NCBI GenBank assembly: GCA_017302295.1
Contig: JAFLDS010000014.1
Coordinates: 27,383-91,382, forward strand
Source: Thauera sp.
GTDB lineage: Bacteria; Pseudomonadota; Gammaproteobacteria; Burkholderiales; Rhodocyclaceae
Length of the DNA: 64,000 nucleotides
Reading direction: 5' to 3'
This document shows positions 1-64,000 of the stretch, piece by piece. The stretch's first letter is position 1, and the number at the start of each line of letters is the position of its first letter. Made by a program: the position numbers and the translations under genes. The notes beneath the pieces are model-generated. The model saw nothing but the letters and a program-made list of their open reading frames with translations. It was not told the origin of the DNA and searched no databases.

Positions 1-1
1 G

Positions 2-226
2 ACCTCGACGCGCAACTTCCCGAACCGCCTCGGCATCGACACCCGCGTGTATCTTGGTTCGGCCGAGCTGGCCGCAGTGTGCGCGCTGATGGGCAAGATC
101 CCGACGGTGGAGGAGTACATGGCGCAGGTGGAAGTGGTGAACAAGAAGGCCGCCGACATCTACCGCTACATGAACTTCGACCAGATCGAGGAATTCCGCT
201 CGGTCGCGGATACGGTGGAAGTCTGA
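2..226 (+). CDS. acnB: Aconitate hydratase B, C-terminal end (partial)
   Basis: This is the last 74 codons of a gene that begins before the window. The reading frame starts at base 2 with [20 protein letters not shown] and continues through [19 protein letters not shown] to a TGA at 224-226. The TSTRNFPNR segment and the following alanine-rich helix are the characteristic C-terminus of bacterial bifunctional aconitase B, the TCA-cycle enzyme that interconverts citrate and isocitrate through a 4Fe-4S cluster. The cluster-binding cysteines lie upstream and cannot be checked here. A good intrinsic terminator follows at about 280-310. Confidence 0.93.
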
Positions 227-279
227 GTCGGTAAACGACTGAAAGGCCAGGACGGCCGGGCGGCCGTCTTCCAGTTCGA

Positions 280-310
280 CCCCTCGCCAGGAATGGCGGG
301 GGGTTTTGCT
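280..310 (+). terminator. Intrinsic terminator of acnB
   Basis: Bases 280-288 (CCCCTCGCC) can pair with 295-303 (GGCGGGGGG, one G-T pair) across the loop AGGAAT, followed by TTTTGCTTTT. This GC stem with a U-rich tail lies 54 bases after the acnB stop and before the next gene. Confidence 0.75.
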
Positions 311-380
311 TTTGCGTCGGCGCCCGCCAGCGTGCCCCGCGTCACAGAGGCTGTTCCCCGTCGGCCCAATCGAGCACAGG

Positions 381-653
381 ATGACTCAGCATCAACCCAA
401 TAACCCGCTGCACGGTCTCACGCTCGAGCGCATCCTCACCGAGCTGGTCGAGGCCTTTGGCTGGCCGGCGCTTGGCCGGCAGATCAGCATTCGCTGCTTC
501 AACCACGAGCCAAGCATCGCCTCAAGCCTGAAGTTTCTGCGGCGCACACCGTGGGCGCGGGAGCAGGTCGAGGCGCTCTACCTCGATATGGCGCAGTCGC
601 GCGGTGGCGTGAGCGCACAACGGGGCGGAACGGGTACGCCGACGCAAAGGTGA
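381..653 (+). CDS. VF530 family (DUF2132) DNA-binding protein
   Basis: A 90-residue protein. The start chosen is the ATG of [12 protein letters not shown], because family similarity begins at [16 protein letters not shown] and the upstream in-frame extension is proline/arginine-rich and overlaps the terminator. The core NPLHG...CF...PSI.SSLKFLR.TPWAR..VE.LY is diagnostic of the VF530/DUF2132 family, small proteins with a helical DNA-binding-like fold and no settled physiological role. The tail after residue ~70 (Gly/Thr/Arg-rich) is not part of the domain. It lies 6 bases upstream of arfB in the same direction and may be co-transcribed with it. Confidence 0.82.
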
Positions 654-659
654 TCGCCG

Positions 660-1064
660 ATGGACGCCCGCTTCGCCCTCGTGCCGGATGAGATCGAGAT
701 CACCGCCATCCGTGCGCAGGGGGCAGGCGGGCAGAACATCAACAAGGTGTCGAACGCGGTGCATCTGCGCTTCGACATCGCCGCGTCCAGTCTGCCGGAG
801 GACATCCGGCTGCGCTTGCTTCGGTTGCGCGACCATCGCATCAGCAAGGACGGCGTCGTGATCATCAAGGCGCAGAAATTCCGCAGCCTGGAAAAGAACC
901 GGGCCGAGGCGTTGCGCCGCCTGGAGGAACTGATCGAATGCGTTGCGGCGCCGCCCAAAGCCCGCCGCGCCACACGGCCGACGCGCGCGTCCGTCGCCCG
1001 AAGGCTCGAGGGCAAGGCGCAGCGCGCCTCGGTCAAGATGCTGAGGGCGAAAGTGAGCGACTGA
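660..1064 (+). CDS. arfB: Peptidyl-tRNA hydrolase ArfB (ribosome rescue)
   Basis: A 134-residue release-factor-like protein, close to the ~140 residues of E. coli ArfB/YaeJ. The catalytic GGQ tripeptide is at residues 23-25 within [14 protein letters not shown]. The C-terminus is a basic tail rich in Lys and Arg (about residues 100-134), which in the family inserts into the empty mRNA channel of stalled ribosomes. The GGQ loop then hydrolyses peptidyl-tRNA on non-stop complexes. All elements needed for function are visible. The gene follows the VF530 gene closely. Confidence 0.92.
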
Positions 1065-1145
1065 GGGCAGGGCGCCTATTGATGATCCGCCCGCGCGAGG
1101 GCGCACCGTTCGAATACGCCAGAAGGAGTGAATGGCGCAGCCCAA

Positions 1146-1862
1146 TCAGCCCACGTCTGCCACCGATATCGTGATCCACGCCGCCCCGGGACGCTTCGCC
1201 ACCGTGATTTGCCCGGACTCCAGCCGGTAGGTCAGCTGGCAGTGATGCCTGGGGTTGGAAAGTACGCCGGGGTTGAAGATCGCCATGTTTTCGCCGGTGC
1301 GCCTGCGAACCGACTGGATCAGAAGACCCGGGTGCCCCTCGCGATGAATCCGCGCCCCTACTGACTGGGGGAAGGCGTAGTCGGACGGGTGCAGCAGTTC
1401 GCCATACTCGACCGTGGCCTTGCGGAAATCCAGCAACGCGGCACCGCAGGCCACCAGGTAGACCTTGCGCTCGGCGATCACCGTCTCGCGATCGAACCCC
1501 GCATCGCACAGCAAGCCTCGATACCAGTGGTAAGCCGACTCGTAGACCGTCGTCTCGACCGATTCCGATCCGTACCACACGCCGTAAGAGCCGTCGGAAA
1601 ACCGGCTCGCCTGCCAGTGCCTGAACGGCCAGAGGATGGCGCTGAACCAGGCGGCATCCTCGAATGGCCGGTCGATGATCGGCGTGTCCGAGCGATACGA
1701 CGGCGGCCGGACTTCGGCCTCAACCGTCTGCGCCAGCAGCCACTCTGCCGGGTCGTCGCTCAGGTCATCGAACAGATCCTGCGACTGTCGCAGCGACACG
1801 ATATTCCTCGCCACGTCCTGATGAACGTCGGTCAGCGTGACGCGAGCGAACAGCGACTTCAT
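1146..1862 (-). CDS. RES-domain toxin (NAD+-degrading family)
   Basis: A 238-residue protein. The RES domain spans most of it, with the conserved Arg/Tyr and Glu/Ser region around [20 protein letters not shown] and [14 protein letters not shown]. Characterised RES toxins (for example MbcT) degrade NAD+, which arrests growth. It is the second gene of a two-gene operon: the antitoxin gene lies 13 bases upstream on the same strand, the usual antitoxin-first order of RES/Xre modules. The ATG at 1862 has a weak GAG ribosome-binding element. No disruption is seen, so the module looks intact. Confidence 0.86.
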
Positions 1863-1875
1863 TCAGCAGCTCGAC

Positions 1876-2271
1876 TCAGACGCCACGGGCGCGATCGAGA
1901 TAGCCCCGCACCATCAGCAGCCCGGCAAAGCCCCATTCCTTCACCACCTCGACCGGGGTCAGGTTGTCGAATGCCTTGTTGCGGGTGCTCATCCAGCGAT
2001 AAGCCAGATCCCGGTTCTGCGGAAACAGCAGTCGCAGGTTCTTGTGGATCCCCAGCAAGTGGCCCACCCGGTCGTACTGGTCACGGCTCGTCCCGATCGG
2101 CTTGCCGCTGCGGTAGTTCGACAGCGCCGCCCTGTTGCTGGCCGCGATGCCCAGCAATGCCGCCTGGTCTTCGGTGCTCAACTTCCAGTGATCAAGCAGG
2201 GCCATGACCATCCTGGCCAGCGCACCGCGGTCCTCCGATGCGCTCACTTCACGCTCGGCAACCGCGCTCAT
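1876..2271 (-). CDS. Xre/MbcA/ParS-type antitoxin of the RES module
   Basis: A 131-residue protein with an N-terminal helix-turn-helix-like region (about residues 30-75, [14 protein letters not shown]...SNYRSGKPI) and a C-terminal toxin-binding domain (about 85-131, [18 protein letters not shown]...RGYLDRARG), the MbcA/ParS/Xre DUF2384 pattern. It should neutralise the RES toxin encoded just downstream and repress its own promoter. GAGGAG lies just upstream of the ATG. A promoter with an overlapping inverted repeat is visible upstream, consistent with autoregulation. Confidence 0.87.
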
Positions 2272-2292
2272 GGGGCTCTCCTCGTCATGGGG

Positions 2293-2335
2293 TGCTCAGT
2301 AGCTTGAGCATAGTTTTTTGTGTTGAAGAAAACAA
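2293..2335 (-). promoter_or_regulatory. Promoter and operator of the RES/Xre operon
   Basis: Read on the minus strand, -35 TTGTTT (2335-2330) is followed by a 17-base spacer and -10 TATGCT (2312-2307), a good sigma-70 match. An inverted repeat TGCTCA-N6-TGAGCA (2293-2310) overlaps the -10 and the likely transcription start. It is a plausible operator for the antitoxin's HTH domain. The operator role is inferred from position and symmetry. Confidence 0.65.
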
Positions 2336-2492
2336 GAAGTGGTGGAATAAAAACAGAATGGGCTGCCCCCTCGCGATTCACGCTCGCAGACGGCAGGGGC
2401 ACCGCACGCGCTGGACCGGCTTCGGGCCCGCGTCGCTCAGTACTGACGGCCTTGCCGTACACGCGGCTGGCGCAGATCACGTCCAGAACCTG

Positions 2493-5093
<2,601 letters not shown>

Positions 5094-5125
5094 TCGCTCG
5101 TCCTGGATGGTGGGGCTGCGCCGAT

Positions 5126-5305
5126 CTACCGCACGACCGGAACGGCCATCAGATAATCGTAGAGCTTGTCGGCAAGGGCCGCGCGCTGGTCGGGCAGGTC
5201 GACCGCAGCGGCACGGCCATGAAGGAAAGCGGCCACCGCCATGAGGAGCAGCGCGACCACATTGCGAGGCTTGCCGAAGGCAGCCGACCAGATTCGATTC
5301 ATCAT
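5126..5305 (-). CDS. Small putative exported protein
   Basis: A 59-residue ORF starting MMNRIW, 32 bases upstream of the Mg2+ ATPase on the same strand. A GGGAG ribosome-binding site lies about 10 bases before the first ATG. The protein has a basic N-terminus, a hydrophobic stretch (VVALLLMAVAAFL) and an AAA site around residue 34, which looks like a secretory signal peptide, then a short polar tail. I do not recognise the family. The longer in-frame version starting near 5437 runs antisense through the small gene at 5379 and is less likely. The closeness to the ATPase gene could mean co-transcription. Confidence 0.5.
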   Translation of the reverse strand: MMNRIWSAAFGKPRNVVALLLMAVAAFLHGRAAAVDLPDQRAALADKLYDYLMAVPVVR

Positions 5306-5338
5306 GACTCGCTGCTCCCGTAGCGGCCTATAGTGAGT

Positions 5339-5367
5339 ACATGACCGGCAATCGCCGGGCGTCATGT
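5339..5367 (+). promoter_or_regulatory. Hairpin touching the ribosome-binding site of a small gene
   Basis: ACATGAC (5339-5345) pairs with GTCATGT (5361-5367), and CGGC (5346-5349) with GCCG (5354-5357), leaving loop AATC and a 3-base bulge. The stem ends directly against GGAG (5368-5371), the likely ribosome-binding site of the gene at 5379. It could control translation or serve as a palindromic operator between divergent genes. A role is not demonstrated. Confidence 0.4.
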
Positions 5368-5378
5368 GGAGCACGATC

Positions 5379-5507
5379 ATGAACAAGGTAAGGAAAAGCA
5401 ACAAGGAGCCCAAGAAGCAATCCCTCCTGACCCCCAAGGAAAGGAAGGCCTCGAAGCGCGCCCGGAAACACGCTCACGACGCGGTGCCGCTGATCACCCC
5501 GCGGTGA
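5379..5507 (+). CDS. Small, highly basic protein (42 residues)
   Basis: ATG at 5379 with GGAG seven bases upstream opens a 42-residue frame ending at TGA 5505-5507. The protein starts MNKVRKSNKEPKKQ, contains LLTPKERKASKRARKHA and ends PLITPR; about 40 percent of residues are Lys, Arg or His. Similar short Lys-rich proteins with an LTPKE...A.K.A.KHA core occur widely in betaproteobacteria as hypothetical proteins. The function is unknown; the charge suggests nucleic-acid contact. It is transcribed away from the Mg2+ ATPase. Confidence 0.6.
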   Translation: MNKVRKSNKEPKKQSLLTPKERKASKRARKHAHDAVPLITPR

Positions 5508-5636
5508 GACTGGACTGGCCCGCATGATGCGTGGAAATGCACGGTTTTGCGCCAATCCGGCCACGCATCCGCGGCCAGGATGTACGGATGAAGCGTGTCG
5601 GAATGACTGCTCGAGGACGCGCGCCCTAGCCGGTCT

Positions 5637-6020
5637 TCACCGGCCGCTCCCATAAGGGCGGGTCAGTACTTCCAGGAAGTGCCCGTCCGGATCGTCGAAA
5701 TACATCCCGCGGCCCCCGTCACCGTGGTTGATCTCGCCCGGTCGCGACCGTCCCGGATCGGCCCAGAACGGCAGGCCACGCCTGCGAATCCGGTCGAAGA
5801 CCTGATCGAACTCGGCTTCGCTGATCAGGAAGGCATAGTGCTGCGACGCGATCGGCGCGTCGGTATCGAGGAAGTCGAGGCTGACGCCGTTGTCGACCTC
5901 GACCACCACGAATGGGCCGAAACGCGTCGGCGGCGGAAGCCCCAGAATGCCGGTGAGGAATGCGGCCGACAGATGGCTGTCGCGGGTGTGCACGATGGTG
6001 TGATTGAGGTGGACGGCCAT
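5637..6020 (-). CDS. VOC family (glyoxalase-like) protein
   Basis: A 127-residue vicinal-oxygen-chelate protein. The start is the ATG of MAVHLNHTIVHTRD at 6020, preceded by GAGGA eight bases upstream; the longer frame to 6224 lacks family similarity. Two beta-alpha-beta-beta-beta modules are visible: residues ~3-55 with HTIVHTRD as the first metal-ligand strand, and ~60-120 with QHYAFLISEAEFDQVF and YFDDPDGHFLEVLTRPYG, whose HFLE carries the usual metal-ligand Glu. The substrate cannot be predicted; relatives include glyoxalases, dioxygenases and resistance proteins. Confidence 0.85.
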   Translation of the reverse strand: MAVHLNHTIVHTRDSHLSAAFLTGILGLPPPTRFGPFVVVEVDNGVSLDFLDTDAPIASQHYAFLISEAEFDQVFDRIRRRGLPFWADPGRSRPGEINHGDGGRGMYFDDPDGHFLEVLTRPYGSGR

Positions 6021-6277
6021 GGCATCGTCCTCGTTGCTGGGGTGGGCGAGTTCTACCTGAACGGGTTTCCGGTTGCCCGAGGGCCAAGGGTGTGCCCGGC
6101 AAGTCGATCTCGCCATGCCTGCGGGGCTGCGTCGATGGCTCTCTTTTTCAATGGACAGCAATCCGCGTTGCCGGTTCGGTGGCGCGTGGAGCGAAAGCCC
6201 CATGGACGCCAACGCAAGGCACAATAAGGCCGAGCCGGACGTTTCCGGATAGCACTTGAGCCAAGGATGAGAAAGCC

Positions 6278-6505
6278 ATGAATTCCGATCTCGATCAGCG
6301 TATCAGCTTCAACCCCCGCCAATGCGGGGGGCAAGCCTGCATCCGCGGGCTGAGAATCCGGGTGGCCGACATTCTGGAAATGCTTGCCCAAGGCGTCGAG
6401 CAATCGGAAATCCTTGCTGACTTCCCTGACCTGGAAGCGGCGGACATCATGGCCTGCCTGCATTTCGCCGCGAAACGTGCGGCGATTGCGAGACTGGCAG
6501 CATGA
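6278..6505 (+). CDS. DUF433 domain protein (probable antitoxin)
   Basis: A 75-residue protein with the DUF433 pattern: ISFNPRQCGGQACIRGLRIR, then VADILEMLAQG and a second helical part ILADFPDLEAADIMACLHFA. DUF433 proteins are small winged-helix proteins commonly encoded immediately before a DUF5615 PIN-like protein, as here (ATGA overlap with the next gene). The pairing suggests a VapBC-like toxin-antitoxin module, with this protein as DNA-binding antitoxin. The assignment rests on family and context. Confidence 0.85.
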   Translation: MNSDLDQRISFNPRQCGGQACIRGLRIRVADILEMLAQGVEQSEILADFPDLEAADIMACLHFAAKRAAIARLAA

Positions 6506-6843
6506 TCTTCTGGGTGGACGCCCAACTACCACCCGGGCTCGCACCGTGGCTGACCGAGGCTTTCAGCGTCGAGGCATACTCGATGCGCTTTCTTGGACTG
6601 CACGATGCCGAAGATGGGCAGATTTTCGATCGCGCGCGGGGCGCGGGTGAGATCGTGCTGATCAGCAAGGACAGTGACTTCATCGAGTTGATTGCACAGC
6701 GTGGTACGCCGCCGCGACTGCTCTGGGTGACCTGCGGAAACGTGACCAATCGGCGTTTGCGCGAGGTGTTCGGCCGCCTGTTTGTCGACGCCATCGCCTT
6801 GCTGCAGGCAGGCGAGCAAATCGTCGAACTCGGCGACGCGTGA
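6502..6843 (+). CDS. DUF5615 PIN-like protein (probable toxin)
   Basis: A 113-residue protein overlapping the DUF433 gene by four bases. It starts MIFWVDAQLPPGLAPWL, where the Asp is the first acidic residue expected of a PIN-like nuclease fold. A later ISKDSDFIEL motif supplies further acidic residues, and LLWVTCGNVTNRRL follows, typical of DUF5615. The family is regarded as the toxin partner of DUF433 proteins, presumably an RNase. Both genes look intact. Confidence 0.84.
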   Translation: MIFWVDAQLPPGLAPWLTEAFSVEAYSMRFLGLHDAEDGQIFDRARGAGEIVLISKDSDFIELIAQRGTPPRLLWVTCGNVTNRRLREVFGRLFVDAIALLQAGEQIVELGDA

Positions 6844-6935
6844 GCAGGCGTTCGATTGAAGGCGCTCGCGATTAGCCTCGCGTGTTCGTTGTTGCGTGGG
6901 ATGTTTCGAACCGGAGTGCTGTTCATGAGGGCGGA

Positions 6936-6966
6936 TTGTTGGGTTTCGTTACGCAGGAGGAACCCG
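6936..6966. repeat. REP-like hairpin remnant
   Basis: The segment TTGTTGGGTTTCGTTACGC followed by AACCCGTAGGGTG resembles intergenic elements of proteobacteria built around GTTGGGTTTCG and AACCC. GGGTT (6941-6945) can pair with AACCC (6961-6965). It lies in the 184-base gap between two convergent transcription units, where nothing else is recognisable. Only one degenerate copy is seen here. Confidence 0.25.
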
Positions 6967-7027
6967 TAGGGTGAACTGGACTGCTGCACGTTGAATGCGC
7001 AACAGGACATCCTTATTACGGACGAAC

Positions 7028-9619
7028 TCAGGGCGGCCAGATGAAATCCCGGAAAGTCTTCGGCGTCATCGTTCGTGGGTAGCGTATGGCACCGGCCCGA
7101 CTCGGGAGGATTGCGGTAATCTGCTGACAATGTTCTGGCCCGTAGCTCAAATGAATCGGTCTTTCCGGGCCGTACACATACATCCGGTCGAATGGCAGAT
7201 TCTCCGCGATCCACCTCGCCACTTCGAGCATGTCTTCATCGTCGACGATCAAATCGACCGCCGCGCCAAGCCGAGTACAAATCGGATTTCCAAGTCGGTT
7301 CAGCTCGCAGGCAGCATGCTGGTCCAGGGCGGGTGCAATGCGTGCGGAAATTTCGCGGGTGAGAGCCGGACCGGCGAAGCCATAGGTCAACCGGACCATC
7401 CCGAAGTAGTCGATGATCGGTGTGATGAGGCGGGTGGCGAGTGCGTGCAGCGCGTTGTAGCTGTCCGGATTGCGTGGACGGTTGTCGACCCGCGTGCGTT
7501 GCCACGTTTCCCCGCATTCGATGAAGTCGCGATAGGTGAAATGAGGGCCGCATGCGAAATCGAGTTCAGGTATGTCCTGGGCGGGGCGCAGCGCAAAGTC
7601 TTGGATCACGAGACGCAGCAGCGACAGGGCAGCGTCCAGTTCTGCGATGGGTGGTCCGTATGTTCCGGGGTCAAACAGTTCGAGGGCGCTAAGGGATTCA
7701 TCGAAGGCTGACTGTTCGGCGAAGCGTGGCCACTCTTCGTTGATATACCGCGACTTGTCATACAGCGGAGGGGGTAAGACGGAATGTTCCCCGTAATAGA
7801 AGAAGTCGATTTCCTGAGTGCGCAGCTTCACCTTGATGCGCTCTGTCATCAGCGGAATCGGTTTTCCATCGAAGTCATCGAACTTCAGCAGGCTGAGCTT
7901 GCCGGAACGGATATGGACTTTCACGACGTCGACGCGGTCGAGATCACCGTACAGCATTGCGCCGCAGCCGACGTAGATTCGAAGCAGTGGGGGCAGGCGG
8001 GATATCAGTGAGCATGCGAGCTGGAGGTAGTCGCTGGGCACGTGATAGCCGAGCCCCTGTTCGCTCGCCGTTTGGCTAGCGGCGTCGAGCAGGGCCGGGT
8101 GCGCTGCATCCTGCAATGCCTGCCGGGCGGCAAGGAGAGCCGTCGTGTAATCGCCGAAATGGGTCTTGATGTCGCGCTGCAAGGCCGTGTCGAGTTGGCG
8201 ATAGGGCTTGTGTTTGCCAAACAGGCGCAGGGCCAGAAAGACGAGGAGATCATCCCGGCGCTCGTTCGCCGCCTGAGCGAGGGCCTGCCTGTCGCAAACT
8301 GCCGCCGCAATGCGGAGGGCTCGCTTCCATGAGCCGAACGCAGAAATTGCCTCGGCGGCACGAGGAAACTCGTCGCATTGCGGCTCGCGGCCAAGATCGA
8401 TGCAAGTGGACCATAGCGCGTCGAGCAGTTCGCGATGTTCGGCGACAAGCTCGTGCAGCCTCGATGATCGAACGCGATCTTGACGCGGAGGACGTGATGT
8501 CCGTCGTGCATATGACCCTGCGCGCAGGTGCGGGCCACGCCGTCGGCGTTGGCACTCGAAGAGGAAGCGTTGCTCGGCAGACTTGTCGGCAAAGACGAAC
8601 AGGATCCCCGGCGCGACCGGAATTGCCTCGGTATCGAGGACCGTTTCGACGAACTCCTTGAATTCTGTCTGGGTAAAGTACTTCTGAAAGGTGTTGCGCT
8701 GCGTGCGATAACCATCCCGGAAGGGACGACCGGCCGGCGGTGTGCTTCCGTACAGCATCACGGAGACCACGAGGACCGTTCGTGCCAGGTCGAATGCGCC
8801 GTGCAGGGCTGCGATCCGTTCATCGAAGTCCTCGATGACGTTGATGACGAAACCGAGATTGACGATATCGGCGGAGGTGCGGATGCCATCGGCTGCGTAA
8901 TAGGGGTCCCAACCGCTGGCCGAATAGTGGTTTCCCCGCAGTGTCCGCAGGTCATCGCCGCGACCGCAGCCATAGTCGAAGAAGCTGCGCTCGGGATCGA
9001 GCAGACCGTGCCGTGCCAGGGCCTGAATCGGTGCTGACAGGCCGCTGCGGCTGAGGGCCGTGCGGTGACGTTCGATCGCGTCACCGTCCAGAATGGCTTC
9101 CTCGTCCATATCGACTGCGTTGCCCAGCGGCACCATTTGATGGTCGTCGAGTTGGTAGCCGGCATGGCTGATACGAGCGTCCCAAGCCCGACGAAAGCCG
9201 ATCAGATGCGGATCCTCGAACAGCCCGAGGGCCTCGGCCTGTTCGGTCAGTTGGGAAAACCGAGTGAAATCGGGATGATCGGGCGGAAGCAGTCGTTCCT
9301 TGCGATGCAGAATGGGCGGGTTTAGCGATGACTCGTAGCTGCGATAGGACACAATCCCTTCACTAACACGGATGTGCCAGGCCTCACGCAGTTCCGGAAA
9401 TGCCGCGGTGAAGAAATCGGGATAGTGCAGGGCCGAAACAACGCCCGCGATCTCGTCGATCTTGAGTACATTTGCCGTCGCGTCGGCGTCTGGGCAGACC
9501 GCCAACGCGGTGGTGGCAAGCGTGCGAAGCGTGTCCGGCAACCGTGAGATCGCCAAGCGGTGAATATAGATGCGGCCCGCGACGACTTTGCCGACGGCGC
9601 CCGTTGCCGGCGCCTCCAT
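7028..9619 (-). CDS. DNA phosphorothioation-associated methyltransferase
   Basis: An 863-residue protein, last gene of the Dnd operon. Residues 215-221 are DYGCGRG, a motif I for S-adenosylmethionine binding, followed by GWDPYY and then VINVIEDFDERI. The order and surrounding sequence match the Dnd-associated putative methyltransferase family (TIGR04096 type). The N-terminal ~190 residues and the long C-terminal half (from ~380) are family-specific and without recognised motifs. The ATG overlaps the stop of the upstream DndE-FtsK gene by one base, so translation is probably coupled. The substrate of methylation is not known from sequence; DNA modification is inferred from context. Confidence 0.85.
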   Translation of the reverse strand: MEAPATGAVGKVVAGRIYIHRLAISRLPDTLRTLATTALAVCPDADATANVLKIDEIAGVVSALHYPDFFTAAFPELREAWHIRVSEGIVSYRSYESSLNPPILHRKERLLPPDHPDFTRFSQLTEQAEALGLFEDPHLIGFRRAWDARISHAGYQLDDHQMVPLGNAVDMDEEAILDGDAIERHRTALSRSGLSAPIQALARHGLLDPERSFFDYGCGRGDDLRTLRGNHYSASGWDPYYAADGIRTSADIVNLGFVINVIEDFDERIAALHGAFDLARTVLVVSVMLYGSTPPAGRPFRDGYRTQRNTFQKYFTQTEFKEFVETVLDTEAIPVAPGILFVFADKSAEQRFLFECQRRRRGPHLRAGSYARRTSRPPRQDRVRSSRLHELVAEHRELLDALWSTCIDLGREPQCDEFPRAAEAISAFGSWKRALRIAAAVCDRQALAQAANERRDDLLVFLALRLFGKHKPYRQLDTALQRDIKTHFGDYTTALLAARQALQDAAHPALLDAASQTASEQGLGYHVPSDYLQLACSLISRLPPLLRIYVGCGAMLYGDLDRVDVVKVHIRSGKLSLLKFDDFDGKPIPLMTERIKVKLRTQEIDFFYYGEHSVLPPPLYDKSRYINEEWPRFAEQSAFDESLSALELFDPGTYGPPIAELDAALSLLRLVIQDFALRPAQDIPELDFACGPHFTYRDFIECGETWQRTRVDNRPRNPDSYNALHALATRLITPIIDYFGMVRLTYGFAGPALTREISARIAPALDQHAACELNRLGNPICTRLGAAVDLIVDDEDMLEVARWIAENLPFDRMYVYGPERPIHLSYGPEHCQQITAILPSRAGAIRYPRTMTPKTFRDFIWPP

Positions 9620-11148
9620 TAAACACTGAGTTGTGTCGCAATGTCTTCAGCGCGGATATTGTACGAATGGGCGCGGATTCCGCGACCATCGCCACCCCGG
9701 AAGATCATGTCTCCAGCCCCCTGCAGACGTTCGGCTCCAGCTTCGTCCATGATGATTTTCGACTCCGCAGCACGTGCCACCCTTAGCGCGATACGAGCGG
9801 GGCAGTTCGTGCGCAGGAGACCGGAAAAGGTTTTCGCCTCTGGACGTTGTGTTGCAAGGATCAGATGAATCCCGGCCGCACGCGCCTTCTGCGCCAACAG
9901 GACCAAGCGCTCTTCGTTCGTCTTGTCCTGCATGACCAAGTCTGCCAATTCGTCCACAGCAACGATAATCCATTCGCCGCGATAACCTTTTTCACGCGCA
10001 CTCGCCAGATCCTTGACCCCTAGTTCCGCAAACCTTGTGTAGCGAGCTTCCATTTCCTCGACAAGCTGGTCGAGCAGCGTTGTTGCCGCCGTGCTGTCGG
10101 TCGCCACTTCGCCGAACAGCAATGGGTAGTCGCGCCAAGCGGCGAACTCGACCTGCTTGGGGTCAATCAGTGCGAAACGAAGTGGGCGACGATCACCATA
10201 CGACAGAAGGCTCAACAGCAAGGCATTGAGACAAACGCTTTTGCCGCTTCCCGTGGTGCCGCCGATCAGGAGGTGGGGCGCGCTGGCCAAGTCGAACATA
10301 AGCGGCTTGCCGTCAATCGTGACGCCTGGGCTAACGGGCAGACGCATTGCAACAAAATCGAAGCCAGCCGCAGCACGGGCGAAATGAGTGACGTCGACGG
10401 TTTGCCATGCTTCTTTCGGGCGGGGCTCGTCGAGGAAACAGGTTTTCGGTTCGTTGGCGTTGCTCAGGCTCAGCGTATTGCCGATACCCAGCGCAAAGCC
10501 CAGTTCGTCGAGCCGGCTTTCGAGCGCTCTGCGGTCAGTCGCTTTGGCAAGAAAGAGCTTGTAGCGATTGATTCTGGGACCAGCGAATGTCTCGCGGATC
10601 TCCGCAGTCACTCCGTTCTGCCGTAGCAACTTCAGAATGGCGTCCTGTTCCTCGTCGTCGATTTTCCGCGGGCCCAGTTCGTCAGCAATGCCGCCGTCGA
10701 CTACTGAAAGTGGCGACGTCTGTTCCGGCAGGTTGGCCTTGCGGGCAAGGATCTCCAGAAAGCTCTTGAAATCGTCGCCAGCTTCATTTCGATCATCCGT
10801 CAATAGTCGGATGCCGCGGTGCCAGTGGTCGCGTACCAGCTTTTGCAGCGCCTCGAGAGTGAACGTTTCTTCGCCGCGGCGCCGCAAAAGTTCCCCGAAC
10901 AGACCAATCCAGAGAAAATTGCAGCTATCTTCGTCGCCGAAGAGTTGCAAGCCCTTGATCGCAGAGCCTTTTGCGTCAGGCGCCGCCTCGGGGAAGGATT
11001 CGAGCCCGAGCGAGCGACCGAGGGCCAGTCGTATGATCTCGTAGTTGCTTTCCGCGCCGACGAAGCTCTTCAGATCCTTGGCAGCCTGGTCGGCTTCGCG
11101 GCTGCTCGAATAAGACGCAGTAAGAATATCGCTGATGCTGTTCATCAT
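9619..11148 (-). CDS. DndE-like domain fused to an FtsK-type ATPase
   Basis: A 509-residue fusion. Residues ~20-140 (SREADQAAKDLKSFVGA, YEIIRLALGRSLGL, CNFLWIGLFGELLRR, LVRDHWHRGIRLL) follow the pattern of DndE, a small DNA-binding protein of the phosphorothioation complex normally ~110-120 residues on its own. The C-terminal two thirds is an FtsK/SpoIIIE-like ATPase: Walker A GGTTGSGKS at 296-304, Walker B IIVAVDEL at 394-401, and ATQRPEAKTFSGLLRTNCPA. There are no membrane segments and no FtsK gamma domain is apparent. The gene overlaps dndD by four bases upstream and the methyltransferase by one base downstream. A role in moving along DNA during sulfur modification is inferred. Confidence 0.8.
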   Translation of the reverse strand: MMNSISDILTASYSSSREADQAAKDLKSFVGAESNYEIIRLALGRSLGLESFPEAAPDAKGSAIKGLQLFGDEDSCNFLWIGLFGELLRRRGEETFTLEALQKLVRDHWHRGIRLLTDDRNEAGDDFKSFLEILARKANLPEQTSPLSVVDGGIADELGPRKIDDEEQDAILKLLRQNGVTAEIRETFAGPRINRYKLFLAKATDRRALESRLDELGFALGIGNTLSLSNANEPKTCFLDEPRPKEAWQTVDVTHFARAAAGFDFVAMRLPVSPGVTIDGKPLMFDLASAPHLLIGGTTGSGKSVCLNALLLSLLSYGDRRPLRFALIDPKQVEFAAWRDYPLLFGEVATDSTAATTLLDQLVEEMEARYTRFAELGVKDLASAREKGYRGEWIIVAVDELADLVMQDKTNEERLVLLAQKARAAGIHLILATQRPEAKTFSGLLRTNCPARIALRVARAAESKIIMDEAGAERLQGAGDMIFRGGDGRGIRAHSYNIRAEDIATQLSV

Positions 11149-13202
11149 GCGGTTCCAGCAAAATAACGATCGGCAACCGCCTCGGTTCTTCCGACACCAT
11201 GTCCCATTTGTGCGTGCTGCAATAGATAGCTTTTTGCTACGTGCTTACCGAGGCGGGCAAATTCGATTGCGCCGATTTCCTTGTCTTGCGCAAGCAGGAT
11301 GACCTGCCGTGTTCCGTCTTCTGTCCAGTAGTCGAGCAGATTCTTGCAGTGCGTTTCGGACAATCGGGCAAGTGGCGTGTCCACGATCAGCGGCACGTTG
11401 TAGCCGGTAACCTCGGCCAAGGCTCCAACCAGTGATAGCACGAATAGCTGGGACTCGCCCGAAGATTTGGGGAGATGGATCTCACTTCCCTCGTGGCTGA
11501 AAAGAACTGCCTTGCCGTCGTTCTGTATCTCGATGCGCGCCACCTGGTCCTTGTGGTGAAGGCGTCGGAAGAGCCGCGTTGTCGCGTCCGAAAGCGCCCT
11601 CAGCTTCAGTTCGAACAGTGCGGGCAGGAGGTCATCGATCATGGCGACGACCCGTTCGGCACGCTGCGCGGCGATGCGCTCGGGATGCCCCTCGACCAGT
11701 TTCTTGCGCTCCCGTTCATAGGTTGCGCTGAGCTGCGATATATCGGCGTTCAGGGCGATCAGCTCGTTATCCTTTACATCGATCAGGCCGCGCAACTCCT
11801 CGAGGCGGAGCTGGATCGACGTCAGCATAGTTGACAATTGCTCTGCTTCAGCGGAGCGATCGGTGCCGTCGGCGCCTTCCAGCCGGATGCGTTCCTGCTG
11901 AAGACGCCACCTTTCGTGTATGGCCTCATCCAACTTGATGGCAAGGGTACGCAGTGCGCTGCCCGAAACCCGGATGCGTTGGCGCATGTCGGCGAGCTTG
12001 CGGCGTTCATTGGTTTGCAGGTAGCGATGCCAATGAAAATCCGCACAGCCTGACGGTCGCGGCGAGTAGAGGCTCTCCCAAGCCTCGGCCAGAGTCCGCT
12101 CGAGTGAGTCGCGCGCACCGGGAAGATGGCAGACGCCGGCAATCCAGGCCGAGTTGAAGAACGTGTCGTGAAACTTCTGCCAGCGCGGCTGTTGCTCGTC
12201 ACGGAAGTGCTCCCACGACGACAGCGTGTCTTCCTGTTCGAGTGCTTCGGTGAGAGCGTCGTGCAGTTGTCGTCTGACGAGCTGCAGCGGTAACGCGGTC
12301 GACATCATCTTCCGCAACTGGGTACGGTAATGGTCTTCATCCTGCTCGGCGCGCGCACTCGCTTCGACAACGTCGGCAACGGTACGGGCATCGCTGCCCT
12401 GAGCCAGATCGCGGAGTTGCCGCGTCAGGCGTTCGCGTTGTTCACCGCCGCGCTGGAACTCGGTCTGGAGCTCATGGAGTGCTTCGGCGAGTTCGTCACG
12501 TCGGGCGGTTTTCTGGGTGAGCTGCTCTCCCAGTTCGCTGACGCGTTCCTCGTCTACCCCGCCCGCTTGACGCAGTTTTGCCGTGCTGTATTCCGCCAGC
12601 TTTTCCCGTAGTTCCCGCACCAATACCACACCGAGAAGGTTTTCGAGGCCGGAAAGGATCCAGCGGGTACGATCTTCATCAGCCAGGACCGCAATCTTTT
12701 CACCGTCGAAGAAGAAGAACGGCGCGAGCCACGGGGGAACCGCGTAACTGGAAAGCAACGCGGGCAGCATGACTTCCGGCCGCCCGGTCCAGGTGCTGCT
12801 GCCAGCACCCTGGGTTTCTATGACGAGACGCTGCGAATCGTACTTTCCGCTGCTGTTGAAGAACCACTTGCGGGTGATGCGAAGGCGCCCCTTTTCCGGG
12901 CGTGTGATTTCGATGGACACTTCCATCCGGTCGTCGCCGTTACGTAACGCATGCTTGTAGAAGGCAGTTTCGAGGAAATGACCATAGCCACGCGCATGCA
13001 GCCCCGCACGGTCGAGTGCGCGATGGCTTACTGCCTCTTCGCCGTATAGTCCGACGTAAACGGCTTCGAGAAGTGTGGTCTTGCCATAGCCGTTGATACC
13101 GCCCACCAGGACGAGGTTTCTGCCCCTGGCCGGTTGTGGAAACTCGAAAACCTGGTTTTGATAGCTCTTGAAGTTGCGGAGCGCAATGCGGGAGATCCAC
13201 AT
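11145..13202 (-). CDS. dndD: DNA sulfur modification protein DndD (SMC-like ATPase)
   Basis: A 685-residue RecF/SMC/Rad50-like ATPase. Walker A GINGYGKTT is at residues 35-43, after IALRNFKSYQNQVFEFP. The middle (~200-540) is rich in heptad-like helices. The C-terminal lobe has the ABC signature SSGESQ (580-585) and Walker B LIVDTPL (605-611), then QVILLAQDKEIG. This arrangement is that of DndD, which uses ATP hydrolysis during phosphorothioate insertion together with DndC and DndE. The start lies four bases after the small upstream gene; its stop overlaps the DndE-FtsK start. Confidence 0.92.
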   Translation of the reverse strand: MWISRIALRNFKSYQNQVFEFPQPARGRNLVLVGGINGYGKTTLLEAVYVGLYGEEAVSHRALDRAGLHARGYGHFLETAFYKHALRNGDDRMEVSIEITRPEKGRLRITRKWFFNSSGKYDSQRLVIETQGAGSSTWTGRPEVMLPALLSSYAVPPWLAPFFFFDGEKIAVLADEDRTRWILSGLENLLGVVLVRELREKLAEYSTAKLRQAGGVDEERVSELGEQLTQKTARRDELAEALHELQTEFQRGGEQRERLTRQLRDLAQGSDARTVADVVEASARAEQDEDHYRTQLRKMMSTALPLQLVRRQLHDALTEALEQEDTLSSWEHFRDEQQPRWQKFHDTFFNSAWIAGVCHLPGARDSLERTLAEAWESLYSPRPSGCADFHWHRYLQTNERRKLADMRQRIRVSGSALRTLAIKLDEAIHERWRLQQERIRLEGADGTDRSAEAEQLSTMLTSIQLRLEELRGLIDVKDNELIALNADISQLSATYERERKKLVEGHPERIAAQRAERVVAMIDDLLPALFELKLRALSDATTRLFRRLHHKDQVARIEIQNDGKAVLFSHEGSEIHLPKSSGESQLFVLSLVGALAEVTGYNVPLIVDTPLARLSETHCKNLLDYWTEDGTRQVILLAQDKEIGAIEFARLGKHVAKSYLLQHAQMGHGVGRTEAVADRYFAGTA

Positions 13203-13206
13203 GCGC

Positions 13207-13437
13207 TTACTCCGGACTCGCCATCAGGATGTCGTCGATGTCTTCCGTCAGGCCTCTACGGCGCTGCTTGTGCGCGTGCTCGCGATACGCCGCGACGAGA
13301 CGTGCGAGTTGATCCTCGGCCACATGATGTTCGCCAAGATGGCGGATCACGACTGCATAGGCGTCGGGGTCGTGCCACAAGGGGAGATCGTCCACATCGT
13401 GCTCGATCGCGATGTTCAGATGGTTACTCAAGGGCAT
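13207..13437 (-). CDS. Small Dnd-operon protein of unknown function
   Basis: A 76-residue, acidic and His-rich protein (MPLSNHLNIAIEHDVDDLPL to DDILMASPE) set between dndC and dndD. It overlaps the end of dndC by 14 bases and stops four bases before dndD, so it is plainly part of the operon. Small proteins in this position occur in other DNA-modification loci and are annotated only as system-associated. No catalytic motif is visible; a structural or adaptor role is a guess. Confidence 0.7.
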   Translation of the reverse strand: MPLSNHLNIAIEHDVDDLPLWHDPDAYAVVIRHLGEHHVAEDQLARLVAAYREHAHKQRRRGLTEDIDDILMASPE

Positions 13438-14527
13438 ATTCCTGCTGGTTTTGCTGTATGAGGTCTTCCGCCCATATGCGGCGGATGGTTTCGATCTCCG
13501 CGTCGCTGATAAGGCGCGCGCCGTAGGCCTGTTCGGTTTCCTGCAGGCGTTCGAGGATCATTTGACGCGCCGCGATGGTGAAGGGACCGGGTACCAGACG
13601 TCCGTTGGCGACCGTGAGCTTGCCGGAGCGGCGGCGTCCCTGGCGGAGGCTGAGTTCGTTTCGGATAGTCTTGAGCCAGTCGCGAAACTCGATCAGCGGG
13701 GCGTACTGAGCGTTGCCGCTGTCGACGAAACCTTGCAGGCTCTTGTCCTTCTCCACGACGGTGCAGGTCCAGCAGCCGAAGCGGCTTGAATTGGTGCCAC
13801 ACCCGGGCGCGTCATCCTGTGACAGCACAATGGGGCATTCGCCGCCGGCTGCGTCGCGGTAGAGCTTGATCAGCCGGCTGTTGTCGCCACCCCAGGCTGG
13901 AGGGTAGGTGGCGAGGAGTTCCCAGACCTCGTCAGTCGTGAGGTCGACGATTGGTCGGTAGATGTAGGCGCCTGTGAGGTCGTTGTGCGGGTGCAGGCGC
14001 GAGTCCTCGTGGTTCTCGTATCCGTCTATCCGGCGACGACGAACCTCCGACTCGTCACGCCGGACGCCGAGCAGGATGATTGCGGCCCCGTTTTCGGCAA
14101 CCTGGTTGCGAATGTAACGGCTGGTCGGCTGGATCTTCAGACGGTCTGTACACCAGCGCATCTGCTGGTTCGGACTGGGGTAGCCCTTGCCGATGAGGAG
14201 AGCCCAGAAAGTCTGGGTATCGTCAGGGGTCGTTGTCGCAACCGTGATCGGCAGGTCGTGAACACGCGTCCCGTCCTCGATTTCCTTCAGGGACTGCTTG
14301 AGGTGCGATACGACAAGGGGGCTTTCGACCAGTGTGTCGTTGGCGACGACGTGAACCTTGCGCAGCAGACGGCTTGGCGCGATGTCCATCAGCGCGGCGA
14401 ATACCGCCTGGGCGACCAGGGTGCTGTCCTTGCCGCCGGAGAAGCCGATGATCCACGGGTGGTTCTGCGCCGTGGAGAGGTACTCGGCACGGATTTCGGC
14501 GACGAGGCTTGAATAGTTGTCCTGCAC
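13424..14527 (-). CDS. dndC: DNA sulfur modification protein DndC
   Basis: A PP-loop enzyme related to PAPS reductase, which activates the DNA backbone for sulfur insertion. With the start used here it has 367 residues; the ATP-pyrophosphatase loop SGGKDS is at 30-35. Cysteines at ~126 (MRWCTDRLK), 243, 252 and 255 (PGCGTNSSRFGCWTCTV) are suitable for the 4Fe-4S cluster of the family. I prefer the GTG at 14527 because AAGGA precedes it by four bases; an in-frame TTG at 14557 adds 10 residues but lacks a ribosome-binding site. It is shorter than many DndC proteins (around 500). It is the first gene of the operon. Confidence 0.9.
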   Translation of the reverse strand: MQDNYSSLVAEIRAEYLSTAQNHPWIIGFSGGKDSTLVAQAVFAALMDIAPSRLLRKVHVVANDTLVESPLVVSHLKQSLKEIEDGTRVHDLPITVATTTPDDTQTFWALLIGKGYPSPNQQMRWCTDRLKIQPTSRYIRNQVAENGAAIILLGVRRDESEVRRRRIDGYENHEDSRLHPHNDLTGAYIYRPIVDLTTDEVWELLATYPPAWGGDNSRLIKLYRDAAGGECPIVLSQDDAPGCGTNSSRFGCWTCTVVEKDKSLQGFVDSGNAQYAPLIEFRDWLKTIRNELSLRQGRRRSGKLTVANGRLVPGPFTIAARQMILERLQETEQAYGARLISDAEIETIRRIWAEDLIQQNQQEYALE

Positions 14528-14570
14528 GGTTTCCTTACACGCCGGTTTGCTGCCCAAATGTGGCAGTTGG

Positions 14571-14641
14571 CGAAGTGAACTGAAAATCCATAACAGTTTA
14601 AACCGATATTTAACTTCGATGCGCCCGGAAACTTAACTTCC
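14571..14641. promoter_or_regulatory. Three related boxes between the Dnd operon and its regulator
   Basis: TTAACTTCG (14610-14618) and TTAACTTCC (14633-14641) form a direct repeat with a 23-base period; CGAAGTGAA (14571-14579) is an inverted copy with one mismatch. The third copy covers the region where the regulator gene's ribosome-binding site should lie, and sits within the imperfect palindrome CCGGAA-N7-TTCCGG. The segment is locally AT-rich and must hold both divergent promoters, but I cannot assign -10/-35 boxes with confidence. It is likely the operator of the HTH protein encoded at 14647. Confidence 0.5.
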
Positions 14642-14646
14642 GGTTC

Positions 14647-15048
14647 ATGAACGAGAAAGCTGAGTTCGGTGTCCGGTTGTGCAAGGCGATGCAGACGCAA
14701 GGCGTACCGCTGCGTCCCAGCGTGCTTGAGCGGGAGTTCAATCGGCGCTACTGGGGAAAGCCGATTACGCTGCAGGCTGTGCGACGCTGGATGCGTGGGG
14801 AAGCCATTCCGTCGCAGGACAAACTTCAGGTGCTGGCGGAATGGCTCAAGATCGAGCCGCAGGTGTTGCGCTTCGGAGAGCAAGCAGTCCGCTCGGCACA
14901 GGTTGCACACCAGCGTTGGGAGGCGTTGAGCTATGCGGAACGCGAGACTCTCGACGCTTTCCTTCAACTACCGATCGAGCATCGACGAGTCGTGCAGCAG
15001 GTGATTGAGGCTTTCCGCTTGGCGTATTCGAAGGACGCGTCGTCATAG
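14647..15048 (+). CDS. Helix-turn-helix regulator divergent from the Dnd operon
   Basis: A 133-residue protein. Residues ~8-75 (FGVRLCKAMQTQGVPLRPSVLEREFNRRY, GKPITLQAVRRWMRGEAIPS, KLQVLAEWLKIEP) form a Cro/C1-like helix-turn-helix with the 'QAVRRWMRGEAIP' recognition-helix pattern seen in phage-type repressors. The C-terminal part (EALSYAERETLDAFLQLP) is helical and may mediate oligomerisation. Divergent placement beside dndC and the repeated boxes in the shared upstream region suggest it controls the Dnd operon and itself. It may instead be a general regulator; no other target is visible. Confidence 0.78.
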   Translation: MNEKAEFGVRLCKAMQTQGVPLRPSVLEREFNRRYWGKPITLQAVRRWMRGEAIPSQDKLQVLAEWLKIEPQVLRFGEQAVRSAQVAHQRWEALSYAERETLDAFLQLPIEHRRVVQQVIEAFRLAYSKDASS

Positions 15049-15165
15049 AGGCGTCTGCTTGCCGAACCGGACCGTTCCGGCAATGAGGCGCAACAAGAGT
15101 CGGAGCAGCGCTCCAGGTCGAGACCGAAATTGTCGGCCTGGAATCTCGTCTGAACGCCTTGGAAC

Positions 15166-15549
15166 TCAGCCGGCCAGCCGGCTTCCCAATTCGATAACCT
15201 CGCCAGGAACCTGTCGTTGTTTCCCGCCGCCAAGAGCAATGCTCTCGAGCAACCGGGAAACGACCGCTTCCAGCGGCAGCGACACACCAAAATGCAGCGT
15301 TCTGCCATCCTTGAAAATGGCCAGCGTCGGGAAATTGTCGACATCGATGTCGCCGACGATGTCCGCATCGTCCTCGATGTCGGCCCACGCGAACAGCATG
15401 TCGGGATGTGCGGCGGCGATGCGCTCCAGCATCGGCCGGAACTCGCGGCAGGTGCCGCACCAATCGGCGCAAAACGCGATCACTAAGAGCGGGTCGTCGG
15501 TGAGGCGGGGGTGGCCGGGGAGGGCGGCGACCGGGAGAAGGGTAGACAT
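15166..15549 (-). CDS. Thioredoxin family protein
   Basis: A 127-residue thioredoxin-fold protein with the redox motif WCGTC in VIAFCADWCGTCREF (Cys ~32 and ~35). The cis-proline loop is in NFPTLAIFKDGRTL. No signal peptide is seen, so it is probably cytoplasmic. It should act as a thiol-disulfide oxidoreductase; its specific partner is unknown. It lies just downstream of rlhA on the same strand, 20 bases from that gene's stop. Confidence 0.88.
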   Translation of the reverse strand: MSTLLPVAALPGHPRLTDDPLLVIAFCADWCGTCREFRPMLERIAAAHPDMLFAWADIEDDADIVGDIDVDNFPTLAIFKDGRTLHFGVSLPLEAVVSRLLESIALGGGKQRQVPGEVIELGSRLAG

Positions 15550-15569
15550 TGTGTAAGCACGCGCGCCGA

Positions 15570-17561
15570 TCAGGCTCCCGTGTGCGCTACCTTGTCCGTC
15601 GCCGCCTTGCTAGGAAAGAAACTCACCTTCTGCGCCACCACCGCATCGCGCATCTTGGCGATATGCGGCTTCATCGCGCCGACGACGTGCATCTCGCAGC
15701 GCTTGCAGTCGAAGCGCAGGGTCAGGGTTTCGTTGCCGTTGACGAGCTGCATCGGGTCGGGGCGGATGCCTTTCACTTCCTTCGGGCACAGGTTGAAGCT
15801 GTAGCGCAGGCAGTGCTTGGTGATCATCAGCGACACGTCGTCGCGCTCCTCGTTCGCCTCGTAGGCGGCGTCGATGAGCTTGACGCCGTGCTTCGCGTAG
15901 AAGGCGCGCGCCGGGTCGTTGAGGACGTTGGCGAGGTAGCTCAGCGCGTCCTGCGGATAAGGCACCGGCGGTTCGACCGCGGCGGAGCGCGGCGGGCGGA
16001 CGTGGGCCTTCAGGCGGGCGGCTTCGAGCTGCTCGACGGCGTCGCGGCGCAGCGCATTGAGCTGCGAGGCGGGGAGGAAGGGCGCTGCGGCCACGTCAAG
16101 CGCGATGTGGCCGGCGGTGAAGATCGTGTTGCCAAGCTTGGCGATGTGCTCGTGCAGCGTGGCGAGCGCGCGTTCCACGTTCTGCGCCGGCTCGTGTGCG
16201 GCGGCGAGGCTGGCGGTGGCGGTGACGCCGTCCTCGTCGGTGAAAGTCAGCGCAAAGCCGTCGGCGGTGGCGAAGAAGCGCGCGTCGACGCGTATGCGGC
16301 GCTCGGCGGATTTCTTTTCCAGCGCGCGTTCGAACTCGTGGTCGTGATTGCGGAACAGCGAGGTGCCGGGGACGAGGTCGGCGGGCAGGGGTTCGGACGG
16401 GAAGATGCGGTCGATGCCTTCGCCGCCGCCGTTGGCCTCGGCGCGGTTGACGCGCAGGCCGGTCAGCTCGCCCTTGGGGTCGTACCAGGTGAGGCCGTCG
16501 GCGTTGTGGATCGGCGCGGCGGCTTCGACGTCGAAGAACTTGCGGCCCTTGGTGTCGATCTTCGTCACCCGGCCGATCGGTTCGCCGACGAACTTGGGCG
16601 ACTCGAAGGCCTCGATGCCGTGGTGGCGGTCGTTGGCGAAGTAGTCGGTGTACCCACGGTTGAAGGTCTTGTCGGCCTGTGGCGTGAACAGGAAGGTGCT
16701 GCGCCCGCTGGAAGCGCGGCGATACACCGGGCCGTCCGCCTCGGGGTGCTCGATGATTTCGTCGAGCAGCGTGCGGTAGTGCGCGGTGATGTTCTTGACG
16801 TAGGAGAGGTCCTTGTAGCGGCCCTCGATCTTGAATGAGCTCACGCCCGCCGCGGCCAGTGCGCGCAGGTTGGCGCTCTGGTTGTTGTCTTTCATCGACA
16901 GCATGTGCTGGTTGCTGGCGATGGTGTTGCCGTCCTTGTCCTTCAGGTCGTAGGGCAGGCGGCAGGCCTGCGAGCATTCGCCGCGGTTGGCGCTGCGCCC
17001 GGTGTGGGCGTGGCTGATGTAGCACTGGCCGGAGTAGGCCACGCACAGCGCGCCGTGCACGAAGTATTCGAGGTAGCAGTCGGTCGCATCGGCGATCTGG
17101 CGCACCTGCTGGAGCGTCAGCTCGCGCGCCAGCACGATCTGCGAGAAGCCCACGTCCTGCAGGAAGCGCGCCTTGCTCGCGTCGCGGATGTCGGTCTGGG
17201 TGCTGGCGTGCAGCTGGATCGGCGGCAGGTCGAGCTCCAGCAGGCCCATGTCCTGCACGATGAGCGCGTCGACGCCGGCTTCGTAGAGCTGCCACACGAG
17301 CTGGCGCGCGGGTTCGAGTTCGGCGTCGTGCAGGATGGTGTTGAGCGCGACGAAGATCTCGGCGTGGTAGCGGTGCGCGTGCGAGACCAGGCGAGCGATG
17401 TCGGCAACGGTGTTTTCTGCCGACGAGCGCGCGCCGAAGGACGGGCCGCCGATGTACACCGCGTCCGCGCCGTGGTTGATCGCCTCGATGCCGATGTCGG
17501 CCGTCTTGGCGGGGGCGAGGAGTTCGAGGACCTTGCGGTCGCGGGAGGTTGCAGTGCTCAT
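15570..17561 (-). CDS. rlhA: U32-family 23S rRNA C2501 hydroxylation protein RlhA
   Basis: A 663-residue U32 peptidase family protein. The start is the ATG of MSTATSRDRKVLELLAPAKT; the frame upstream reads into unrelated low-complexity sequence. The U32 signature is visible as EYFVHGALCVAYSGQC, with further cysteines in NRGECSQACR. The C-terminal half includes a DUF3656-like region and CLRYSFNLCPKE...LRFDCKRCEM, giving another cysteine group. Length and the C-terminal extension fit RlhA/YdcP (about 650), not the shorter TrhP/YegQ. In E. coli RlhA is required for 5-hydroxycytidine at 23S rRNA position 2501. The cysteines are consistent with an iron-sulfur centre. Confidence 0.88.
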   Translation of the reverse strand: MSTATSRDRKVLELLAPAKTADIGIEAINHGADAVYIGGPSFGARSSAENTVADIARLVSHAHRYHAEIFVALNTILHDAELEPARQLVWQLYEAGVDALIVQDMGLLELDLPPIQLHASTQTDIRDASKARFLQDVGFSQIVLARELTLQQVRQIADATDCYLEYFVHGALCVAYSGQCYISHAHTGRSANRGECSQACRLPYDLKDKDGNTIASNQHMLSMKDNNQSANLRALAAAGVSSFKIEGRYKDLSYVKNITAHYRTLLDEIIEHPEADGPVYRRASSGRSTFLFTPQADKTFNRGYTDYFANDRHHGIEAFESPKFVGEPIGRVTKIDTKGRKFFDVEAAAPIHNADGLTWYDPKGELTGLRVNRAEANGGGEGIDRIFPSEPLPADLVPGTSLFRNHDHEFERALEKKSAERRIRVDARFFATADGFALTFTDEDGVTATASLAAAHEPAQNVERALATLHEHIAKLGNTIFTAGHIALDVAAAPFLPASQLNALRRDAVEQLEAARLKAHVRPPRSAAVEPPVPYPQDALSYLANVLNDPARAFYAKHGVKLIDAAYEANEERDDVSLMITKHCLRYSFNLCPKEVKGIRPDPMQLVNGNETLTLRFDCKRCEMHVVGAMKPHIAKMRDAVVAQKVSFFPSKAATDKVAHTGA

Positions 17562-17622
17562 CGGCGAAAACGTGCGCAAGCGCTTGATCGGAAAGGCCGC
17601 AATGATACCGCGTCTGCCCGCT

Positions 17623-17979
17623 TCAGGCGGTTCGACGTGTGCCCCGCAACGTGACCGGCAGCAGGATGGCGACACCGATGGCGTCGGCGATCCAGTCCAG
17701 CGGGTCGCCGACACGGTAGCCGGTGAAGGACTGCGCTACCTCCATCGCTGCCCCATAGGCGAGCAGTCCGAGACCGAGGGCGAAGGCGCTGCGCGGCCAG
17801 GCGGACAGCCCGAGCAGGGCCAGCGCGGCGAACAGGAGCGCGTGCTCGACCTTGTCCTGCCACGACACGATCTGCACGATGTCGGGCGCGGGAAGCAGCG
17901 CGAGCCAGAACACGGCGACAAGTGCGGCGACGAAAATGAGGCGAAGCGGGAACCGAAGGGCGGGGCTGGTAATCATCAA
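17623..17979 (-). CDS. VanZ-like membrane protein
   Basis: A 118-residue integral membrane protein with about four hydrophobic segments (residues ~10-30, 45-62, 66-84 and 96-112). The pattern WQDKVEHALLFAALALLG followed by EVAQSFTGYRVGDPLDWIADAIGV is characteristic of VanZ-like proteins. The family is named after a teicoplanin-resistance protein, but in Gram-negative bacteria its function is unknown. It lies 61 bases upstream of rlhA on the same strand. Confidence 0.84.
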   Translation of the reverse strand: MMITSPALRFPLRLIFVAALVAVFWLALLPAPDIVQIVSWQDKVEHALLFAALALLGLSAWPRSAFALGLGLLAYGAAMEVAQSFTGYRVGDPLDWIADAIGVAILLPVTLRGTRRTA

Positions 17980-18043
17980 TGGTGCTCGATGTGGATGCGT
18001 ACGTTGGTGGGTGCCTTGCTGTCGATTCGACGGGAGAAACGTG

Positions 18044-19183
18044 ATGCGAGTTTGTCGTTCCTTGCTGTTTGCCGCCAGTGCGGCGTGTTCGCTGCTGCTG
18101 GCTGCGGGCGTGGGCGCTGCCAGTGTGACCGTCCAGACGGAGGCTGGCGCGCTGCGCCTGACCGAAGTCGCGCAAGGGCTGGAGCATCCGTGGTCGCTGG
18201 CCTTTCTGCCCGATGGGCGGATGCTCGTGACCGAGCGTGAGGGCCGCCTGCGTGTGGTGACGGCTGCCGGAGCGCTTTCGCAGCCGCTGGGCGGGGTGCC
18301 GAGAGTGCATGCAGTCGGGCAGGGCGGGCTGCTCGACGTGGTGCTGAGTCCGGACTACGCGACCGATCAGCGCATCTACTTCTCGTTCGCACAGCCCACG
18401 GACAAGGGCGCGCGCACGGCCGTCGCGCGTGCGCGACTCAACCTCGAGGCGCTGAAGCTGGAGGACGTGCAGGTGATCTTCACCCAGCGCGACGATCCGT
18501 CGGGCGGCGGGCATTTCGGCTCGCGCCTCGTGTTCGCGCGCGACGGCAATCTGTTCGTGACCCTGGGCGACCGCTATAACCACCGTGATCGCGCGCAGGA
18601 CCTGGGCAGTCATCTGGGCAAGGTAGTGAGGATCCGGCCCGATGGCGGCGTGCCGGCGGACAACCCCTTCGTGAGGCGGGCGGGGGCCTTGCCCGAGATC
18701 TGGACCTACGGCCACCGCAACGTGCAGGGCGCGGCGCTGAACCCGGCGACCGGTGTGCTGTGGACGCATGAGCACGGGCCGCAGGGCGGGGACGAACTCA
18801 ACATTTCGCGCGGCGGTCGCAACTACGGCTGGCCGGACATCACCTTCGGCCGGGAATACGTCACCGGCTTCCGGATCGGCGAAGGTACGGCGCGCGCCGA
18901 CGTCGAGGCGCCCGTCAAGCAATGGACGCCGTCGATCGCGCCGTCGGGCATGGCTTTCTACACCGGCGATGCCGTGCCGAGCTGGAAGGGTAATGTGTTC
19001 GTCGGCGCGCTGAAGTACCAGATGCTGGTGCGCCTGGTGCTGGACGGCGACAAGGTGGTCCGCGAGGAGCGTCTGCTGGCCGACCAGGGCAAACGCATTC
19101 GCGACGTGCGCCAGGGGCCGGACGGCCGGCTGTGGCTGCTGGACGATACCGACGGACGCATCCTGCGGCTGGATCCGCTGTGA
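18044..19183 (+). CDS. PQQ-dependent aldose sugar dehydrogenase family protein
   Basis: A 379-residue protein with an N-terminal signal peptide (MRVCRSLLFAASAACSLLLA, cleavage near AGVGAA) and a six-bladed beta-propeller of the soluble glucose dehydrogenase family (GSDH). Recognisable segments are EHPWSLAFLPDGRMLVTERE, GGLLDVVLSPDYATDQRIYF, GGGHFGSRLVFARDGNLFVT, WTHEHGPQGGDELN and NYGWPDITFG. These match periplasmic PQQ-dependent aldose sugar dehydrogenases such as YliI. The ATG at 18044 is preceded by GGGAG. The substrate is likely an aldose sugar, but this is not resolvable from sequence. Confidence 0.88.
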   Translation: MRVCRSLLFAASAACSLLLAAGVGAASVTVQTEAGALRLTEVAQGLEHPWSLAFLPDGRMLVTEREGRLRVVTAAGALSQPLGGVPRVHAVGQGGLLDVVLSPDYATDQRIYFSFAQPTDKGARTAVARARLNLEALKLEDVQVIFTQRDDPSGGGHFGSRLVFARDGNLFVTLGDRYNHRDRAQDLGSHLGKVVRIRPDGGVPADNPFVRRAGALPEIWTYGHRNVQGAALNPATGVLWTHEHGPQGGDELNISRGGRNYGWPDITFGREYVTGFRIGEGTARADVEAPVKQWTPSIAPSGMAFYTGDAVPSWKGNVFVGALKYQMLVRLVLDGDKVVREERLLADQGKRIRDVRQGPDGRLWLLDDTDGRILRLDPL

Positions 19184-19198
19184 CCTGCGACCCCTTTG

Positions 19199-19222
19199 GG
19201 GCCGCCCGCAGGCGGCCCTTCA
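19199..19222. terminator. Hairpin between convergent genes
   Basis: GGGCCGCC (19199-19206) and GGCGGCCC (19211-19218) form an 8-bp perfect stem with loop CGCA, placed between the stop of the sugar dehydrogenase and the convergent HDOD gene, whose stop it abuts. There is little U tract on either strand, so termination would be weak or factor-assisted. Confidence 0.45.
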
Positions 19223-20872
19223 GGCTGACTGCTTGATCGCGAGCAGCGCCTGATTGCGCAGGGTGCGCAGCAAGGCAAGTTCGCGTTCGCCAATTGCGAT
19301 ATCCCCGGCGTGGTCCTTGTCGGCGTAGATCAGCGCCACCGGCGTGCCCTTTAGCGTGAGCGGGAGCAGCACGAAAGTCTGCGAGGGCAGCGCCTTGCGA
19401 TACCACTCGGGGATGCGCCGGGCGATGTGCGGCTCGTCGATGTCGTCGATCAGCACGTCGGCGCCCTTGGCGGTGGCAACGTTGAACACGTTGTCCGGCT
19501 GGGTGGCGAGGCTGAAGCGCAGGCTCCTCGTCAGTTTCTCGACTTCGGGGCCGAAGCCGAAGCGGCCGGTCATCGTGTTCGTGCGCGCGTCGCGGATGCA
19601 CAAGACCACGTGCTTGAAGCACATCGCCCGGTACATCGTCTCGAGGGTGATGCGCAGGATGTCGTTGAGCTTGAACCCCTCGAGCAGGGCGTTGCTGATG
19701 TCCTGGATGCCGGCGGTGAGCACAGCCTGGGCGTCGACCGGCCGAGCGTCCGTATCGCCCGCATCATCGAGGGTGTCGGCGCCGCGCTCGCTCAGTTCCC
19801 CCGGCAGCAGTTCGTGATCTGCTGGTGCGGCCGCGTTCTCGGCGGCGTTGAGGTACTGGTGGACGTGCCGCCCGATGCGCATGTCGCCCAGATCCACCTG
19901 GATGACCCGGGCCAGATCGTCGAGCTCATCGATCGATCGCGCCAGCGCCTCGCGCACGCCCTCGTCGGTGACGGGCACCGCGTCGACGAAGCGGCCGGCG
20001 ATCTGCCGTATTGCCTGATCGCGCTCGGCGGCGGGCAGCAGCGCGACCGCGTCGCACAGTTCGTTGGCGCAGGCCGACAGCGCGCGCAGCCTGCCCTCAT
20101 GCGTGTCGGGCCGGCGCACCGGCCCCTCTGCGGGCTTGCGCATGCTGTCCACAAGCACAGGCGGAAAGCCCCAGGCCTGGGCGAGGCCGGTGCCCAGTTC
20201 CTCGAAGCTCACCCCCAGCACCTGTTGCGCGGCGATGTCCTCGCGACAGCCGGTCTGCCGGGTCACCCGCCGGATGTCCTCGGTTTCCTGCGGGAAGTAG
20301 TACTGCGACAGCAGCCGGCCCAGGTTGTGGAACACCGAGCAGATGTAGGCCTGCTCCAGATCGCGCATCTTCAGCTTCTGACCGATCTCGCGTGCCAGCA
20401 GCCCGGCGAGGCAGGCGCGCAGGAACTCCTCCTTGAGGTGGGCGGCGTTGTCCTTGTCCTGCAGATGCTCGAACAGCAGCACGGTGATGGCGATATTGCG
20501 GACCGCATCGAAGCCGAGCACGATCACCGCGCGCGAGACGGTGCTGATGCTGCTGCCGGTGGGCCGGTAATGCGCCGAGTTGACCAGCCGCAGCAACTTG
20601 TTGGTGAGGGAAAAGTCGCGCAGGATCAGGTCGGACAATTGCGCGACGCTTTCGGATTCACTCGTGGTGATGCGGTTGATCGCCACCACCGAGGCCGAGA
20701 GGGCAGGGAAGTCGCCGCGGTGCCGCATGCGGCGCAGCAGGAACTCGAGCGCTTCATGACGCGGCGAAGCGGCGGGCGACGATGCGTCGTCCAACCCGTC
20801 GGACACGCTCGCCTCCCGTTCCCGCAGCGGGGCATTTTCCGGACGTGGCGGGTTGGCGGGTGGCTGCGGCAT
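19220..20872 (-). CDS. HDOD domain protein with C-terminal GAF-like domain
   Basis: A 550-residue signalling protein. The start used is the ATG of MPQPPANPP at 20872. After a ~35-residue proline-rich leader, residues ~40-260 form an HDOD domain (PALSASVVAINRITTSESES, LRDFSLTNKLLRLVNSAHYR, AVIVLGFDAVRNIAI, SVFHNLGRLL), a degenerate HD-like module used in signalling. Residues ~395-545 form a GAF-like sensor domain (LRITLETMYRAMCFKHVVLC, FVLLPLTLKGTPVALIYADK). The combination is common in betaproteobacteria, and targets are generally unknown. It is convergent with the sugar dehydrogenase. Confidence 0.85.
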   Translation of the reverse strand: MPQPPANPPRPENAPLREREASVSDGLDDASSPAASPRHEALEFLLRRMRHRGDFPALSASVVAINRITTSESESVAQLSDLILRDFSLTNKLLRLVNSAHYRPTGSSISTVSRAVIVLGFDAVRNIAITVLLFEHLQDKDNAAHLKEEFLRACLAGLLAREIGQKLKMRDLEQAYICSVFHNLGRLLSQYYFPQETEDIRRVTRQTGCREDIAAQQVLGVSFEELGTGLAQAWGFPPVLVDSMRKPAEGPVRRPDTHEGRLRALSACANELCDAVALLPAAERDQAIRQIAGRFVDAVPVTDEGVREALARSIDELDDLARVIQVDLGDMRIGRHVHQYLNAAENAAAPADHELLPGELSERGADTLDDAGDTDARPVDAQAVLTAGIQDISNALLEGFKLNDILRITLETMYRAMCFKHVVLCIRDARTNTMTGRFGFGPEVEKLTRSLRFSLATQPDNVFNVATAKGADVLIDDIDEPHIARRIPEWYRKALPSQTFVLLPLTLKGTPVALIYADKDHAGDIAIGERELALLRTLRNQALLAIKQSA

Positions 20873-21040
20873 GTCGGTGTCGATCGGATTCAGTGAGAAG
20901 GACGTGAGGCGGTATATCCCGCCCGTGCGCGGGGCACGCAAATTATTGCACAGGGCCTGGACGGACGGCCTTGAGGCAACGAGTCCCTGTCATCCTTTCA
21001 TGGCATGATCGTGAGGACTTCCGAAACTTGAAGCGGTACG

Positions 21041-21409
21041 ATGGAAAGCCCATACAAAGGCAAGACCGGCCTGCGCCGTGTCTGGAACGCATTGCACTAT
21101 TCGCTGGACGGACTGAAGGCCGCCTACCGGCACGAGGACGCGTTTCGCCAGGAGTTCTGGCTTGCGGTGGTGTTGGTGCCGCTTGCGCTGTGGCTCGGCG
21201 ACTCGGGGGTCGGCAAGGCGCTGATGGTGGCCAGCGTGTTGCTGGTGCTGATGGTGGAACTGCTCAATTCGGCGATCGAGGCGACGGTGGATCGCATTTC
21301 GCTGGAAAACCACCGGCTCGCGAAACGTGCCAAGGACATTGGCAGCGCCGCCGTGCTGCTGAGCCTGTGCAACGTCGTGCTGGTATGGGCGCTGGTGTTG
21401 CTGGCCTGA
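21041..21409 (+). CDS. dgkA: Diacylglycerol kinase
   Basis: A 122-residue inner-membrane enzyme of the DgkA family, which phosphorylates diacylglycerol to phosphatidic acid and recycles lipid from membrane-derived glycan synthesis. The hallmark ELLNSAIEATVDRIS is at residues ~70-85 and holds the catalytic and Mg-binding glutamates. Three hydrophobic helices are visible (about 42-58, 62-82 and 105-121). The N-terminal amphipathic part contains HEDAFRQE. Length is exactly that of the family. Confidence 0.93.
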   Translation: MESPYKGKTGLRRVWNALHYSLDGLKAAYRHEDAFRQEFWLAVVLVPLALWLGDSGVGKALMVASVLLVLMVELLNSAIEATVDRISLENHRLAKRAKDIGSAAVLLSLCNVVLVWALVLLA

Positions 21410-21486
21410 GCGCTGCGGACCGGGGGCGCCTCGCCGCGGCGAAGTGCCGCGGTCCGGTCGAAGTGAAGCGCGCGCTTGATGGCGGC

Positions 21487-22062
21487 TCAGGCGGTACCTG
21501 GGCCCCAGGCGCGCACGGTGCCGGTATCGACATGAACGAAATCGGATTCGGGGTAATAGCCGACGCCGCCCAGGCCGAGTTCGATCGCGGCGTCGCGCAA
21601 GCGGGTGGTGGCGACACCGGGCATGCGGATGTCGATGGCGCGGCCGTCCATGTGCAGGCTGCGCTTGGCGACGCCGCCGCCGCCGGTCTTGCGCAACATG
21701 TCGTTGGTGGCGGGCGAGCGGTAGGCGGAGATGATCTCGAAAGTTTCTCCGCCGCACGCGATCTTCAGCGCGTGAAGAATGTCGAACAGCTGTGGATCCA
21801 TCACCTGGGCTTCGCCGGTGCGGAAGTCGCGCAGGAGCCAGTTGATGCGCTGCAGGGCGGGAGGAATGTAGCTGCGCCCGTCGTGGTAGGCGAGTTGCAA
21901 TCTTTCGTCGGTGTGGGTATGCCGAAAGGAAAGGTGGCGCTCGGCGATGTCGAAGCGCGCAGCGCGGGCACTCACGGCGTGAAGCCCGAGGGGGGCGGTG
22001 GCAAGGCCCTTCAGTAGAAGGCGACGCCGCGGCAGGATCTGGTCAGGAGTACGGTGACGCAT
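21487..22062 (-). CDS. YcbK-like DUF882 (peptidase M15 family) protein
   Basis: A 191-residue protein beginning MRHRTPDQILPRRRLLLKGL. The twin-arginine-like RRRLLLKGLA followed by a hydrophobic stretch and AVSARAA suggests export by the Tat or Sec route. The mature part has the DUF882/M15 pattern: EIISAYRSPATNDMLR, SLHMDGRAIDIR and DFVHVDTGTVRAWG, which supply the zinc-ligand His/Asp/His set. Such proteins are predicted murein endopeptidases. It is divergent from an L,D-transpeptidase gene, and the two ATGs overlap (22060-22063), which implies overlapping 5' regions. Confidence 0.86.
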   Translation of the reverse strand: MRHRTPDQILPRRRLLLKGLATAPLGLHAVSARAARFDIAERHLSFRHTHTDERLQLAYHDGRSYIPPALQRINWLLRDFRTGEAQVMDPQLFDILHALKIACGGETFEIISAYRSPATNDMLRKTGGGGVAKRSLHMDGRAIDIRMPGVATTRLRDAAIELGLGGVGYYPESDFVHVDTGTVRAWGPGTA

Positions 22063-23758
22063 GAATATTTCGCTGTCGGTACAAGGACTTGAAGGCCGCA
22101 TCGTAAACGATGGGGCGATATTTTTGTGCAAAAATTTTCACGCATGGCGGCGCCTGCTTGCCGGCGTGGTGATGGGTGTCGCGCTGCAGGTCAGTGCGAC
22201 TGCGCAGCCGCCAGCCGAAGGAGGCGGTCAGGCCATTGACGACGCAGTGGTGCAGGCCATCGCGCAGAGGCTTGCCGCTGTCGCGGCGACGGGCAGCGGT
22301 CCCGAAGCCATCCGGGCCTTCTACGAGGGGCGCGGTTTCCGGCCGCTGTGGCTTGAAGCCGGCAGACGCAACGAACTGATCGCCGCTATCGACGACAGCC
22401 GGGCCGACGGCCTTGAGCCATCCGACTACCGCATCGACCATCTGCGCGAGCTGAGCGTTCAGGGGACGTCCGACGCAGCGTTGCTGGCCGCGCGTGACCT
22501 CACGTTCACCGAATCGCTCGCCCGGCTGGCGCGGCATCTTTCGCACGGCAAGGTCAATCCCGCGTCGCTTTACTCGATCTGGAACTTCTCCCCGCCTCCC
22601 GACCCGCTCGAGCTCGCGCTGCGTCTTCAGCGCGTGGTCGATGGCGGATCGCTGCGGGCGGCCGTCGCTGCGCAGGCGCCGCAACTCGACGCCTACCGGG
22701 GGCTGAAGGCTTCGCTTGCCCGTCATCGAGCGATCGAGGCCGCGGGCGGCTGGGGCCGCATTGCGCCGGGGCCGTCGCTGCGACGCGGCGACCGGGGCGC
22801 GCGTGTCGCTGCGGTGCGCGCGCGGCTGGCCGCGAGTGGCGACCTCGACGCGGCGACCCCATCGCCGAATGGCGGGACGGCGGATCACTTCGACGAAGCG
22901 CTCGCTGCCGCGCTCGCACGTTTCCAGCAACGGCACGGCCTCGCGCCGGACGGGGCAGTGGGCAAGGACACGCTCGACGCGCTGAATGTGAGCGTGGCGG
23001 AGCGGATTGCGCAGATTCGGGTAAACCTCGAGCGCGTGCGCTGGGTGGCGGCGGATTACCAGCCTGACGTGCTTATGGTGGACATTGCCGGATTCAAGGC
23101 CGAGCTGAGGATGGCGAACCAGCCGGTGTGGAGCACGCGCGTGGTGGTGGGCCGGCCGTCGCGCGAAACGCCGTCGTTGCTCGACAGCGTGCAGCATCTG
23201 GTGCTGAACCCGAAGTGGGTGGTGCCGCCGACCATTCTGCGCGAAGACGTCATTCCCGGCATGCGGCGCAACCCGGCGTATTTGAGCTCCCACCGGCTGC
23301 GCCTGGTGGATCGTTCCGGCAATACGGTGGACCCCGCCGCGGTGGACTGGCACGACCAGGGTGGTGGTTTTCCCTATCAGGTCGTCCAGTCGGCGGGGGC
23401 GGATGGGTCGCTGGGGCAGATCAAGTTCGCCCTGGGCAACCGCTACGCGATCTATCTGCATGACACGCCATCGCGGTCGCTGTTCAAGCGTCCGGCACGG
23501 GCCTACAGCTCGGGGTGCGTGCGGGTGGAGAATCCGCAGGAGCTGGCGCTGCTGTTGCTCGACGACCCGCAGCAATGGAGTGCGGATGCGCTCAAGGCTG
23601 CGATCGGCACCGGCCGCACGCGCACCGTGCCGGTCAATCGCGAGATTCCGGTGATGCTGCTCTACTTCACCGCCGAGGCCGATGCCAGCGGTGCGGCCGC
23701 GTTCCGCAAGGACATCTACCAGCGCGATGCGCGGGTGCTCTCGGCCTTGTCATCTTAG
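22061..23758 (+). CDS. L,D-transpeptidase (YcbB/LdtD type)
   Basis: A 565-residue predicted periplasmic enzyme. A hydrophobic N-terminal region (about residues 28-48) serves as signal or anchor. A peptidoglycan-binding fold is seen near RFQQRHGLAPDGAVGKDTLDALN (residues ~285-310), and the YkuD catalytic domain has His467 and Cys486 in a SSGCVRVEN motif. This order and length fit YcbB/LdtD enzymes, which make 3-3 cross-links in peptidoglycan. The start is uncertain: the first ATG overlaps the divergent gene's ATG, and an AT-rich patch around 22110-22140 could hold a promoter, in which case an internal start (a TTG near 22122, or the ATG at 22172) would be used. Confidence 0.88.
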   Translation: MNISLSVQGLEGRIVNDGAIFLCKNFHAWRRLLAGVVMGVALQVSATAQPPAEGGGQAIDDAVVQAIAQRLAAVAATGSGPEAIRAFYEGRGFRPLWLEAGRRNELIAAIDDSRADGLEPSDYRIDHLRELSVQGTSDAALLAARDLTFTESLARLARHLSHGKVNPASLYSIWNFSPPPDPLELALRLQRVVDGGSLRAAVAAQAPQLDAYRGLKASLARHRAIEAAGGWGRIAPGPSLRRGDRGARVAAVRARLAASGDLDAATPSPNGGTADHFDEALAAALARFQQRHGLAPDGAVGKDTLDALNVSVAERIAQIRVNLERVRWVAADYQPDVLMVDIAGFKAELRMANQPVWSTRVVVGRPSRETPSLLDSVQHLVLNPKWVVPPTILREDVIPGMRRNPAYLSSHRLRLVDRSGNTVDPAAVDWHDQGGGFPYQVVQSAGADGSLGQIKFALGNRYAIYLHDTPSRSLFKRPARAYSSGCVRVENPQELALLLLDDPQQWSADALKAAIGTGRTRTVPVNREIPVMLLYFTAEADASGAAAFRKDIYQRDARVLSALSS

Positions 23759-23810
23759 CGACATCGAAACGTAACTGGAGCGTCGCTTTCGCCGCCTAAG
23801 CTGCGGCGAC

Positions 23811-25046
23811 ATGAAGACGCTCGAATTCACTGCCGAGGAACTCTGCCTCGAGCCCAGACTGCGGATTGCGCTCGTTACCGAGACGTATCCGCCTGAGGTC
23901 AATGGCGTCGCGATGACGCTGCAGCGCATGGTCGACGGCCTGCTGCGACGTGGCCACCGCGTGCAGCTGATCCGCCCGCGCCAGGCGGGCTCCGACATCG
24001 CGCAGCGCGACGGCGACTACGAGGAAATGCTGTCGCGCGGCTGGAAGCTGCCGCGCTACGACGGACTGCGCTTCGGGCTGCCGGCGAAGTCGGCGCTGGT
24101 GCGGGCCTGGGGCCGGCAGCGTCCCGATCTGGTGCATGTGGCCACCGAGGGGCCGCTGGGCTGGACGGCGATCTCGGCGGCGAAGAAGCTGCGCCTGCCG
24201 GTCACCTCCGACTTCCACACCAACTTCGACCACTACAGCGAGCACTACGGCGTGGGCTGGCTGCGCCAGCCGGTGGCGGCCTACCTGCGGCGCTTCCACA
24301 ACCGGACCGCCTCCACCTTCGTGCCCACGGCGGAAATGGCGCGCGCCCTGCGCGCGCTGGGCTACGCTCAGGTCGAGGTGGTGTCGCGCGGCGTCGATAC
24401 CCGGCTTTTCTCGCCCACCCGGCGCAGCGTCGCGCTACGCGCCGAATGGGGTGTCGGCGACGATGGCCTGGCGCTGATCAGCGTCGGCCGGCTTGCGCCG
24501 GAGAAGAACCTGCAACTCGTGATGCGCGCTTATGCAGCGGTGCGCGAGGCGCGGCCGTCGGCGCGGCTGGTGGTGGTGGGCGACGGGCCGATGCGCGATG
24601 CGCTGGCGCGCGAGTGCCCCGACGCCGTGCTGTGTGGCATGCGCACCGGCGAAGATCTGGCGGCGCACTACGCCTCGGCCGATCTGTTCCTGTTTCCCAG
24701 CCTCACCGAGACCTTCGGCAACGTCACGCTTGAGGCGATGGCGAGCGGGGTGTGCGCGGTGGCGTACGACTACGCGGCGGCGGCCGAGGTGCTGCGCGAT
24801 CTCGAGAACGGGCTCAGTGTGCCGTGCCGCGACGAAGCCGCCTTCATCGAGCGCGCGGTGCGGGGGGCCTGCGACGACGGGCTGCGCCGCCGCCTTGCCG
24901 AGCGCGCCCGCGCCAGTGCGGAACTGATCGACTGGGAGCGGGTGAACGATCACTTCGCCGGCGCCCTGGTGCGCGTGTGGCGAGGCACGGATAATCCGGC
25001 CGCGGGACTTGGAGCCGAGCGCACGCTTGGCTGGGAGCGGCGATGA
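23811..25046 (+). CDS. GT4-family glycosyltransferase
   Basis: A 411-residue GT-B fold glycosyltransferase. The N-terminal domain has LRIALVTETYPPEVNGVAMT and TSDFHTNFDHYSEHYG; the C-terminal domain has ISVGRLAPEKNLQLVMRAY and the acceptor/donor motif FPSLTETFGNVTLEAMASG with the conserved Glu pair. It closely resembles the MgtA-like family that transfers mannose or glucose to lipid acceptors such as diglucosyl-diacylglycerol. It overlaps the LpxH-like phosphatase gene by ATGA, so the two are probably translated together and may act on membrane lipids. The donor and acceptor are not certain. Confidence 0.85.
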   Translation: MKTLEFTAEELCLEPRLRIALVTETYPPEVNGVAMTLQRMVDGLLRRGHRVQLIRPRQAGSDIAQRDGDYEEMLSRGWKLPRYDGLRFGLPAKSALVRAWGRQRPDLVHVATEGPLGWTAISAAKKLRLPVTSDFHTNFDHYSEHYGVGWLRQPVAAYLRRFHNRTASTFVPTAEMARALRALGYAQVEVVSRGVDTRLFSPTRRSVALRAEWGVGDDGLALISVGRLAPEKNLQLVMRAYAAVREARPSARLVVVGDGPMRDALARECPDAVLCGMRTGEDLAAHYASADLFLFPSLTETFGNVTLEAMASGVCAVAYDYAAAAEVLRDLENGLSVPCRDEAAFIERAVRGACDDGLRRRLAERARASAELIDWERVNDHFAGALVRVWRGTDNPAAGLGAERTLGWERR

Positions 25047-25888
25047 AGAAAGTCCGCGCGGTCTTCATTTCCGACGTGCATCTGGGCACGCGCGCCTGCC
25101 AGGCGGATCGCCTGCTGGCCTTCCTGAAGGAGTACGAGTCCGAATATCTGTACATGCTGGGCGACATCATCGACTTCTGGTCGATGAGCCGAAGCATCCA
25201 GTGGGCGGGCGCGCACAACACCGTGGTGCAGAAGGTGCTTCGGCGCGCACGCCACGGTGACAAGGTGTTCTTCATTCCCGGCAACCACGACGAGGCGCTG
25301 CGCGAATACGCCGGCATCGCCTTCGGCGACATCCGGGTCGAGAGCGAGTGGGTGCACGAGGCCCTGGACGGGCGTCGCTACTGGCTCATCCACGGCGACG
25401 AGTACGACCAGGTCACCCGCCACCATCGCTGGGTCGCGGTGCTCGGCGATGTGGCCTACAACGGTCTGGTCCGCATCAACCACCTGCTGTCGCGCGTGCG
25501 GCGCGCGCTGCACATCCCCGGCTACTGGTCGCTGGCGGGCTACGCCAAGCAGAAGGTCAAGCGCGCGGTGAGTTTCATCTTCGACTTCGAGGACGCGGTC
25601 GCGCATGCCACCCAGCAGCGAGGCCTGGATGGCGTGATCTGCGGCCATATCCACTGGGCTGCGGACCGCCGGATTGGCGCCATCCACTATCTGAACTGCG
25701 GCGACTGGGTCGACACCTGCAGCGCGATCGTCGAGCACTTCGACGGCCGGATAGAAGTCGTGCAATGGGGCGTGCAGGCAGCGCCGCAAGCCGCGACGGC
25801 GCTGGAGGCGCCTGCGGCGCAGCCGGTGGGGCAGGCGGCATTCCATGCGGATCGGGGCCCGATGGACGAGCCGGTGATTTCCCCCTAA
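25043..25888 (+). CDS. LpxH-like UDP-2,3-diacylglucosamine diphosphatase family protein
   Basis: A 281-residue calcineurin-like metallophosphoesterase. All metal-binding blocks are present: ISDVHLG, LGDIIDFW, FIPGNHDEALRE, LIHGDEYD and VICGHIHWA, ending in LNCGDWVDTC. The blocks fit the UDP-2,3-diacylglucosamine diphosphatase (LpxH/LpxH2-like) group rather than generic phosphoesterases. A true LpxH would make lipid X in lipid A synthesis; this homologue's exact substrate is unproven. It overlaps the preceding glycosyltransferase gene. Confidence 0.8.
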   Translation: MKKVRAVFISDVHLGTRACQADRLLAFLKEYESEYLYMLGDIIDFWSMSRSIQWAGAHNTVVQKVLRRARHGDKVFFIPGNHDEALREYAGIAFGDIRVESEWVHEALDGRRYWLIHGDEYDQVTRHHRWVAVLGDVAYNGLVRINHLLSRVRRALHIPGYWSLAGYAKQKVKRAVSFIFDFEDAVAHATQQRGLDGVICGHIHWAADRRIGAIHYLNCGDWVDTCSAIVEHFDGRIEVVQWGVQAAPQAATALEAPAAQPVGQAAFHADRGPMDEPVISP

Positions 25889-26007
25889 CATGCCCTCGCG
25901 TTCTTGACGAGCCGGTCGGGAACGCGAGAAGACAAACAAGCAATAACGACAATCGAACCCCGCCGGCCGCACGCCGCTGCAGCCGGCGCCGGGTGAGGAG
26001 ACACAAC

Positions 26008-28617
26008 ATGCATACCCTGATCCGGGCGCCGCGCTGGCGGAGCCCGTTACTTGTCATGGCTGTCGCCTTGATGGGTCCGACCCTCACGTCCTCCCCGGCC
26101 GCTGCCGAAACGGCCGTGCGCCCCGCAACCGCGGCGCAAAAGGTCAGCTCGGGCACAGTGACGATACGCCGCGATTCATTTGGTGTGCCGCACGTCTATG
26201 CCAGCTCCGAATTCGGTCTGTTCTACGGCTACGGCCACGCCGTGGCGCAGGACCGACTTTTCCAGATGGAGATGGCCCGCCGCAGCACCCAGGGCACGGT
26301 TGCCGAGGTGCTGGGCGACAAGTTCCTGGCCTTCGACAAGACGACTCGCGCCAACTATTGGCCGGCCTCCATCCACGACCAGATCGCGCGCCTGCCGAAG
26401 GCGGACCGCGACATCCTCGAGGGCTACGCGGCGGGCATGAACGCCTGGCTGGCGAAGGTGAAGGCCGACCCGGAGAAATGGATGCCGAAGCAGTTCCGCG
26501 ACTTCGGTTTCGAACCGTCGCCGTGGACGGCTTTCGACGTGGCGATGGTGTTCGTCGGCACGATGGCGAACCGTTTCTCCGACTTCAATACCGAGCTCGA
26601 CAACCTCGCCCTGCGCACCGCCCTGATCGACAAGCACGGCGAAGCCAAGGGCAAGGAGATCTTCGATCAGCTGAAGTGGATCGTCGATCCCGAGACGCCG
26701 ACCACCATCGCGCCGGAAGAGGGCGAATATGCGGTGAAGGTGGCACAAGCCGCGGCGCAACCCGATACCGCGGACGAATCGCCGAAATACGCGCTGCCGC
26801 GCTACGACGATGTCCCGCCGAGCTTCGCGCGCCTCGCCAAGACGCCTGACGGTGCGCTCGCCGGCGGATCGGTCGAGGCGCAGCGCGAGCTGCTGCTCGC
26901 CGAGCTCGGCACCCTGGGCATGACCGGCCAGGCCGGCTTCCCCGCGGCGAGCAACATGTGGATCATCGGCCGCAAGCTTGCCCGCGGCGCCAACTCCATC
27001 CTGCTCAACGGTCCGCAGTTCGGCTGGTTCGCGCCGGCCTACACCTACGGCATCGGCCTGCACGGTGCTGGCTTCGATCTGGTCGGCAACACACCTTTCG
27101 CCTATCCGAGCGTGCTGTTCGGCACCAATGGCAAGATCAGCTGGGGCTCCACCGCGGGGTTCGGCGACGGCGTGGACATCTTCGTCGAGAAGCTCGACCC
27201 CGCCGATCCGACGCGCTACCAGCACAAGGGCGAGTGGCGCACGATGGAAAAGCGCAGCGAAACGATCGCGGTGAAGGGCGGCGAGCCGGTCACGCTCGAC
27301 GTGTTCCGCACGGTGCACGGTGTGGTGGTCAAGTCCGACCCGGCCAAGGGCGTGGCCTACGCCAAGCAGCGCACCTGGGACGGGCTGGAGTTGCAGTCGC
27401 TGATGGCGTGGACGCGCAAGGGCCAGTCGCAGAACTGGGCGCAGTGGCTCAAGCAGGCCGAGCGCCACGCGCTGACGATCAACTGGTACTACGCCGACGC
27501 CGAGGGCAATATCGGCTACGCGCACACTGGCAAGTATCCAGTGCGCAAGGCGGGGCACGATCGCCGCCTCCCGGTACCGGGCACGGGGGAGATGGACTGG
27601 GACGGCGTGCTCGGCTTCGACACCAACCCCAAGGTCTACAACCCGCGTCAGGGCTACATCGCCAACTGGAACAACCCGCCGATCAAGGGCTACCCGAATC
27701 CGGACATGATCTGGCTGTCGTGGGGTGCCGCCGACCGCCAGCACGAGCTCGAGCAGCGACTGCGCGCGAAGGGGCCGATGGACGCCGAAGGCATGTGGAG
27801 CCTGCTGGAGCCGACCAGCCTCGCCGACGTCAACGCGCGCTACTTCCTGCCGGTTCTGCAGCAGGCGGTGGCAAGCCTGCCGGCCGATGACGCGCGCAAG
27901 GCGCTGGTTGCCGCGCTGCAGAACTGGGACGGCATGAACGCCGACCGCAACCGCGACGGCTTCTACGACCATCCGGCACCGGCGATTCTGGACGCGTGGC
28001 TTGCCGCGATGCTGAAGGCGACCTTCGCCGACGAGGTGCCGGCCGACTTCATGCGCTACTTCGGTGCCACCGGCTACCCGACGCCGGAGCGTCCGCCGGC
28101 AGGGTCGATCAATATTCAGGTCGGCACCAAGCTGCTGTACCAGGTGCTGCGCGGCAAGTCGGCAAGCGTGCCGCAAAAGCACGACTTCCTGAACGGCCGC
28201 GAAGCGCTCGACGTGGTGCGCGAGGCGCTCGGCCAGGCAGCGGAAACGCTGGCCAAGAGCTACGGCGGTACAGCTCCGGCTGGCTGGAAGGTGCCAGTCG
28301 CGCGTCTGCGCTACTTCACCAACAACTTCATGGGCGTGCCGCAGGCGCTCGACGTGGAGGTGGCGCAGACGCATGTGGTGATGAATCGCGGCACCGAGAA
28401 CAACATGATCGCGCTCGGCCGTGGCCCGGTGCGGGCATGGGACGTTCTGGGCCCCGGGCAGAGCGGCTTCATCGACATGCAGGGCATGCGCTCGCCGCAC
28501 TACGCCGATCAGCTCGAGCTGTTCGACACCTTCGGCCGCAAGACCTTGCCGTGGTCGGCGCAGGACGTGCGCCGCGACACGCAGTCGGTGGAGCAGCTGC
28601 AACTGCCGAGGCGCTGA
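26008..28617 (+). CDS. Penicillin acylase family protein (Ntn hydrolase)
   Basis: An 869-residue periplasmic precursor, close to the ~846 of E. coli penicillin G acylase. A signal peptide occupies residues ~1-33 (cleavage near SPAAAE). The alpha-chain region has IRRDSFGVPHVYA and YGYGHAVAQDRLFQMEM. The beta chain would begin at Ser315 (AASNMWIIGRK), the catalytic N-terminal nucleophile exposed after autoproteolysis, with NGPQFGWF and HGAGFDLVGNTPFAYPS downstream. GAGGAG precedes the ATG. Relatives hydrolyse penicillin G, other N-acyl compounds or acyl-homoserine lactones; which applies here is not decided by sequence. A clear terminator follows. Confidence 0.9.
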   Translation: MHTLIRAPRWRSPLLVMAVALMGPTLTSSPAAAETAVRPATAAQKVSSGTVTIRRDSFGVPHVYASSEFGLFYGYGHAVAQDRLFQMEMARRSTQGTVAEVLGDKFLAFDKTTRANYWPASIHDQIARLPKADRDILEGYAAGMNAWLAKVKADPEKWMPKQFRDFGFEPSPWTAFDVAMVFVGTMANRFSDFNTELDNLALRTALIDKHGEAKGKEIFDQLKWIVDPETPTTIAPEEGEYAVKVAQAAAQPDTADESPKYALPRYDDVPPSFARLAKTPDGALAGGSVEAQRELLLAELGTLGMTGQAGFPAASNMWIIGRKLARGANSILLNGPQFGWFAPAYTYGIGLHGAGFDLVGNTPFAYPSVLFGTNGKISWGSTAGFGDGVDIFVEKLDPADPTRYQHKGEWRTMEKRSETIAVKGGEPVTLDVFRTVHGVVVKSDPAKGVAYAKQRTWDGLELQSLMAWTRKGQSQNWAQWLKQAERHALTINWYYADAEGNIGYAHTGKYPVRKAGHDRRLPVPGTGEMDWDGVLGFDTNPKVYNPRQGYIANWNNPPIKGYPNPDMIWLSWGAADRQHELEQRLRAKGPMDAEGMWSLLEPTSLADVNARYFLPVLQQAVASLPADDARKALVAALQNWDGMNADRNRDGFYDHPAPAILDAWLAAMLKATFADEVPADFMRYFGATGYPTPERPPAGSINIQVGTKLLYQVLRGKSASVPQKHDFLNGREALDVVREALGQAAETLAKSYGGTAPAGWKVPVARLRYFTNNFMGVPQALDVEVAQTHVVMNRGTENNMIALGRGPVRAWDVLGPGQSGFIDMQGMRSPHYADQLELFDTFGRKTLPWSAQDVRRDTQSVEQLQLPRR

Positions 28618-28646
28618 TCGCGGAAGGTCGTCCTGCAGGGCGATGA

Positions 28647-28677
28647 CGGGCGGGCCTTGGCGGTCCGCCCGTTTTTT
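28647..28677 (+). terminator. Intrinsic terminator of the penicillin acylase gene
   Basis: CGGGCGG (28647-28653) pairs with CCGCCCG (28665-28671), extended inward by a G-U and two C-G pairs, and is followed by TTTTTT (28672-28677). This is the best-formed terminator of this part of the window. Confidence 0.85.
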
Positions 28678-28798
28678 CTAGCCCTTCACTTTGCGCCCGG
28701 CCGGATGAGGGCCCGTTTCGCAATGGCCCGCACGGTGCCGAAAGTCCGGCCACATCAGTTAGCATCACAGCTTTAGTCCATCGCTAGCGGAGCTGACT

Positions 28799-29929
28799 GT
28801 GCCTGGCTTGTTATCCAACGTCGATCCCGACGGGCTGCTCGAATACTCGGTCGTCTATACCGATCGCGCGCTCAACCACATGTCGCAGCGTTTCCAGGGC
28901 GTGATGCGCGACATTTCCGCGATCCTCAAGCAGGTTTACAACGCAAAGTCGGTCGCGATCGTGCCGGGCAGCGGCACCTTCGGCATGGAGGCGATCGCGC
29001 GCCAGTTCGCCACCGACATGAAGTGTCTCGTCATCCGCAATGGCTGGTTCAGCTTCCGCTGGACGCAGATCCTCGACGCGGGACGTATCGCGTCCGAGCA
29101 GACGGTGCTGAAGGCACGCCGCATCGCCGATGCGCCGCAGTCGCCGTTCGCGCCGGCGCCGATCGAGGAAGTGGTGGCGGTGATCCGCGAAAAGCGGCCC
29201 GATGTCGTCTTCGCTCCGCATGTCGAGACCGCCTCGGGCATGTTGCTGCCCGACGAATACTTGCGCGCGGTAGCCGCGGCGGTGCATGAGGTGGGCGGGC
29301 TCTTCGTCCTCGACTGCATCGCCTCCGGAACCATTTGGGTGGACATGGCCGACATCGGTGTCGACGTCTTGGTCAGCGCGCCGCAGAAGGGCTGGAGCGG
29401 CTCGCCATGCTGCGCTTTCGTGATGCTGGGCGAGCGGGCGAGGGCGCGCATCGACGAAACGACCAGCACCAGTTTCGCCTGCGATCTGCGCAAGTGGCTG
29501 CAGATCATGGAAACCTACGAAGGCGGCGCGCACGCCTACCACGCCACGATGCCGACCGATGCGCTGGCCAGCGTGCGCGATGTGATGAAGGAAACCGAAG
29601 CCTATGGCTTCGACAAGGTGTGCGCCGAGCAGCGCGAACTCGGTGCGAGCGTGCGTGCGGCACTCGAGGCGCGGGGCGTGCGCAGCGTGGCGGCGCCGGG
29701 TTTTCAGGCACCCAGCGTGGTCGTCAGCTACACCGAAGATCCTGACATCCAGAACGGCAAGAAGTTTGCCGCGCTGGGCCTGCAGGTGGCGGCGGGTGTG
29801 CCGCTGCAGTGCGACGAACCCGCCGACTATCGCACCTTCCGCATCGGCCTGTTCGGTCTGGACAAGCTGCACAACGTCGAGCGCAGCGTGAAGTCTTTCG
29901 AGCAGGCGCTGGACAAGGTGCTGGGCTGA
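28799..29929 (+). CDS. Class V aminotransferase (alanine-glyoxylate/serine type)
   Basis: A 376-residue PLP-dependent enzyme. The start is a GTG preceded by CGGAG. The PLP loop [17 protein letters not shown] is at residues ~60-75, and the Schiff-base lysine is Lys197 in [20 protein letters not shown] and [13 protein letters not shown] are the usual cofactor-ring and phosphate contacts. The family includes alanine-glyoxylate, serine-glyoxylate and serine-pyruvate aminotransferases; I cannot choose among these. It is 17 bases upstream of purT and probably co-transcribed. Confidence 0.87.
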
Positions 29930-29946
29930 GGGTCAGGAGAACGCAG

Positions 29947-31146
29947 ATGAGATTCGGAACTCCCCTTTCGCCGAGCGCGCTCAAGGTCATGCTGCTGGGT
30001 TCGGGCGAACTCGGCAAGGAAGTCATCATCGCGCTGCAGCGCCTGGGCGTGGAAGTGATCGCGGTCGACCGTTACGCCGATGCGCCGGGCCATCAGGTCG
30101 CGCACCGGGCGCACGTCATCTCGATGACGGACGGCGCAGCCTTGCGCAACCTGATCGAGCAGGAACGCCCGCACCTGATCGTTCCCGAGATCGAGGCGAT
30201 CGCCACCGACATGCTGGCCGAGGTCGAGGCCGAGGGCCTGGCGGAGGTCATCCCCACCGCCCGCGCCGCGCGGCTGACGATGAATCGCGAGGGCATCCGC
30301 CGCCTCGCCGCCGAGGAACTGCGCCTGCCGACCTCACCCTACCGCTTCGCCGACTCGCTCGCGGAACTGCAGGCGGTGATCGACGACGGCATTGGTTACC
30401 CGTGCATCGTCAAGCCGGTGATGTCCTCATCGGGCAAGGGACAGTCGATGCTGCGCGGCCCGGACGACGTGCAGAAGGCCTGGGATTACGCTGCCGCGGG
30501 CGGCCGGGTGAACCAGGGCAGGGTGATCGTCGAGGGCTTCGTCGATTTCGACTACGAGATCACGCTGCTGACGGTGCGCGCGCGCGACGCGAGCGGCGAG
30601 GTGCAGACCTATTTCTGCGAACCGATCGGCCACGTCCAGGTGTCCGGCGATTACGTGGAGTCGTGGCAGCCGCAGCCGATGAGCGCCGCGGCGCTGGCCG
30701 AGTCGCGCCGCATCGCGGCCGCCGTCACCGGCAACCTGGGCGGGCGCGGCCTGTTCGGTGTCGAGTTGTTCGTGAAGGGCGACCAGGTGTGGTTCTCGGA
30801 AGTCAGCCCGCGGCCGCACGACACCGGGCTCGTCACCTTGTGTTCGCAACGCTTCTCCGAGTTCGAACTGCATGCGCGCGCCATCCTCGGCCTGCCGGTG
30901 GATACGGCGCTGCGCGAGCCGGGTGCGTCAGCCGTGATTTATGGTGGCATGGAAGCGACCGGCATCGCTTTCGAAGGGGTGGCCGAAGCGCTGGCGGTTC
31001 CGCGCAGCGATCTGCGCCTGTTCGGCAAGCCCGAGTCCTTCGTCAAGCGCCGGATGGGCGTGGCGGTGGCCAACGGGGCGTCGGTCGACGAGGCGCGCGA
31101 ACGCGCCAAGCTCGTCGCCAGCCGCGTGAAGCCAGTGGCAGGGTAG
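29947..31146 (+). CDS. purT: Formate-dependent phosphoribosylglycinamide formyltransferase
   Basis: A 399-residue ATP-grasp enzyme that makes formyl-GAR from GAR, formate and ATP in purine synthesis (the folate-independent route). The N-terminal Rossmann part has [20 protein letters not shown] and PEIEAIATD; the ATP-grasp has [17 protein letters not shown], and [17 protein letters not shown] supplies Mg-binding acidic residues. Length and all motifs match PurT closely. AGGAG precedes the ATG at 29947. The upstream aminotransferase gene is in the same direction. Confidence 0.95.
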
Positions 31147-31179
31147 CAACTGGCGGGAGCCTCGGTCGGGTCGAAACAC

Positions 31180-31212
31180 GCCCCGTTCAGGCTGTCCTTT
31201 TGACAGCGGGGC
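31180..31212 (+). terminator. Stem-loop after purT, without U tract
   Basis: GCTGTC (31191-31196) pairs with GACAGC (31202-31207) around CTTTT, and GCCCC (31180-31184) pairs with GGGGC (31208-31212) with a 6-base bulge on the 5' side. No U run follows, so it is a possible but weak terminator, or a 3'-end stabilising structure. Confidence 0.35.
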
Positions 31213-31346
31213 AGCGACCGGTCGGCGGCTTCCCGTCGATTGCGTGCGCCACGCGGGCAACGCGCGGGCCCATACGGTGATTCCCGTCTTGTTCCGTGGC
31301 TGCGCGTTGAGGTATGTTCCGGGCTCTTTTTTCCCCAGGCCTGGCC

Positions 31347-32615
31347 ATGTCCGGATTCGCTGCAACCGCACCAGAGCTCGTCGCCACCGTGATCTTCGCG
31401 ATCGCGGTGCTGCACACCTTTTCGACCAAGTTCTTCGCCAAGCTCGCACACGTTCAGCCGCGCCATGCGGGTTTGTGGCATCTGCTGGCGGAAGTCGAAG
31501 TGGTGTTCGGCTTCTGGGCCTTCATCCTGATCATCGCGCTCTTCATCCTTTCCGGGCAACAGGCGGCAGTCGGCTATCTGGATGGGCGCAACTTCACCGA
31601 GCCGATGTTCGTGTTCGTGATCATGGTGATCGCGGCCAGCCGCCCGATTCTGAACACCGTCATCGGCGTGGTGCGCCTGCTCGCCGCGGCCGTGCCGATC
31701 CATCGGGCGGTCGCGATGTTTTTCCTCATCCTTACGGTCGTCCCGCTGCTCGGCTCCTTCATCACCGAGCCCGCTGCGATGACCTTGGCGGCGTTGATGC
31801 TGCGTGAGAATTTCTTCCAGTACCAGCTTTCCAACCGCCTCAAGTACGGCACCCTCGGGCTGCTGTTCGTGAATGTGTCCATCGGCGGCACGATGACCCA
31901 CTTCGCTGCGCCGCCGGTGCTGATGGTGGCCGGAAAGTGGGGCTGGGACACCCTCTTCATGTTTTCGCACTTCGGCTGGAAGGCGGCTGCGGCGGTCGTC
32001 TTCAATGCGCTGGTGCTGACCTGGTTCTTCCGCAAGGAGCTGGCCGAGCGCGGGCATGTGCATGGCGAATCCGGTGCGCTGAAAGTGCCGCCGGTGGTGG
32101 CCGGCATCCATCTCCTGTTTCTGGTCGGCGTGGTCGTGTTCGCGCATCACCCGGCGGTGTTCATGGGGCTTTTCCTGTTCTTCATCGGCTACACGGAAGC
32201 GTACAAGGAGCATCAGGACCGCCTGATCCTGCGCGAAGGCCTGATGGTCGCCTTCTTCCTCGCCGGGCTGGTGGTGCTCGGCGGCCTGCAGCAGTGGTGG
32301 TTGCAGCAGACCCTGGTGGGGGTCGAACCGACGCTCCTTTATTTCCTGGCCACGGCGCTCACCGCAATCACCGACAACGCAGCGCTCACCTACCTGGGCT
32401 CGCTGGTCGAAGGTGTGACCCCCGAGTTCAAGTACGCACTGGTTGCGGGCGCGGTGACGGGCGGCGGCCTCACCATCATCGCCAATGCGCCCAATCCGGC
32501 CGGCGCGACGATCCTGAAGTCGAGCTTTCCCGACGAGTCGATCAGCCCGCTCGGTCTTTTCCTTGCCGCGCTGCCACCAACCTGCGTGGCGATCTTCGCC
32601 TTCCAGGCTTTGTAG
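31347..32615 (+). CDS. Putative Na+/H+ antiporter (PF07399-like)
   Basis: A 422-residue polytopic membrane protein with about ten hydrophobic segments, including ATVIFAIAVLHTFSTKFF, LIIALFILSG, MVIAASRPILNTVIGVVRLL, SFITEPAAMTLAALML and LFLFFIGYTEAYKEHQDRL. The TEPAAMTLAALML and TDNAALTYLGSLVEG pattern resembles the Na_H_antiport_3 family; transport has been inferred, not shown, for most members. I use the ATG at 31347 (AGG eight bases upstream); the ATG at 31314 would add 11 residues with a poorly spaced GAGG. A strong terminator follows. Confidence 0.78.
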   Translation: MSGFAATAPELVATVIFAIAVLHTFSTKFFAKLAHVQPRHAGLWHLLAEVEVVFGFWAFILIIALFILSGQQAAVGYLDGRNFTEPMFVFVIMVIAASRPILNTVIGVVRLLAAAVPIHRAVAMFFLILTVVPLLGSFITEPAAMTLAALMLRENFFQYQLSNRLKYGTLGLLFVNVSIGGTMTHFAAPPVLMVAGKWGWDTLFMFSHFGWKAAAAVVFNALVLTWFFRKELAERGHVHGESGALKVPPVVAGIHLLFLVGVVVFAHHPAVFMGLFLFFIGYTEAYKEHQDRLILREGLMVAFFLAGLVVLGGLQQWWLQQTLVGVEPTLLYFLATALTAITDNAALTYLGSLVEGVTPEFKYALVAGAVTGGGLTIIANAPNPAGATILKSSFPDESISPLGLFLAALPPTCVAIFAFQAL

Positions 32616-32649
32616 GCGACCCGCGCTTCTTTTCCTTTCACGCATCCCG

Positions 32650-32689
32650 GCGGGGTCGGCAGCGAGGCTGCCGACCCCGCGCTGTTTTT
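32650..32689 (+). terminator. Strong intrinsic terminator before the CIS cluster
   Basis: GCGGGGTCGGCAGC (32650-32663) pairs perfectly with GCTGCCGACCCCGC (32667-32680) over a 3-base GAG loop, and TTTTT follows at 32685-32689. It separates the antiporter gene from the CIS gene cluster, so that cluster needs its own promoter. Confidence 0.85.
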
Positions 32690-32975
32690 GGGGATGCAGT
32701 CACCACGTCGCCGGTTCTGGGGCAGCACTGACCCGCTTGGGCGGGCGCCGACCCAGACGCCCGTTGCTGCGGTTTCGTGAAGGATTTCACGGCCCGGTGC
32801 TGCCATTGCGGACTTGGGTGCCCGTCCCGGCCGGGTAGAAACCGACCCACCCGCGCCGAGGCGGCGGCGGTCTCCTTCGCTGCGCAAGCCGCGCGTGACA
32901 AGGCTTTCAGGCGTGTACAGGCAACCAGGCCCGGCTCTTGCATCAAGCGGGAATACAGAACCCGGAGCCGGCGCC
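32690..32975. promoter_or_regulatory. Non-coding leader region of the CIS cluster
   Basis: About 290 bases without a supported gene. It should contain the promoter(s) of the whole CIS cluster. A symmetrical element CGTGAA-GGAT-TTCACG (32776-32791) could bind a dimeric regulator. Around 32796-32810 there is a GG-N10-GC arrangement ending in TTGC, which superficially resembles a sigma-54 site, but its -24 half is poor and the region is GC-rich. I see no convincing sigma-70 pair. All assignments here are tentative. Confidence 0.35.
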
Positions 32976-33230
32976 ATGTTCGATGGCAACCTCTCGAGGG
33001 TGACGCGGGCGATCGAGCACTACTTTGCCTGTCATCCGGAAGCCGCAGACAGTGCCGAGGGCATTGCGCGCTGGTGGCTTGCGGACGAGGGCGTGGAGGC
33101 GTCGCAGGACGAGGTCGAGGCAGCCTTGAGCGATCTGGTGCAGCGCGGGCGGGTGACGGCGCGGCGCATGCCCGATGGGCGCCGGATCTATGCCTGGGCG
33201 CTGCGCAAGGGTTCGAACGGCACGCACTGA
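32976..33230 (+). CDS. Winged-helix-like small protein opening the CIS cluster
   Basis: An 84-residue protein. The start is the ATG of MFDGNLSRVTRAIEHYF at 32976, with GGAG nine bases upstream; the longer frame has no similarity. Residues ~10-75 (RAIEHYFACHPEAADSAEGIARWWLADEG, DEVEAALSDLVQRGRVTARR, RRIYAWALRK) fit a winged-helix fold in which a helix-turn-helix is followed by a basic hairpin. Comparable small proteins sit next to DUF4255 genes in CIS loci. It could be a regulator of the cluster or a structural subunit; sequence does not decide. Confidence 0.65.
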   Translation: MFDGNLSRVTRAIEHYFACHPEAADSAEGIARWWLADEGVEASQDEVEAALSDLVQRGRVTARRMPDGRRIYAWALRKGSNGTH

Positions 33231-33253
33231 ACGAAGGGGAGCGGGGCGGGACG

Positions 33254-33841
33254 ATGGCGAATGTATTCGGTGTCCACTCGGTCGGCAGTTCGATAGCGAC
33301 CTTCCTGCGAAACACCTATCCGGCCGAAATCGCCGGCGAGGCCATGCCGGGCTGCGAGTTCAGCCTGATGAGCGCGGGACAGCTTGCTGGCGACGTCGAG
33401 GAGGGCAACCGCATCACGCTGTTCCTGTATCGCATCTCTGTAAACGAGCACAGCCGCCAGAGCGCGCACCTTCGGGCGGGCGATGCCGGAGCGGGTCCGC
33501 TCGGGCTGGATCTGCATTACCTGATGAGCGCATGGGGCATGACGCCGCATGAGGAACAGGTGGCGCTGACTTGGGCGCTGCGCCAATTGCACCAGTTTCC
33601 GGTGCTCGACGCCTCGTCGCTGTCGCCGGAGGCGGGCTGGGCGGCGGACGAAGTGATCCAGATCGTGCCTTCCGAGCTTTCCACCGAGGATCTGATGCGC
33701 ATCTGGGACGCCCTGACGCCGTCCTACCGCCTGTCGGTGTCCTGGGTCGCGCGCCTGGTGCGCATCGACCCCGATGCCGACGCCGCGGAGTTCCGGCGCG
33801 TGGTGGCCAGCCGTTTTGCCTTCGGCGAGGAGGCGCGATGA
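33254..33841 (+). CDS. DUF4255 (Pvc16/Afp16-type) CIS protein
   Basis: A 195-residue protein of the DUF4255 family. It starts MANVFGVHSVGSSIATFLRN and has the family's NRITLFLYRISVNEHSR strand and LGLDLHYLMSAWG, then EEQVALTWALRQLHQFPVLD. In Afp and PVC particles the DUF4255 protein caps the distal end of the tube and fixes the particle length. That role is inferred here. It overlaps the next gene by ATGA. Its position at the start of the cluster rather than the end differs from Afp. Confidence 0.85.
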   Translation: MANVFGVHSVGSSIATFLRNTYPAEIAGEAMPGCEFSLMSAGQLAGDVEEGNRITLFLYRISVNEHSRQSAHLRAGDAGAGPLGLDLHYLMSAWGMTPHEEQVALTWALRQLHQFPVLDASSLSPEAGWAADEVIQIVPSELSTEDLMRIWDALTPSYRLSVSWVARLVRIDPDADAAEFRRVVASRFAFGEEAR

Positions 33842-34668
33842 GCGTGAAGGAGCTGCGCGAACTGGAGCGGCTGGAGTGGCGGGTGCTCGGTGCGCTGCGC
33901 CCCGTCGATGGCGTGACTGGCATGCCGCTTCGCAGCGGCGCCGCAACGGTGACGCTCGAAGCCGATGGCGCGCGCATCGTGCGCAACCGCAGCGGTCTGT
34001 ACGTGATCCACGAATGGCCGGTCCTGGCGGCCCATGGCGCAAGCTTCGCCGAGCCCCCCGATGCGCCCGCGGTAGGCAGCGAGTCGCTCGAGGTGGTCAT
34101 CCGCGACCTGTCGGGGCGCTACCTGCCGCGGCGGGTGACGCTGGCCCTGCCGCGCGATCCGGACCCGGAGGCCGATGCGGCCCAGTCCCTGTTCGTCCCG
34201 GTGGATGTGCCGCTGTATCCGTCGCCGACCGCCGACCTCGGGACCAACTGGTGCGCGCTGCGCGTCAGCGTTTCGCGCACCGTCGGCGGCAATCCCGGCG
34301 GCGATGCTCTGGGTGGTGCGCTGCTGCGCGTGGTGTCAGCCGGGGCGGTGCTGGCGCGTGGCCTCACCGACTGGCGCGGCGAAGGGCTGGTGCCGGTGGC
34401 TGGCGTGCCGGTGACGACCTGGTCGGAGGACGCGGATGCGGTGATCGTCAGCACGATCGCCGCGACCGTCGAGGTGGTCTTCGACCCGGCACTCGGCACT
34501 CGCACGCCGCAGTCCGACGTGGCTGCGGGGCGCAAGCCGGCGCGGCTGCCACTGGCGGATCCGGACGATCTCGAACAACGCCGTGCCACGCTGCCCCGGG
34601 CACAGCGCAACGTGAGCCTCGCTGCGCGGGGCGCCCTGCATCTGAACCTGGGCCTCGACCTGCCATGA
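33838..34668 (+). CDS. CIS-associated protein of unknown function
   Basis: A 276-residue protein, translationally coupled to the DUF4255 gene. It has two parts: residues ~25-115 with beta-strand-like segments (GARIVRNRSGLYVIHEWPVL, RYLPRRVTLALPRDPDP) and ~115-245 with LFVPVDVPLYPSPTADLGTN, VRASVSRT-like and GLVPVAGVPVTTWSEDADAV, then an Arg-rich tail. The repeated all-beta pattern resembles carboxypeptidase-regulatory/Ig-like domains, suggesting a structural part. I do not know a named family for it. It is followed by a 77-base gap before the sheath gene. Confidence 0.6.
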   Translation: MSVKELRELERLEWRVLGALRPVDGVTGMPLRSGAATVTLEADGARIVRNRSGLYVIHEWPVLAAHGASFAEPPDAPAVGSESLEVVIRDLSGRYLPRRVTLALPRDPDPEADAAQSLFVPVDVPLYPSPTADLGTNWCALRVSVSRTVGGNPGGDALGGALLRVVSAGAVLARGLTDWRGEGLVPVAGVPVTTWSEDADAVIVSTIAATVEVVFDPALGTRTPQSDVAAGRKPARLPLADPDDLEQRRATLPRAQRNVSLAARGALHLNLGLDLP

Positions 34669-34745
34669 CACCGGAGTCCATGCGTCGTAGTCCATTTTTC
34701 TGGGCGTGAACAAGGCCCAGCACGCTCGATGAAAGGAGACCCACC

Positions 34746-36503
34746 ATGCCCGAGTACCTCGCACCCGGCGTCTATGTAGAAGAGACCAGCTTCCGCGCCA
34801 AATCCATTGAAGGCGTGGGCACCAGCACGACCGCCTTCGTCGGTCCGACCCGCAAGGGGCCGTTCCGTGCCGATGAGGACGAACAGGAAGTGCCCGAGCT
34901 GCTCACCAGCTTCGGCGACTTCGAACGCATCTATGGCGGCATCTCGGACCTTGCGCTGAGCGGCACCGACCCGCGCACGAACTACGTTGCGCATGCAGTC
35001 CGCGCATTCTTCAACGAGGGCGGCTCGCGTCTGTATGTGTCGCGGGCGGTGGGCGCCAACGCGGCCACTGCCAGCGTTGACGTCACCGCCGACGGCACGG
35101 CGGCGGCCGAGGCGGTGAGCTTCGTCGCGCGCTTCCCGGGTTCGCTCGGCAACGGCCGCATCATCGCGCGCGAAGTGCTCGCGCCGGTCGCGCTGCCGGC
35201 GATGCACAACGCACCCACAGGCAGCTTGCTGGTCACCGGCACCGGCGGTGCGACGGCCTATCACCTGAAGGTGGGCAGCGAGTGGCACCCGGCCACCAAC
35301 CCTGCGGATGCGGCCGAGTCGGCAGTGACGCTCGCGGGTCTGACGCCGCGCCTCGTCACCCTGCTGGTGGTGGCGGCCGACGCCGACGGCGAGAACCTGA
35401 GCTTCGAGGGCATGGGCTTCGACCGAACGCACCCGGCCTGGGTGGGGCACGTCATGTCGGCCACGCCCGCACGCCGCGCCGAGCATCTGCAGAATCTGTT
35501 CGCGATCGCCATCGGCGGCAACGTCAGCGCGCTCGAACTGCGCAATGCGCTGTTTGCCGGCGCGGCGGCGAACGCCGCGGGCGAACTGGAGCGCAGCTTC
35601 ACCCTCGCCGACGGCGCCGATGGCGTGGCACCGACGGCGAGCGCCTATGCGCTGGCGCTCGGTGAGCTGGCAAGCCTGGAGGATGTGTCCATTGTCGCCG
35701 CGCCGGGGTCGTCGGCCTATTCCGAGGCACAGGCGGTCAACAACCTGCTGATCTCGCATGCCGAGTCACGCCGTGCCTACCGCATCGCGGTGCTCGACCT
35801 GCCGCCGGCGCAGATCCCGGGCCAGGCGCGCACGCTGCGCGGCTTGATCGATTCGCGCTACGCGGCGGTGTACTACCCGTGGGTGGTCGTGCCCAACCCG
35901 CTGGCGCGGCCGGGGCGCGAGGACATTCCGCGCGAATTGGCGTTGCCGCCGTCGGGTTTCGTCACCGGCATCTACGCGCGCAACGACGTCGAGCGCGGCG
36001 TGTGGAAGGCGCCGGCCAACGAGGTGGTGCGCGGCGCGCTGCGTTTCGAGCTGGACATCAACTTCGCCCAGCAGGAAATGCTCAACCCGATCGGCGTGAA
36101 CTGCCTGCGCTACCTGTCGGGGCGCGGTTTCAGGGTGTGGGGCGCGCGCCTTGCCTCCTCCGACCCCGAATGGAAGTACGTCAACGTGAGGCGCTACTTC
36201 AACTACCTGGAGTCGTCGATCGACCGCGGCACGCAATGGGCGGTGTTCGAACCCAACGGCGAGCGGCTGTGGGCCAACGTGCGGCAGACGATCTCGGACT
36301 TCCTCTACAACGAGTGGCGCAACGGCGCGCTGCTCGGCACCAAGACCGAGGAAGCCTACTTCGTGCGCTGCGACCGCAGCACGATGACCCAGAACGACCT
36401 CGACAACGGTCGGCTGGTGTGCCTGATCGGCGTGGCGGTGATCAAGCCGGCCGAATTCGTCATCTTCCGCATCGGCCAGAAAACCGCCGATGCCAGTGCC
36501 TGA
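34746..36503 (+). CDS. Contractile tail sheath protein 1
   Basis: A 585-residue phage-type tail sheath protein. It begins MPEYLAPGVYVEETSFRAKSIEGV, the conserved sheath N-terminus, and ends with YLESSIDRGTQWAVFEPNGE, RQTISDFLYNEWRNGALLG and RCDRSTMTQNDLDNGRLVCL, the hallmark C-terminal sheath domain. Many subunits form the contracting outer tube that drives the inner tube outwards. AAGGAG six bases before the ATG indicates strong translation, fitting a major structural protein. The middle (~100-300) is the variable outer domain. Confidence 0.94.
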   Translation: MPEYLAPGVYVEETSFRAKSIEGVGTSTTAFVGPTRKGPFRADEDEQEVPELLTSFGDFERIYGGISDLALSGTDPRTNYVAHAVRAFFNEGGSRLYVSRAVGANAATASVDVTADGTAAAEAVSFVARFPGSLGNGRIIAREVLAPVALPAMHNAPTGSLLVTGTGGATAYHLKVGSEWHPATNPADAAESAVTLAGLTPRLVTLLVVAADADGENLSFEGMGFDRTHPAWVGHVMSATPARRAEHLQNLFAIAIGGNVSALELRNALFAGAAANAAGELERSFTLADGADGVAPTASAYALALGELASLEDVSIVAAPGSSAYSEAQAVNNLLISHAESRRAYRIAVLDLPPAQIPGQARTLRGLIDSRYAAVYYPWVVVPNPLARPGREDIPRELALPPSGFVTGIYARNDVERGVWKAPANEVVRGALRFELDINFAQQEMLNPIGVNCLRYLSGRGFRVWGARLASSDPEWKYVNVRRYFNYLESSIDRGTQWAVFEPNGERLWANVRQTISDFLYNEWRNGALLGTKTEEAYFVRCDRSTMTQNDLDNGRLVCLIGVAVIKPAEFVIFRIGQKTADASA

Positions 36504-36520
36504 GCGAGGGGGACTGAATC

Positions 36521-36964
36521 ATGGCTGAACGCATCACGCCCTATGGCGCCTTCAACTTCGTCGTCAATTTCGATGGCGGCGAGGAATTCGGCGGTTTCTC
36601 CGACGTGTCGGGCATCGGCACCGAGGTCACGGTGGCGGAGTATCGCGCCGGCAACGACAAGGAGAACCATGTGCGCAAGGTGGCCGGCATCCACAAGGTC
36701 GGCGACGTGACCTGCAAGCGCGGTCTGGTCAATTTCGACAGTCTGTGGGCCTGGATCCAGCAGACCCGCACCGACGGTCCGGCGGCGCAGAAGACGGTGG
36801 CGATCACGCTGATGGACGAGGCGCGCAACCCGGTGCGCACCTGGGTGCTGCGCGGCTGCATCCCGATGAAATACACCGGCCCGACCCTGGCCGGCAAGGG
36901 CGGCACCGACGTGGCGATGGAAGAGATCGTGCTGTCGGCCGAGGGCTTCGAGATCCAGGCCTAG
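36521..36964 (+). CDS. Inner tube protein 1 (T4 gp19-like)
   Basis: A 147-residue tube protein. FNFVVNFDGGEEFGGFSDVSGIGTEV is the tube family's opening pattern, followed by KHRKVAGIHKV-like and DLWNW-equivalent VNFDSLWAWIQQT, then TWVLRGCIPMKYTGPTLAGKG. Hexamers stack to form the rigid inner needle. It follows sheath 1 by 17 bases, the normal sheath-tube order. Confidence 0.93.
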   Translation: MAERITPYGAFNFVVNFDGGEEFGGFSDVSGIGTEVTVAEYRAGNDKENHVRKVAGIHKVGDVTCKRGLVNFDSLWAWIQQTRTDGPAAQKTVAITLMDEARNPVRTWVLRGCIPMKYTGPTLAGKGGTDVAMEEIVLSAEGFEIQA

Positions 36965-36994
36965 GACTGAACACCCACCCGCCGAGAGTCCGCC

Positions 36995-38593
36995 ATGTAC
37001 GGTCTGCGCTTCGAAACGGCTGCTCCGCCGTTGCGTCCTGATCCGAACCGGGTCGACGTCGCCTGCTTCATCGGCTTCGTTGCCCGGCGGGCGGGCGCGC
37101 TGCCGGCGAGCGTGGTCGATTCGCTCGCCGCACAGCGCTGGCTGGTGCGGGACGGCACCGTTGTGCGCGGCTGGCGCCCGGGGCCGTGGCGAACCGACGC
37201 CGACGAGATCGAAGCCCTGCTGCAGCTGCCGGTGGTGGTCGAGAGCTGGGCCGCCTTCGACGCCCTGTATGCGTGGGAGGCACGACCTGTCGCCGTCGGC
37301 GGCGCACGGCGCTGTGCCGCCTATACCGGGGCCGCGGTACGCAGTTTCTTTGCGCAGGGCGGGCGGCGGGCGGTGATCGTACGCACCGGCGATCCCTGGC
37401 CGGTGCTCGAAGCTGCCGGCGAGCGCGCGGCTCAACGGGATGCGCGGCTGACGGCACTGCTGGCGCCACAGGCTGAAGCCGTCGATCAGTCGAGCTGGCG
37501 AGGCATCGGCCATCTGTTCGGCCTGCCCGACGTGGCGCTCGTGTGCCTGCCCGACCTTGCCGACCTCTGTGCGGCCGACCCCGAAACCGTGGATGTGGCG
37601 ACCGAGCCGCCGAGCTCGCCGGAGGTGTTCGTCGAATGCACGGTCGACAGTGGCGGCTCGGTACAGGAAGACGTCGGTCTGCGCGACCTGGCACCGCCGC
37701 GCTGTGACGAGGATGGCTTCGTTGCCTGGCGCGATGCGATCGCGGCCGTGCGCGCGAGGCTCTCGACGAATCATCGGGAGATGCAGCTCGTGGCTGCGCT
37801 GCCGCTACCGCGCGCCGATGTGCGAAGCGTCGCGGTGGCCGGCACGGTATGGGCGCAGGGTGACTTCGCCGGCTGGCTGGAGCGTGTCGGCATTCTCGAG
37901 GCAGGGTCCGACGACGATCCGCATGGCCGTCCGCCCGGTGCCTTCGTGCAGTTCGGCTGGCCATGGCTGAAAACGCGCCATAGCAGCGATCTGCCCGCCT
38001 TGCTCGAGCCGCCCGATGGCATGCTGACCGGTGTCATCTCGCGCAATGCGCTGTTGCGCGGCACCTTCCGCGCGGTGGCCGGAACGACGCTCGCGGCGGT
38101 GTATGGCAGCGAACCGCTGCTGAGCTGGAGTGGCGTGGCCGAGACACCGGCGGACCGGTTGGCGCGGCGCGTGTGCGTGGTGGCGCCGTCGTCCGATGGC
38201 TGGGGGCTGCAGTCCGACGTCAGCAGCTCCGACGTCGAGCCCTGGCGGGCAGGGGGCGTGAGCCGGTTGATGGGCGCCATCCTGCGGGCGGCGCGGCGGG
38301 CGGGCGAAGCGGCGCTGTTCGAGGCCAGCGGTCCGGCGCTGTGGGCGCGCCTGCGGCGCAGCCTGGAGCAGACGTTGCTCGCGTTCTGGCGCGAGGGTGC
38401 GCTCGGCGGCGCGTCGGCGAACGAGGCCTTCACCGTGCGCTGCGATCGCAGCACGATGAGCCAGAACGACCTCGACAACGGCCGCCTGCGCGCCGAGATT
38501 GCGGTACTGCCAGTTGCCGCGGTGGAGCGTATCACCGTGGTGCTCGAACTCACCGGCGGTGGCGTGACGCTGCAGGCACAGGAGGTGGCGTGA
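36995..38593 (+). CDS. Divergent second sheath protein
   Basis: A 532-residue sheath-family protein. The C-terminus has LEQTLLAFWREGALGG and RCDRSTMSQNDLDNGRLRAE, which are nearly identical to the end of sheath 1 (RCDRSTMTQNDLDNGRLVCL), and MLTGVISRNALLRGTFRAV mirrors the GIYARNDVERGVWKAP region. The N-terminal ~250 residues are different from sheath 1 and lack the APGVYVEE opening. Afp and PVC have several sheath paralogues; this one may form the baseplate-proximal ring. The gene overlaps tube 2 by three bases. Confidence 0.85.
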   Translation: MYGLRFETAAPPLRPDPNRVDVACFIGFVARRAGALPASVVDSLAAQRWLVRDGTVVRGWRPGPWRTDADEIEALLQLPVVVESWAAFDALYAWEARPVAVGGARRCAAYTGAAVRSFFAQGGRRAVIVRTGDPWPVLEAAGERAAQRDARLTALLAPQAEAVDQSSWRGIGHLFGLPDVALVCLPDLADLCAADPETVDVATEPPSSPEVFVECTVDSGGSVQEDVGLRDLAPPRCDEDGFVAWRDAIAAVRARLSTNHREMQLVAALPLPRADVRSVAVAGTVWAQGDFAGWLERVGILEAGSDDDPHGRPPGAFVQFGWPWLKTRHSSDLPALLEPPDGMLTGVISRNALLRGTFRAVAGTTLAAVYGSEPLLSWSGVAETPADRLARRVCVVAPSSDGWGLQSDVSSSDVEPWRAGGVSRLMGAILRAARRAGEAALFEASGPALWARLRRSLEQTLLAFWREGALGGASANEAFTVRCDRSTMSQNDLDNGRLRAEIAVLPVAAVERITVVLELTGGGVTLQAQEVA

Positions 38594-39111
38594 TGGCCGA
38601 CCCCCTCGACCGTGCCCAGCAGGAGCGCCTCGACTTTGCTCCGCTCCCGGTGTTCCGCTTCCACGTCAGCTTTCGCAAGCAAGCGCTGGGGCGCGAACCG
38701 GCCAGCGAGACCGAGGTGCCGATCTGCCAGGGTGCGTTCTCCGAGTGCACCGGGCTCGAGGCGACCATGGAGCCCAAGGTGATCAAGATCGGCGGCTCCA
38801 ACTACGGCGCCGCGCAGCGCGCCGGTCCGGTGACCTTCGCCACCGTGGTGCTCAAGCGTGGCATGACCAAGACGCGCGACCTGTGGAACTGGTTCAGCAT
38901 GGTCGGCGGCGGTGCCTATGCCTACCGGCTGATGGTCGAGATCGAGATGCGCAATGCGCGCGACGAGGCGGTGGTGCGCTGGGCGCTTCGCCGCGCACTA
39001 CCGGTCAAGTTCAAGGCGGCCGACCTCAACGCCAAGGGCAATGAGGTCGGCATCGAGGAACTGCACCTCGCGCACGAAGGCCTGGTGCTGTTGCCGATGA
39101 GCGGAGGCTGA
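38593..39111 (+). CDS. Inner tube protein 2
   Basis: A 172-residue protein of the tube family, longer than tube 1 at the N-terminus (MADPLDRAQQERLDFAPLP). PVFRFHVSFRKQ, GAFSECTGLEATMEPKVIKI and LWNWFSMVGGGAYAYRL are the recognisable tube blocks, and KFKAADLNAKGNEVGIEELH closes the domain. In Afp and PVC the second tube-type protein forms the ring that joins tube and spike. This is the likely role here. The start is within the TGATG overlap with sheath 2. Confidence 0.9.
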   Translation: MADPLDRAQQERLDFAPLPVFRFHVSFRKQALGREPASETEVPICQGAFSECTGLEATMEPKVIKIGGSNYGAAQRAGPVTFATVVLKRGMTKTRDLWNWFSMVGGGAYAYRLMVEIEMRNARDEAVVRWALRRALPVKFKAADLNAKGNEVGIEELHLAHEGLVLLPMSGG

Positions 39112-39114
39112 GAT

Positions 39115-40353
39115 ATGCCCGAACTGCCCGAAGACCTCGCCGACACGCCCGCCACCTTCGAGACCCTTACCGGGCCCCCGATCAAGGTCAACGTCCACTT
39201 CAACCCGGCCAGCCTGCAGATGCAGGTCAGCAACACGCTGAAGGAAGAAGGCAAGGGCGCGAAGAAGAAGCAGTACGTCAGCCAGACCTCGGCGAAGCTG
39301 ACGATGGACCTGGTGTTCGACACTACCGACAAGGGCACGGACGTGCGCATCGTCACCAAGGACATGGTGCAGATGCTGCAGCCCATTCCCGAAGGCAGCA
39401 GCAAGTTCGTGCCGCCGACGGTGAAATTCAGCTGGGGAGCCTATTCGTTCACCGGCTTGGTCGAGCAGTACAAGGAGACGATCGACTTCTTCGCAGCAGG
39501 CGGCCTCCCGCTGCGCTCGTCGATCAACCTCACGCTGGCGAACCAGGAGAAGGTGTTCGAGATCGGCACCAGCGACGAGAAGGCCACCGTCGACAAGGAC
39601 GTCAAGCTGGAGGCGGTGGTCGTGCCCGATGACGGCGGCCCGGTGGGCAGCCCGCAGGGGCTGGCGAACTCGCTCGGCGATCCGCGCGCGGCGCGTGGCA
39701 TCGCGGCCGCAAATGGCGCCTCCAGCCTTCGATTTGGCGCGGGGGCGGGACTCGCGGTCGGGGCCTCGGCGAGCGTGGGCTTTTCCGCGGGAGCCTCCGT
39801 GGGGGTCGGTTTTTCGGCTGGCATCGGTGCCTCGGCAGGCGCTGGCGTGTCGGCAGGCGCCGGATTCAGCGCGGGTGCGGGCGGCGGTATCGGCGCGGGT
39901 GTCAGCGCGTCAGGTAACGCCCATCTGCTGCCGGCAGCGGCGTTTGCGGCAGGCGGCGGGGCCGGGTTGGGCGTGGGAGCAGCCGCTGGCGCGGGAGTCG
40001 GTTTTGGCGCGGGAGTCGGTGCCGGCGCCGGAGCGGGGCTGTCGATTGGTGCCAGTGCGGGGGCCGGAGTGTCGGCGGGAGCGGGCGTGTCGGCCGGCGC
40101 CGGGGCTGGTGTGTCGCTCGGCGGCAGTGCCGGCCTGTCGGTGGGCGCGAGCGCCAGCGCGGGCTTCGCCGGCCTGCGTGCCGAAACGACGGTGTCCTCG
40201 CGTGCGTTGTCGACCAGCCGGCTACTGCAACCAGCCGCGTCCAGTTCGGGCAAGGGCATGGTCGCGGCAGGTGGGCGGCTGATCGACGGTGGGGGTAGCG
40301 GATTGAAGGTCGATGTGGGCGCCGATGCGGACTTCGTCATCGGCATTCGCTGA
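39115..40353 (+). CDS. CIS tube adaptor (Afp7/Pvc7-like) with a silk-like tail
   Basis: A 412-residue protein. Residues ~15-175 match the CIS tube family (KVNVHFNPASLQMQVSNTL, TSAKLTMDLVFDTTDKGTDV, PPTVKFSWGAYSFTGLVEQY, FAAGGLPLRSSINLTLANQ), which links tube and baseplate. Normally a short LysM domain (about 45 residues) closes it. Here the C-terminus is instead a roughly 145-residue Gly/Ala/Ser/Val tract, with many copies of short blocks such as SAGAGVSAGAG and VGFGAGVGAGAG (residues ~205-352), then ~60 ordinary residues. This extension is not part of the family. GGAGG precedes the ATG. Confidence 0.88.
   Translation: MPELPEDLADTPATFETLTGPPIKVNVHFNPASLQMQVSNTLKEEGKGAKKKQYVSQTSAKLTMDLVFDTTDKGTDVRIVTKDMVQMLQPIPEGSSKFVPPTVKFSWGAYSFTGLVEQYKETIDFFAAGGLPLRSSINLTLANQEKVFEIGTSDEKATVDKDVKLEAVVVPDDGGPVGSPQGLANSLGDPRAARGIAAANGASSLRFGAGAGLAVGASASVGFSAGASVGVGFSAGIGASAGAGVSAGAGFSAGAGGGIGAGVSASGNAHLLPAAAFAAGGGAGLGVGAAAGAGVGFGAGVGAGAGAGLSIGASAGAGVSAGAGVSAGAGAGVSLGGSAGLSVGASASAGFAGLRAETTVSSRALSTSRLLQPAASSSGKGMVAAGGRLIDGGGSGLKVDVGADADFVIGIR
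39733..40173 (+). repeat. Silk-like Gly/Ala/Ser-rich coding repeat
   Basis: This internal stretch of the tube adaptor gene encodes interleaved short blocks of Gly, Ala, Ser and Val, with codons dominated by GGC, GCG, GGG, GTG and TCG. The DNA is therefore a degenerate GC-rich repeat with variants of GGGAGC and GGCGCG. A short non-repetitive insert (GNAHLLPAAAFAAGG) splits it in two. Repeat length may vary between strains. Confidence 0.8.
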
Positions 40354-40372
40354 AACGCAGGGAGCGAAGGAC

Positions 40373-40546
40373 ATGGCGATCACGATCGAGGAAATGCAGG
40401 CGGAGGTCACGCCGGAGCGTGGCACGACCGAGCAGGCGTCGTCGCGCGGCGAGTCGGATGGTGCGCGCGACGCGGAGCTTCTGGAGCGTATTGCCCGAGA
40501 GCAGCGGGTGCGTGAGGAGCGCGCGCTGCGCGTGGCAGCGGATTGA
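40373..40546 (+). CDS. Small Afp6-like CIS protein
   Basis: A 57-residue acidic and Arg-rich helical protein (MAITIEEMQAEVTPERGTTE, ELLERIAREQRVREERALRV). AAGGA is four bases before the ATG. A short protein in this position between the tube adaptor and spike genes corresponds by place and length to Afp6/Pvc6, whose function is unclear. Family membership is judged on context, not on motifs. The ~40-residue C-terminal helix may form a coiled coil. Confidence 0.6.
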   Translation: MAITIEEMQAEVTPERGTTEQASSRGESDGARDAELLERIAREQRVREERALRVAAD

Positions 40547-40683
40547 GGCTTAGCGGTGCAGGAGCGCGCTCGAGCGCGACAGGGCAAGCACGGTCGCGGT
40601 CAAATCCGCGCCGGCAGGGATGAGGCAACAGGTCCCCCCGATCTGTCCGGGGGCTAACGAGTGAATGGCTGGGAGCAGCGAGA
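40547..40683. promoter_or_regulatory. Largest gap inside the CIS operon, with palindrome and hairpin
   Basis: This 137-base gap holds the 14-base perfect palindrome CGCGCTCGAGCGCG (40565-40578) and a stem-loop CCCCCG-ATCTGTC-CGGGGG (40635-40653) without a U tract. It separates the sheath/tube block, needed in many copies, from the spike/baseplate block, needed in few. It could reduce read-through or process the transcript. The next ATG has GGGAG about 10 bases upstream. Confidence 0.4.
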
Positions 40684-41769
40684 ATGTCCGAAACCTCGGT
40701 CAGTCAGCAGGCGGTCTATAGCGCGCGGCCCACGCTGCGCCTGGCCGGGCAGGCCGACGAGCGGGTGTCGGAACTGCTCATTGCGATGCGCGTCACCGAA
40801 GCGGAGGGCGGCATGAGCACCGCCGAACTGCGTTTCTCCAATTGGGTCAGCACTTCGGCGGGCGCCGAGAGCGGCTTCGAGGACGGCTCGCGGCTGGCGC
40901 TCGGCACCGCGATCGAGGTCTATGCCGGTGACGAGACGGCACCACGCGAGATTTTCCGCGGCGTGGTCAGCGCGCTCGAGGCCGAGTTCGGCCAGGGCAC
41001 CCCGCCCGAACTCACGGTGATGGCCGAAGACCCGCTCGCCAAGGCGCGCATGGCCCGGCGCAGCAAGGTGTATGCGGACATGGCGCCGGCCGACGTGGTG
41101 CAGCAGGTGGCGAATGAACTCGGGCTGCGGCCCACGGTGCAGGGCCTGAGCGCGCCGGTGGGCACCTGGGCGCAACTGAACGAGAGCGATCTCGCCTTCC
41201 TGCGCCGGCTCGTCGGCCGTTTCGATGGCGACCTGCAGATCGTCGGTGAGGAACTGCAGGTGTCGCCACGCGGCGATGTGCGGCGCGGCGAACTCACGCT
41301 CGAGCTGCACGGCCAGCTGGCACGGGCGAGGGTGGTGGCCGACCTCGCGCATCAGGTCACCAAGGTCACCACCGCCGGCTGGGACCCCGTCGGCGGCAGC
41401 GCGGTGAGCGGCGAGGCCACCGGGCTGACTCATGGCGGACCCGGCAGCGGCACCAGCGGCGGCGACTTCCTGGCGCGCGCGCTGGACGAGCGCGCCGAGC
41501 ACCTAGGCCATCTCGCGGTGAGCACCGACGCCGAGGCGCAGGCTATCGCCGAAGCGGCTTTCGATCGCCGCGCGCGCCGCTTCGTGCGCCTCGAGGGCGT
41601 GGCCGAGGGCAACCCGCAACTGCGCGTCGGCACTCATGTGGCAGTGATCGGCATGTCGGCGCGCTTCGACAACACCTTCTACGTCGTCGAGGCTTGTCAC
41701 CGCTACGACGTTCACGCCGGCTACCGCACCGAATTCGTTGGCGAATGCGCCTACCTGGGAGGTCGCTGA
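40684..41769 (+). CDS. Spike hub protein (phage late control D / gp27-like)
   Basis: A 361-residue protein of the phage late control gene D family, equal to the hub part of VgrG/Afp8. It has PTLRLAGQADERVSELLIAMR, EIFRGVVSALEAEFGQGTPPELTVMAEDPLAKARM and VGTWAQLNESDLAFLRRLVGR, the latter a well-known hub motif. It connects the tube to the needle. The needle domain is encoded separately by the next gene, which overlaps by three bases; a split VgrG is common in eCIS relatives. Confidence 0.92.
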   Translation: MSETSVSQQAVYSARPTLRLAGQADERVSELLIAMRVTEAEGGMSTAELRFSNWVSTSAGAESGFEDGSRLALGTAIEVYAGDETAPREIFRGVVSALEAEFGQGTPPELTVMAEDPLAKARMARRSKVYADMAPADVVQQVANELGLRPTVQGLSAPVGTWAQLNESDLAFLRRLVGRFDGDLQIVGEELQVSPRGDVRRGELTLELHGQLARARVVADLAHQVTKVTTAGWDPVGGSAVSGEATGLTHGGPGSGTSGGDFLARALDERAEHLGHLAVSTDAEAQAIAEAAFDRRARRFVRLEGVAEGNPQLRVGTHVAVIGMSARFDNTFYVVEACHRYDVHAGYRTEFVGECAYLGGR

Positions 41770-42455
41770 TGGACCGCGCGCCGCACTTCGAACGCAGCGC
41801 CGGCTGGATGCAGGCGGCCTATCTCGCGCGCGTCGTCGACATCAATGACCCCGAGAGCCGCGACCGTGTGCAGATCCGCCTCTATGCCTTTGACGACGTG
41901 GACGGCCAGGACGCGCCGCTGTGGGCGCGCGTGGTGTGCCCGTTTGCCGGTGCGGATCGCGGGGCCTTCTTCATGCCGGACGTCGATGACGAGGTGCTGG
42001 TGGTGTTCGTGCAGGGCGACCCGCGCCATCCGCTGGTGGTCGGCGGACTTTGGAACGGCGCCAATGCGGCGCCCGCCTCGCTGTCGGGCGGCACCAACCA
42101 GTTCAAGCGAATCCGCTCGAAGAATGGCGTGGTGGTGACGCTGGACGACCAGCAAGGCCAGGAGAAGCTCGTGCTGGAGACGCCGGCGGGTCAGAAGCTG
42201 ACGCTGTCCGACGGCCCGGGCAAGGTCCGCGTCGAGGACAGCAATGGCAACAGCGTGGTGATGGAGTCGAGCGGCATCACCATCACCGCGGCGGCGCAGG
42301 TCAAGGTCGAGGCGGCCAACGTCAAGGTCAGCGCCGGCATGGTCACGGTGGATGCGGCGATGGCGAAGTTTTCCGGCGTCGTCAAATGCGAGGTGCTGAT
42401 CGCCACCTCGGTGGTCGGCACGAGTTACACACCCGGAGCGGGGAACGTATGGTGA
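41769..42455 (+). CDS. Central spike/needle protein (gp5/gpV-like)
   Basis: A 228-residue protein with a gp5-type OB-fold at residues ~15-100 (AYLARVVDINDPESRDRVQI, APLWARVVCPFAGADRGAFF, DVDDEVLVVFVQGDPRHPLVVG) and a beta-helical needle from ~115 (GVVVTLDDQQGQEKLVLETP, GITITAAAQVKVEAANVKVS). It ends SYTPGAGNVW, the typical C-terminus of phage spike proteins. The needle is short. No PAAR tip gene is seen next to it, so the tip may be provided elsewhere or be this protein itself. The ATG overlaps the hub stop. Confidence 0.92.
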   Translation: MDRAPHFERSAGWMQAAYLARVVDINDPESRDRVQIRLYAFDDVDGQDAPLWARVVCPFAGADRGAFFMPDVDDEVLVVFVQGDPRHPLVVGGLWNGANAAPASLSGGTNQFKRIRSKNGVVVTLDDQQGQEKLVLETPAGQKLTLSDGPGKVRVEDSNGNSVVMESSGITITAAAQVKVEAANVKVSAGMVTVDAAMAKFSGVVKCEVLIATSVVGTSYTPGAGNVW

Positions 42456-44230
42456 AGCATCACGACATCGTGCTGCGCGCGCCGCGTGAAATCGCCGACG
42501 CCGAGGCGCCTGCCATCCTGCAGCGCAGCGACGAGGATTTCGTCGAGGCGGTGCTGGCGGCGCTGCGCGACGAGACCGGCCGCACCGGCCTGCGCGACAA
42601 CCTCGCGCGCGAGGTCGCCGTCGCGACCGGCACCGACACGCGCAAGCGCCTGCGCAAGGACGGCCGTTCGGTGCTGAAGGCGCTGTTCGGCCTGTCGAAG
42701 CGCGGCGCCGAGGCGAGCGCCGGGGCGGGCAGCGTGGCGAGCGACACCGTCGCGCCGGCCGGCTCGACCGCAGAACTCATCGAGCGCGTTCGCCGCACGG
42801 CCGAGCGCAATACCGTGCTGAAGCTGTTCCAGCCCATCCAGCGCCAGTTCCACCTTGCCCTGATCGAGGCGCACTGCCTGACACCGGGCAATCCGCGGCT
42901 CGACCCGGACAAGGTTGACGGCGCCGGGCTGGTGATCCGCCGCCTGCGCCGTGACGCGAAGGGCGTCGAGGTCAAGCAGGGCTGGATGCGCGCGGGTGAG
43001 CATCTGCGCGGCTGGGCAAGGGTGGACGCGGATGCCGCCGATACGCGTTACGACCCCGACTCGCCGCGGCGCCTGGCGCGTCCGGCAACCGGCCAGCCGG
43101 TGCTCGACCGCGAGGTCGCCGCGTTGCTGTCCGAATCCGAGGACGCGCTGCTGTCCGAGCAGGTGGTGCCGATGTTCATCGCGCCGCCCGATGTGTGCCG
43201 CGCCGCGGGGCGCACCTTCTTCTATGGCCTGGTGCCCACCACCAGCAGCGAGCGTGCCGAGGGCGGAGCGCCGGTGTTCGATGCCGCCGCCTTCGGTCCC
43301 GACTCTGAAGACTTCCGCGCGCACCTGGTGGGCGCGTTGCGCGGCTTCGGTGACAGCTTCCCGCGCGTGGGCTACACGCTGACGCCGGCGCTGGCAGCGA
43401 TCGCGCAGCCGGCCTCGGTGGGCGACGGCGACCATTCGGCCATGAAGCGCCTGCTGCTGCTCCTACGCCAACTTGCGATCGAGTTCGATGCCTTCGGCGA
43501 CGACCCCGACAGCGCGGCGCTGGTCGCGGTGCTGAACGGCATCGGCCTGCCGCTGCGCGGCGACGATGGCCTGCCGTCCGGCCTCACCGTGCCGGCGGGC
43601 GACTTTCTCGCCACGGCGACGCGCATCCTGCTCGACGGCGAGGAAGTGGCGAACGCACCCGTGATGCCGATGAGTTTCCCCGCGCTCGATGCCGGCACCA
43701 CCGCGGCGCTGGCGAGCGCGCTGTCGGTGACGCTGATGAACCGCTTCGAGGCGGTGGCCGGCACTGCAGGGCGCTACGACGAACCCGATGCGCGCTACGT
43801 GCTGCGCGCCTTCGTGCGGCTGAAGCCCGAAGGCGCGTGCCCCGCGCGCACGGTGTGGAGCGCCTACAGCCCGGCCTTCGTCATCGCCCCCTGGTATGAG
43901 GGCGGCGGTGCGCCTCCGGTGCAGGTGGCCTTGCCCGATCCGACCGACAAGGACGTGCTGAAGAAGCTCAAGCCCAACGTCGCCTTCACCGTGCCACCGT
44001 CGCTGCACGACCTGCTGGCGGGCGATCCGCAGGACCTGCTCGATGGCAAGAAGCCCGCTTCGAGCGGCCTGACGCTGGGCTGGATCTGCAGTTTCAACAT
44101 CCCGATCATCACGATCTGCGCCTTCATCGTGCTGAACATCTTCCTGTCGCTGTTCGACCTGTTCTTCCGCTGGATGATGTTCATCAAGATCTGCATTCCC
44201 TTCCCGAAGAAGGGCGGAGGTGAAGAATGA
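42449..44230 (+). CDS. CIS protein with a C-terminal hydrophobic (membrane-like) tail
   Basis: A 593-residue protein between the spike and gp25 genes, overlapping both neighbours (7 and 4 bases). The bulk (residues ~1-540) is soluble with no motif I can name. The last 50 residues begin GWICSFNIPIITICAFIVLN and continue through a second hydrophobic run to IKICIPFPKK, so residues ~546-582 could cross or enter a membrane. Its place in the baseplate block suggests a baseplate-associated protein that may dock the particle to a membrane; that is inference. Membrane-bound cyanobacterial CIS and the Streptomyces membrane protein CisA are precedents for such docking. Confidence 0.7.
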   Translation: MVKHHDIVLRAPREIADAEAPAILQRSDEDFVEAVLAALRDETGRTGLRDNLAREVAVATGTDTRKRLRKDGRSVLKALFGLSKRGAEASAGAGSVASDTVAPAGSTAELIERVRRTAERNTVLKLFQPIQRQFHLALIEAHCLTPGNPRLDPDKVDGAGLVIRRLRRDAKGVEVKQGWMRAGEHLRGWARVDADAADTRYDPDSPRRLARPATGQPVLDREVAALLSESEDALLSEQVVPMFIAPPDVCRAAGRTFFYGLVPTTSSERAEGGAPVFDAAAFGPDSEDFRAHLVGALRGFGDSFPRVGYTLTPALAAIAQPASVGDGDHSAMKRLLLLLRQLAIEFDAFGDDPDSAALVAVLNGIGLPLRGDDGLPSGLTVPAGDFLATATRILLDGEEVANAPVMPMSFPALDAGTTAALASALSVTLMNRFEAVAGTAGRYDEPDARYVLRAFVRLKPEGACPARTVWSAYSPAFVIAPWYEGGGAPPVQVALPDPTDKDVLKKLKPNVAFTVPPSLHDLLAGDPQDLLDGKKPASSGLTLGWICSFNIPIITICAFIVLNIFLSLFDLFFRWMMFIKICIPFPKKGGGEE

Positions 44231-44628
44231 GCACCCAGAGCCTGCCCCGCCCGTCGATCGGCTGGCCGCTGTTCGCGGTGCCCGACGCCGACGGCCGGCT
44301 CGACTGGCCGGACCTCGAGACCAGCGTGCGCCAGGGCATCCGCATCATTCTCAGCACGCGGCCGGGCGAGCAGCTGATGCGCCCGGAGTACGGCGCCGGC
44401 CTCGACCGCCTGCTGCACGAACCCAACAACCTCGCCACCCGCCGGCAGCTGCGCGATTGGGTCATGGAGTCGCTCGGACGCTGGGAGCGCCGGATCGTGC
44501 TCGACCGCGTCGAGGTGCTCGAGGTGCCCGGCGAACCCGCCGACCTGCGGGTGGAGATCGCCTACCGGCTTGCCCGCACCGGCACGCCCGGCGCGCTCGC
44601 GGTGACCGTCCGACTCGAGGAGGCCTGA
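44227..44628 (+). CDS. Baseplate wedge protein (gp25-like, Afp9-type)
   Basis: A 133-residue GPW/gp25 family protein. The core QGIRIILSTRPGEQLMRPEYGAGL (residues ~38-60) and later WERRIVLDRVEVLEVPGEPA are diagnostic. It contributes to the inner baseplate and starts sheath polymerisation in related phage and T6SS particles (TssE). The gene overlaps its upstream neighbour by four bases and ends one base before the gpJ-like gene. Confidence 0.94.
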   Translation: MSTQSLPRPSIGWPLFAVPDADGRLDWPDLETSVRQGIRIILSTRPGEQLMRPEYGAGLDRLLHEPNNLATRRQLRDWVMESLGRWERRIVLDRVEVLEVPGEPADLRVEIAYRLARTGTPGALAVTVRLEEA

Positions 44629-44629
44629 C

Positions 44630-46933
44630 ATGCCCATTCTGCCCCCCCGCCTGGACGACCGCAGCTTCGATGACCTGCTCGAGGATCTGATCGCCCGCAT
44701 TCCTGCCCATACGCCGGAATGGACGAATCCGCGCCTCGGCGATCCGGGCCGCACCCTGCTCGAGCTCTTCGCCTGGCTCGGCGACGCGCTGCTGTACCGC
44801 GTCAACCTGATCCCGGAGCGCCAGCGCCTGGTGTTCCTGAAGCTGCTCGGCCAGGGCCTGCGTCCGGCGCGGCCGGCGACCGGTATCGTCAGCCTATCCT
44901 TTGCCCAGCCCACCGAGCTGACGGCGGTGACGCTTGCCGCCGGTGCCCGGGTGAAGGCGGCGGTGCCGTTCGAGACCCTGAGCGAGACCACGGTGCTGCC
45001 GGTGACGGCCGAAGCCTATTACAAGCGCCCCTTGCCCGAGGCCGACCGCCTGCGCATGGCCGAAGTGCTCACCGGCCTGCAGCGGGTGCACAAGATCACG
45101 GACGAGGTAAGCGGCTATCTCACCAGCCCCCTGTTCGAGAACGGGCAGGCGGTGGGCGAGGGCGTGGACGTCTTCGCCGACAGCACCGATCGCGCGCTGT
45201 GGCTGGCCCTGCTGGCACCGACTGCGGCACAACCCCAACTGCAGGTGGCCAGCAATGCGGCTGCGCGCGCGGCACTGGGTGGCGGCGATAGTGGCGCAGC
45301 GGCGTTGCTGTCGGTCGGCGTGGTGCCGGCGATCGCCGCGCCGGCGCTGTTCGAGGAGATCGGCCCGCGCGCCCGGGTGCCGGTGATGTGGGAAACGGTG
45401 ACGGCGGCCGCTAACGGCATCGACGCCGACTACCTGACCGTCGAGCCGCTGCCGGGCGAGGCCTACGACACCAGCGCCGGCCTGACGCGGCCGGGCGTTT
45501 TGCGCCTGCCGATGCCCGACGAGAGTTTGCTGTTCGTGCCGCCCAACGACGTCGGCGACAATCCGCGTGCCGGCGTCGGCGACAACCCGCCGCGCATCGA
45601 CGATGTCGAGCGCGCGGCACGCCTCGTCGGCTGGCTGCGCCTGCGGCCCAAGCCGGGCAGCGGCGTCGAGAGCCTGCGGCTGTCGTGGGTCGGCGTGAAT
45701 GCGGTGGAGGTCGATCAGCGCGTGACGATCGCCGGCCGGGTGCTGGGCGTGTCGACCGGCGCGGCCGATCAGGTGTTCCAGTTGTCGGCGGGTTCGGTCG
45801 ATCCGGCCACGCTGGCGATCCAGGTCGAGGAGCCCGGGCGCGGCTATCAGTCGTGGCAGCGGGTCGAGGATCTGGCGGCGATCTCGTCGGACGCGGTGGT
45901 CGCGCGCGAGGCGCCGGTGTTCGCGCTCGATGCCGAGGCCGGAACGCTGCGCTTCGGCGACGGCGTGCGCGGCCGTGTTCCTGAGCGCCAGATGCGGGTG
46001 AGGCTGGCGAGCGGACGTTTCGGCGGCGGACGTGCGGGCAACCTGCCTGCCGGCAGCCTGAGCGAAGTGTCGGGCGCGACCCTGGTCGGCGCCCCGCGCA
46101 CGCTTCCCGCGATCAAGGTGTGGCAGCCGCTGCCGACCGAAGGCGGCGAGGATGTCGAGACGCTCGCCCGCGCCGAACAGCGCATCCCGGCGCTGTTGCG
46201 CCATCGCGAGCGCGCGGTGACGGCCGACGACTACCGCCTGCTCGCCACCGAGACGCCGGGAACCGACGTCGGCCGCGTCGAGGTGCTGCCGCGCTTCAAA
46301 CCGCGCGAACGGCGGCCCGACGTGCCCGGCGTGGTCAGCGTGATGGTGCTGCCGGCGCGTGCGCTGGGCAAGGCGCCCAATCCGCGGCCAGACCGGCCCT
46401 TCATCGAGCGCGTCCACGCTCATCTGTCGGCGCGCGCGCCGCTGGCGACCGAGCTGTACGTCATCGGATGCGAATACGTGCCGCTGGGCATCTCGGTGGC
46501 GGTCGGCATCCGCGACGGCTACGCGCGCGAGGCGGTCCTCTTCGAGGTGCGCGAGGCGCTGCGCCGGCTGCTGTGGCCGTTGGCGCCGGGTGGTCAGGCC
46601 GGAATGGGCTGGCCGCTGGACCGCGACGTGCGCGAGCGTGAGCTCGAGGTCGAGGTTTCGCGCGTGGCCGGCGTCGCCGAAGTGGCCGGGCTGAACCTGT
46701 TCGGCCGCGCGAGCATCGACGGTCGCGACCAGTGGTCGCTGCTGAGCCGCAGCACGCCTGACGGCACGCAGCGCCTGGAGTTGGCCGCCTGGCAGTTGCC
46801 CGAATTGCTGAGTGTGGTGGCGGTCGACAGTGCCGACGGCACGGTCGGTGCGCCGGCTGATCTGTCTGCGGTGCCGAACCCGTTCGCGAGCGAAGTCGCG
46901 GTGGCGGTGCCGGTCGTGCCCGAGGTGTGCTGA
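44630..46933 (+). CDS. Baseplate assembly protein J-like (Afp11 type)
   Basis: A 767-residue baseplate wedge protein. It begins with RLDDRSFDDLLEDLIARIPA and DPGRTLLELFAWLGDALLYR, the opening of the putative baseplate assembly (TIGR02243/gpJ) family. The middle has GDGVRGRVP and VSGATLVGA-type blocks; the C-terminus has ALLRHRERAVTADDYRLLA and VEVLPRFKP, then RALGKAPNPRPDRPFIERV. Together with the gp25-like and tail proteins it should form the wedge. GGAGG lies just before the ATG. Confidence 0.92.
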   Translation: MPILPPRLDDRSFDDLLEDLIARIPAHTPEWTNPRLGDPGRTLLELFAWLGDALLYRVNLIPERQRLVFLKLLGQGLRPARPATGIVSLSFAQPTELTAVTLAAGARVKAAVPFETLSETTVLPVTAEAYYKRPLPEADRLRMAEVLTGLQRVHKITDEVSGYLTSPLFENGQAVGEGVDVFADSTDRALWLALLAPTAAQPQLQVASNAAARAALGGGDSGAAALLSVGVVPAIAAPALFEEIGPRARVPVMWETVTAAANGIDADYLTVEPLPGEAYDTSAGLTRPGVLRLPMPDESLLFVPPNDVGDNPRAGVGDNPPRIDDVERAARLVGWLRLRPKPGSGVESLRLSWVGVNAVEVDQRVTIAGRVLGVSTGAADQVFQLSAGSVDPATLAIQVEEPGRGYQSWQRVEDLAAISSDAVVAREAPVFALDAEAGTLRFGDGVRGRVPERQMRVRLASGRFGGGRAGNLPAGSLSEVSGATLVGAPRTLPAIKVWQPLPTEGGEDVETLARAEQRIPALLRHRERAVTADDYRLLATETPGTDVGRVEVLPRFKPRERRPDVPGVVSVMVLPARALGKAPNPRPDRPFIERVHAHLSARAPLATELYVIGCEYVPLGISVAVGIRDGYAREAVLFEVREALRRLLWPLAPGGQAGMGWPLDRDVRERELEVEVSRVAGVAEVAGLNLFGRASIDGRDQWSLLSRSTPDGTQRLELAAWQLPELLSVVAVDSADGTVGAPADLSAVPNPFASEVAVAVPVVPEVC

Positions 46934-49497
46934 TGGACGCAAACGGCCTGCGCTTCTGGCTGCTCGCCGACGACGGTCACTGGCCGGCGCGCAGTCACGT
47001 CGAATGGCGAAGCGGCTGTCGTGCGCTGCGGCTGGCGAGTGAACGCACGCTCGCGCCGCCGGTGGCGGACGCTGCAAGTATCGCGGTGTCGGCGCTGGAG
47101 CGTCTGCCACGCGCGGTCGATCGCGAAGGCGCGACCGCTTGGTGGAGCGACGCCGACTCGGCCATCGTCGCGCGCAGCCACCTGCCCGATACCGCGATCG
47201 CGCTGCCGCTGGCCGAGCGCCCGGCCGATTTCGCCGCCGGCTTCGACGATGTGCTCTACGTCGCGCTCGACGAGCGTGTGCTGCTGCATGATCTGCGCGG
47301 GCGTTGGCCCGACACCGTGCTGCCCACGCCGGGCTTCCAGCCCTGGCGGGTAGCGGCCGAACCGCAGGGCGGTGCCTGGTTGCTCGAGCGCGTCAGCGGC
47401 CGGTTGGCACGGCTCGTCGGCTGCATGCAGCCGGCGCGGCCGGCGGCCGACTACGCGCACACCACGTTCCGACCCGACCCGGAAAATCCGACGCCGCCGC
47501 GCCTGCTGCCGTGTGAGCGCGTGGCGTGGCCGGCGGGCGAACGTCCGCAGGCGCTGGCTGTTGGCCCGGACGGCAGCATCGTGCTGTTGTCCTGGAGCGG
47601 TGCCGGGGTCAGCCTCCTGCGCCTGTTCGATGTGCGTTCCGGCGTGCTTGGTGCGCCGCAGCTGCTCGACGGCGTGCGCTACGCCTACGCGCTCGATTGG
47701 CTGGCGGAAGGCCGCGTCGCGCTGCGCGTGCCCGGCCGGCGCGATGCCCCGGTTTTCCGTCCGCGGGGCGCGTTCGACGCGGATTCGGAGGCGCCGCTTC
47801 ACGCCACAGGCGAGATCCATCCGTTGGCGCCCGAGGCCGAGGAGGCGCCGTTTGCACACCGCCTCGACGACCCGCCGCGCTATCCGGTCGCCGGCGATGC
47901 GGTGGAGCCGCTGCACCGGCTATCGATTGCCAACCTCGCGCGTCGCGGCGAAGCCGCGAGCTTCGGCGGCTCGGGCAGCCCCGGCCTGCGCTTGATCGAC
48001 AGCGGCGACCAGCAGACGGTGTGGCACCGCATCTATGCCGAGGCCCGGCTGCCCGCGGCCTGCGGCATCGTCGTGTGGCTGGCGGCTACCGCCGAGCCGG
48101 AGCCACCCGACGCCGACGATGCGAGCGCCTGGAATCCGCACCTGTGCGGCGATGTGCCCCCCTTGACGAGCGACGCTGTGCCCGGCGGTATCGTGCCGGC
48201 GGGCGCATTGCCGCGTGCGGCCTGGGAGCGGATGCCCTCCGAGCTGCCCGGACATCCCGGCCTGGGCGCCTGGGGCGCACCGCAGGCCGGGCGCGCAGGC
48301 CTGTGGTCCGTGCTGGTGCAGCGCCATGGCCGGCGCGTGCGCAGCCTGGTCGGGCGCTACCTGTGGGCGCGGGTCGTGCTGCATGGCGACGGGCGCGATT
48401 CCCCCGAACTGGCGGCGCTGCGCATCTACGGTTCGCGCTTCTCCTATCGCGATCACTACCTGCCGCGCCTGTACCGCGAGACCGAGTTCGGCGCGGTGGC
48501 CGAAGCCGGCGGCCTGGACGTACCGGCCACCGCGACGGCGGCGGACTTCCTCGAACGCTACCTCGGCAATGCCGAAGGCTGGTTGACCGCACTCGAGGAC
48601 CGCGTCGCCGGCGCCCACCTGTTGAGCGATCCGGCGGTGACGCCGGAGACCGCGCTCGAATGGTTGGGCGGATGGATCGGCGTGGCCTTCGACGGTGCGC
48701 TGCCGGTGGCCCGGCGGCGCGACTGGCTTCAGCATGCCGCCGAGCTGGCGCGCTTCCATGGCACGCGCCACGGCCTGCTCCTGGCGCTCGACGTCGCCAC
48801 CGGCGGCGGCGTGCGGGGCGGCGAGATCGTGGTGCTGGAAGGGTTCCGCATGCGGCGCCTGATGGCGACTCTGCTGGGCGTCGACCTGTCGGTGGAGGAC
48901 GACCCGCTGCTGCCCGGGCTGGTCATCAGCGGTAATTCGGTGGTCGGCGACACGCTGATCCTCGGCGAGGCCGAGCGCGCCGAGCTGCTCGCACTCTTCC
49001 GCGATGAGGTCGCGAGCGAGACCGAACGCAAGGCGGTGCTCGCCTTCTATGACAAGCTCGCCTTCCGCGCGCTGGTGCTGGTGCATCAGGAAGTCACGCC
49101 GCAGGACCTGGGCCTGATACGCCGCATCGTCGAGCTCGAGTCGCCGGCGCACGTCGACGTGCAGGTCGCGGTGGCGAGCTGGCCGCTGCTGGTCGGTGTT
49201 GCAAGCCTCGTGGGCGTCGATACCTATCTCGGACCGCCGCGCCAGCCGCTGCCGGCGCGGGTCGATGTCTCCAGCTTGGGCAACGGCGATCAGGTACTGG
49301 GCGTAGGCAGCCTGGATCCGCGACTTTCGGGTGCGGTTGCCGAGCTTCCCGCGACGCCGCCGCAGGCGCGGCCGCTTGCCGATGCCGGGGCGGATTTCAC
49401 CTCCCCCTATGGCCGTTCATTCGGGCTCGACGGCGGCGGCTCGTCGGCAGCCGAAGGACGGCGGATCGTGCAGTACCGATGGCGCCAGCTCGAGTGA
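46933..49497 (+). CDS. Tail/baseplate protein (TIGR02242 type) with propeller-like and PKD-like parts
   Basis: An 854-residue protein. The N-terminal ~450 residues have repeated beta-sheet segments (DDVLYVALDERVLLHDLRGR, LAVGPDGSIVLLSWSG, GRVALRVPGRRD) that look like a beta-propeller. Residues ~490-680 carry the phage tail TIGR02242 region: YLPRLYRETEFGAVAEAGG, GWLTALEDRVAGAHLLSDPA, ALEWLGGWIGVAFDGALP and AELARFHGTRHGLLLALD. The last ~50 residues (DAGADFTSPYGRSFGLDGGG, RRIVQYRWRQLE) look like a PKD-type module and resemble the next small protein. By order it corresponds to Afp12. The start overlaps the stop of the gpJ gene. Confidence 0.87.
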   Translation: MDANGLRFWLLADDGHWPARSHVEWRSGCRALRLASERTLAPPVADAASIAVSALERLPRAVDREGATAWWSDADSAIVARSHLPDTAIALPLAERPADFAAGFDDVLYVALDERVLLHDLRGRWPDTVLPTPGFQPWRVAAEPQGGAWLLERVSGRLARLVGCMQPARPAADYAHTTFRPDPENPTPPRLLPCERVAWPAGERPQALAVGPDGSIVLLSWSGAGVSLLRLFDVRSGVLGAPQLLDGVRYAYALDWLAEGRVALRVPGRRDAPVFRPRGAFDADSEAPLHATGEIHPLAPEAEEAPFAHRLDDPPRYPVAGDAVEPLHRLSIANLARRGEAASFGGSGSPGLRLIDSGDQQTVWHRIYAEARLPAACGIVVWLAATAEPEPPDADDASAWNPHLCGDVPPLTSDAVPGGIVPAGALPRAAWERMPSELPGHPGLGAWGAPQAGRAGLWSVLVQRHGRRVRSLVGRYLWARVVLHGDGRDSPELAALRIYGSRFSYRDHYLPRLYRETEFGAVAEAGGLDVPATATAADFLERYLGNAEGWLTALEDRVAGAHLLSDPAVTPETALEWLGGWIGVAFDGALPVARRRDWLQHAAELARFHGTRHGLLLALDVATGGGVRGGEIVVLEGFRMRRLMATLLGVDLSVEDDPLLPGLVISGNSVVGDTLILGEAERAELLALFRDEVASETERKAVLAFYDKLAFRALVLVHQEVTPQDLGLIRRIVELESPAHVDVQVAVASWPLLVGVASLVGVDTYLGPPRQPLPARVDVSSLGNGDQVLGVGSLDPRLSGAVAELPATPPQARPLADAGADFTSPYGRSFGLDGGGSSAAEGRRIVQYRWRQLE

Positions 49498-49548
49498 GTC
49501 CTGGCGCTCACAGTGCTCTTCCACCCTCACTGAGCAAGGAGCAAGGAA

Positions 49549-49866
49549 ATGGCCGAATTCATCATCAACCGGGAAGTCCGCACCGACACGCCGACCGTCG
49601 AGGTCACCATAGGCGCCGCCAATGCCTTGCCGCTGGGGCGCCACACTTTCCGCCTGGTAGTGGTCGACGACTCGGGCAATAGCTCGATCCCGGACGACGT
49701 GGTGGTCATCATCGCCGACACGGAGAATCCGACGGCGGTCCTGACCGCGCCGCGCTCGGTAGGGTTCGGCCGCAGCTTCGTGCTGAGCGGCGAGCGATCG
49801 TTCGATGCCGGTGGCGGCCGCATCGTGGGCTACCAATGGACCTATCTTGGCCAGCCGCTGACCTGA
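49549..49866 (+). CDS. Small Ig/PKD-like CIS accessory protein
   Basis: A 105-residue all-beta protein: MAEFIINREVRTDTPTVEVT, LPLGRHTFRLVVVDDSGNSS, VVIIADTENPTAVLTAP and SFDAGGGRIVGYQWTYLG. The RHTFRLVVVDDSGN and GYQW segments are typical of PKD/Ig-like repeats. The C-terminal ~40 residues resemble the end of the preceding tail protein, so this module may have been copied from it. AAGGA precedes the ATG. A surface or receptor-binding module is a possible role, not an established one. Confidence 0.65.
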   Translation: MAEFIINREVRTDTPTVEVTIGAANALPLGRHTFRLVVVDDSGNSSIPDDVVVIIADTENPTAVLTAPRSVGFGRSFVLSGERSFDAGGGRIVGYQWTYLGQPLT

Positions 49867-49879
49867 GCCGGAGCACGTC

Positions 49880-50353
49880 ATGGTCGCCTTTGTCCGCGGA
49901 CGCCCGATCACTACCGACGAACCCACGGTGACGGTGGATGCCGGCCTTGCGCTCGGCGTGCACCGCTTCCAGCTCGTCGTAGTGACCGCGGACGGCCGGC
50001 GCAGCGCCGCCGACGTCGTCGATCTGACGGTGGAGCGGCTGACCATTCCCGGTCCGCTGGATCCGGTGGTGCGCCCGCCGCTTATCGACACGGTGATCAA
50101 TCCCACGATCAACCCGACGATCACGCCCAGAGTCACGACCACGGTGAGCCCGACGCCGGCCACGACGACCACGACTACGACTACCACGACCGTCAGCCCG
50201 ACCCTCACGACCACCACGACGCGCATCCGCAAGCCGCGCGCGGTGGCTGCGTCGCAGATGCCACGGTCAACGCCGCCGGCGCCGCCCGAACCGCCGACGC
50301 CACCGGCGCAGCCCAAACGCAAGGCCCGCAGCAAACGCAGGAGCGAATCATGA
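49880..50353 (+). CDS. Ig-like domain plus Thr-rich linker and basic tail
   Basis: A 157-residue protein. Residues ~1-55 (FVRGRPITTDEPTVTVDAGL, GVHRFQLVVVTADGRRSA) repeat the pattern of the preceding protein. Residues ~65-115 are a Thr/Pro-rich low-complexity linker, with long runs of Thr broken by VSP. The last ~40 residues are Pro-rich and then Lys/Arg-rich (QPKRKARSKRRSES). It may be a spacer that connects a domain to a basic anchor. The stop overlaps the start of the next gene (ATGA). Confidence 0.6.
   Translation: MVAFVRGRPITTDEPTVTVDAGLALGVHRFQLVVVTADGRRSAADVVDLTVERLTIPGPLDPVVRPPLIDTVINPTINPTITPRVTTTVSPTPATTTTTTTTTTVSPTLTTTTTRIRKPRAVAASQMPRSTPPAPPEPPTPPAQPKRKARSKRRSES
50150..50225 (+). 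repeat. Thr-codon (ACN) repeat in a CIS accessory gene
   Basis: Runs of ACG/ACC/ACT codons encode a stretch of about 20 Thr interrupted by VSPTL. The underlying DNA is a near-trinucleotide repeat, which can expand or contract in steps of three bases without breaking the frame. Confidence 0.7.
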
Positions 50354-51339
50354 ATGGCACAGCTCGCCCACCCGCGGACGATCCGCTTTACGGCCTGCCC
50401 GACGCGGCGCGTCCGCACTACGCGACCGGCATGCTGCTCGATGCGCAGGATTTCGCCGCCGAGCAGGTGTATCACCGCAACCGGCTGGCGCGGGCGCTCG
50501 CCTTCGCCAGCGGGGCGGGTTCCCGCCGGCTGCCCGAGGGCATCGGCGAGAACCCGGGTGCCACCGGCCTGTTCGGTGGCGGCACGCTGGCGGGGTTGCG
50601 CGTGGCCCATGCGCCCGCCGCAGGTGCGCAACCGGAGGAGATCCGCGTCGCGCCCGGGCTTGCGGTGGACCGGCTGGGACGTCTGGTCGAGGTGCCGCGG
50701 GCGGTCTGCCTGCGCCTGCAGCGCTGGTTCGACAGCGAACTCGAGCGCGACGGCGGCGATGATCTGCGCCGCGCGGCGCTGTCGAGTCCGGAGCGTTTCG
50801 CCAGCACGCGTCTGACCGAGGCGATTGCCGGCGGCGGCGATCCGCTGCCGGAGCGTGCGGTAATCGTCGACGTGTTCGTGCGCTTCGTCACCTGCCGCCA
50901 GGCGCTGACGCCGGCCTTTGCGAGCGGCCCCTTCGATGCGCTCGACGCGGTGGAGACCTCGCGCCTGCGTGACGCCTACGAGGTGCATTTCGTACCGCGC
51001 ACCGACGGCCTGGACGACGATTTCAACGGTCTGCCGCTGCTCGACCGCGACCTGTCGGCACTGAGCGGCACCGCGCGGCGCGACGCATTGCAGGACGCGG
51101 TGCTCGACGGCTGGCCCGATCTGGCCGGCACCGTCGGTGCCGACGGCGAGCTCGCCGCACCGCCGGGCCACCCGCCCGGGCTGGACCCGACGGCGATCTT
51201 CCTCGCGCGGGTGTTCATCGCGGTGGGCGCGGGCGATCCGCCGGCGCGCAGCGGCGGTGCGACGGTAGACAACGGCGGGCGGCGCTTCCTGCCGCACCTG
51301 GGAATGATGGCCGGTGCGCTCGGCCTCGGCCTGGATTGA
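50350..51339 (+). CDS. CIS accessory protein with the 'DAQDF..EQ.YH' head motif
   Basis: A 329-residue protein. Its N-terminal ~130 residues (HYATGMLLDAQDFAAEQVYH, GIGENPGATGLFGG, VAPGLAVDRLGRLVEVPRAV) follow a pattern found in proteins of other phage-tail-like loci: 'G.LL...DF..EQ.Y...R' then 'GL.V....L.V.PG.A.D..G'. The rest (~130-329) is of unknown fold. A related pattern opens the next gene's protein. I infer a beta-rich particle component, with no enzyme motif visible. Confidence 0.6.
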   Translation: MNGTARPPADDPLYGLPDAARPHYATGMLLDAQDFAAEQVYHRNRLARALAFASGAGSRRLPEGIGENPGATGLFGGGTLAGLRVAHAPAAGAQPEEIRVAPGLAVDRLGRLVEVPRAVCLRLQRWFDSELERDGGDDLRRAALSSPERFASTRLTEAIAGGGDPLPERAVIVDVFVRFVTCRQALTPAFASGPFDALDAVETSRLRDAYEVHFVPRTDGLDDDFNGLPLLDRDLSALSGTARRDALQDAVLDGWPDLAGTVGADGELAAPPGHPPGLDPTAIFLARVFIAVGAGDPPARSGGATVDNGGRRFLPHLGMMAGALGLGLD

Positions 51340-51344
51340 TCGTT

Positions 51345-51363
51345 CCTCCCCTTGAAGGGGAGG
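51345..51363. repeat. CCTCCCCTTGAAGGGGAGG hairpin inside the operon
   Basis: CCTCCCC (51345-51351) and GGGGAGG (51357-51363) form a 7-bp stem with loop TTGAA, in the 71-base gap between two CIS accessory genes. This CTCCCCTTGAAGGGGAG sequence looks like the short palindromic elements scattered through betaproteobacterial genomes. It has no U tract, so it need not terminate transcription. Confidence 0.5.
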
Positions 51364-51410
51364 GAGTTTGAGCAACGAGCGGTGCCGCAAGGCGCCCGGG
51401 AGACACAGCC

Positions 51411-53591
51411 ATGGACTTGACCAAGGGACTCGCCCGCGTCAGCCTGCCGGCCGCGCAGGTGGCCATGCTGCGCGGCGTCGGTGCGTTGATCGAGGATCCG
51501 CGCCGGGAGCGTCCGCGCTATTTCGATGGGCGCTTCCTCGCCGCGCGCGACCTCATCCGCGACCAGCAGTACATCCTGACCCGCGAGGCCGATCTTGGTC
51601 AGGCGGCGGGCAGCGGGGTGGCCGCGGGGCTGGACGTCGAACCGGGCAGCGGCGGCGACCGTCTGGTCGTCTCGGCCGGCCACGGCGTGACGCCCGCCGG
51701 CGAGCTGGTGCTGCTGCCGCGCGACGTGCAGCTGCGGCTGGCCGACATTCCACGTGCCGAGCAGCTGTCGGCGCGCTTCGGCCTCGGCCGCATCGCCCAT
51801 CCACCGCTGCGTAACCGCACCGGTCTCTTCGTGCTGGCGCTGCGGCCAGTGGAATTCACCGCCGGGCCGATCGGCGCCTACCCGACCTCGATCACCGGCG
51901 CGCGCACGGTGGAGGACGGCGACATCATCGAGGCCACCGCAATCGTGCTGGTGCCGTGGGACGACGACGGCGCGGCGGATGCGCTGCTGGCGCGCCGCGG
52001 TCGAGCCGCGGCGACGATTTTCGCTGCCGGTGGCGCGCGCGCGCTGTCGTCCAACGTGCTGCCGCTGGCGATGGTGGCGTTGCAGAACAATGTGGTGGCG
52101 TGGATCGACGTGCCCATGGTGCGGCGCGAACTGGGCGCCGACCGCGCCGACCTGCCGGGTCTCGGGTACGCGCCGCGCGCCTTGCGGCTGGCTCACCTGC
52201 TGCAGCATCAAGTCCATCTCGCCGATGTGTTGCGCGGCAACGGCGGACGCAGCTTCGCTGCGCGTGAGCAGTTTCCGGTGCTGCCTTCGGCCGGGCCGCT
52301 GCCGCCGGGCATCATCGATAGTCGCGACTTCACGCAGCGCTATTTCCCGCCCGAGATGGCGGTGGATTTCTCCATCATCCCGGAAGACGAGCTACCGGCG
52401 CTGGTCGAAGAAGCGCTGACATTGCCGCCGATCGACCTCGAGGCTGACAGCGCGGTGCTGGAGGCGACTTCGGTGCTGATCCTCGCCCCGGTGCCGCGCA
52501 ACGAGTGGCGCGTGGTCAGCAATCGGCTGACGACGCGGATTCGCACCTTGCGCCCGGCGGCGATCAATCTGGTGGCGACGCTGAAGCCGCTCGAGATCCT
52601 GCAGAAGCTTCGCATTCCGCGCGTACCGGTGCCGACCGAGCCCGCCGACCCGGCCACCGCCGAATGGGCGCGGCTCGCCGCCTTGCCCGACCTGTGGTTC
52701 GTGCGCCGCCGCAACCTCGCTTACCGCGACGATCTGGCCGGCGCGGCGATCCGGCTCGCCGGGCGTGAGGTCCTGCGTGAAGCGGTGGTAACCCGGCTCG
52801 GCACGCTGGGGCTGGATTCGAGTTTCAGCCGCGTGCTGGAGCGGGCGACACCGCTGGCCGCGACCGAGGCTGCCAGCCTGCTGGCAAGCCCGCGCATCGC
52901 CGATTCGCCGGCGCTCACCGCGGCGGCACTGTCCGAGCTGTCGCGTGCCGAAACCATCGATCAGGCGACGGTGCTGCGGGTCGCCGCCGATCTCTCCACC
53001 CCGGGTGTCGGCGACGGCTTGGTGCGGCTGGAAACGGCGCGGACTGACGCCGTGCCGAGTACGACCGCACTGCGCGAGATCGCCGACGGCGGCGAGTGGC
53101 GCGCCGCTGATACCACCGCGGCGACGGCGACGCGTGCTGAGTTGACGCCGCTTGCCAACACGGTGCTGCGGCCGCAGGTCGTGCGCCCGGCCGTTGCGAC
53201 TACGACGACTACGACGACTACGACCACTGCGACCACCGGCAGGACGACCCCTACGACCACCACTGTGACCGGCACGAGGATTGCACCGCGCGCAGCGAGG
53301 GCGCCGGTGGCAACGCCGGCAGAGGCGCCGGCTGCGGCGGCCAAGGCGGGGGCGGGTGGCAAGGCCGCGGCGAAAGCCGGCGACGGTGCATCAGTGCGCA
53401 AGGGCGCGTCCGGCAGTGCGGCGACTGCGCGCAAGGGCGCCGCCGCGAGCGGTGCGGAGGGAGCGACGAAAGGCGCAGCGAAGGCTGCGCTCCGTGCTTC
53501 GGCCGAGCCGCCTGCGACCGCGCCCGGCGAGAAGGCTTCGACATCGCCCTCGGGCCGCCGGCGCAAGCCTGCTGGCGGTACGGGTGCCTGA
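51411..53591 (+). CDS. CIS accessory protein with Thr-rich and Ala/Lys-rich tail
   Basis: A 726-residue protein. Residues ~35-170 (RYFDGRFLAARDLIRDQQYI, GLDVEPGSGGDRLVVSAGHG, ELVLLPRDVQLRLADIP) repeat the head pattern of the preceding protein. Residues ~170-570 have helical segments and RNLAYRDDLAGAAIRLAGRE. From ~590 the sequence becomes low-complexity: a run of ten Thr, then Ala/Lys/Gly-rich sequence to the end, with net positive charge similar to histone-like tails. The two adjacent Thr-rich proteins suggest flexible links to other parts. No homologous named family is recognised. Confidence 0.6.
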   Translation: MDLTKGLARVSLPAAQVAMLRGVGALIEDPRRERPRYFDGRFLAARDLIRDQQYILTREADLGQAAGSGVAAGLDVEPGSGGDRLVVSAGHGVTPAGELVLLPRDVQLRLADIPRAEQLSARFGLGRIAHPPLRNRTGLFVLALRPVEFTAGPIGAYPTSITGARTVEDGDIIEATAIVLVPWDDDGAADALLARRGRAAATIFAAGGARALSSNVLPLAMVALQNNVVAWIDVPMVRRELGADRADLPGLGYAPRALRLAHLLQHQVHLADVLRGNGGRSFAAREQFPVLPSAGPLPPGIIDSRDFTQRYFPPEMAVDFSIIPEDELPALVEEALTLPPIDLEADSAVLEATSVLILAPVPRNEWRVVSNRLTTRIRTLRPAAINLVATLKPLEILQKLRIPRVPVPTEPADPATAEWARLAALPDLWFVRRRNLAYRDDLAGAAIRLAGREVLREAVVTRLGTLGLDSSFSRVLERATPLAATEAASLLASPRIADSPALTAAALSELSRAETIDQATVLRVAADLSTPGVGDGLVRLETARTDAVPSTTALREIADGGEWRAADTTAATATRAELTPLANTVLRPQVVRPAVATTTTTTTTTTATTGRTTPTTTTVTGTRIAPRAARAPVATPAEAPAAAAKAGAGGKAAAKAGDGASVRKGASGSAATARKGAAASGAEGATKGAAKAALRASAEPPATAPGEKASTSPSGRRRKPAGGTGA
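53195..53275 (+). repeat. Second Thr-codon (ACN) repeat
   Basis: A near-perfect ACG-ACT-ACG trinucleotide run followed by ACC/ACG codons, encoding about ten consecutive Thr and a mixed Thr segment. It is the equivalent of the Thr repeat at 50150-50225 in the gene before the last one, though the surrounding genes are otherwise different. Confidence 0.65.
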
Positions 53592-53649
53592 CGGGCGCCG
53601 CGCCGGCGTGCGCGATTGCGCCCCGCTTCATGAATCACGGAGGTGTAGC

Positions 53650-56600
53650 GTGAGCATCACACCGATCAAGGGTTCCCTGCCGGGTGAGCAGGTCATCCAC
53701 CTGGCTCCGGAGAATGCTGCCGACGTTGCGCGGTGGTGGCTCAGGCGTCCCAACCTGTTTCCCGGCCGCACGCTGACTGGCCCCACGCTGGAGGGACGCC
53801 AGCGCTGGGCGGAGGGGCATGTCGCGCTGCGCGGGCAGGCCTTCACCGCGGGCGTGGTGCGGGGGCTCGAATCCGCGCTGATCGCGGACGGCGGCGGCAT
53901 GGCGGCAGCGCGCGTGGCCCTGATGCAAGGCAGCGCACTCGCGGTTTCGGGCGAGGATGTGCGCGTGCCGCAGGCGGTCGAGTTCGCCCTTGCCGACCTG
54001 TCGGTCGTAGGCGATCCGTCGGCGTTTGCCGGAATGGGCGAGGCCGGCGGGGAGGGCGGGGCTGGCGGTAGCGAGGGCGGCGAATTGCGCAGCAAGGTGA
54101 TCGGCCCACGCCTGGGCGATCTGGTCGCGGCAAGCCCGGATGCGATTCCGCGCGTCGGCGTGCTGCTGTTGCAGCCGGTCAGCGCCGACCGCATTGGCGC
54201 CTTCGACCCGACCGACCCCTGCTCGCTGGACGGCTGCGGCTCCGGCAACGTGGCCTCATTCGAGGACTGGCGCGTGGGCGACGCGGCGCGGCTGCTGTGG
54301 TACGCCTGGCCCGAGGAGGTGGATGGATTCGCCCTCGACGTGGTGCTGGCGGGCGCGCCTTCGCGCTGGCGCAACCTGCTCGCGTGGCAGGTGTTCGACG
54401 CCGAGCGGGCGCTCGCTGCCGACGCTACATTGCCGTGGGAAGAATTCGGCGTGCCGCTCGGGCTGGTGTGCTGCGACGCGGCCTGGAACCCGCTGTTCCT
54501 CGACCGCGCCAGCGTGGTGCGTACCGGGGGACGCGCCCGGTACTCGCGCATGGGGGGCGGTGCCGACGGGCTGGCGACGCACTGGCGCCTGCCAGCGCTG
54601 TGGCAGGCGCAGTTCGAGCAGCTGGCCGAACAGGTGACGGCGGCCGGCGACCCGGCGCCGGATGCGGCGACGCTGGCGGCAGGCTTTACCCGCTTGCCGC
54701 CGTTCGGTCTGCTGCCGGCCAACGTGGTGGACCTCACCGCGCTGCGCAGCGACTTTTTCCCGGCCAGCTTCGAACTCGACGCCGCGCCCTTGCCAGTGGA
54801 GCAACTCGACGCGGCGCTGGTCGAGGCCGCCGCCCTGGCGCCGCTCGATACCGCAGTCGGCGGTCGGGTGCGCCTGCTGGTGCCCGTACCGCAGGCCGTG
54901 TTCGAGCCGCGCCTGCTGCTGCGCGAGGTGATCGATCCGGAGTTCGCTCGCACGTTGACCGAGTTCTTGCTGTCGCGGGCGCGCTGGCTCGGTGCTCGTC
55001 AGGGACTGCGCACCCGGGCCTCGGTACTGGCGCGCTCGATTACCGGCACACCGCTCGCGGTGCCCGCGATCGCAGACGATCCGGAGGCGCTCGAAGTCGA
55101 GTCGCTCGTTCCTTGGGGGCCGCCGCCGGCAGGCGGTGGTCATCGCTCCAGTCTGCGCGCCGGCATCCATCAGCACTTCTTCGAGGCCGCCACCGAGACG
55201 ATGACGGTGGCCGCCGGAGAGTCGCTGTTCACCTGGGTCTATCTGGACCCGGACAATCCGCCGCGCACGCTGATGCTGCAGTGGCACGCCGGCACCTGGG
55301 AGCATCGCGCCTATTGGGGCGAGAACCTGATTCCGTGGGGCGCCGATGGCACGGTGGCGCGCGCGCGCGCCGGCGACCTGCCGCCGCTCGGGCAATGGGT
55401 ACGGCTCACGTTGCCTGCTTCGCTGGTGGGCCTGGCTGCTACCCAGGCCGACGGCATGGCGTTCTCGCTGTTTGACGGCAGGGCGGCGTTCGGCATGACC
55501 GGCGTCCTCCCCGCCCCCGGCGGGGAGCGCAAGTGGTTTTGCGGCGTGCTGCCGACGGCCGCGCAGCAGAACGGCGACGAGCGCTGGGAGATGCTCACGC
55601 ACAACGACCTGTGGTCGCCGTTCGAGGGCATCTCGGCGGTGTTGCCGGTTGACGCGACGGGTGCACCGGGCAGCGGCGGCCACACCGAGCCGGCTGCCGT
55701 CGGCCTGCACCAGCACTTTTTCGAGAACGCCGGCGTCACGTTCACGGTGGCCGCTGGCGAGCGTTTCTACACCTGGGTGTTCATCGACCCAAGCAATCCG
55801 CCCAGCCAATTGATGCTGCAATGGCGCGTTGGTGCGAGCTGGGAACAGCGTGCCTACTGGGGCCTGTCGCGCATTGGCTGGGGCGTCGAAGGGACGGTGT
55901 CGCGCCGGCGGCTCGGAGCCCTGCCGCGCCCCGGACGCTGGATTCGGCTCGAGATCGATCCCGCCGCGGTCGGGCTGGTGGGTGCGACGATGAACGGCAT
56001 GGCTTTCACCTTCTTCGACGGTACCGCGGCCTTCGGGCCGTCGGGCGCGCTCACTCCCGCCGGCGCCAACGCGCAGGAGAGTTCGCGTGAATGGTTCGCC
56101 GGCAGTCTGCCGGCCCGGGCCACTCCGCGCGGCATCTGGCAGTTTCTGTCGGCGCGCGACTTGCTGGCGCCGACCGCGGGCGGCACCAACGGCCATGTCG
56201 AGGCGGTGGCGCGGCTGTACGACGATGCCGCACTCGCGCATCTGTCGGCGCAGGAGCGCTACCAGATGTACCAGCTCGGCCTGGAAGGCTTCATCGCCTA
56301 CCTCAAGGCGCGCACCGACCGTGCCGACGACCTGGTCGACTTCAACTTCGTCAAGGTGCAGACCGACATCTACCGTGTGCGCCAGCTCATCCTCGGCACC
56401 ACGGCGGCGACCCGGCTCGCAGTGTCGCCGGCGCTGGCCAATATCGCGCAGGCCGAGACGGCGGTGGCCTCGACCGAGCGCATCGCCGGCTTCTTCGACG
56501 AGCTGAAGAAGGAGACGGCTGCCACGCAGGTACAGCAGGTGACGGCAGCGGGCGCGACCGTGGCGAGGGCGTTCCGGCTGGAATCCGGCTTCACGGGTGC

Positions 56601-58623
56601 CGAGACCCGGGTGTCCGGCACGACAGACGTGCGCAGTGCGATCGCTGACACCGGCTTCAAGCAGCCAGTGGCGGACAGTGGCGGTTTTACGCTCGACAGC
56701 GGCACGTCGAGGGATTTCGTGAAGGATGCGACGCTGGTGCAGTTCCCGATCAGGGTCGATACCTTCGTCCCGTCCGACATCACCGATGCCGCGCCACTGA
56801 TCGGGAAGGCCGAGGTGCGCACCACGAGCATCGCCGAGCGCCTGACGGCGCCGAAAGCGACCGAGGCCAAGGACTATACGACCTCGACCCGCTACGAGGC
56901 GGTACGCAGCCTGCTCGCCTTCGCCGACGAGTTGCAGGCTGCGGATGCGGGTGAGCCTGCGGGCCTGTTCGAGGGCGTGAACTTCTACGGCGTGCGTGGC
57001 GACCCGTCCCTGTTCTGGGAGACCGAGGAGGAACGCGACAACCCCGACCGTCCTCTGCCCAACGCCGACACCGACGACGAGACGCAAAGGGCGATCCTCA
57101 ACGGCATGCGCCGTAGCTTGCCGTTCCGCGACCTGATGGTGCAGCGCTGGCGGCTGCCGCTGATGCTGCGCTCGCCGGGGCGGGTGAAGATCGACGAATC
57201 GGCGCATTTCTCCGACGGCGCCGATCTGGCCGACAACACGGTGGCGCTGATGCGCCAGCTCGAAGGCCGCATCAAGATGTACCGGAACGCGATCACCGTC
57301 AGCCAGAGGGTGCTCGACACGCTGCGCGGCAACGCGGCAGCGCTGGAACTGCGGCTGAAGACGGTGGGCGAGGAGCTGGCCGAGGCGCGCCACGACGTGT
57401 CGGTGACGCGCGCGCTGATCGCCGAGGAAGAGGCGCGCCTTGCCGCGATCAACGCGCGCCGCGCGCAGGTGCTGCGCGATCATGTGCACTTCATCGCCTA
57501 CCAGCGTCCGCGCGAGGCCGAGTTGATCGCCAGCGCGCCGATGCGTACGCTCGATCCCGGCTTGCTGGAAGCGCCGCTCCCGGTCTGCTTCATGGAGCAC
57601 CAGGATGCACCGGACGAGCTGCGCGACCTGCTCGGGGTGGTACGCGAGGCGCCAGCGCGCTGGTTTGCGGGCGTGCCGCTGCTGCTGGACCGGCTCGACC
57701 GCGTCGATCTGCTGGTGAAGGCGGTGCAGTCGGCGCAGTTGCGCAGCCAGTTGATGACGCTGAAGGCGGCCGCCCAGCCCGCCGCAGCGGGGGTGACGGG
57801 CGCGACAACCGCGTTGCGCGGTGCAGCTGCCAGCATTGCTGCGCTGCACGCGAAGCAGTTCCAGTCGGTGCAGGCGGTGCGCGCAACGGCGACGCGCATC
57901 GATCCGTCGGCGCTCGCGGTGCTCGGCTGGCAGGGCGCGCGTGCGCAGGCCGAGCAGATCGTGTCGCTCGGCGACCTGATCGATGGCGAGCACGGCCGCG
58001 GCGACGTGGCGCAGAAGGCGGCGGCGATCTTCGACGACATCTCGCGCATTGCGGCCTGTCTGCACGAGGGCTTTTCCTCGGTGCTGCCATCGATCCGCCT
58101 CGACTGGGCCGAGCGCATGTCGCAATTCGACGCCGCGCCGCGGCTGCGCAACCTGGCCGGGCTGCCGCGCTGGGGCGAGATCGACTACGCCGACCGGCGC
58201 CAGATGCAGGCCGCCGCCGACTGGCTGTTTGGCCAGATGCGCACGGGCGTGGTCGAGGGCGAAGGGCTGATGAACGACGTCGTGCGCATGTGCCTGCTGC
58301 TTGCGAGCCACGCGCCGATCAACCGCATCGTGTCCGGCCGGCTGCCGGCGCCGATCACCGCGATCCCCGGCGTAAGGCTGCCGATCCGCGTCACCGAGGT
58401 GCTGAAACTGCGCGTTGGCATGCAGGCCCTGGTGTACCAGGCCGACCGCGTCGTCGCCCGCGCCACGGTGGACGATGTCGGCTCGACGCAGGTCGCCGCG
58501 ACCGTGATCCAGGCCGAGGGCAACCGTGTCGAACTGGCCGCCGAGACGCGCGTGCAGTTCGTCGATGCGGCCAGCCCGGTGGCGATGAGCGCGGCGCGCA
58601 TCAAGAGCACCACGATGAGGTGA
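53650..58623 (+). CDS. Giant CIS protein (1657 residues) with duplicated domain
   Basis: Starts at GTG 53650 with GGAGG eight bases upstream. The N-terminal ~500 residues include ENAADVARWWLRRPNLFPGR and an Ala/Gly-rich spacer. Residues ~505-660 and ~685-842 are two copies of one domain: HQHFF, TVAAGE, WVYLDP/WVFIDP, LMLQW, RAYWG, GMAF and FDG recur in order, an all-beta (jelly-roll/lectin-like) pattern. Residues ~850-1200 have mixed segments, and ~1210-1300 is a probable coiled coil (ALMRQLEGRIKMYRNAITVS through EEEARLAAINARRAQVLRD). The rest contains further helical regions. It may be a fibre/receptor protein or a tape-measure-like scaffold; neither is proven. Confidence 0.65.
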   Translation: MSITPIKGSLPGEQVIHLAPENAADVARWWLRRPNLFPGRTLTGPTLEGRQRWAEGHVALRGQAFTAGVVRGLESALIADGGGMAAARVALMQGSALAVSGEDVRVPQAVEFALADLSVVGDPSAFAGMGEAGGEGGAGGSEGGELRSKVIGPRLGDLVAASPDAIPRVGVLLLQPVSADRIGAFDPTDPCSLDGCGSGNVASFEDWRVGDAARLLWYAWPEEVDGFALDVVLAGAPSRWRNLLAWQVFDAERALAADATLPWEEFGVPLGLVCCDAAWNPLFLDRASVVRTGGRARYSRMGGGADGLATHWRLPALWQAQFEQLAEQVTAAGDPAPDAATLAAGFTRLPPFGLLPANVVDLTALRSDFFPASFELDAAPLPVEQLDAALVEAAALAPLDTAVGGRVRLLVPVPQAVFEPRLLLREVIDPEFARTLTEFLLSRARWLGARQGLRTRASVLARSITGTPLAVPAIADDPEALEVESLVPWGPPPAGGGHRSSLRAGIHQHFFEAATETMTVAAGESLFTWVYLDPDNPPRTLMLQWHAGTWEHRAYWGENLIPWGADGTVARARAGDLPPLGQWVRLTLPASLVGLAATQADGMAFSLFDGRAAFGMTGVLPAPGGERKWFCGVLPTAAQQNGDERWEMLTHNDLWSPFEGISAVLPVDATGAPGSGGHTEPAAVGLHQHFFENAGVTFTVAAGERFYTWVFIDPSNPPSQLMLQWRVGASWEQRAYWGLSRIGWGVEGTVSRRRLGALPRPGRWIRLEIDPAAVGLVGATMNGMAFTFFDGTAAFGPSGALTPAGANAQESSREWFAGSLPARATPRGIWQFLSARDLLAPTAGGTNGHVEAVARLYDDAALAHLSAQERYQMYQLGLEGFIAYLKARTDRADDLVDFNFVKVQTDIYRVRQLILGTTAATRLAVSPALANIAQAETAVASTERIAGFFDELKKETAATQVQQVTAAGATVARAFRLESGFTGAETRVSGTTDVRSAIADTGFKQPVADSGGFTLDSGTSRDFVKDATLVQFPIRVDTFVPSDITDAAPLIGKAEVRTTSIAERLTAPKATEAKDYTTSTRYEAVRSLLAFADELQAADAGEPAGLFEGVNFYGVRGDPSLFWETEEERDNPDRPLPNADTDDETQRAILNGMRRSLPFRDLMVQRWRLPLMLRSPGRVKIDESAHFSDGADLADNTVALMRQLEGRIKMYRNAITVSQRVLDTLRGNAAALELRLKTVGEELAEARHDVSVTRALIAEEEARLAAINARRAQVLRDHVHFIAYQRPREAELIASAPMRTLDPGLLEAPLPVCFMEHQDAPDELRDLLGVVREAPARWFAGVPLLLDRLDRVDLLVKAVQSAQLRSQLMTLKAAAQPAAAGVTGATTALRGAAASIAALHAKQFQSVQAVRATATRIDPSALAVLGWQGARAQAEQIVSLGDLIDGEHGRGDVAQKAAAIFDDISRIAACLHEGFSSVLPSIRLDWAERMSQFDAAPRLRNLAGLPRWGEIDYADRRQMQAAADWLFGQMRTGVVEGEGLMNDVVRMCLLLASHAPINRIVSGRLPAPITAIPGVRLPIRVTEVLKLRVGMQALVYQADRVVARATVDDVGSTQVAATVIQAEGNRVELAAETRVQFVDAASPVAMSAARIKSTTMR
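55162..55626 (+). repeat. First copy of the duplicated domain
   Basis: Encodes residues 505-659 of the giant protein. The block starts GIHQHFFEAATETMTVAAGE, passes LMLQWHAGTWEHRAYWGENL, and ends near WFCGVLPTAAQQNGDERWEM. It is alignable by eye with the second copy at 55702-56173. Confidence 0.75.
55702..56173 (+). repeat. Second copy of the duplicated domain
   Basis: Encodes residues 685-841. It starts GLHQHFFENAGVTFTVAAGE, passes LMLQWRVGASWEQRAYWGLS, and ends near WFAGSLPARATPRGIWQFLS. The divergence of the two copies indicates an old tandem duplication. Confidence 0.75.
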
Positions 58624-58627
58624 GGGC

Positions 58628-60286
58628 ATGCCGGCCGAACGTACGGTCAATGTGCTGAAAGTTCGCGCATCGGGCGATGCTCAGGCCCGTCATGCCAGGC
58701 TGCTGCTGGAGGACGCGCTGCGCACCGCGAGCTTGCCGGGCGACGGGGCTGCGCTGGTGCTGGTGCGAAAGCTGCGGCTGCCTGCCTTCAGTAGCGGGGC
58801 AACGTCGCAGAGTCTGGCGTGTGCGCTGGAGGAAAGCTGCCGAGCCTTGCAGGTGCTGCCGGTGACGGAGGCGACGACGGAGCGCGCGATCGACGCGGCT
58901 GCGGCGGTGCGTTTTCGCGATGCGCTGCAAGCGCGCCAGGAACTCGGACTACGCCTGTTGCGGGGGATGTCCCCGCGCGCCTGGTGCTGGCCGCTCGCGG
59001 TGCCAGGATATCGACAGGGACTCACGAGCGGCGAAGCCTTGCGCGCAATTGCCATCTCCTTCCTCGATCTACCGGAAGCGGGGCTTGCGCTGCCGCTGTG
59101 GCTCGACGAGATCGCGGCCGGCGGCGCCATTCCGCGCGTGATCGCGGCGTTGCCACGGGACGACGCCGAAGCGCTGCTGGCTGTGCTGACCTCGGCGACG
59201 CATCGTGTTCCACGGTTGCAACCGGGGCGGGCGCACGCGATCGATGGCGACTTGGATGGACCTGCTTCTGGACAGCCCGAGTTCGCCTATGCGGCAATCC
59301 CCGCCCGCTGGCAGAACGCCCTTCGGTGGGCGCGGCAGTCGCTTGCGCCCGGGGATGCGCGCTTGCGCCTGGTCGAGGCCGCTGCGCAGGCGAGCGTTTC
59401 GTCGGCCCGTGTCACGACTGACGCACGTCGTCAGTCGGCGGCAGGCGTGGAGTGGCGTCGGTGCGAAGGTGTGGAGCGCGGGCTGGAGCGGCGAGAGGTC
59501 CCGCGCAAGGCGAGGCGTTCGCCAATGCCACGGGGGGCACGCGTCGCTGAGGGCGAGAAGCCGCCTTCGTCATCCGCCCCCGCCGCTTTGCTATCTCATC
59601 CTCCGTCGCCAGCGCTGCGGGAGGGCAACGCTCCGGACAGTCGTGCGGAGGCGCAGGGGCGTGTCGAGCGGGACGCACCGTACGCGTCCGGCACAGAAGC
59701 CGACCGGCGGCAGATGGATGCCCCTTTGCGGGCACGGCCGCTTCGTCCGGCGCCCCCTTTTAGCGTCGCCGTTCAGGAGCGAACGGCTGCTGCCGGCTTG
59801 CTGTTCCTCGTCCCCGTCCTCGCATCGCTCGGGCTGCCCGCATGGCTGCAGGCGAACGCGGCTTGGGCAGGGGCCGACCTGCCGGCACGGGTCATCGGCT
59901 GCGCGCTGCAACGTCTTAGGGTGAGTGCGGACGACCCCGCCTGGCTACTTGCCGAGGACCCGACGGATCAACCGCGGCCGGTGCCCGCCGGAGAGCAGTT
60001 CTCGGCTCTGGTCGACATGGGCCTGCGGCCCGCGCCGGGACGCTCGGCTGCCGAAGCCTGGCTCGGGGCCTGCCGGCGCTGGCTGCGCCTGCGCGCACGC
60101 ATCGGCATCGCCAGCCTGGTGTTGCGTCCGGGGCGGATGGCGGTGACGCCCACGCATGCCGATGTGTGGATGGCGATAGGGCAGACCGACCTGCGCGTCC
60201 GGAGCGCCGGGCTCGATCTGGACCTTGGCTGGGTGCCGTGGGTGGGTCGAGTGGTCAATTTCCATTACGGCGATGCCGAAACATGA
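58628..60286 (+). CDS. CIS-associated protein upstream of the AAA+ ATPase
   Basis: A 552-residue protein. The N-terminal part (~1-255) is Ala/Arg-rich and helical, with LRLLRGMSPRAWCWPLAVPG and LPLWLDEIAAGGAIPRVIAAL. Residues ~260-380 form an Arg/Pro/Ser-rich low-complexity insert, probably disordered. The C-terminal part (~395-552) has LLFLVPVLASLGLPAWLQAN and a final LDLGWVPWVGRVVNFHYGD motif. I have seen that closing pattern in proteins next to CIS ATPases, but no function is known. It overlaps the AAA+ gene by ATGA and may act with it. Confidence 0.6.
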   Translation: MPAERTVNVLKVRASGDAQARHARLLLEDALRTASLPGDGAALVLVRKLRLPAFSSGATSQSLACALEESCRALQVLPVTEATTERAIDAAAAVRFRDALQARQELGLRLLRGMSPRAWCWPLAVPGYRQGLTSGEALRAIAISFLDLPEAGLALPLWLDEIAAGGAIPRVIAALPRDDAEALLAVLTSATHRVPRLQPGRAHAIDGDLDGPASGQPEFAYAAIPARWQNALRWARQSLAPGDARLRLVEAAAQASVSSARVTTDARRQSAAGVEWRRCEGVERGLERREVPRKARRSPMPRGARVAEGEKPPSSSAPAALLSHPPSPALREGNAPDSRAEAQGRVERDAPYASGTEADRRQMDAPLRARPLRPAPPFSVAVQERTAAAGLLFLVPVLASLGLPAWLQANAAWAGADLPARVIGCALQRLRVSADDPAWLLAEDPTDQPRPVPAGEQFSALVDMGLRPAPGRSAAEAWLGACRRWLRLRARIGIASLVLRPGRMAVTPTHADVWMAIGQTDLRVRSAGLDLDLGWVPWVGRVVNFHYGDAET

Positions 60287-62337
60287 ACCATCCCGAACGT
60301 TTGCCGCCGCAGCAAGAAGGTTCCGAACGGCCCGCAGAGTCGGGGATTTCGCATGAATCCGCGAGCATGCACTGGGCCGACGTACCGCAACTGCCGTCGC
60401 TTGCCGAGATCCTCCTCGCGCTGCTGGCACCGGCCGATGGCGAGATCGTGCGAGAGCCCTGTGCCGAGGCGGCGTGGCTCGGCGCGCTCGGACAGGCGGT
60501 CGATCGTTACGCCAAGGGTGTGGAGGCGGGTGCGCACGGACGCGCCGATGCAGTGGCGATTGCACTTGCTGCGTGGCAAAGGCGGGCCCCGGACGCTGAT
60601 CGATGCCTGCATGCGCTGGCCAGTCGCGATGCGCTGAGCTTGCCCGAGACGGCGGCGATCGCGCTCGCCCGTGCCAGCGAGATGCTGCCGATGGTGGCGA
60701 GGGCCTTGATCTGGCTGCAACACCCGGTTGGCGAAGCGCGTCCCACCGTCGGCCTGCTCGCGAACCTGTGCGAACGCCTCGGTGAGCCGCACACCGTTGC
60801 GCGCCTTGCAGAAGGGGTGGCCGGCCGGCATGGCGTGCTTCAACTGCTGCCCGATGAACGGCCCCTGTGCGAGCGCAATGTGCGCGTTCCGCTGCCCTTG
60901 CTGCTGGCGCTCGGCGGGCATGAGGGCAGGCCTGACAACGTCGATCTCGCGCCCGTCGGGCTGCCGACACTGTCGGCGTCGACTGTGGACACCGCACGTC
61001 GGTACGCCGAAGGCCTGAAGGGGGGCGGCGCGCGCGTGCTTGTCGTGCGCAGTGGACGCGCTGCGGAGGCACGCGCTGCGGCTGCCGAAGTGGCTGTCGC
61101 GCTCGATCGGCGCGCGGCCTTCATCGACGGCGAGCTTCCGCGAGGTCTGGGCAGCTGGCTGTGGCTGCGCGGATGCCTCCCGGTGCTCTGCCCGCGGCTG
61201 GGGCCGGGCGAGCGCTTCCAGGTGCCGGCGATCGCCGGGCATGGTGGACCGATTCTGGTGGCAACCGGCATCGACGGCAGCGTCGAGAGTGCTGCTGCGG
61301 TTGCTCAGTGGCGTGTGGCTGTGCCGCCGGTGTGCGAACGCGCCTCATTGTGGCAGGCGGCGCTCGGGCCAGGGGTTGCCGTCGAGGCGCTGGCGAGCAT
61401 CCACCGGCACTCGGCGGGCCGCATTGCCGAGCTGGGCGAGGCGGCGCGTTCGGTTGCCGCGTGCACCGGCGACGTGCTCGAGGTCGGACACGTCGCGCAG
61501 GCGGCGCGTTCCGGGGTGGGGGCAGACCTCGGGGCGCTTGCCGAGTTGCTGGCGGACGACATTCCGGACGACGCGCTGGTGCTGACGGAATCGCTGCGGC
61601 AGGTGCTTGGGGCGCTGCTCGCGAGGTGCCGGGTGAGGGACGGACTGGCCGATGGACTCGGCATCGCGGCCCGCGCGCGCTACAAGCCGGGCGTGCGCGC
61701 ACTGCTGGTCGGCCCCTCGGGCACCGGCAAGACCTTGGCGGCGGGCTGGATCGCAACTCAGCTCGGTCTCCCGCTGTACCGCGTCGATCTGGCCTCGGTC
61801 ACGAGCAAGTACATCGGTGAGACGGAGAAGAATCTGGCCGAGCTTTTCGCGCGTGCCGAGCACGCCGACGTCGTCCTGCTGTTCGACGAGGCCGATTCGT
61901 TGTTCGGCAAGCGCACCGAGGTCAAGGATGCGAACGACCGCTTTGCCAACCAGCAGACCAATTATCTCTTGCAACGTATCGAGTCGTACGAGGGCATCAC
62001 CCTGCTGACAAGCAATAGCCGCGCGCGCTTCGATTCCGCCTTCACGCGCAGGCTGGATGCGATCATCGAATTTCCGACGCCCGCCCCCGAAGAGCGCCGG
62101 GCGCTGTGGCTCGCGCACCTCGGAGGCGTCCATAGGCTGGACGCGGCGGTGCTCAACCGTCTCGCGGGCATCTGTGACCTCGCCGGCGGCCACATCCGCA
62201 ATGCGGTTCTTGCGGCGGCGGCCGTTGCGTGCGTGCGTGGCGATGCCATCTCGGAGGCTGACCTCGTCGCGTCGGCGGCGGCTGAGTACCGCAAGCTCGG
62301 CAAGCCGCCGCCGGCAGGTCTGGAGCGTCCGGGATGA
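60283..62337 (+). CDS. CIS AAA+ ATPase (Afp15/Pvc15-like)
   Basis: A 684-residue protein. The N-terminal ~440 residues are the variable, Ala-rich part. The AAA+ module has Walker A GPSGTGKT at 477-484, [20 protein letters not shown] with the sensor-like KYIGETEKN, Walker [16 protein letters not shown] around 529-543, and the arginine-finger region in [20 protein letters not shown]. This is the signature CIS ATPase found in nearly all eCIS loci, required for assembly in Afp and PVC; the precise step is unsettled. It overlaps both neighbours by four bases. Confidence 0.92.
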
Positions 62338-64000
62338 AAGGCGCCCTGGCGCAAGCGCGCAGGATCGAGCCGAGCGGGCGCGATGCGTGCGAGGGCCTGG
62401 ATCGTGCCGAGCGCCGCGCGACTGGACGTGAAACGGGCGTGCCGCGTTTTCTGAGCGGTGACGCAGTTCAGGCAAAGCTCGAAGTGGGTGCGGTGGACGA
62501 CCCGATGGAGCGCGATGCCGACGCGTTCGCGCTTGCGGTGCAGCGGGGAGACAGGGTGCTGCCGCGTTTCCTGTCGAAAGAGGGCAGACACGGGGCGCAA
62601 GACCCTCATGCCGGTGATGCGCGGCGCCAGACCGGAAATTTTGTCGCATCGCCGACGCAGCTGAGCGCGCTGCGGCCGGCTCTGGGCCGCGATTCGCCGC
62701 GGCACGACGCCATCGCGCAATCACGCGCGACCGACGATCCGGCACCGGATAGCGGCGCGCCGCTTGCCGCGCCCGTCCGAACGCGCATTGAAGGAGCGCT
62801 GGGGCTGGACCTGGGTGCGGTGCGGGTGCACACCGGCCCGGGTGCCGAACAGGCCGCGGCGCGACTGCAGGCCCGGGCCTTCACCCGTGGCAGCGACATC
62901 TGGCTGGGGGCGCGGCATGCACCCGATGAGCTCGGCCTGATGGCGCATGAGGTCGCGCACGTCGTGCAGCAGGGAGGGGCCCCGACGCCAGTGCGGCGTA
63001 GCCCCGAGACTGCGCAGCCCGGGTCCGACCGGTCACCTGCCCGCCGGAACTTCACTTTTTCGGAAGAGGACATGGAGGCGCGGCTTGCCGCCACGCCGCC
63101 CGAGGGGGCGGATACCAGCGCCCCGACGGTCGAAGTGGAAAGCGCCACCACCGGCAAGCTGGACGAGGTCGAGCGCCAGAAGGGCGAGGGTGGCGAGGGT
63201 GGCGAGGGTGGTGGAGGCGGTGCCGAAGGTGGCGGGGAGGGCGCTGGTGGTGGCGACAAGGGCCAGGCCGGTGAGGAACAGGAAGCCGTTGAAGGCGGCT
63301 CCGGTGGCCGGCAGGCGCGGGCGCTGGGTGGCGAGCCGCCGCCGGTGCCGCCGCCGACGCCAGTGCCTGGTCCGGCATCGGAGTTCGAGAGCCTCGTCGC
63401 CGCCGATGTCGCCGCCTATCTCGACGGCAACCTGTCGTCGGAGCGGCTGGCCGCGCTCGACCCGCAAACCCGCTCGCTGCTCGAGGCAGTCGACCTGCTC
63501 GGAGACAGGCAGATCACCGACCCCGAAGCGAGCGCCCTGCAGGCCCTGGGCGGGGAGGCGCTGCGACCGGGCGCTGCGGTCACCGGTTACGAGGTGGAGC
63601 CGCTCTGGCTGCGGACGCTCGCCAACGTCCGCGACATCACCGGCCAGCTCGGCGGCATCGTCGGCGTCATCGGCCTGGTCGCGACCGTCAGCGGCTTCAT
63701 CCTGAGCCTGCTGATTCCGCCGGTCGGTGCCTTCCTGCTCACCGTCGGGCGTTTCTGCGACGTCGCGGCGCTGATCCTCGATGCGATCAGCCTTGTGCTG
63801 GGCATCGTGCTGACCGGCTACAACCTGTACCGCCTGAAGAACGAGACCGACCCGGAAGAGCGCCGGCGCCTGCTCGGAATGGTGCGCCAGGACGCGATGG
63901 GTACGGTGATGAGCGCCGTCGCGGTGGCGACCGCGGTGGCGCCGGGTGCCGGTCGCGCGCTGGGTCGGGCGGGGCGCCGCGTTTCGGGCGGCCTGCGTGC
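62334..64000 (+). CDS. DUF4157 (eCIS core domain) protein, candidate cargo, partial
   Basis: An open frame of 555 codons that runs off the window. Residues ~20-85 have PRFLSGDAVQAKLEVGAVDD and MERDADAFALAVQ, typical of the leader that precedes DUF4157. The DUF4157 domain (~150-215) has LDLGAVRVHTGPGAEQAAAR and HEVAHVVQQGG, where HEVAH (205-209) is a zincin-like HExxH motif. Then come a Gly/Glu-rich linker (~280-330) and hydrophobic stretches (~440-505), including GGIVGVIGLVATVSGFILSL and LLIPPVGAFLLTVGRF. DUF4157 is the domain most often linked to CIS cargo. A membrane-active effector is possible, but the end of the gene is missing. Confidence 0.8.
   Translation, partial: MKGALAQARRIEPSGRDACEGLDRAERRATGRETGVPRFLSGDAVQAKLEVGAVDDPMERDADAFALAVQRGDRVLPRFLSKEGRHGAQDPHAGDARRQTGNFVASPTQLSALRPALGRDSPRHDAIAQSRATDDPAPDSGAPLAAPVRTRIEGALGLDLGAVRVHTGPGAEQAAARLQARAFTRGSDIWLGARHAPDELGLMAHEVAHVVQQGGAPTPVRRSPETAQPGSDRSPARRNFTFSEEDMEARLAATPPEGADTSAPTVEVESATTGKLDEVERQKGEGGEGGEGGGGGAEGGGEGAGGGDKGQAGEEQEAVEGGSGGRQARALGGEPPPVPPPTPVPGPASEFESLVAADVAAYLDGNLSSERLAALDPQTRSLLEAVDLLGDRQITDPEASALQALGGEALRPGAAVTGYEVEPLWLRTLANVRDITGQLGGIVGVIGLVATVSGFILSLLIPPVGAFLLTVGRFCDVAALILDAISLVLGIVLTGYNLYRLKNETDPEERRRLLGMVRQDAMGTVMSAVAVATAVAPGAGRALGRAGRRVSGGLR

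Follow-up and report, generated by a model that had tools for sequence, protein, structure and literature searches.

A conserved membrane-tailed protein and a putative sigma-54 control module in an eCIS-family contractile injection locus of Thauera

Introduction

For eCIS-type gene clusters, it is hard to tell from a genome whether they encode a released particle or a cell-bound weapon. We address this question for a locus of Thauera, present in a stretch of 64,000 nucleotides that we refer to as the window. Thauera and Accumulibacter are known from the granules and flocs of wastewater treatment, a setting in which cell-cell contact is constant. A first-pass annotation of the window had recognised the injection genes and overlooked two features that bear on the choice between a released and a cell-bound machine: a membrane-tailed protein of 593 amino acids and a sigma-54 module. 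With its first gene placed behind what looks like a dedicated on-switch, and with a conserved membrane-type tail among its products, the machine may work while attached to the cell membrane instead of leaving the cell as a particle.

Results

The locus and its parts

The eCIS-family contractile injection system is encoded on the + strand from position 32976 to the end of the window. Contig C6 (91,382 bases) ends at that point as well, and about 7.5 kb more of the locus lies on contig C51, from the same genome. If synteny holds with genome G001, to which the two pieces were aligned separately, the gap between the contigs amounts to about 240 bases. The last gene of the window, encoding a DUF4157 protein, is cut by the end of C6, and its remaining part opens C51; effector genes and a sigma-54 activator gene follow there. 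Of the other genes beyond these, the nearest is common to G001 and G013, and the later ones were read by eye only. The start that the first-pass annotation had given, 32976, is the exact start of a conserved open reading frame of 84 codons, and all the injection-system parts that it had named were recovered at their place on the + strand by matches to Pfam and NCBIfam profiles, the basis of our part calls. The features are as follows.

32833..32848, strand., candidate activator (enhancer) site: 16-bp palindrome GGGTAGAAACCGACCC (GGGT-N8-ACCC), same form in relatives
32927..32942, +, sigma-54 type -24/-12 promoter element AGGCCCGGCTCTTGCA, from the alignment of relatives
32976..33230, +, 84-aa first gene; 46-74% identity in 6 relatives, sub-threshold regulator match only in Pfam
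33254..33841, +, Cis16 / DUF4255 (Pvc16_N), cap or tail terminator; PF14065 1.4e-34
33838..34668, +, 276-aa conserved protein, no family; the Roseomonas counterpart in this slot is a carboxypeptidase-like regulatory domain protein
34746..36503, +, sheath 1 (Cis2-like); PF04984 3.6e-20 and PF17482 9.3e-17, PDB 8bky 1.8e-100
36521..36964, +, inner tube 1; PF06841 2.3e-32
36995..38593, +, sheath 2; PF17482 2.1e-5, matched in the C-terminal domain only and, at 25 bits, just below the cut-off of 26.9
38593..39111, +, inner tube 2; PF06841 9.6e-28
39115..40353, +, Cis7 tube adaptor (CIS_tube) with a long Gly/Ala-rich C-terminal half; PF19266 2.8e-18
40373..40546, +, 57-aa small ORF in the adaptor-spike interval, read by hand from the sequence
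40684..41769, +, spike half 1 (GPD/VgrG-like hub); Phage_GPD PF05954 2.4e-10
41769..42455, +, spike half 2 (baseplate V); Phage_base_V PF04717 1.3e-23
42449..44230, +, membrane-tailed protein, 593 aa, tail at residues 545-588; hydropathy and tail conservation, no family
44227..44628, +, gp25 baseplate wedge (Cis9); PF04965 5.4e-22
44630..46933, +, Baseplate J (Cis11); PF04865 3.9e-15
46927..49497, +, Cis12 / TIGR02242 tail protein; TIGR02242 1.4e-14, NF053768 3.2e-25 (far below the full-length cut-off)
49549..49866, +, PKD-like small protein 1; sub-threshold PKD matches, 71-79% identity in 6 relatives
49880..50353, +, small protein 2 with a Thr-rich tail, adjoining the PKD-like one; no Pfam match
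50350..51339, +, Cis13-like peripheral baseplate/fibre protein, 329 aa; NF053767 2.6e-5, far below cut-off
51411..53591, +, Cis13-like protein, 726 aa, Thr-rich linker; NF053767 0.0012, weak
53569..58623, +, fibre-like protein, about 1,680 aa, start uncertain; no family, 62-81% identity in 7 relatives
58628..60286, +, 552-aa protein adjoining the ATPase; no family, 39-59% identity in 7 relatives, in pieces
60283..62337, +, CIS AAA+ ATPase (Cis15); PF00004 3e-25
62334..64000, +, DUF4157 (eCIS_core) effector, cut by the contig end; PF13699 9.8e-22

Profile matches place sheath, tube, spike, gp25, gpJ and an AAA+ ATPase together, and a DUF4255/Pvc16 cap as well as eCIS_core (DUF4157) proteins are present, as expected of the eCIS family. 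Judged from these matches, the locus is an eCIS-family contractile injection system with a complete part set, and its earlier description as a chromosomal locus of more than 31 kb in a betaproteobacterium, now assigned to the genus Thauera, holds. Sheath 2 is conserved at 60-79% identity in 6 relatives. The 84-aa product of the first gene is perhaps a small winged-helix-like regulator, a guess at its fold made with all family matches below cut-off. For the 276-aa protein, the longer frame 33774-34709 was rejected on base composition and, later, similarity. The protein of about 1,680 aa contains two repeated domains, seen by eye, and resembles a region of the 726-aa protein weakly; in G013 the 726-aa protein was matched over its last 23 residues only, though a frame of 706 codons occupies the slot. 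PHROGs gave no match for five unnamed proteins besides the 593-aa protein.

The first-pass annotation had set the locus apart from phages and from T6SS, and both distinctions stand. Capsid, portal, terminase and integrase families are absent from the 40 proteins of our Pfam scan, which ran from position 20971 onward and took in the inner part of C51; phage head genes beyond the window, which would have turned the locus into a prophage, were sought on C51, by eye in its later genes, and not found. A genome-wide search gave no VipB-family T6SS sheath, on which ground the T6SS reading was rejected, and the scanned proteins include no T6SS membrane-complex component, as judged from the scan as a whole and not from TssJLM models run one by one.

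Gene order and relatives

The gene order here is unlike that of the Afp and PVC loci, but the view that it sets the locus apart is not supported. A Roseomonas marmotae plasmid carries the same order (DUF4255, one gene, sheath, tube, sheath, tube, a small gene, adaptor, GPD, V, one gene, gp25, J), and a plasmid of Cereibacter azotoformans nearly so, except that two genes separate V and gp25. The shared order extends from DUF4255 through the tail protein, and no relative of the Thauera tailed protein was found in either locus. The sheath tree that had been proposed as a check, and a gpJ tree beside it, were built from 27 hand-chosen loci plus the window (sheath found in 27/27, gpJ in 25/27), without the distant forms of the tailed protein; twelve plasmid loci besides that of Rhodococcus were chosen by hand among 60 of 121 records. 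In both trees the Roseomonas and Cereibacter loci fall outside the clade of the Thauera locus, a clade that the tailed protein marks. Both also separate the Thauera locus from the two plasmid eCIS of Streptomyces in the sample, so that a grouping with Streptomyces CIS (class IId) was not recovered with these references, which are known only as Streptomyces plasmid eCIS and do not include S. coelicolor. Genes at the cargo end vary between relatives.

The membrane-tailed protein

The 593-aa protein is encoded between the spike and gp25, inside the baseplate gene block. Its tail reaches a hydropathy of 2.56 over 19 residues, and only two of the 21 eCIS proteins of the window that were measured exceed 2.1, the other being the DUF4157 cargo (2.45). 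The tail also holds the best conserved 40-residue segment of the protein (0.93) and scores 0.92 against 0.69 and 0.47 elsewhere, in an alignment (A2) that omitted 6 of 24 loci (L039, L040, L044, L047, L050 and L061) as near copy, cut, redundant or broken in frame. Of 17 genomes selected by their ATPase, 15 encode the tailed protein; it was not found in G007 and G021. A plasmid eCIS of Rhodococcus opacus has a homologue in this slot, which extends for more than 100 residues beyond the tail, and two IMG/VR contigs encode relatives in stretches where spike, gp25 and J genes are ordered as in an eCIS. Pfam, NCBIfam and PHROGs gave no match, and a likeness to a solved structure was rejected, as the only two PDB matches were at chance level. 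We infer from its sequence that the tail inserts into the producer's membrane, and the position of the gene suggests contact of the protein with the baseplate. Since its conservation exceeds the need of a plain membrane anchor, the tail may instead mediate protein-protein contact or form part of a pore.

The sigma-54 control module

A promoter element lies about 50-60 bases 5' of the first ORF in all 17 genomes in which this ORF and its upstream DNA were scanned, with a pattern that was widened after the Accumulibacter sequences (TAGCACG, without the usual GG) had been seen and with the weighted score left unchanged. The element is absent in four loci that lack the first ORF (L048, L050, L052, L053), and a stricter pattern finds none before G138 or in L111 of G014; the control module is hence not universal in the clade. 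The palindrome precedes the first ORF by 141-157 bases in 7/7 Thauera/Cognatazoarcus loci, where 0.024-0.076 would be expected per randomised sequence, the forms of palindrome and promoter having been set after inspection by eye of the alignment of those seven sequences. It recurs in 4 of 10 other loci, is absent from 5/5 Accumulibacter regions and from Rhizobacter, and was not found before the Sphingomonas loci or L048, L052 and L053. The randomised sequences in both tests keep dinucleotide steps only on average. The general sigma-54 pattern is not enriched across the window (14 matches against 17.75 expected); the case for sigma-54 rests on position and on conservation between genomes.

The activator encoded on C51 combines an AAA+ domain (Sigma54_activat, 9e-63) with a Fis-type HTH, and no sensor domain was recognised in it. 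Cognate copies (E <= 7.5e-95, with a paralogue background of 2.9e-74 and weaker) were detected in 17 of 24 genomes, and 15 of these 17 lie with eCIS genes; the link was not found for L080, within 16 kb downstream of the ATPase, or for L084. GAFTGA is the typical loop for sigma-54 contact. The Thauera copy and 12 of the 17 fetched cognate copies read GAFTDA in place of the canonical form, and the loop pattern found no match in the remaining five, all from Accumulibacter. RpoN is encoded in the genome (1.4e-67), which together with the -24/-12 element and the Sigma54_activat protein completes the set expected of a sigma-54 operon. A sigma-54 control module is therefore well supported at the sequence level; that sigma-54 is in fact used, and that the activator pairs with the palindromic site, we infer. 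Our literature search, judged mostly by titles and the starts of abstracts, found no published link of sigma-54 with an eCIS, and for Accumulibacter and eCIS none either, with no contractile injection term among the matches listed. The eCIS regulators named by Geller 2021 are GerE, BTAD and RfaH, and the word sigma does not occur in the main text (PMC8213781).

Discussion

The sequence establishes the parts, their operon-like order, a conserved promoter element, a linked activator and a conserved tail, and we propose that these belong to an injection system that sigma-54 switches on and that docks at the membrane of its producer, a proposal for which we consider the chances to be even and in which docking is conjectural. 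Transcription would start at the sigma-54 promoter 5' of the first gene, fired by the dedicated cluster-encoded activator bound to GGGTC-N6-GACCC-like sites. A machine with a two-sheath, two-tube trunk would be assembled in the cytoplasm, the 593-aa protein would join its baseplate between spike and gp25, and the hydrophobic tail would dock this baseplate on the producer's inner membrane. Like thylakoid-anchored or archaeal CIS, the machine would fire while bound to the membrane, presumably expelling the DUF4157 cargo. Extended to the clade (Thauera, Accumulibacter, Cognatazoarcus, Rhizobacter and others), this would be a cell-bound, sigma-54-switched apparatus with a separate anchoring solution, a baseplate-encoded tail protein different from CisA, from Hbor_38620 and from the helix of Cis13, and the first sigma-54-controlled eCIS; we offer this wider claim tentatively, as one somewhat more likely to fail than to hold.

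A classical eCIS would leave the cell by lysis, bind its targets through fibre-like proteins and inject DUF4157 toxins, with the tailed protein serving as a pore or tip for the target membrane or as cargo. Fibre-like proteins with repeated domains, cargo-end genes that differ among relatives and a tail conserved strongly enough to suit a pore are all in keeping with such a particle; the tailed protein, however, is encoded in the baseplate block and kept in 15/17 relatives, unlike the varying cargo, and the recognised cargo genes lie at the opposite end of the locus, so that we regard release as unlikely, if a serious contender. The 329-, 726- and about 1,680-aa fibre-like genes speak against docking in that they would suit a released particle too. 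Also counting against our proposal are the excess conservation of the tail, the residues that follow it in the Rhodococcus homologue, the lack of the tailed protein in two of 17 genomes, the GAFTDA loop, the deviant promoter element of Accumulibacter, the palindromes missing there and in Rhizobacter, and the loci in which no promoter was found.

Control by sigma-54 is apt for a response to stress or nutrients, which would also fit a cytoplasmic, self-acting machine of the Streptomyces kind, turned on by sigma-54 under stress and killing or lysing its producer by contraction at the inner membrane. Regulated production together with a membrane protein recalls CisA (PMC12237407), but both trees separate the locus from the two sampled Streptomyces plasmid eCIS, and fibre-like genes are present here, whereas Streptomyces CIS are described in the same source as without clear fibre homologues; we judge this reading to be distinctly improbable. 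Both the sheath and baseplate J have homologues among phage tail proteins, and relatives of the tailed protein occur on two IMG/VR contigs, yet a prophage or tailocin remnant is hardly conceivable. Head, portal, terminase and integrase families are missing from the scanned proteins; among the best 20 of 220 phage records, sheath identity reaches at most 30.1% (over 50% of the protein), and 23.6% in the longest match (71%); and both IMG/VR stretches show spike, gp25 and J in eCIS order. An AAA+ ATPase and eCIS_core are, moreover, eCIS hallmarks. The prophage reading was rejected on the lack of head and packaging families and on the eCIS-order gene content.

If the docked, sigma-54-switched system is the right reading, the membrane-tail protein that marks the clade is easily used as a sequence marker and allows the cell-bound mode to be tested directly, and the sigma-54 module, by naming promoter, site and activator, would make the trigger of an eCIS findable by ordinary genetics.

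VasH is a sigma-54 activator that switches a T6SS. For Sfa2, too, RpoN together with an activator is described as the switch of a T6SS, hence of a contractile machine (PMC8855297). The Thauera locus resembles both in its predicted control by RpoN plus activator and belongs to another machine family; its activator differs in the GAFTDA loop and in that no sensor domain was recognised.

Among membrane-associated CIS, from which the tailed protein is set apart here on their published descriptions, the Anabaena tCIS carries a membrane helix in Cis13 (PMC8894136). Both systems are eCIS-type, with Cis12/Cis13-like peripheral proteins and a membrane helix in one baseplate-linked protein, helix and baseplate link both being predicted in our case; the carrier is the fibre-like Cis13 in tCIS and the 593-aa protein beside gp25 in Thauera. 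The tCIS sheath (7b5h, 4.4e-51) is a weaker match to Thauera sheath 1 than the best PDB match, 8bky (1.8e-100), a code that appears in the paper on the T6SS-like CIS of Halogeometricum borinquense (PMC11566945). That system shares DUF4157 cargo with the Thauera locus and has a membrane-bound mode, which in Thauera is proposed; its putative anchor, Hbor_38620, is described with six helices and upstream of the cluster (PMC11566945), whereas in Thauera there is one tail region, in a protein of the baseplate block. CisA of Streptomyces is, like the Thauera protein, encoded with the cluster; it is a membrane protein, as is predicted of the Thauera one, and the machine requires it for firing (PMC12237407). 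In architecture the two part company: CisA is disordered at its N-terminus and possesses one helix and a C-terminal domain, and the Thauera protein has a long N-terminal part followed by its C-terminal tail.

Extent and composition of the locus

The first-pass annotation had read the forward strand from 32976 to the end of the window as an extracellular contractile injection (eCIS) locus, with DUF4255 first and two sheath-tube pairs. Pfam and NCBIfam profile matches recover every component that it named, in the order that it gave. Sheath 2 gives the weakest match (C-terminal domain only, just below the Pfam cut-off), yet six relatives have it with 60-79% identity. Gene order from DUF4255 through the ATPase is collinear in six genomes, of which one is Cognatazoarcus and five belong to the same genus. 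The features on which our analysis relies are:

32833..32848, GGGT-N8-ACCC palindrome, candidate activator site
32927..32942, sigma-54 type -24/-12 promoter element
32976..33230, + strand, first ORF (84 aa)
39115..40353, + strand, Cis7 adaptor
42449..44230, + strand, membrane-tailed protein (593 aa)
49880..50353, + strand, small protein
51411..53591, + strand, Cis13-like protein (726 aa)
60283..62337, + strand, CIS AAA+ ATPase

Long threonine runs are present in the small protein and in the Cis13-like protein, and the Cis7 adaptor contains a long Gly/Ala-rich repeat that is unaligned in most relatives. In the relative G013, the Cis13-like protein aligns at its end only (last 23 residues), and a 706-codon open frame fills its slot (L070/L038 region); this may be a fibre gene that has diverged or recombined.

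Within the source genome (4.11 Mb, 53 contigs), contig C6 contains the window, and both end together inside a DUF4157 gene. DUF4157 occurs at three places in this genome, one of them about 4 kb from an end of contig C51. Reading inward from that end, one encounters an open frame that resembles the remainder of the cut gene in G001 and G013 (81% over 764 and 84% over 744 aligned residues, respectively). The two parts were aligned separately and unjoined; on G001, about 240 bases separate their matches. There follow a TPR-like protein, a protein with eCIS_core and OmpA domains, a small protein, a sigma-54 activator and other genes.

The gene 3' of the ATPase varies among relatives: eCIS_core (DUF4157) was recognised in it in G007 and G028, it resembles the source-genome cargo in G001, G006 and G013, and the large protein found there in G076 received no family in the domain scan. 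The second eCIS_core protein on C51 (L062, 8002-9924, minus strand), whose OmpA-family domain is accompanied by a sub-threshold peptidase M6 match, has counterparts at 62-73% in G001, G005, G013 and G076 and is perhaps a peptidoglycan-binding cargo. No toxin domain was recognised in the cargo proteins scanned.

The membrane-tailed protein

Encoded between spike half 2 and gp25, the tailed protein has no Pfam, NCBIfam or PHROGs match and no real PDB match. Residues 545-588 form a strongly hydrophobic tail (hydropathy 2.56 over 19 residues), the highest value among the 21 eCIS proteins of the window that were measured, followed by the DUF4157 cargo (2.45) and baseplate J (gpJ; 2.08). Conservation across an alignment of 19 rows peaks in this tail, which averages 0.92 and has 21 invariant columns out of 44; the means are 0.69 for residues 121-540 and 0.47 for residues 1-120.

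The protein is rare overall. Of 398 genomes sampled from the phylum, 3 have it, the source genome counted; within the genus it occurs in 12 of 29 genomes, four of them with a distant form. Because a circular count was to be avoided, we picked 17 genomes from 150 relatives plus the source genome by their best matches to the ATPase (E <= 4.4e-72) and not to the tailed protein; 15 of them encode it, five in the distant form (E 1.5e-12 to 3.1e-19), and it was not found in G007 and G021. At the start of contig C12 of G007, a Thauera genome that is 99% complete, lies the ATPase end of the locus; sheath and tailed protein were both looked for in this genome and neither was found; either the rest was lost in assembly or part of the locus has been deleted.

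Searching the genome_contigs collection with the tailed protein yielded 24 loci, titled Accumulibacter (nine), Thauera (three), Sphingomonas (two), Cognatazoarcus and Rhizobacter (one each), and eight MAGs of Proteobacteria, Betaproteobacteria, Rhodocyclales, Burkholderiaceae, Methylococcaceae or Moraxellaceae; to check gene order, tblastn positions were used within the stretches examined. The 16 rows bearing the tailed protein form one clade in the trees of gpJ (support 100/100) and of the sheath (100/99). Cereibacter and Roseomonas stand nearest in the sheath tree (86/80), their place is left unsettled by the gpJ tree, and several long branches occur outside the clade.

In some Thauera genomes there is a second, distant eCIS lineage (L111-L112, G014 C1:30000-69999), where the distant form occupies the same slot, in G014 between spike half 2 and gp25. 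The same slot holds a relative in a Rhodococcus opacus plasmid eCIS, the sole match in the plasmid collection and the only one of 13 plasmid eCIS loci examined to have the protein. In Sphingomonas sp. 7/4-4 (L061, about 10001-11399), the frame is broken in the record. In two IMG/VR contigs filed as viral (L121, L122), the gene is accompanied by those for spike, gp25 and J, arranged as in an eCIS; both are probably misfiled eCIS fragments.

A putative sigma-54 control module

Upstream of the first ORF lies AGGCCCGGCTCTTGCA (32927-32942), an element conserved as TGGCnCG-N4-TTGC or -TCGC in seven aligned upstream regions whose surrounding DNA is otherwise poorly conserved; the source-genome copy starts with AGG. 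Scoring with a fixed consensus places it about 50-60 bases 5' of the first ORF in 13 of 14 ORF-bearing upstream regions, with scores equalled in 0 to 10 of 500 randomised sequences per region. The one miss (L049) comprises only 60 upstream bases, and the element does occur in L077, which extends further in that genome; with L047, L054 and L059 added, it is present in 17 of 17 genomes. Five Accumulibacter among these read TAGCACG-N4-TTGC and therefore lack the usual GG. Among six loci that lack the first ORF, no element was found in four; the other two, both Sphingomonas, show an almost perfect one that precedes DUF4255 by 318 and 329 bases. The palindrome lies 141-157 bases 5' of the first ORF in all seven Thauera and Cognatazoarcus loci and at 144-152 bases in L056, L058, L081 and L082 (11 of 17 in total); it was not found in the Rhizobacter region or the five Accumulibacter regions.

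The C51 activator contains Sigma54_activat (9e-63), AAA+ lid and Fis-type HTH domains, and no sensor domain was recognised in the domain scan. Its best matches in the 24 genomes with the tailed protein fall into two groups, 17 at E <= 7.5e-95 and seven at 5.1e-72 to 4.9e-66, the latter at paralogue level (strongest paralogue among the matches listed, 2.9e-74); G170 is the only genome with two strong-group copies. Fifteen of the 17 strong-group activators are located with eCIS genes. In the Thauera group they lie 3' of the ATPase, at distances that reach 15 kb in Cognatazoarcus, and in Accumulibacter, Rhizobacter and further genomes they immediately precede the first ORF; one of the 15, in L076, adjoins a divergent DUF4255 gene. 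For L080 and L084, such linkage was sought and none was established. The usual sigma-54 contact motif is GAFTGA; the C51 activator and 12 of 17 fetched cognate copies have GAFTDA, and five of seven background copies have GAFTGA or GSFTGA. RpoN is encoded in the source genome. Activator, first ORF and promoter were all not found in the stretches of G138 and G014 (L111-L112) examined, and the module, as judged from its sequence signature, is not universal.

Mechanism and comparison with known systems

These data lend themselves to a model in which an eCIS-family machine would be placed under sigma-54 control. On comparative sequence grounds, sigma-54 very probably drives the first gene, and the putative control module comes close to being shown. 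The tailed protein, with about an even chance, would dock the baseplate on the producer's own membrane, a proposal modelled on three anchoring proteins described for other systems (PMC8894136, PMC11566945, PMC12237407). Alternatively, the particle may be released and the tailed protein may act on a target membrane.

We found no published link of sigma-54 with eCIS, or of Accumulibacter with eCIS, in the open-licence literature. The machine itself is of a known kind; the novelty of the locus rests on the tailed protein and the putative sigma-54 module.
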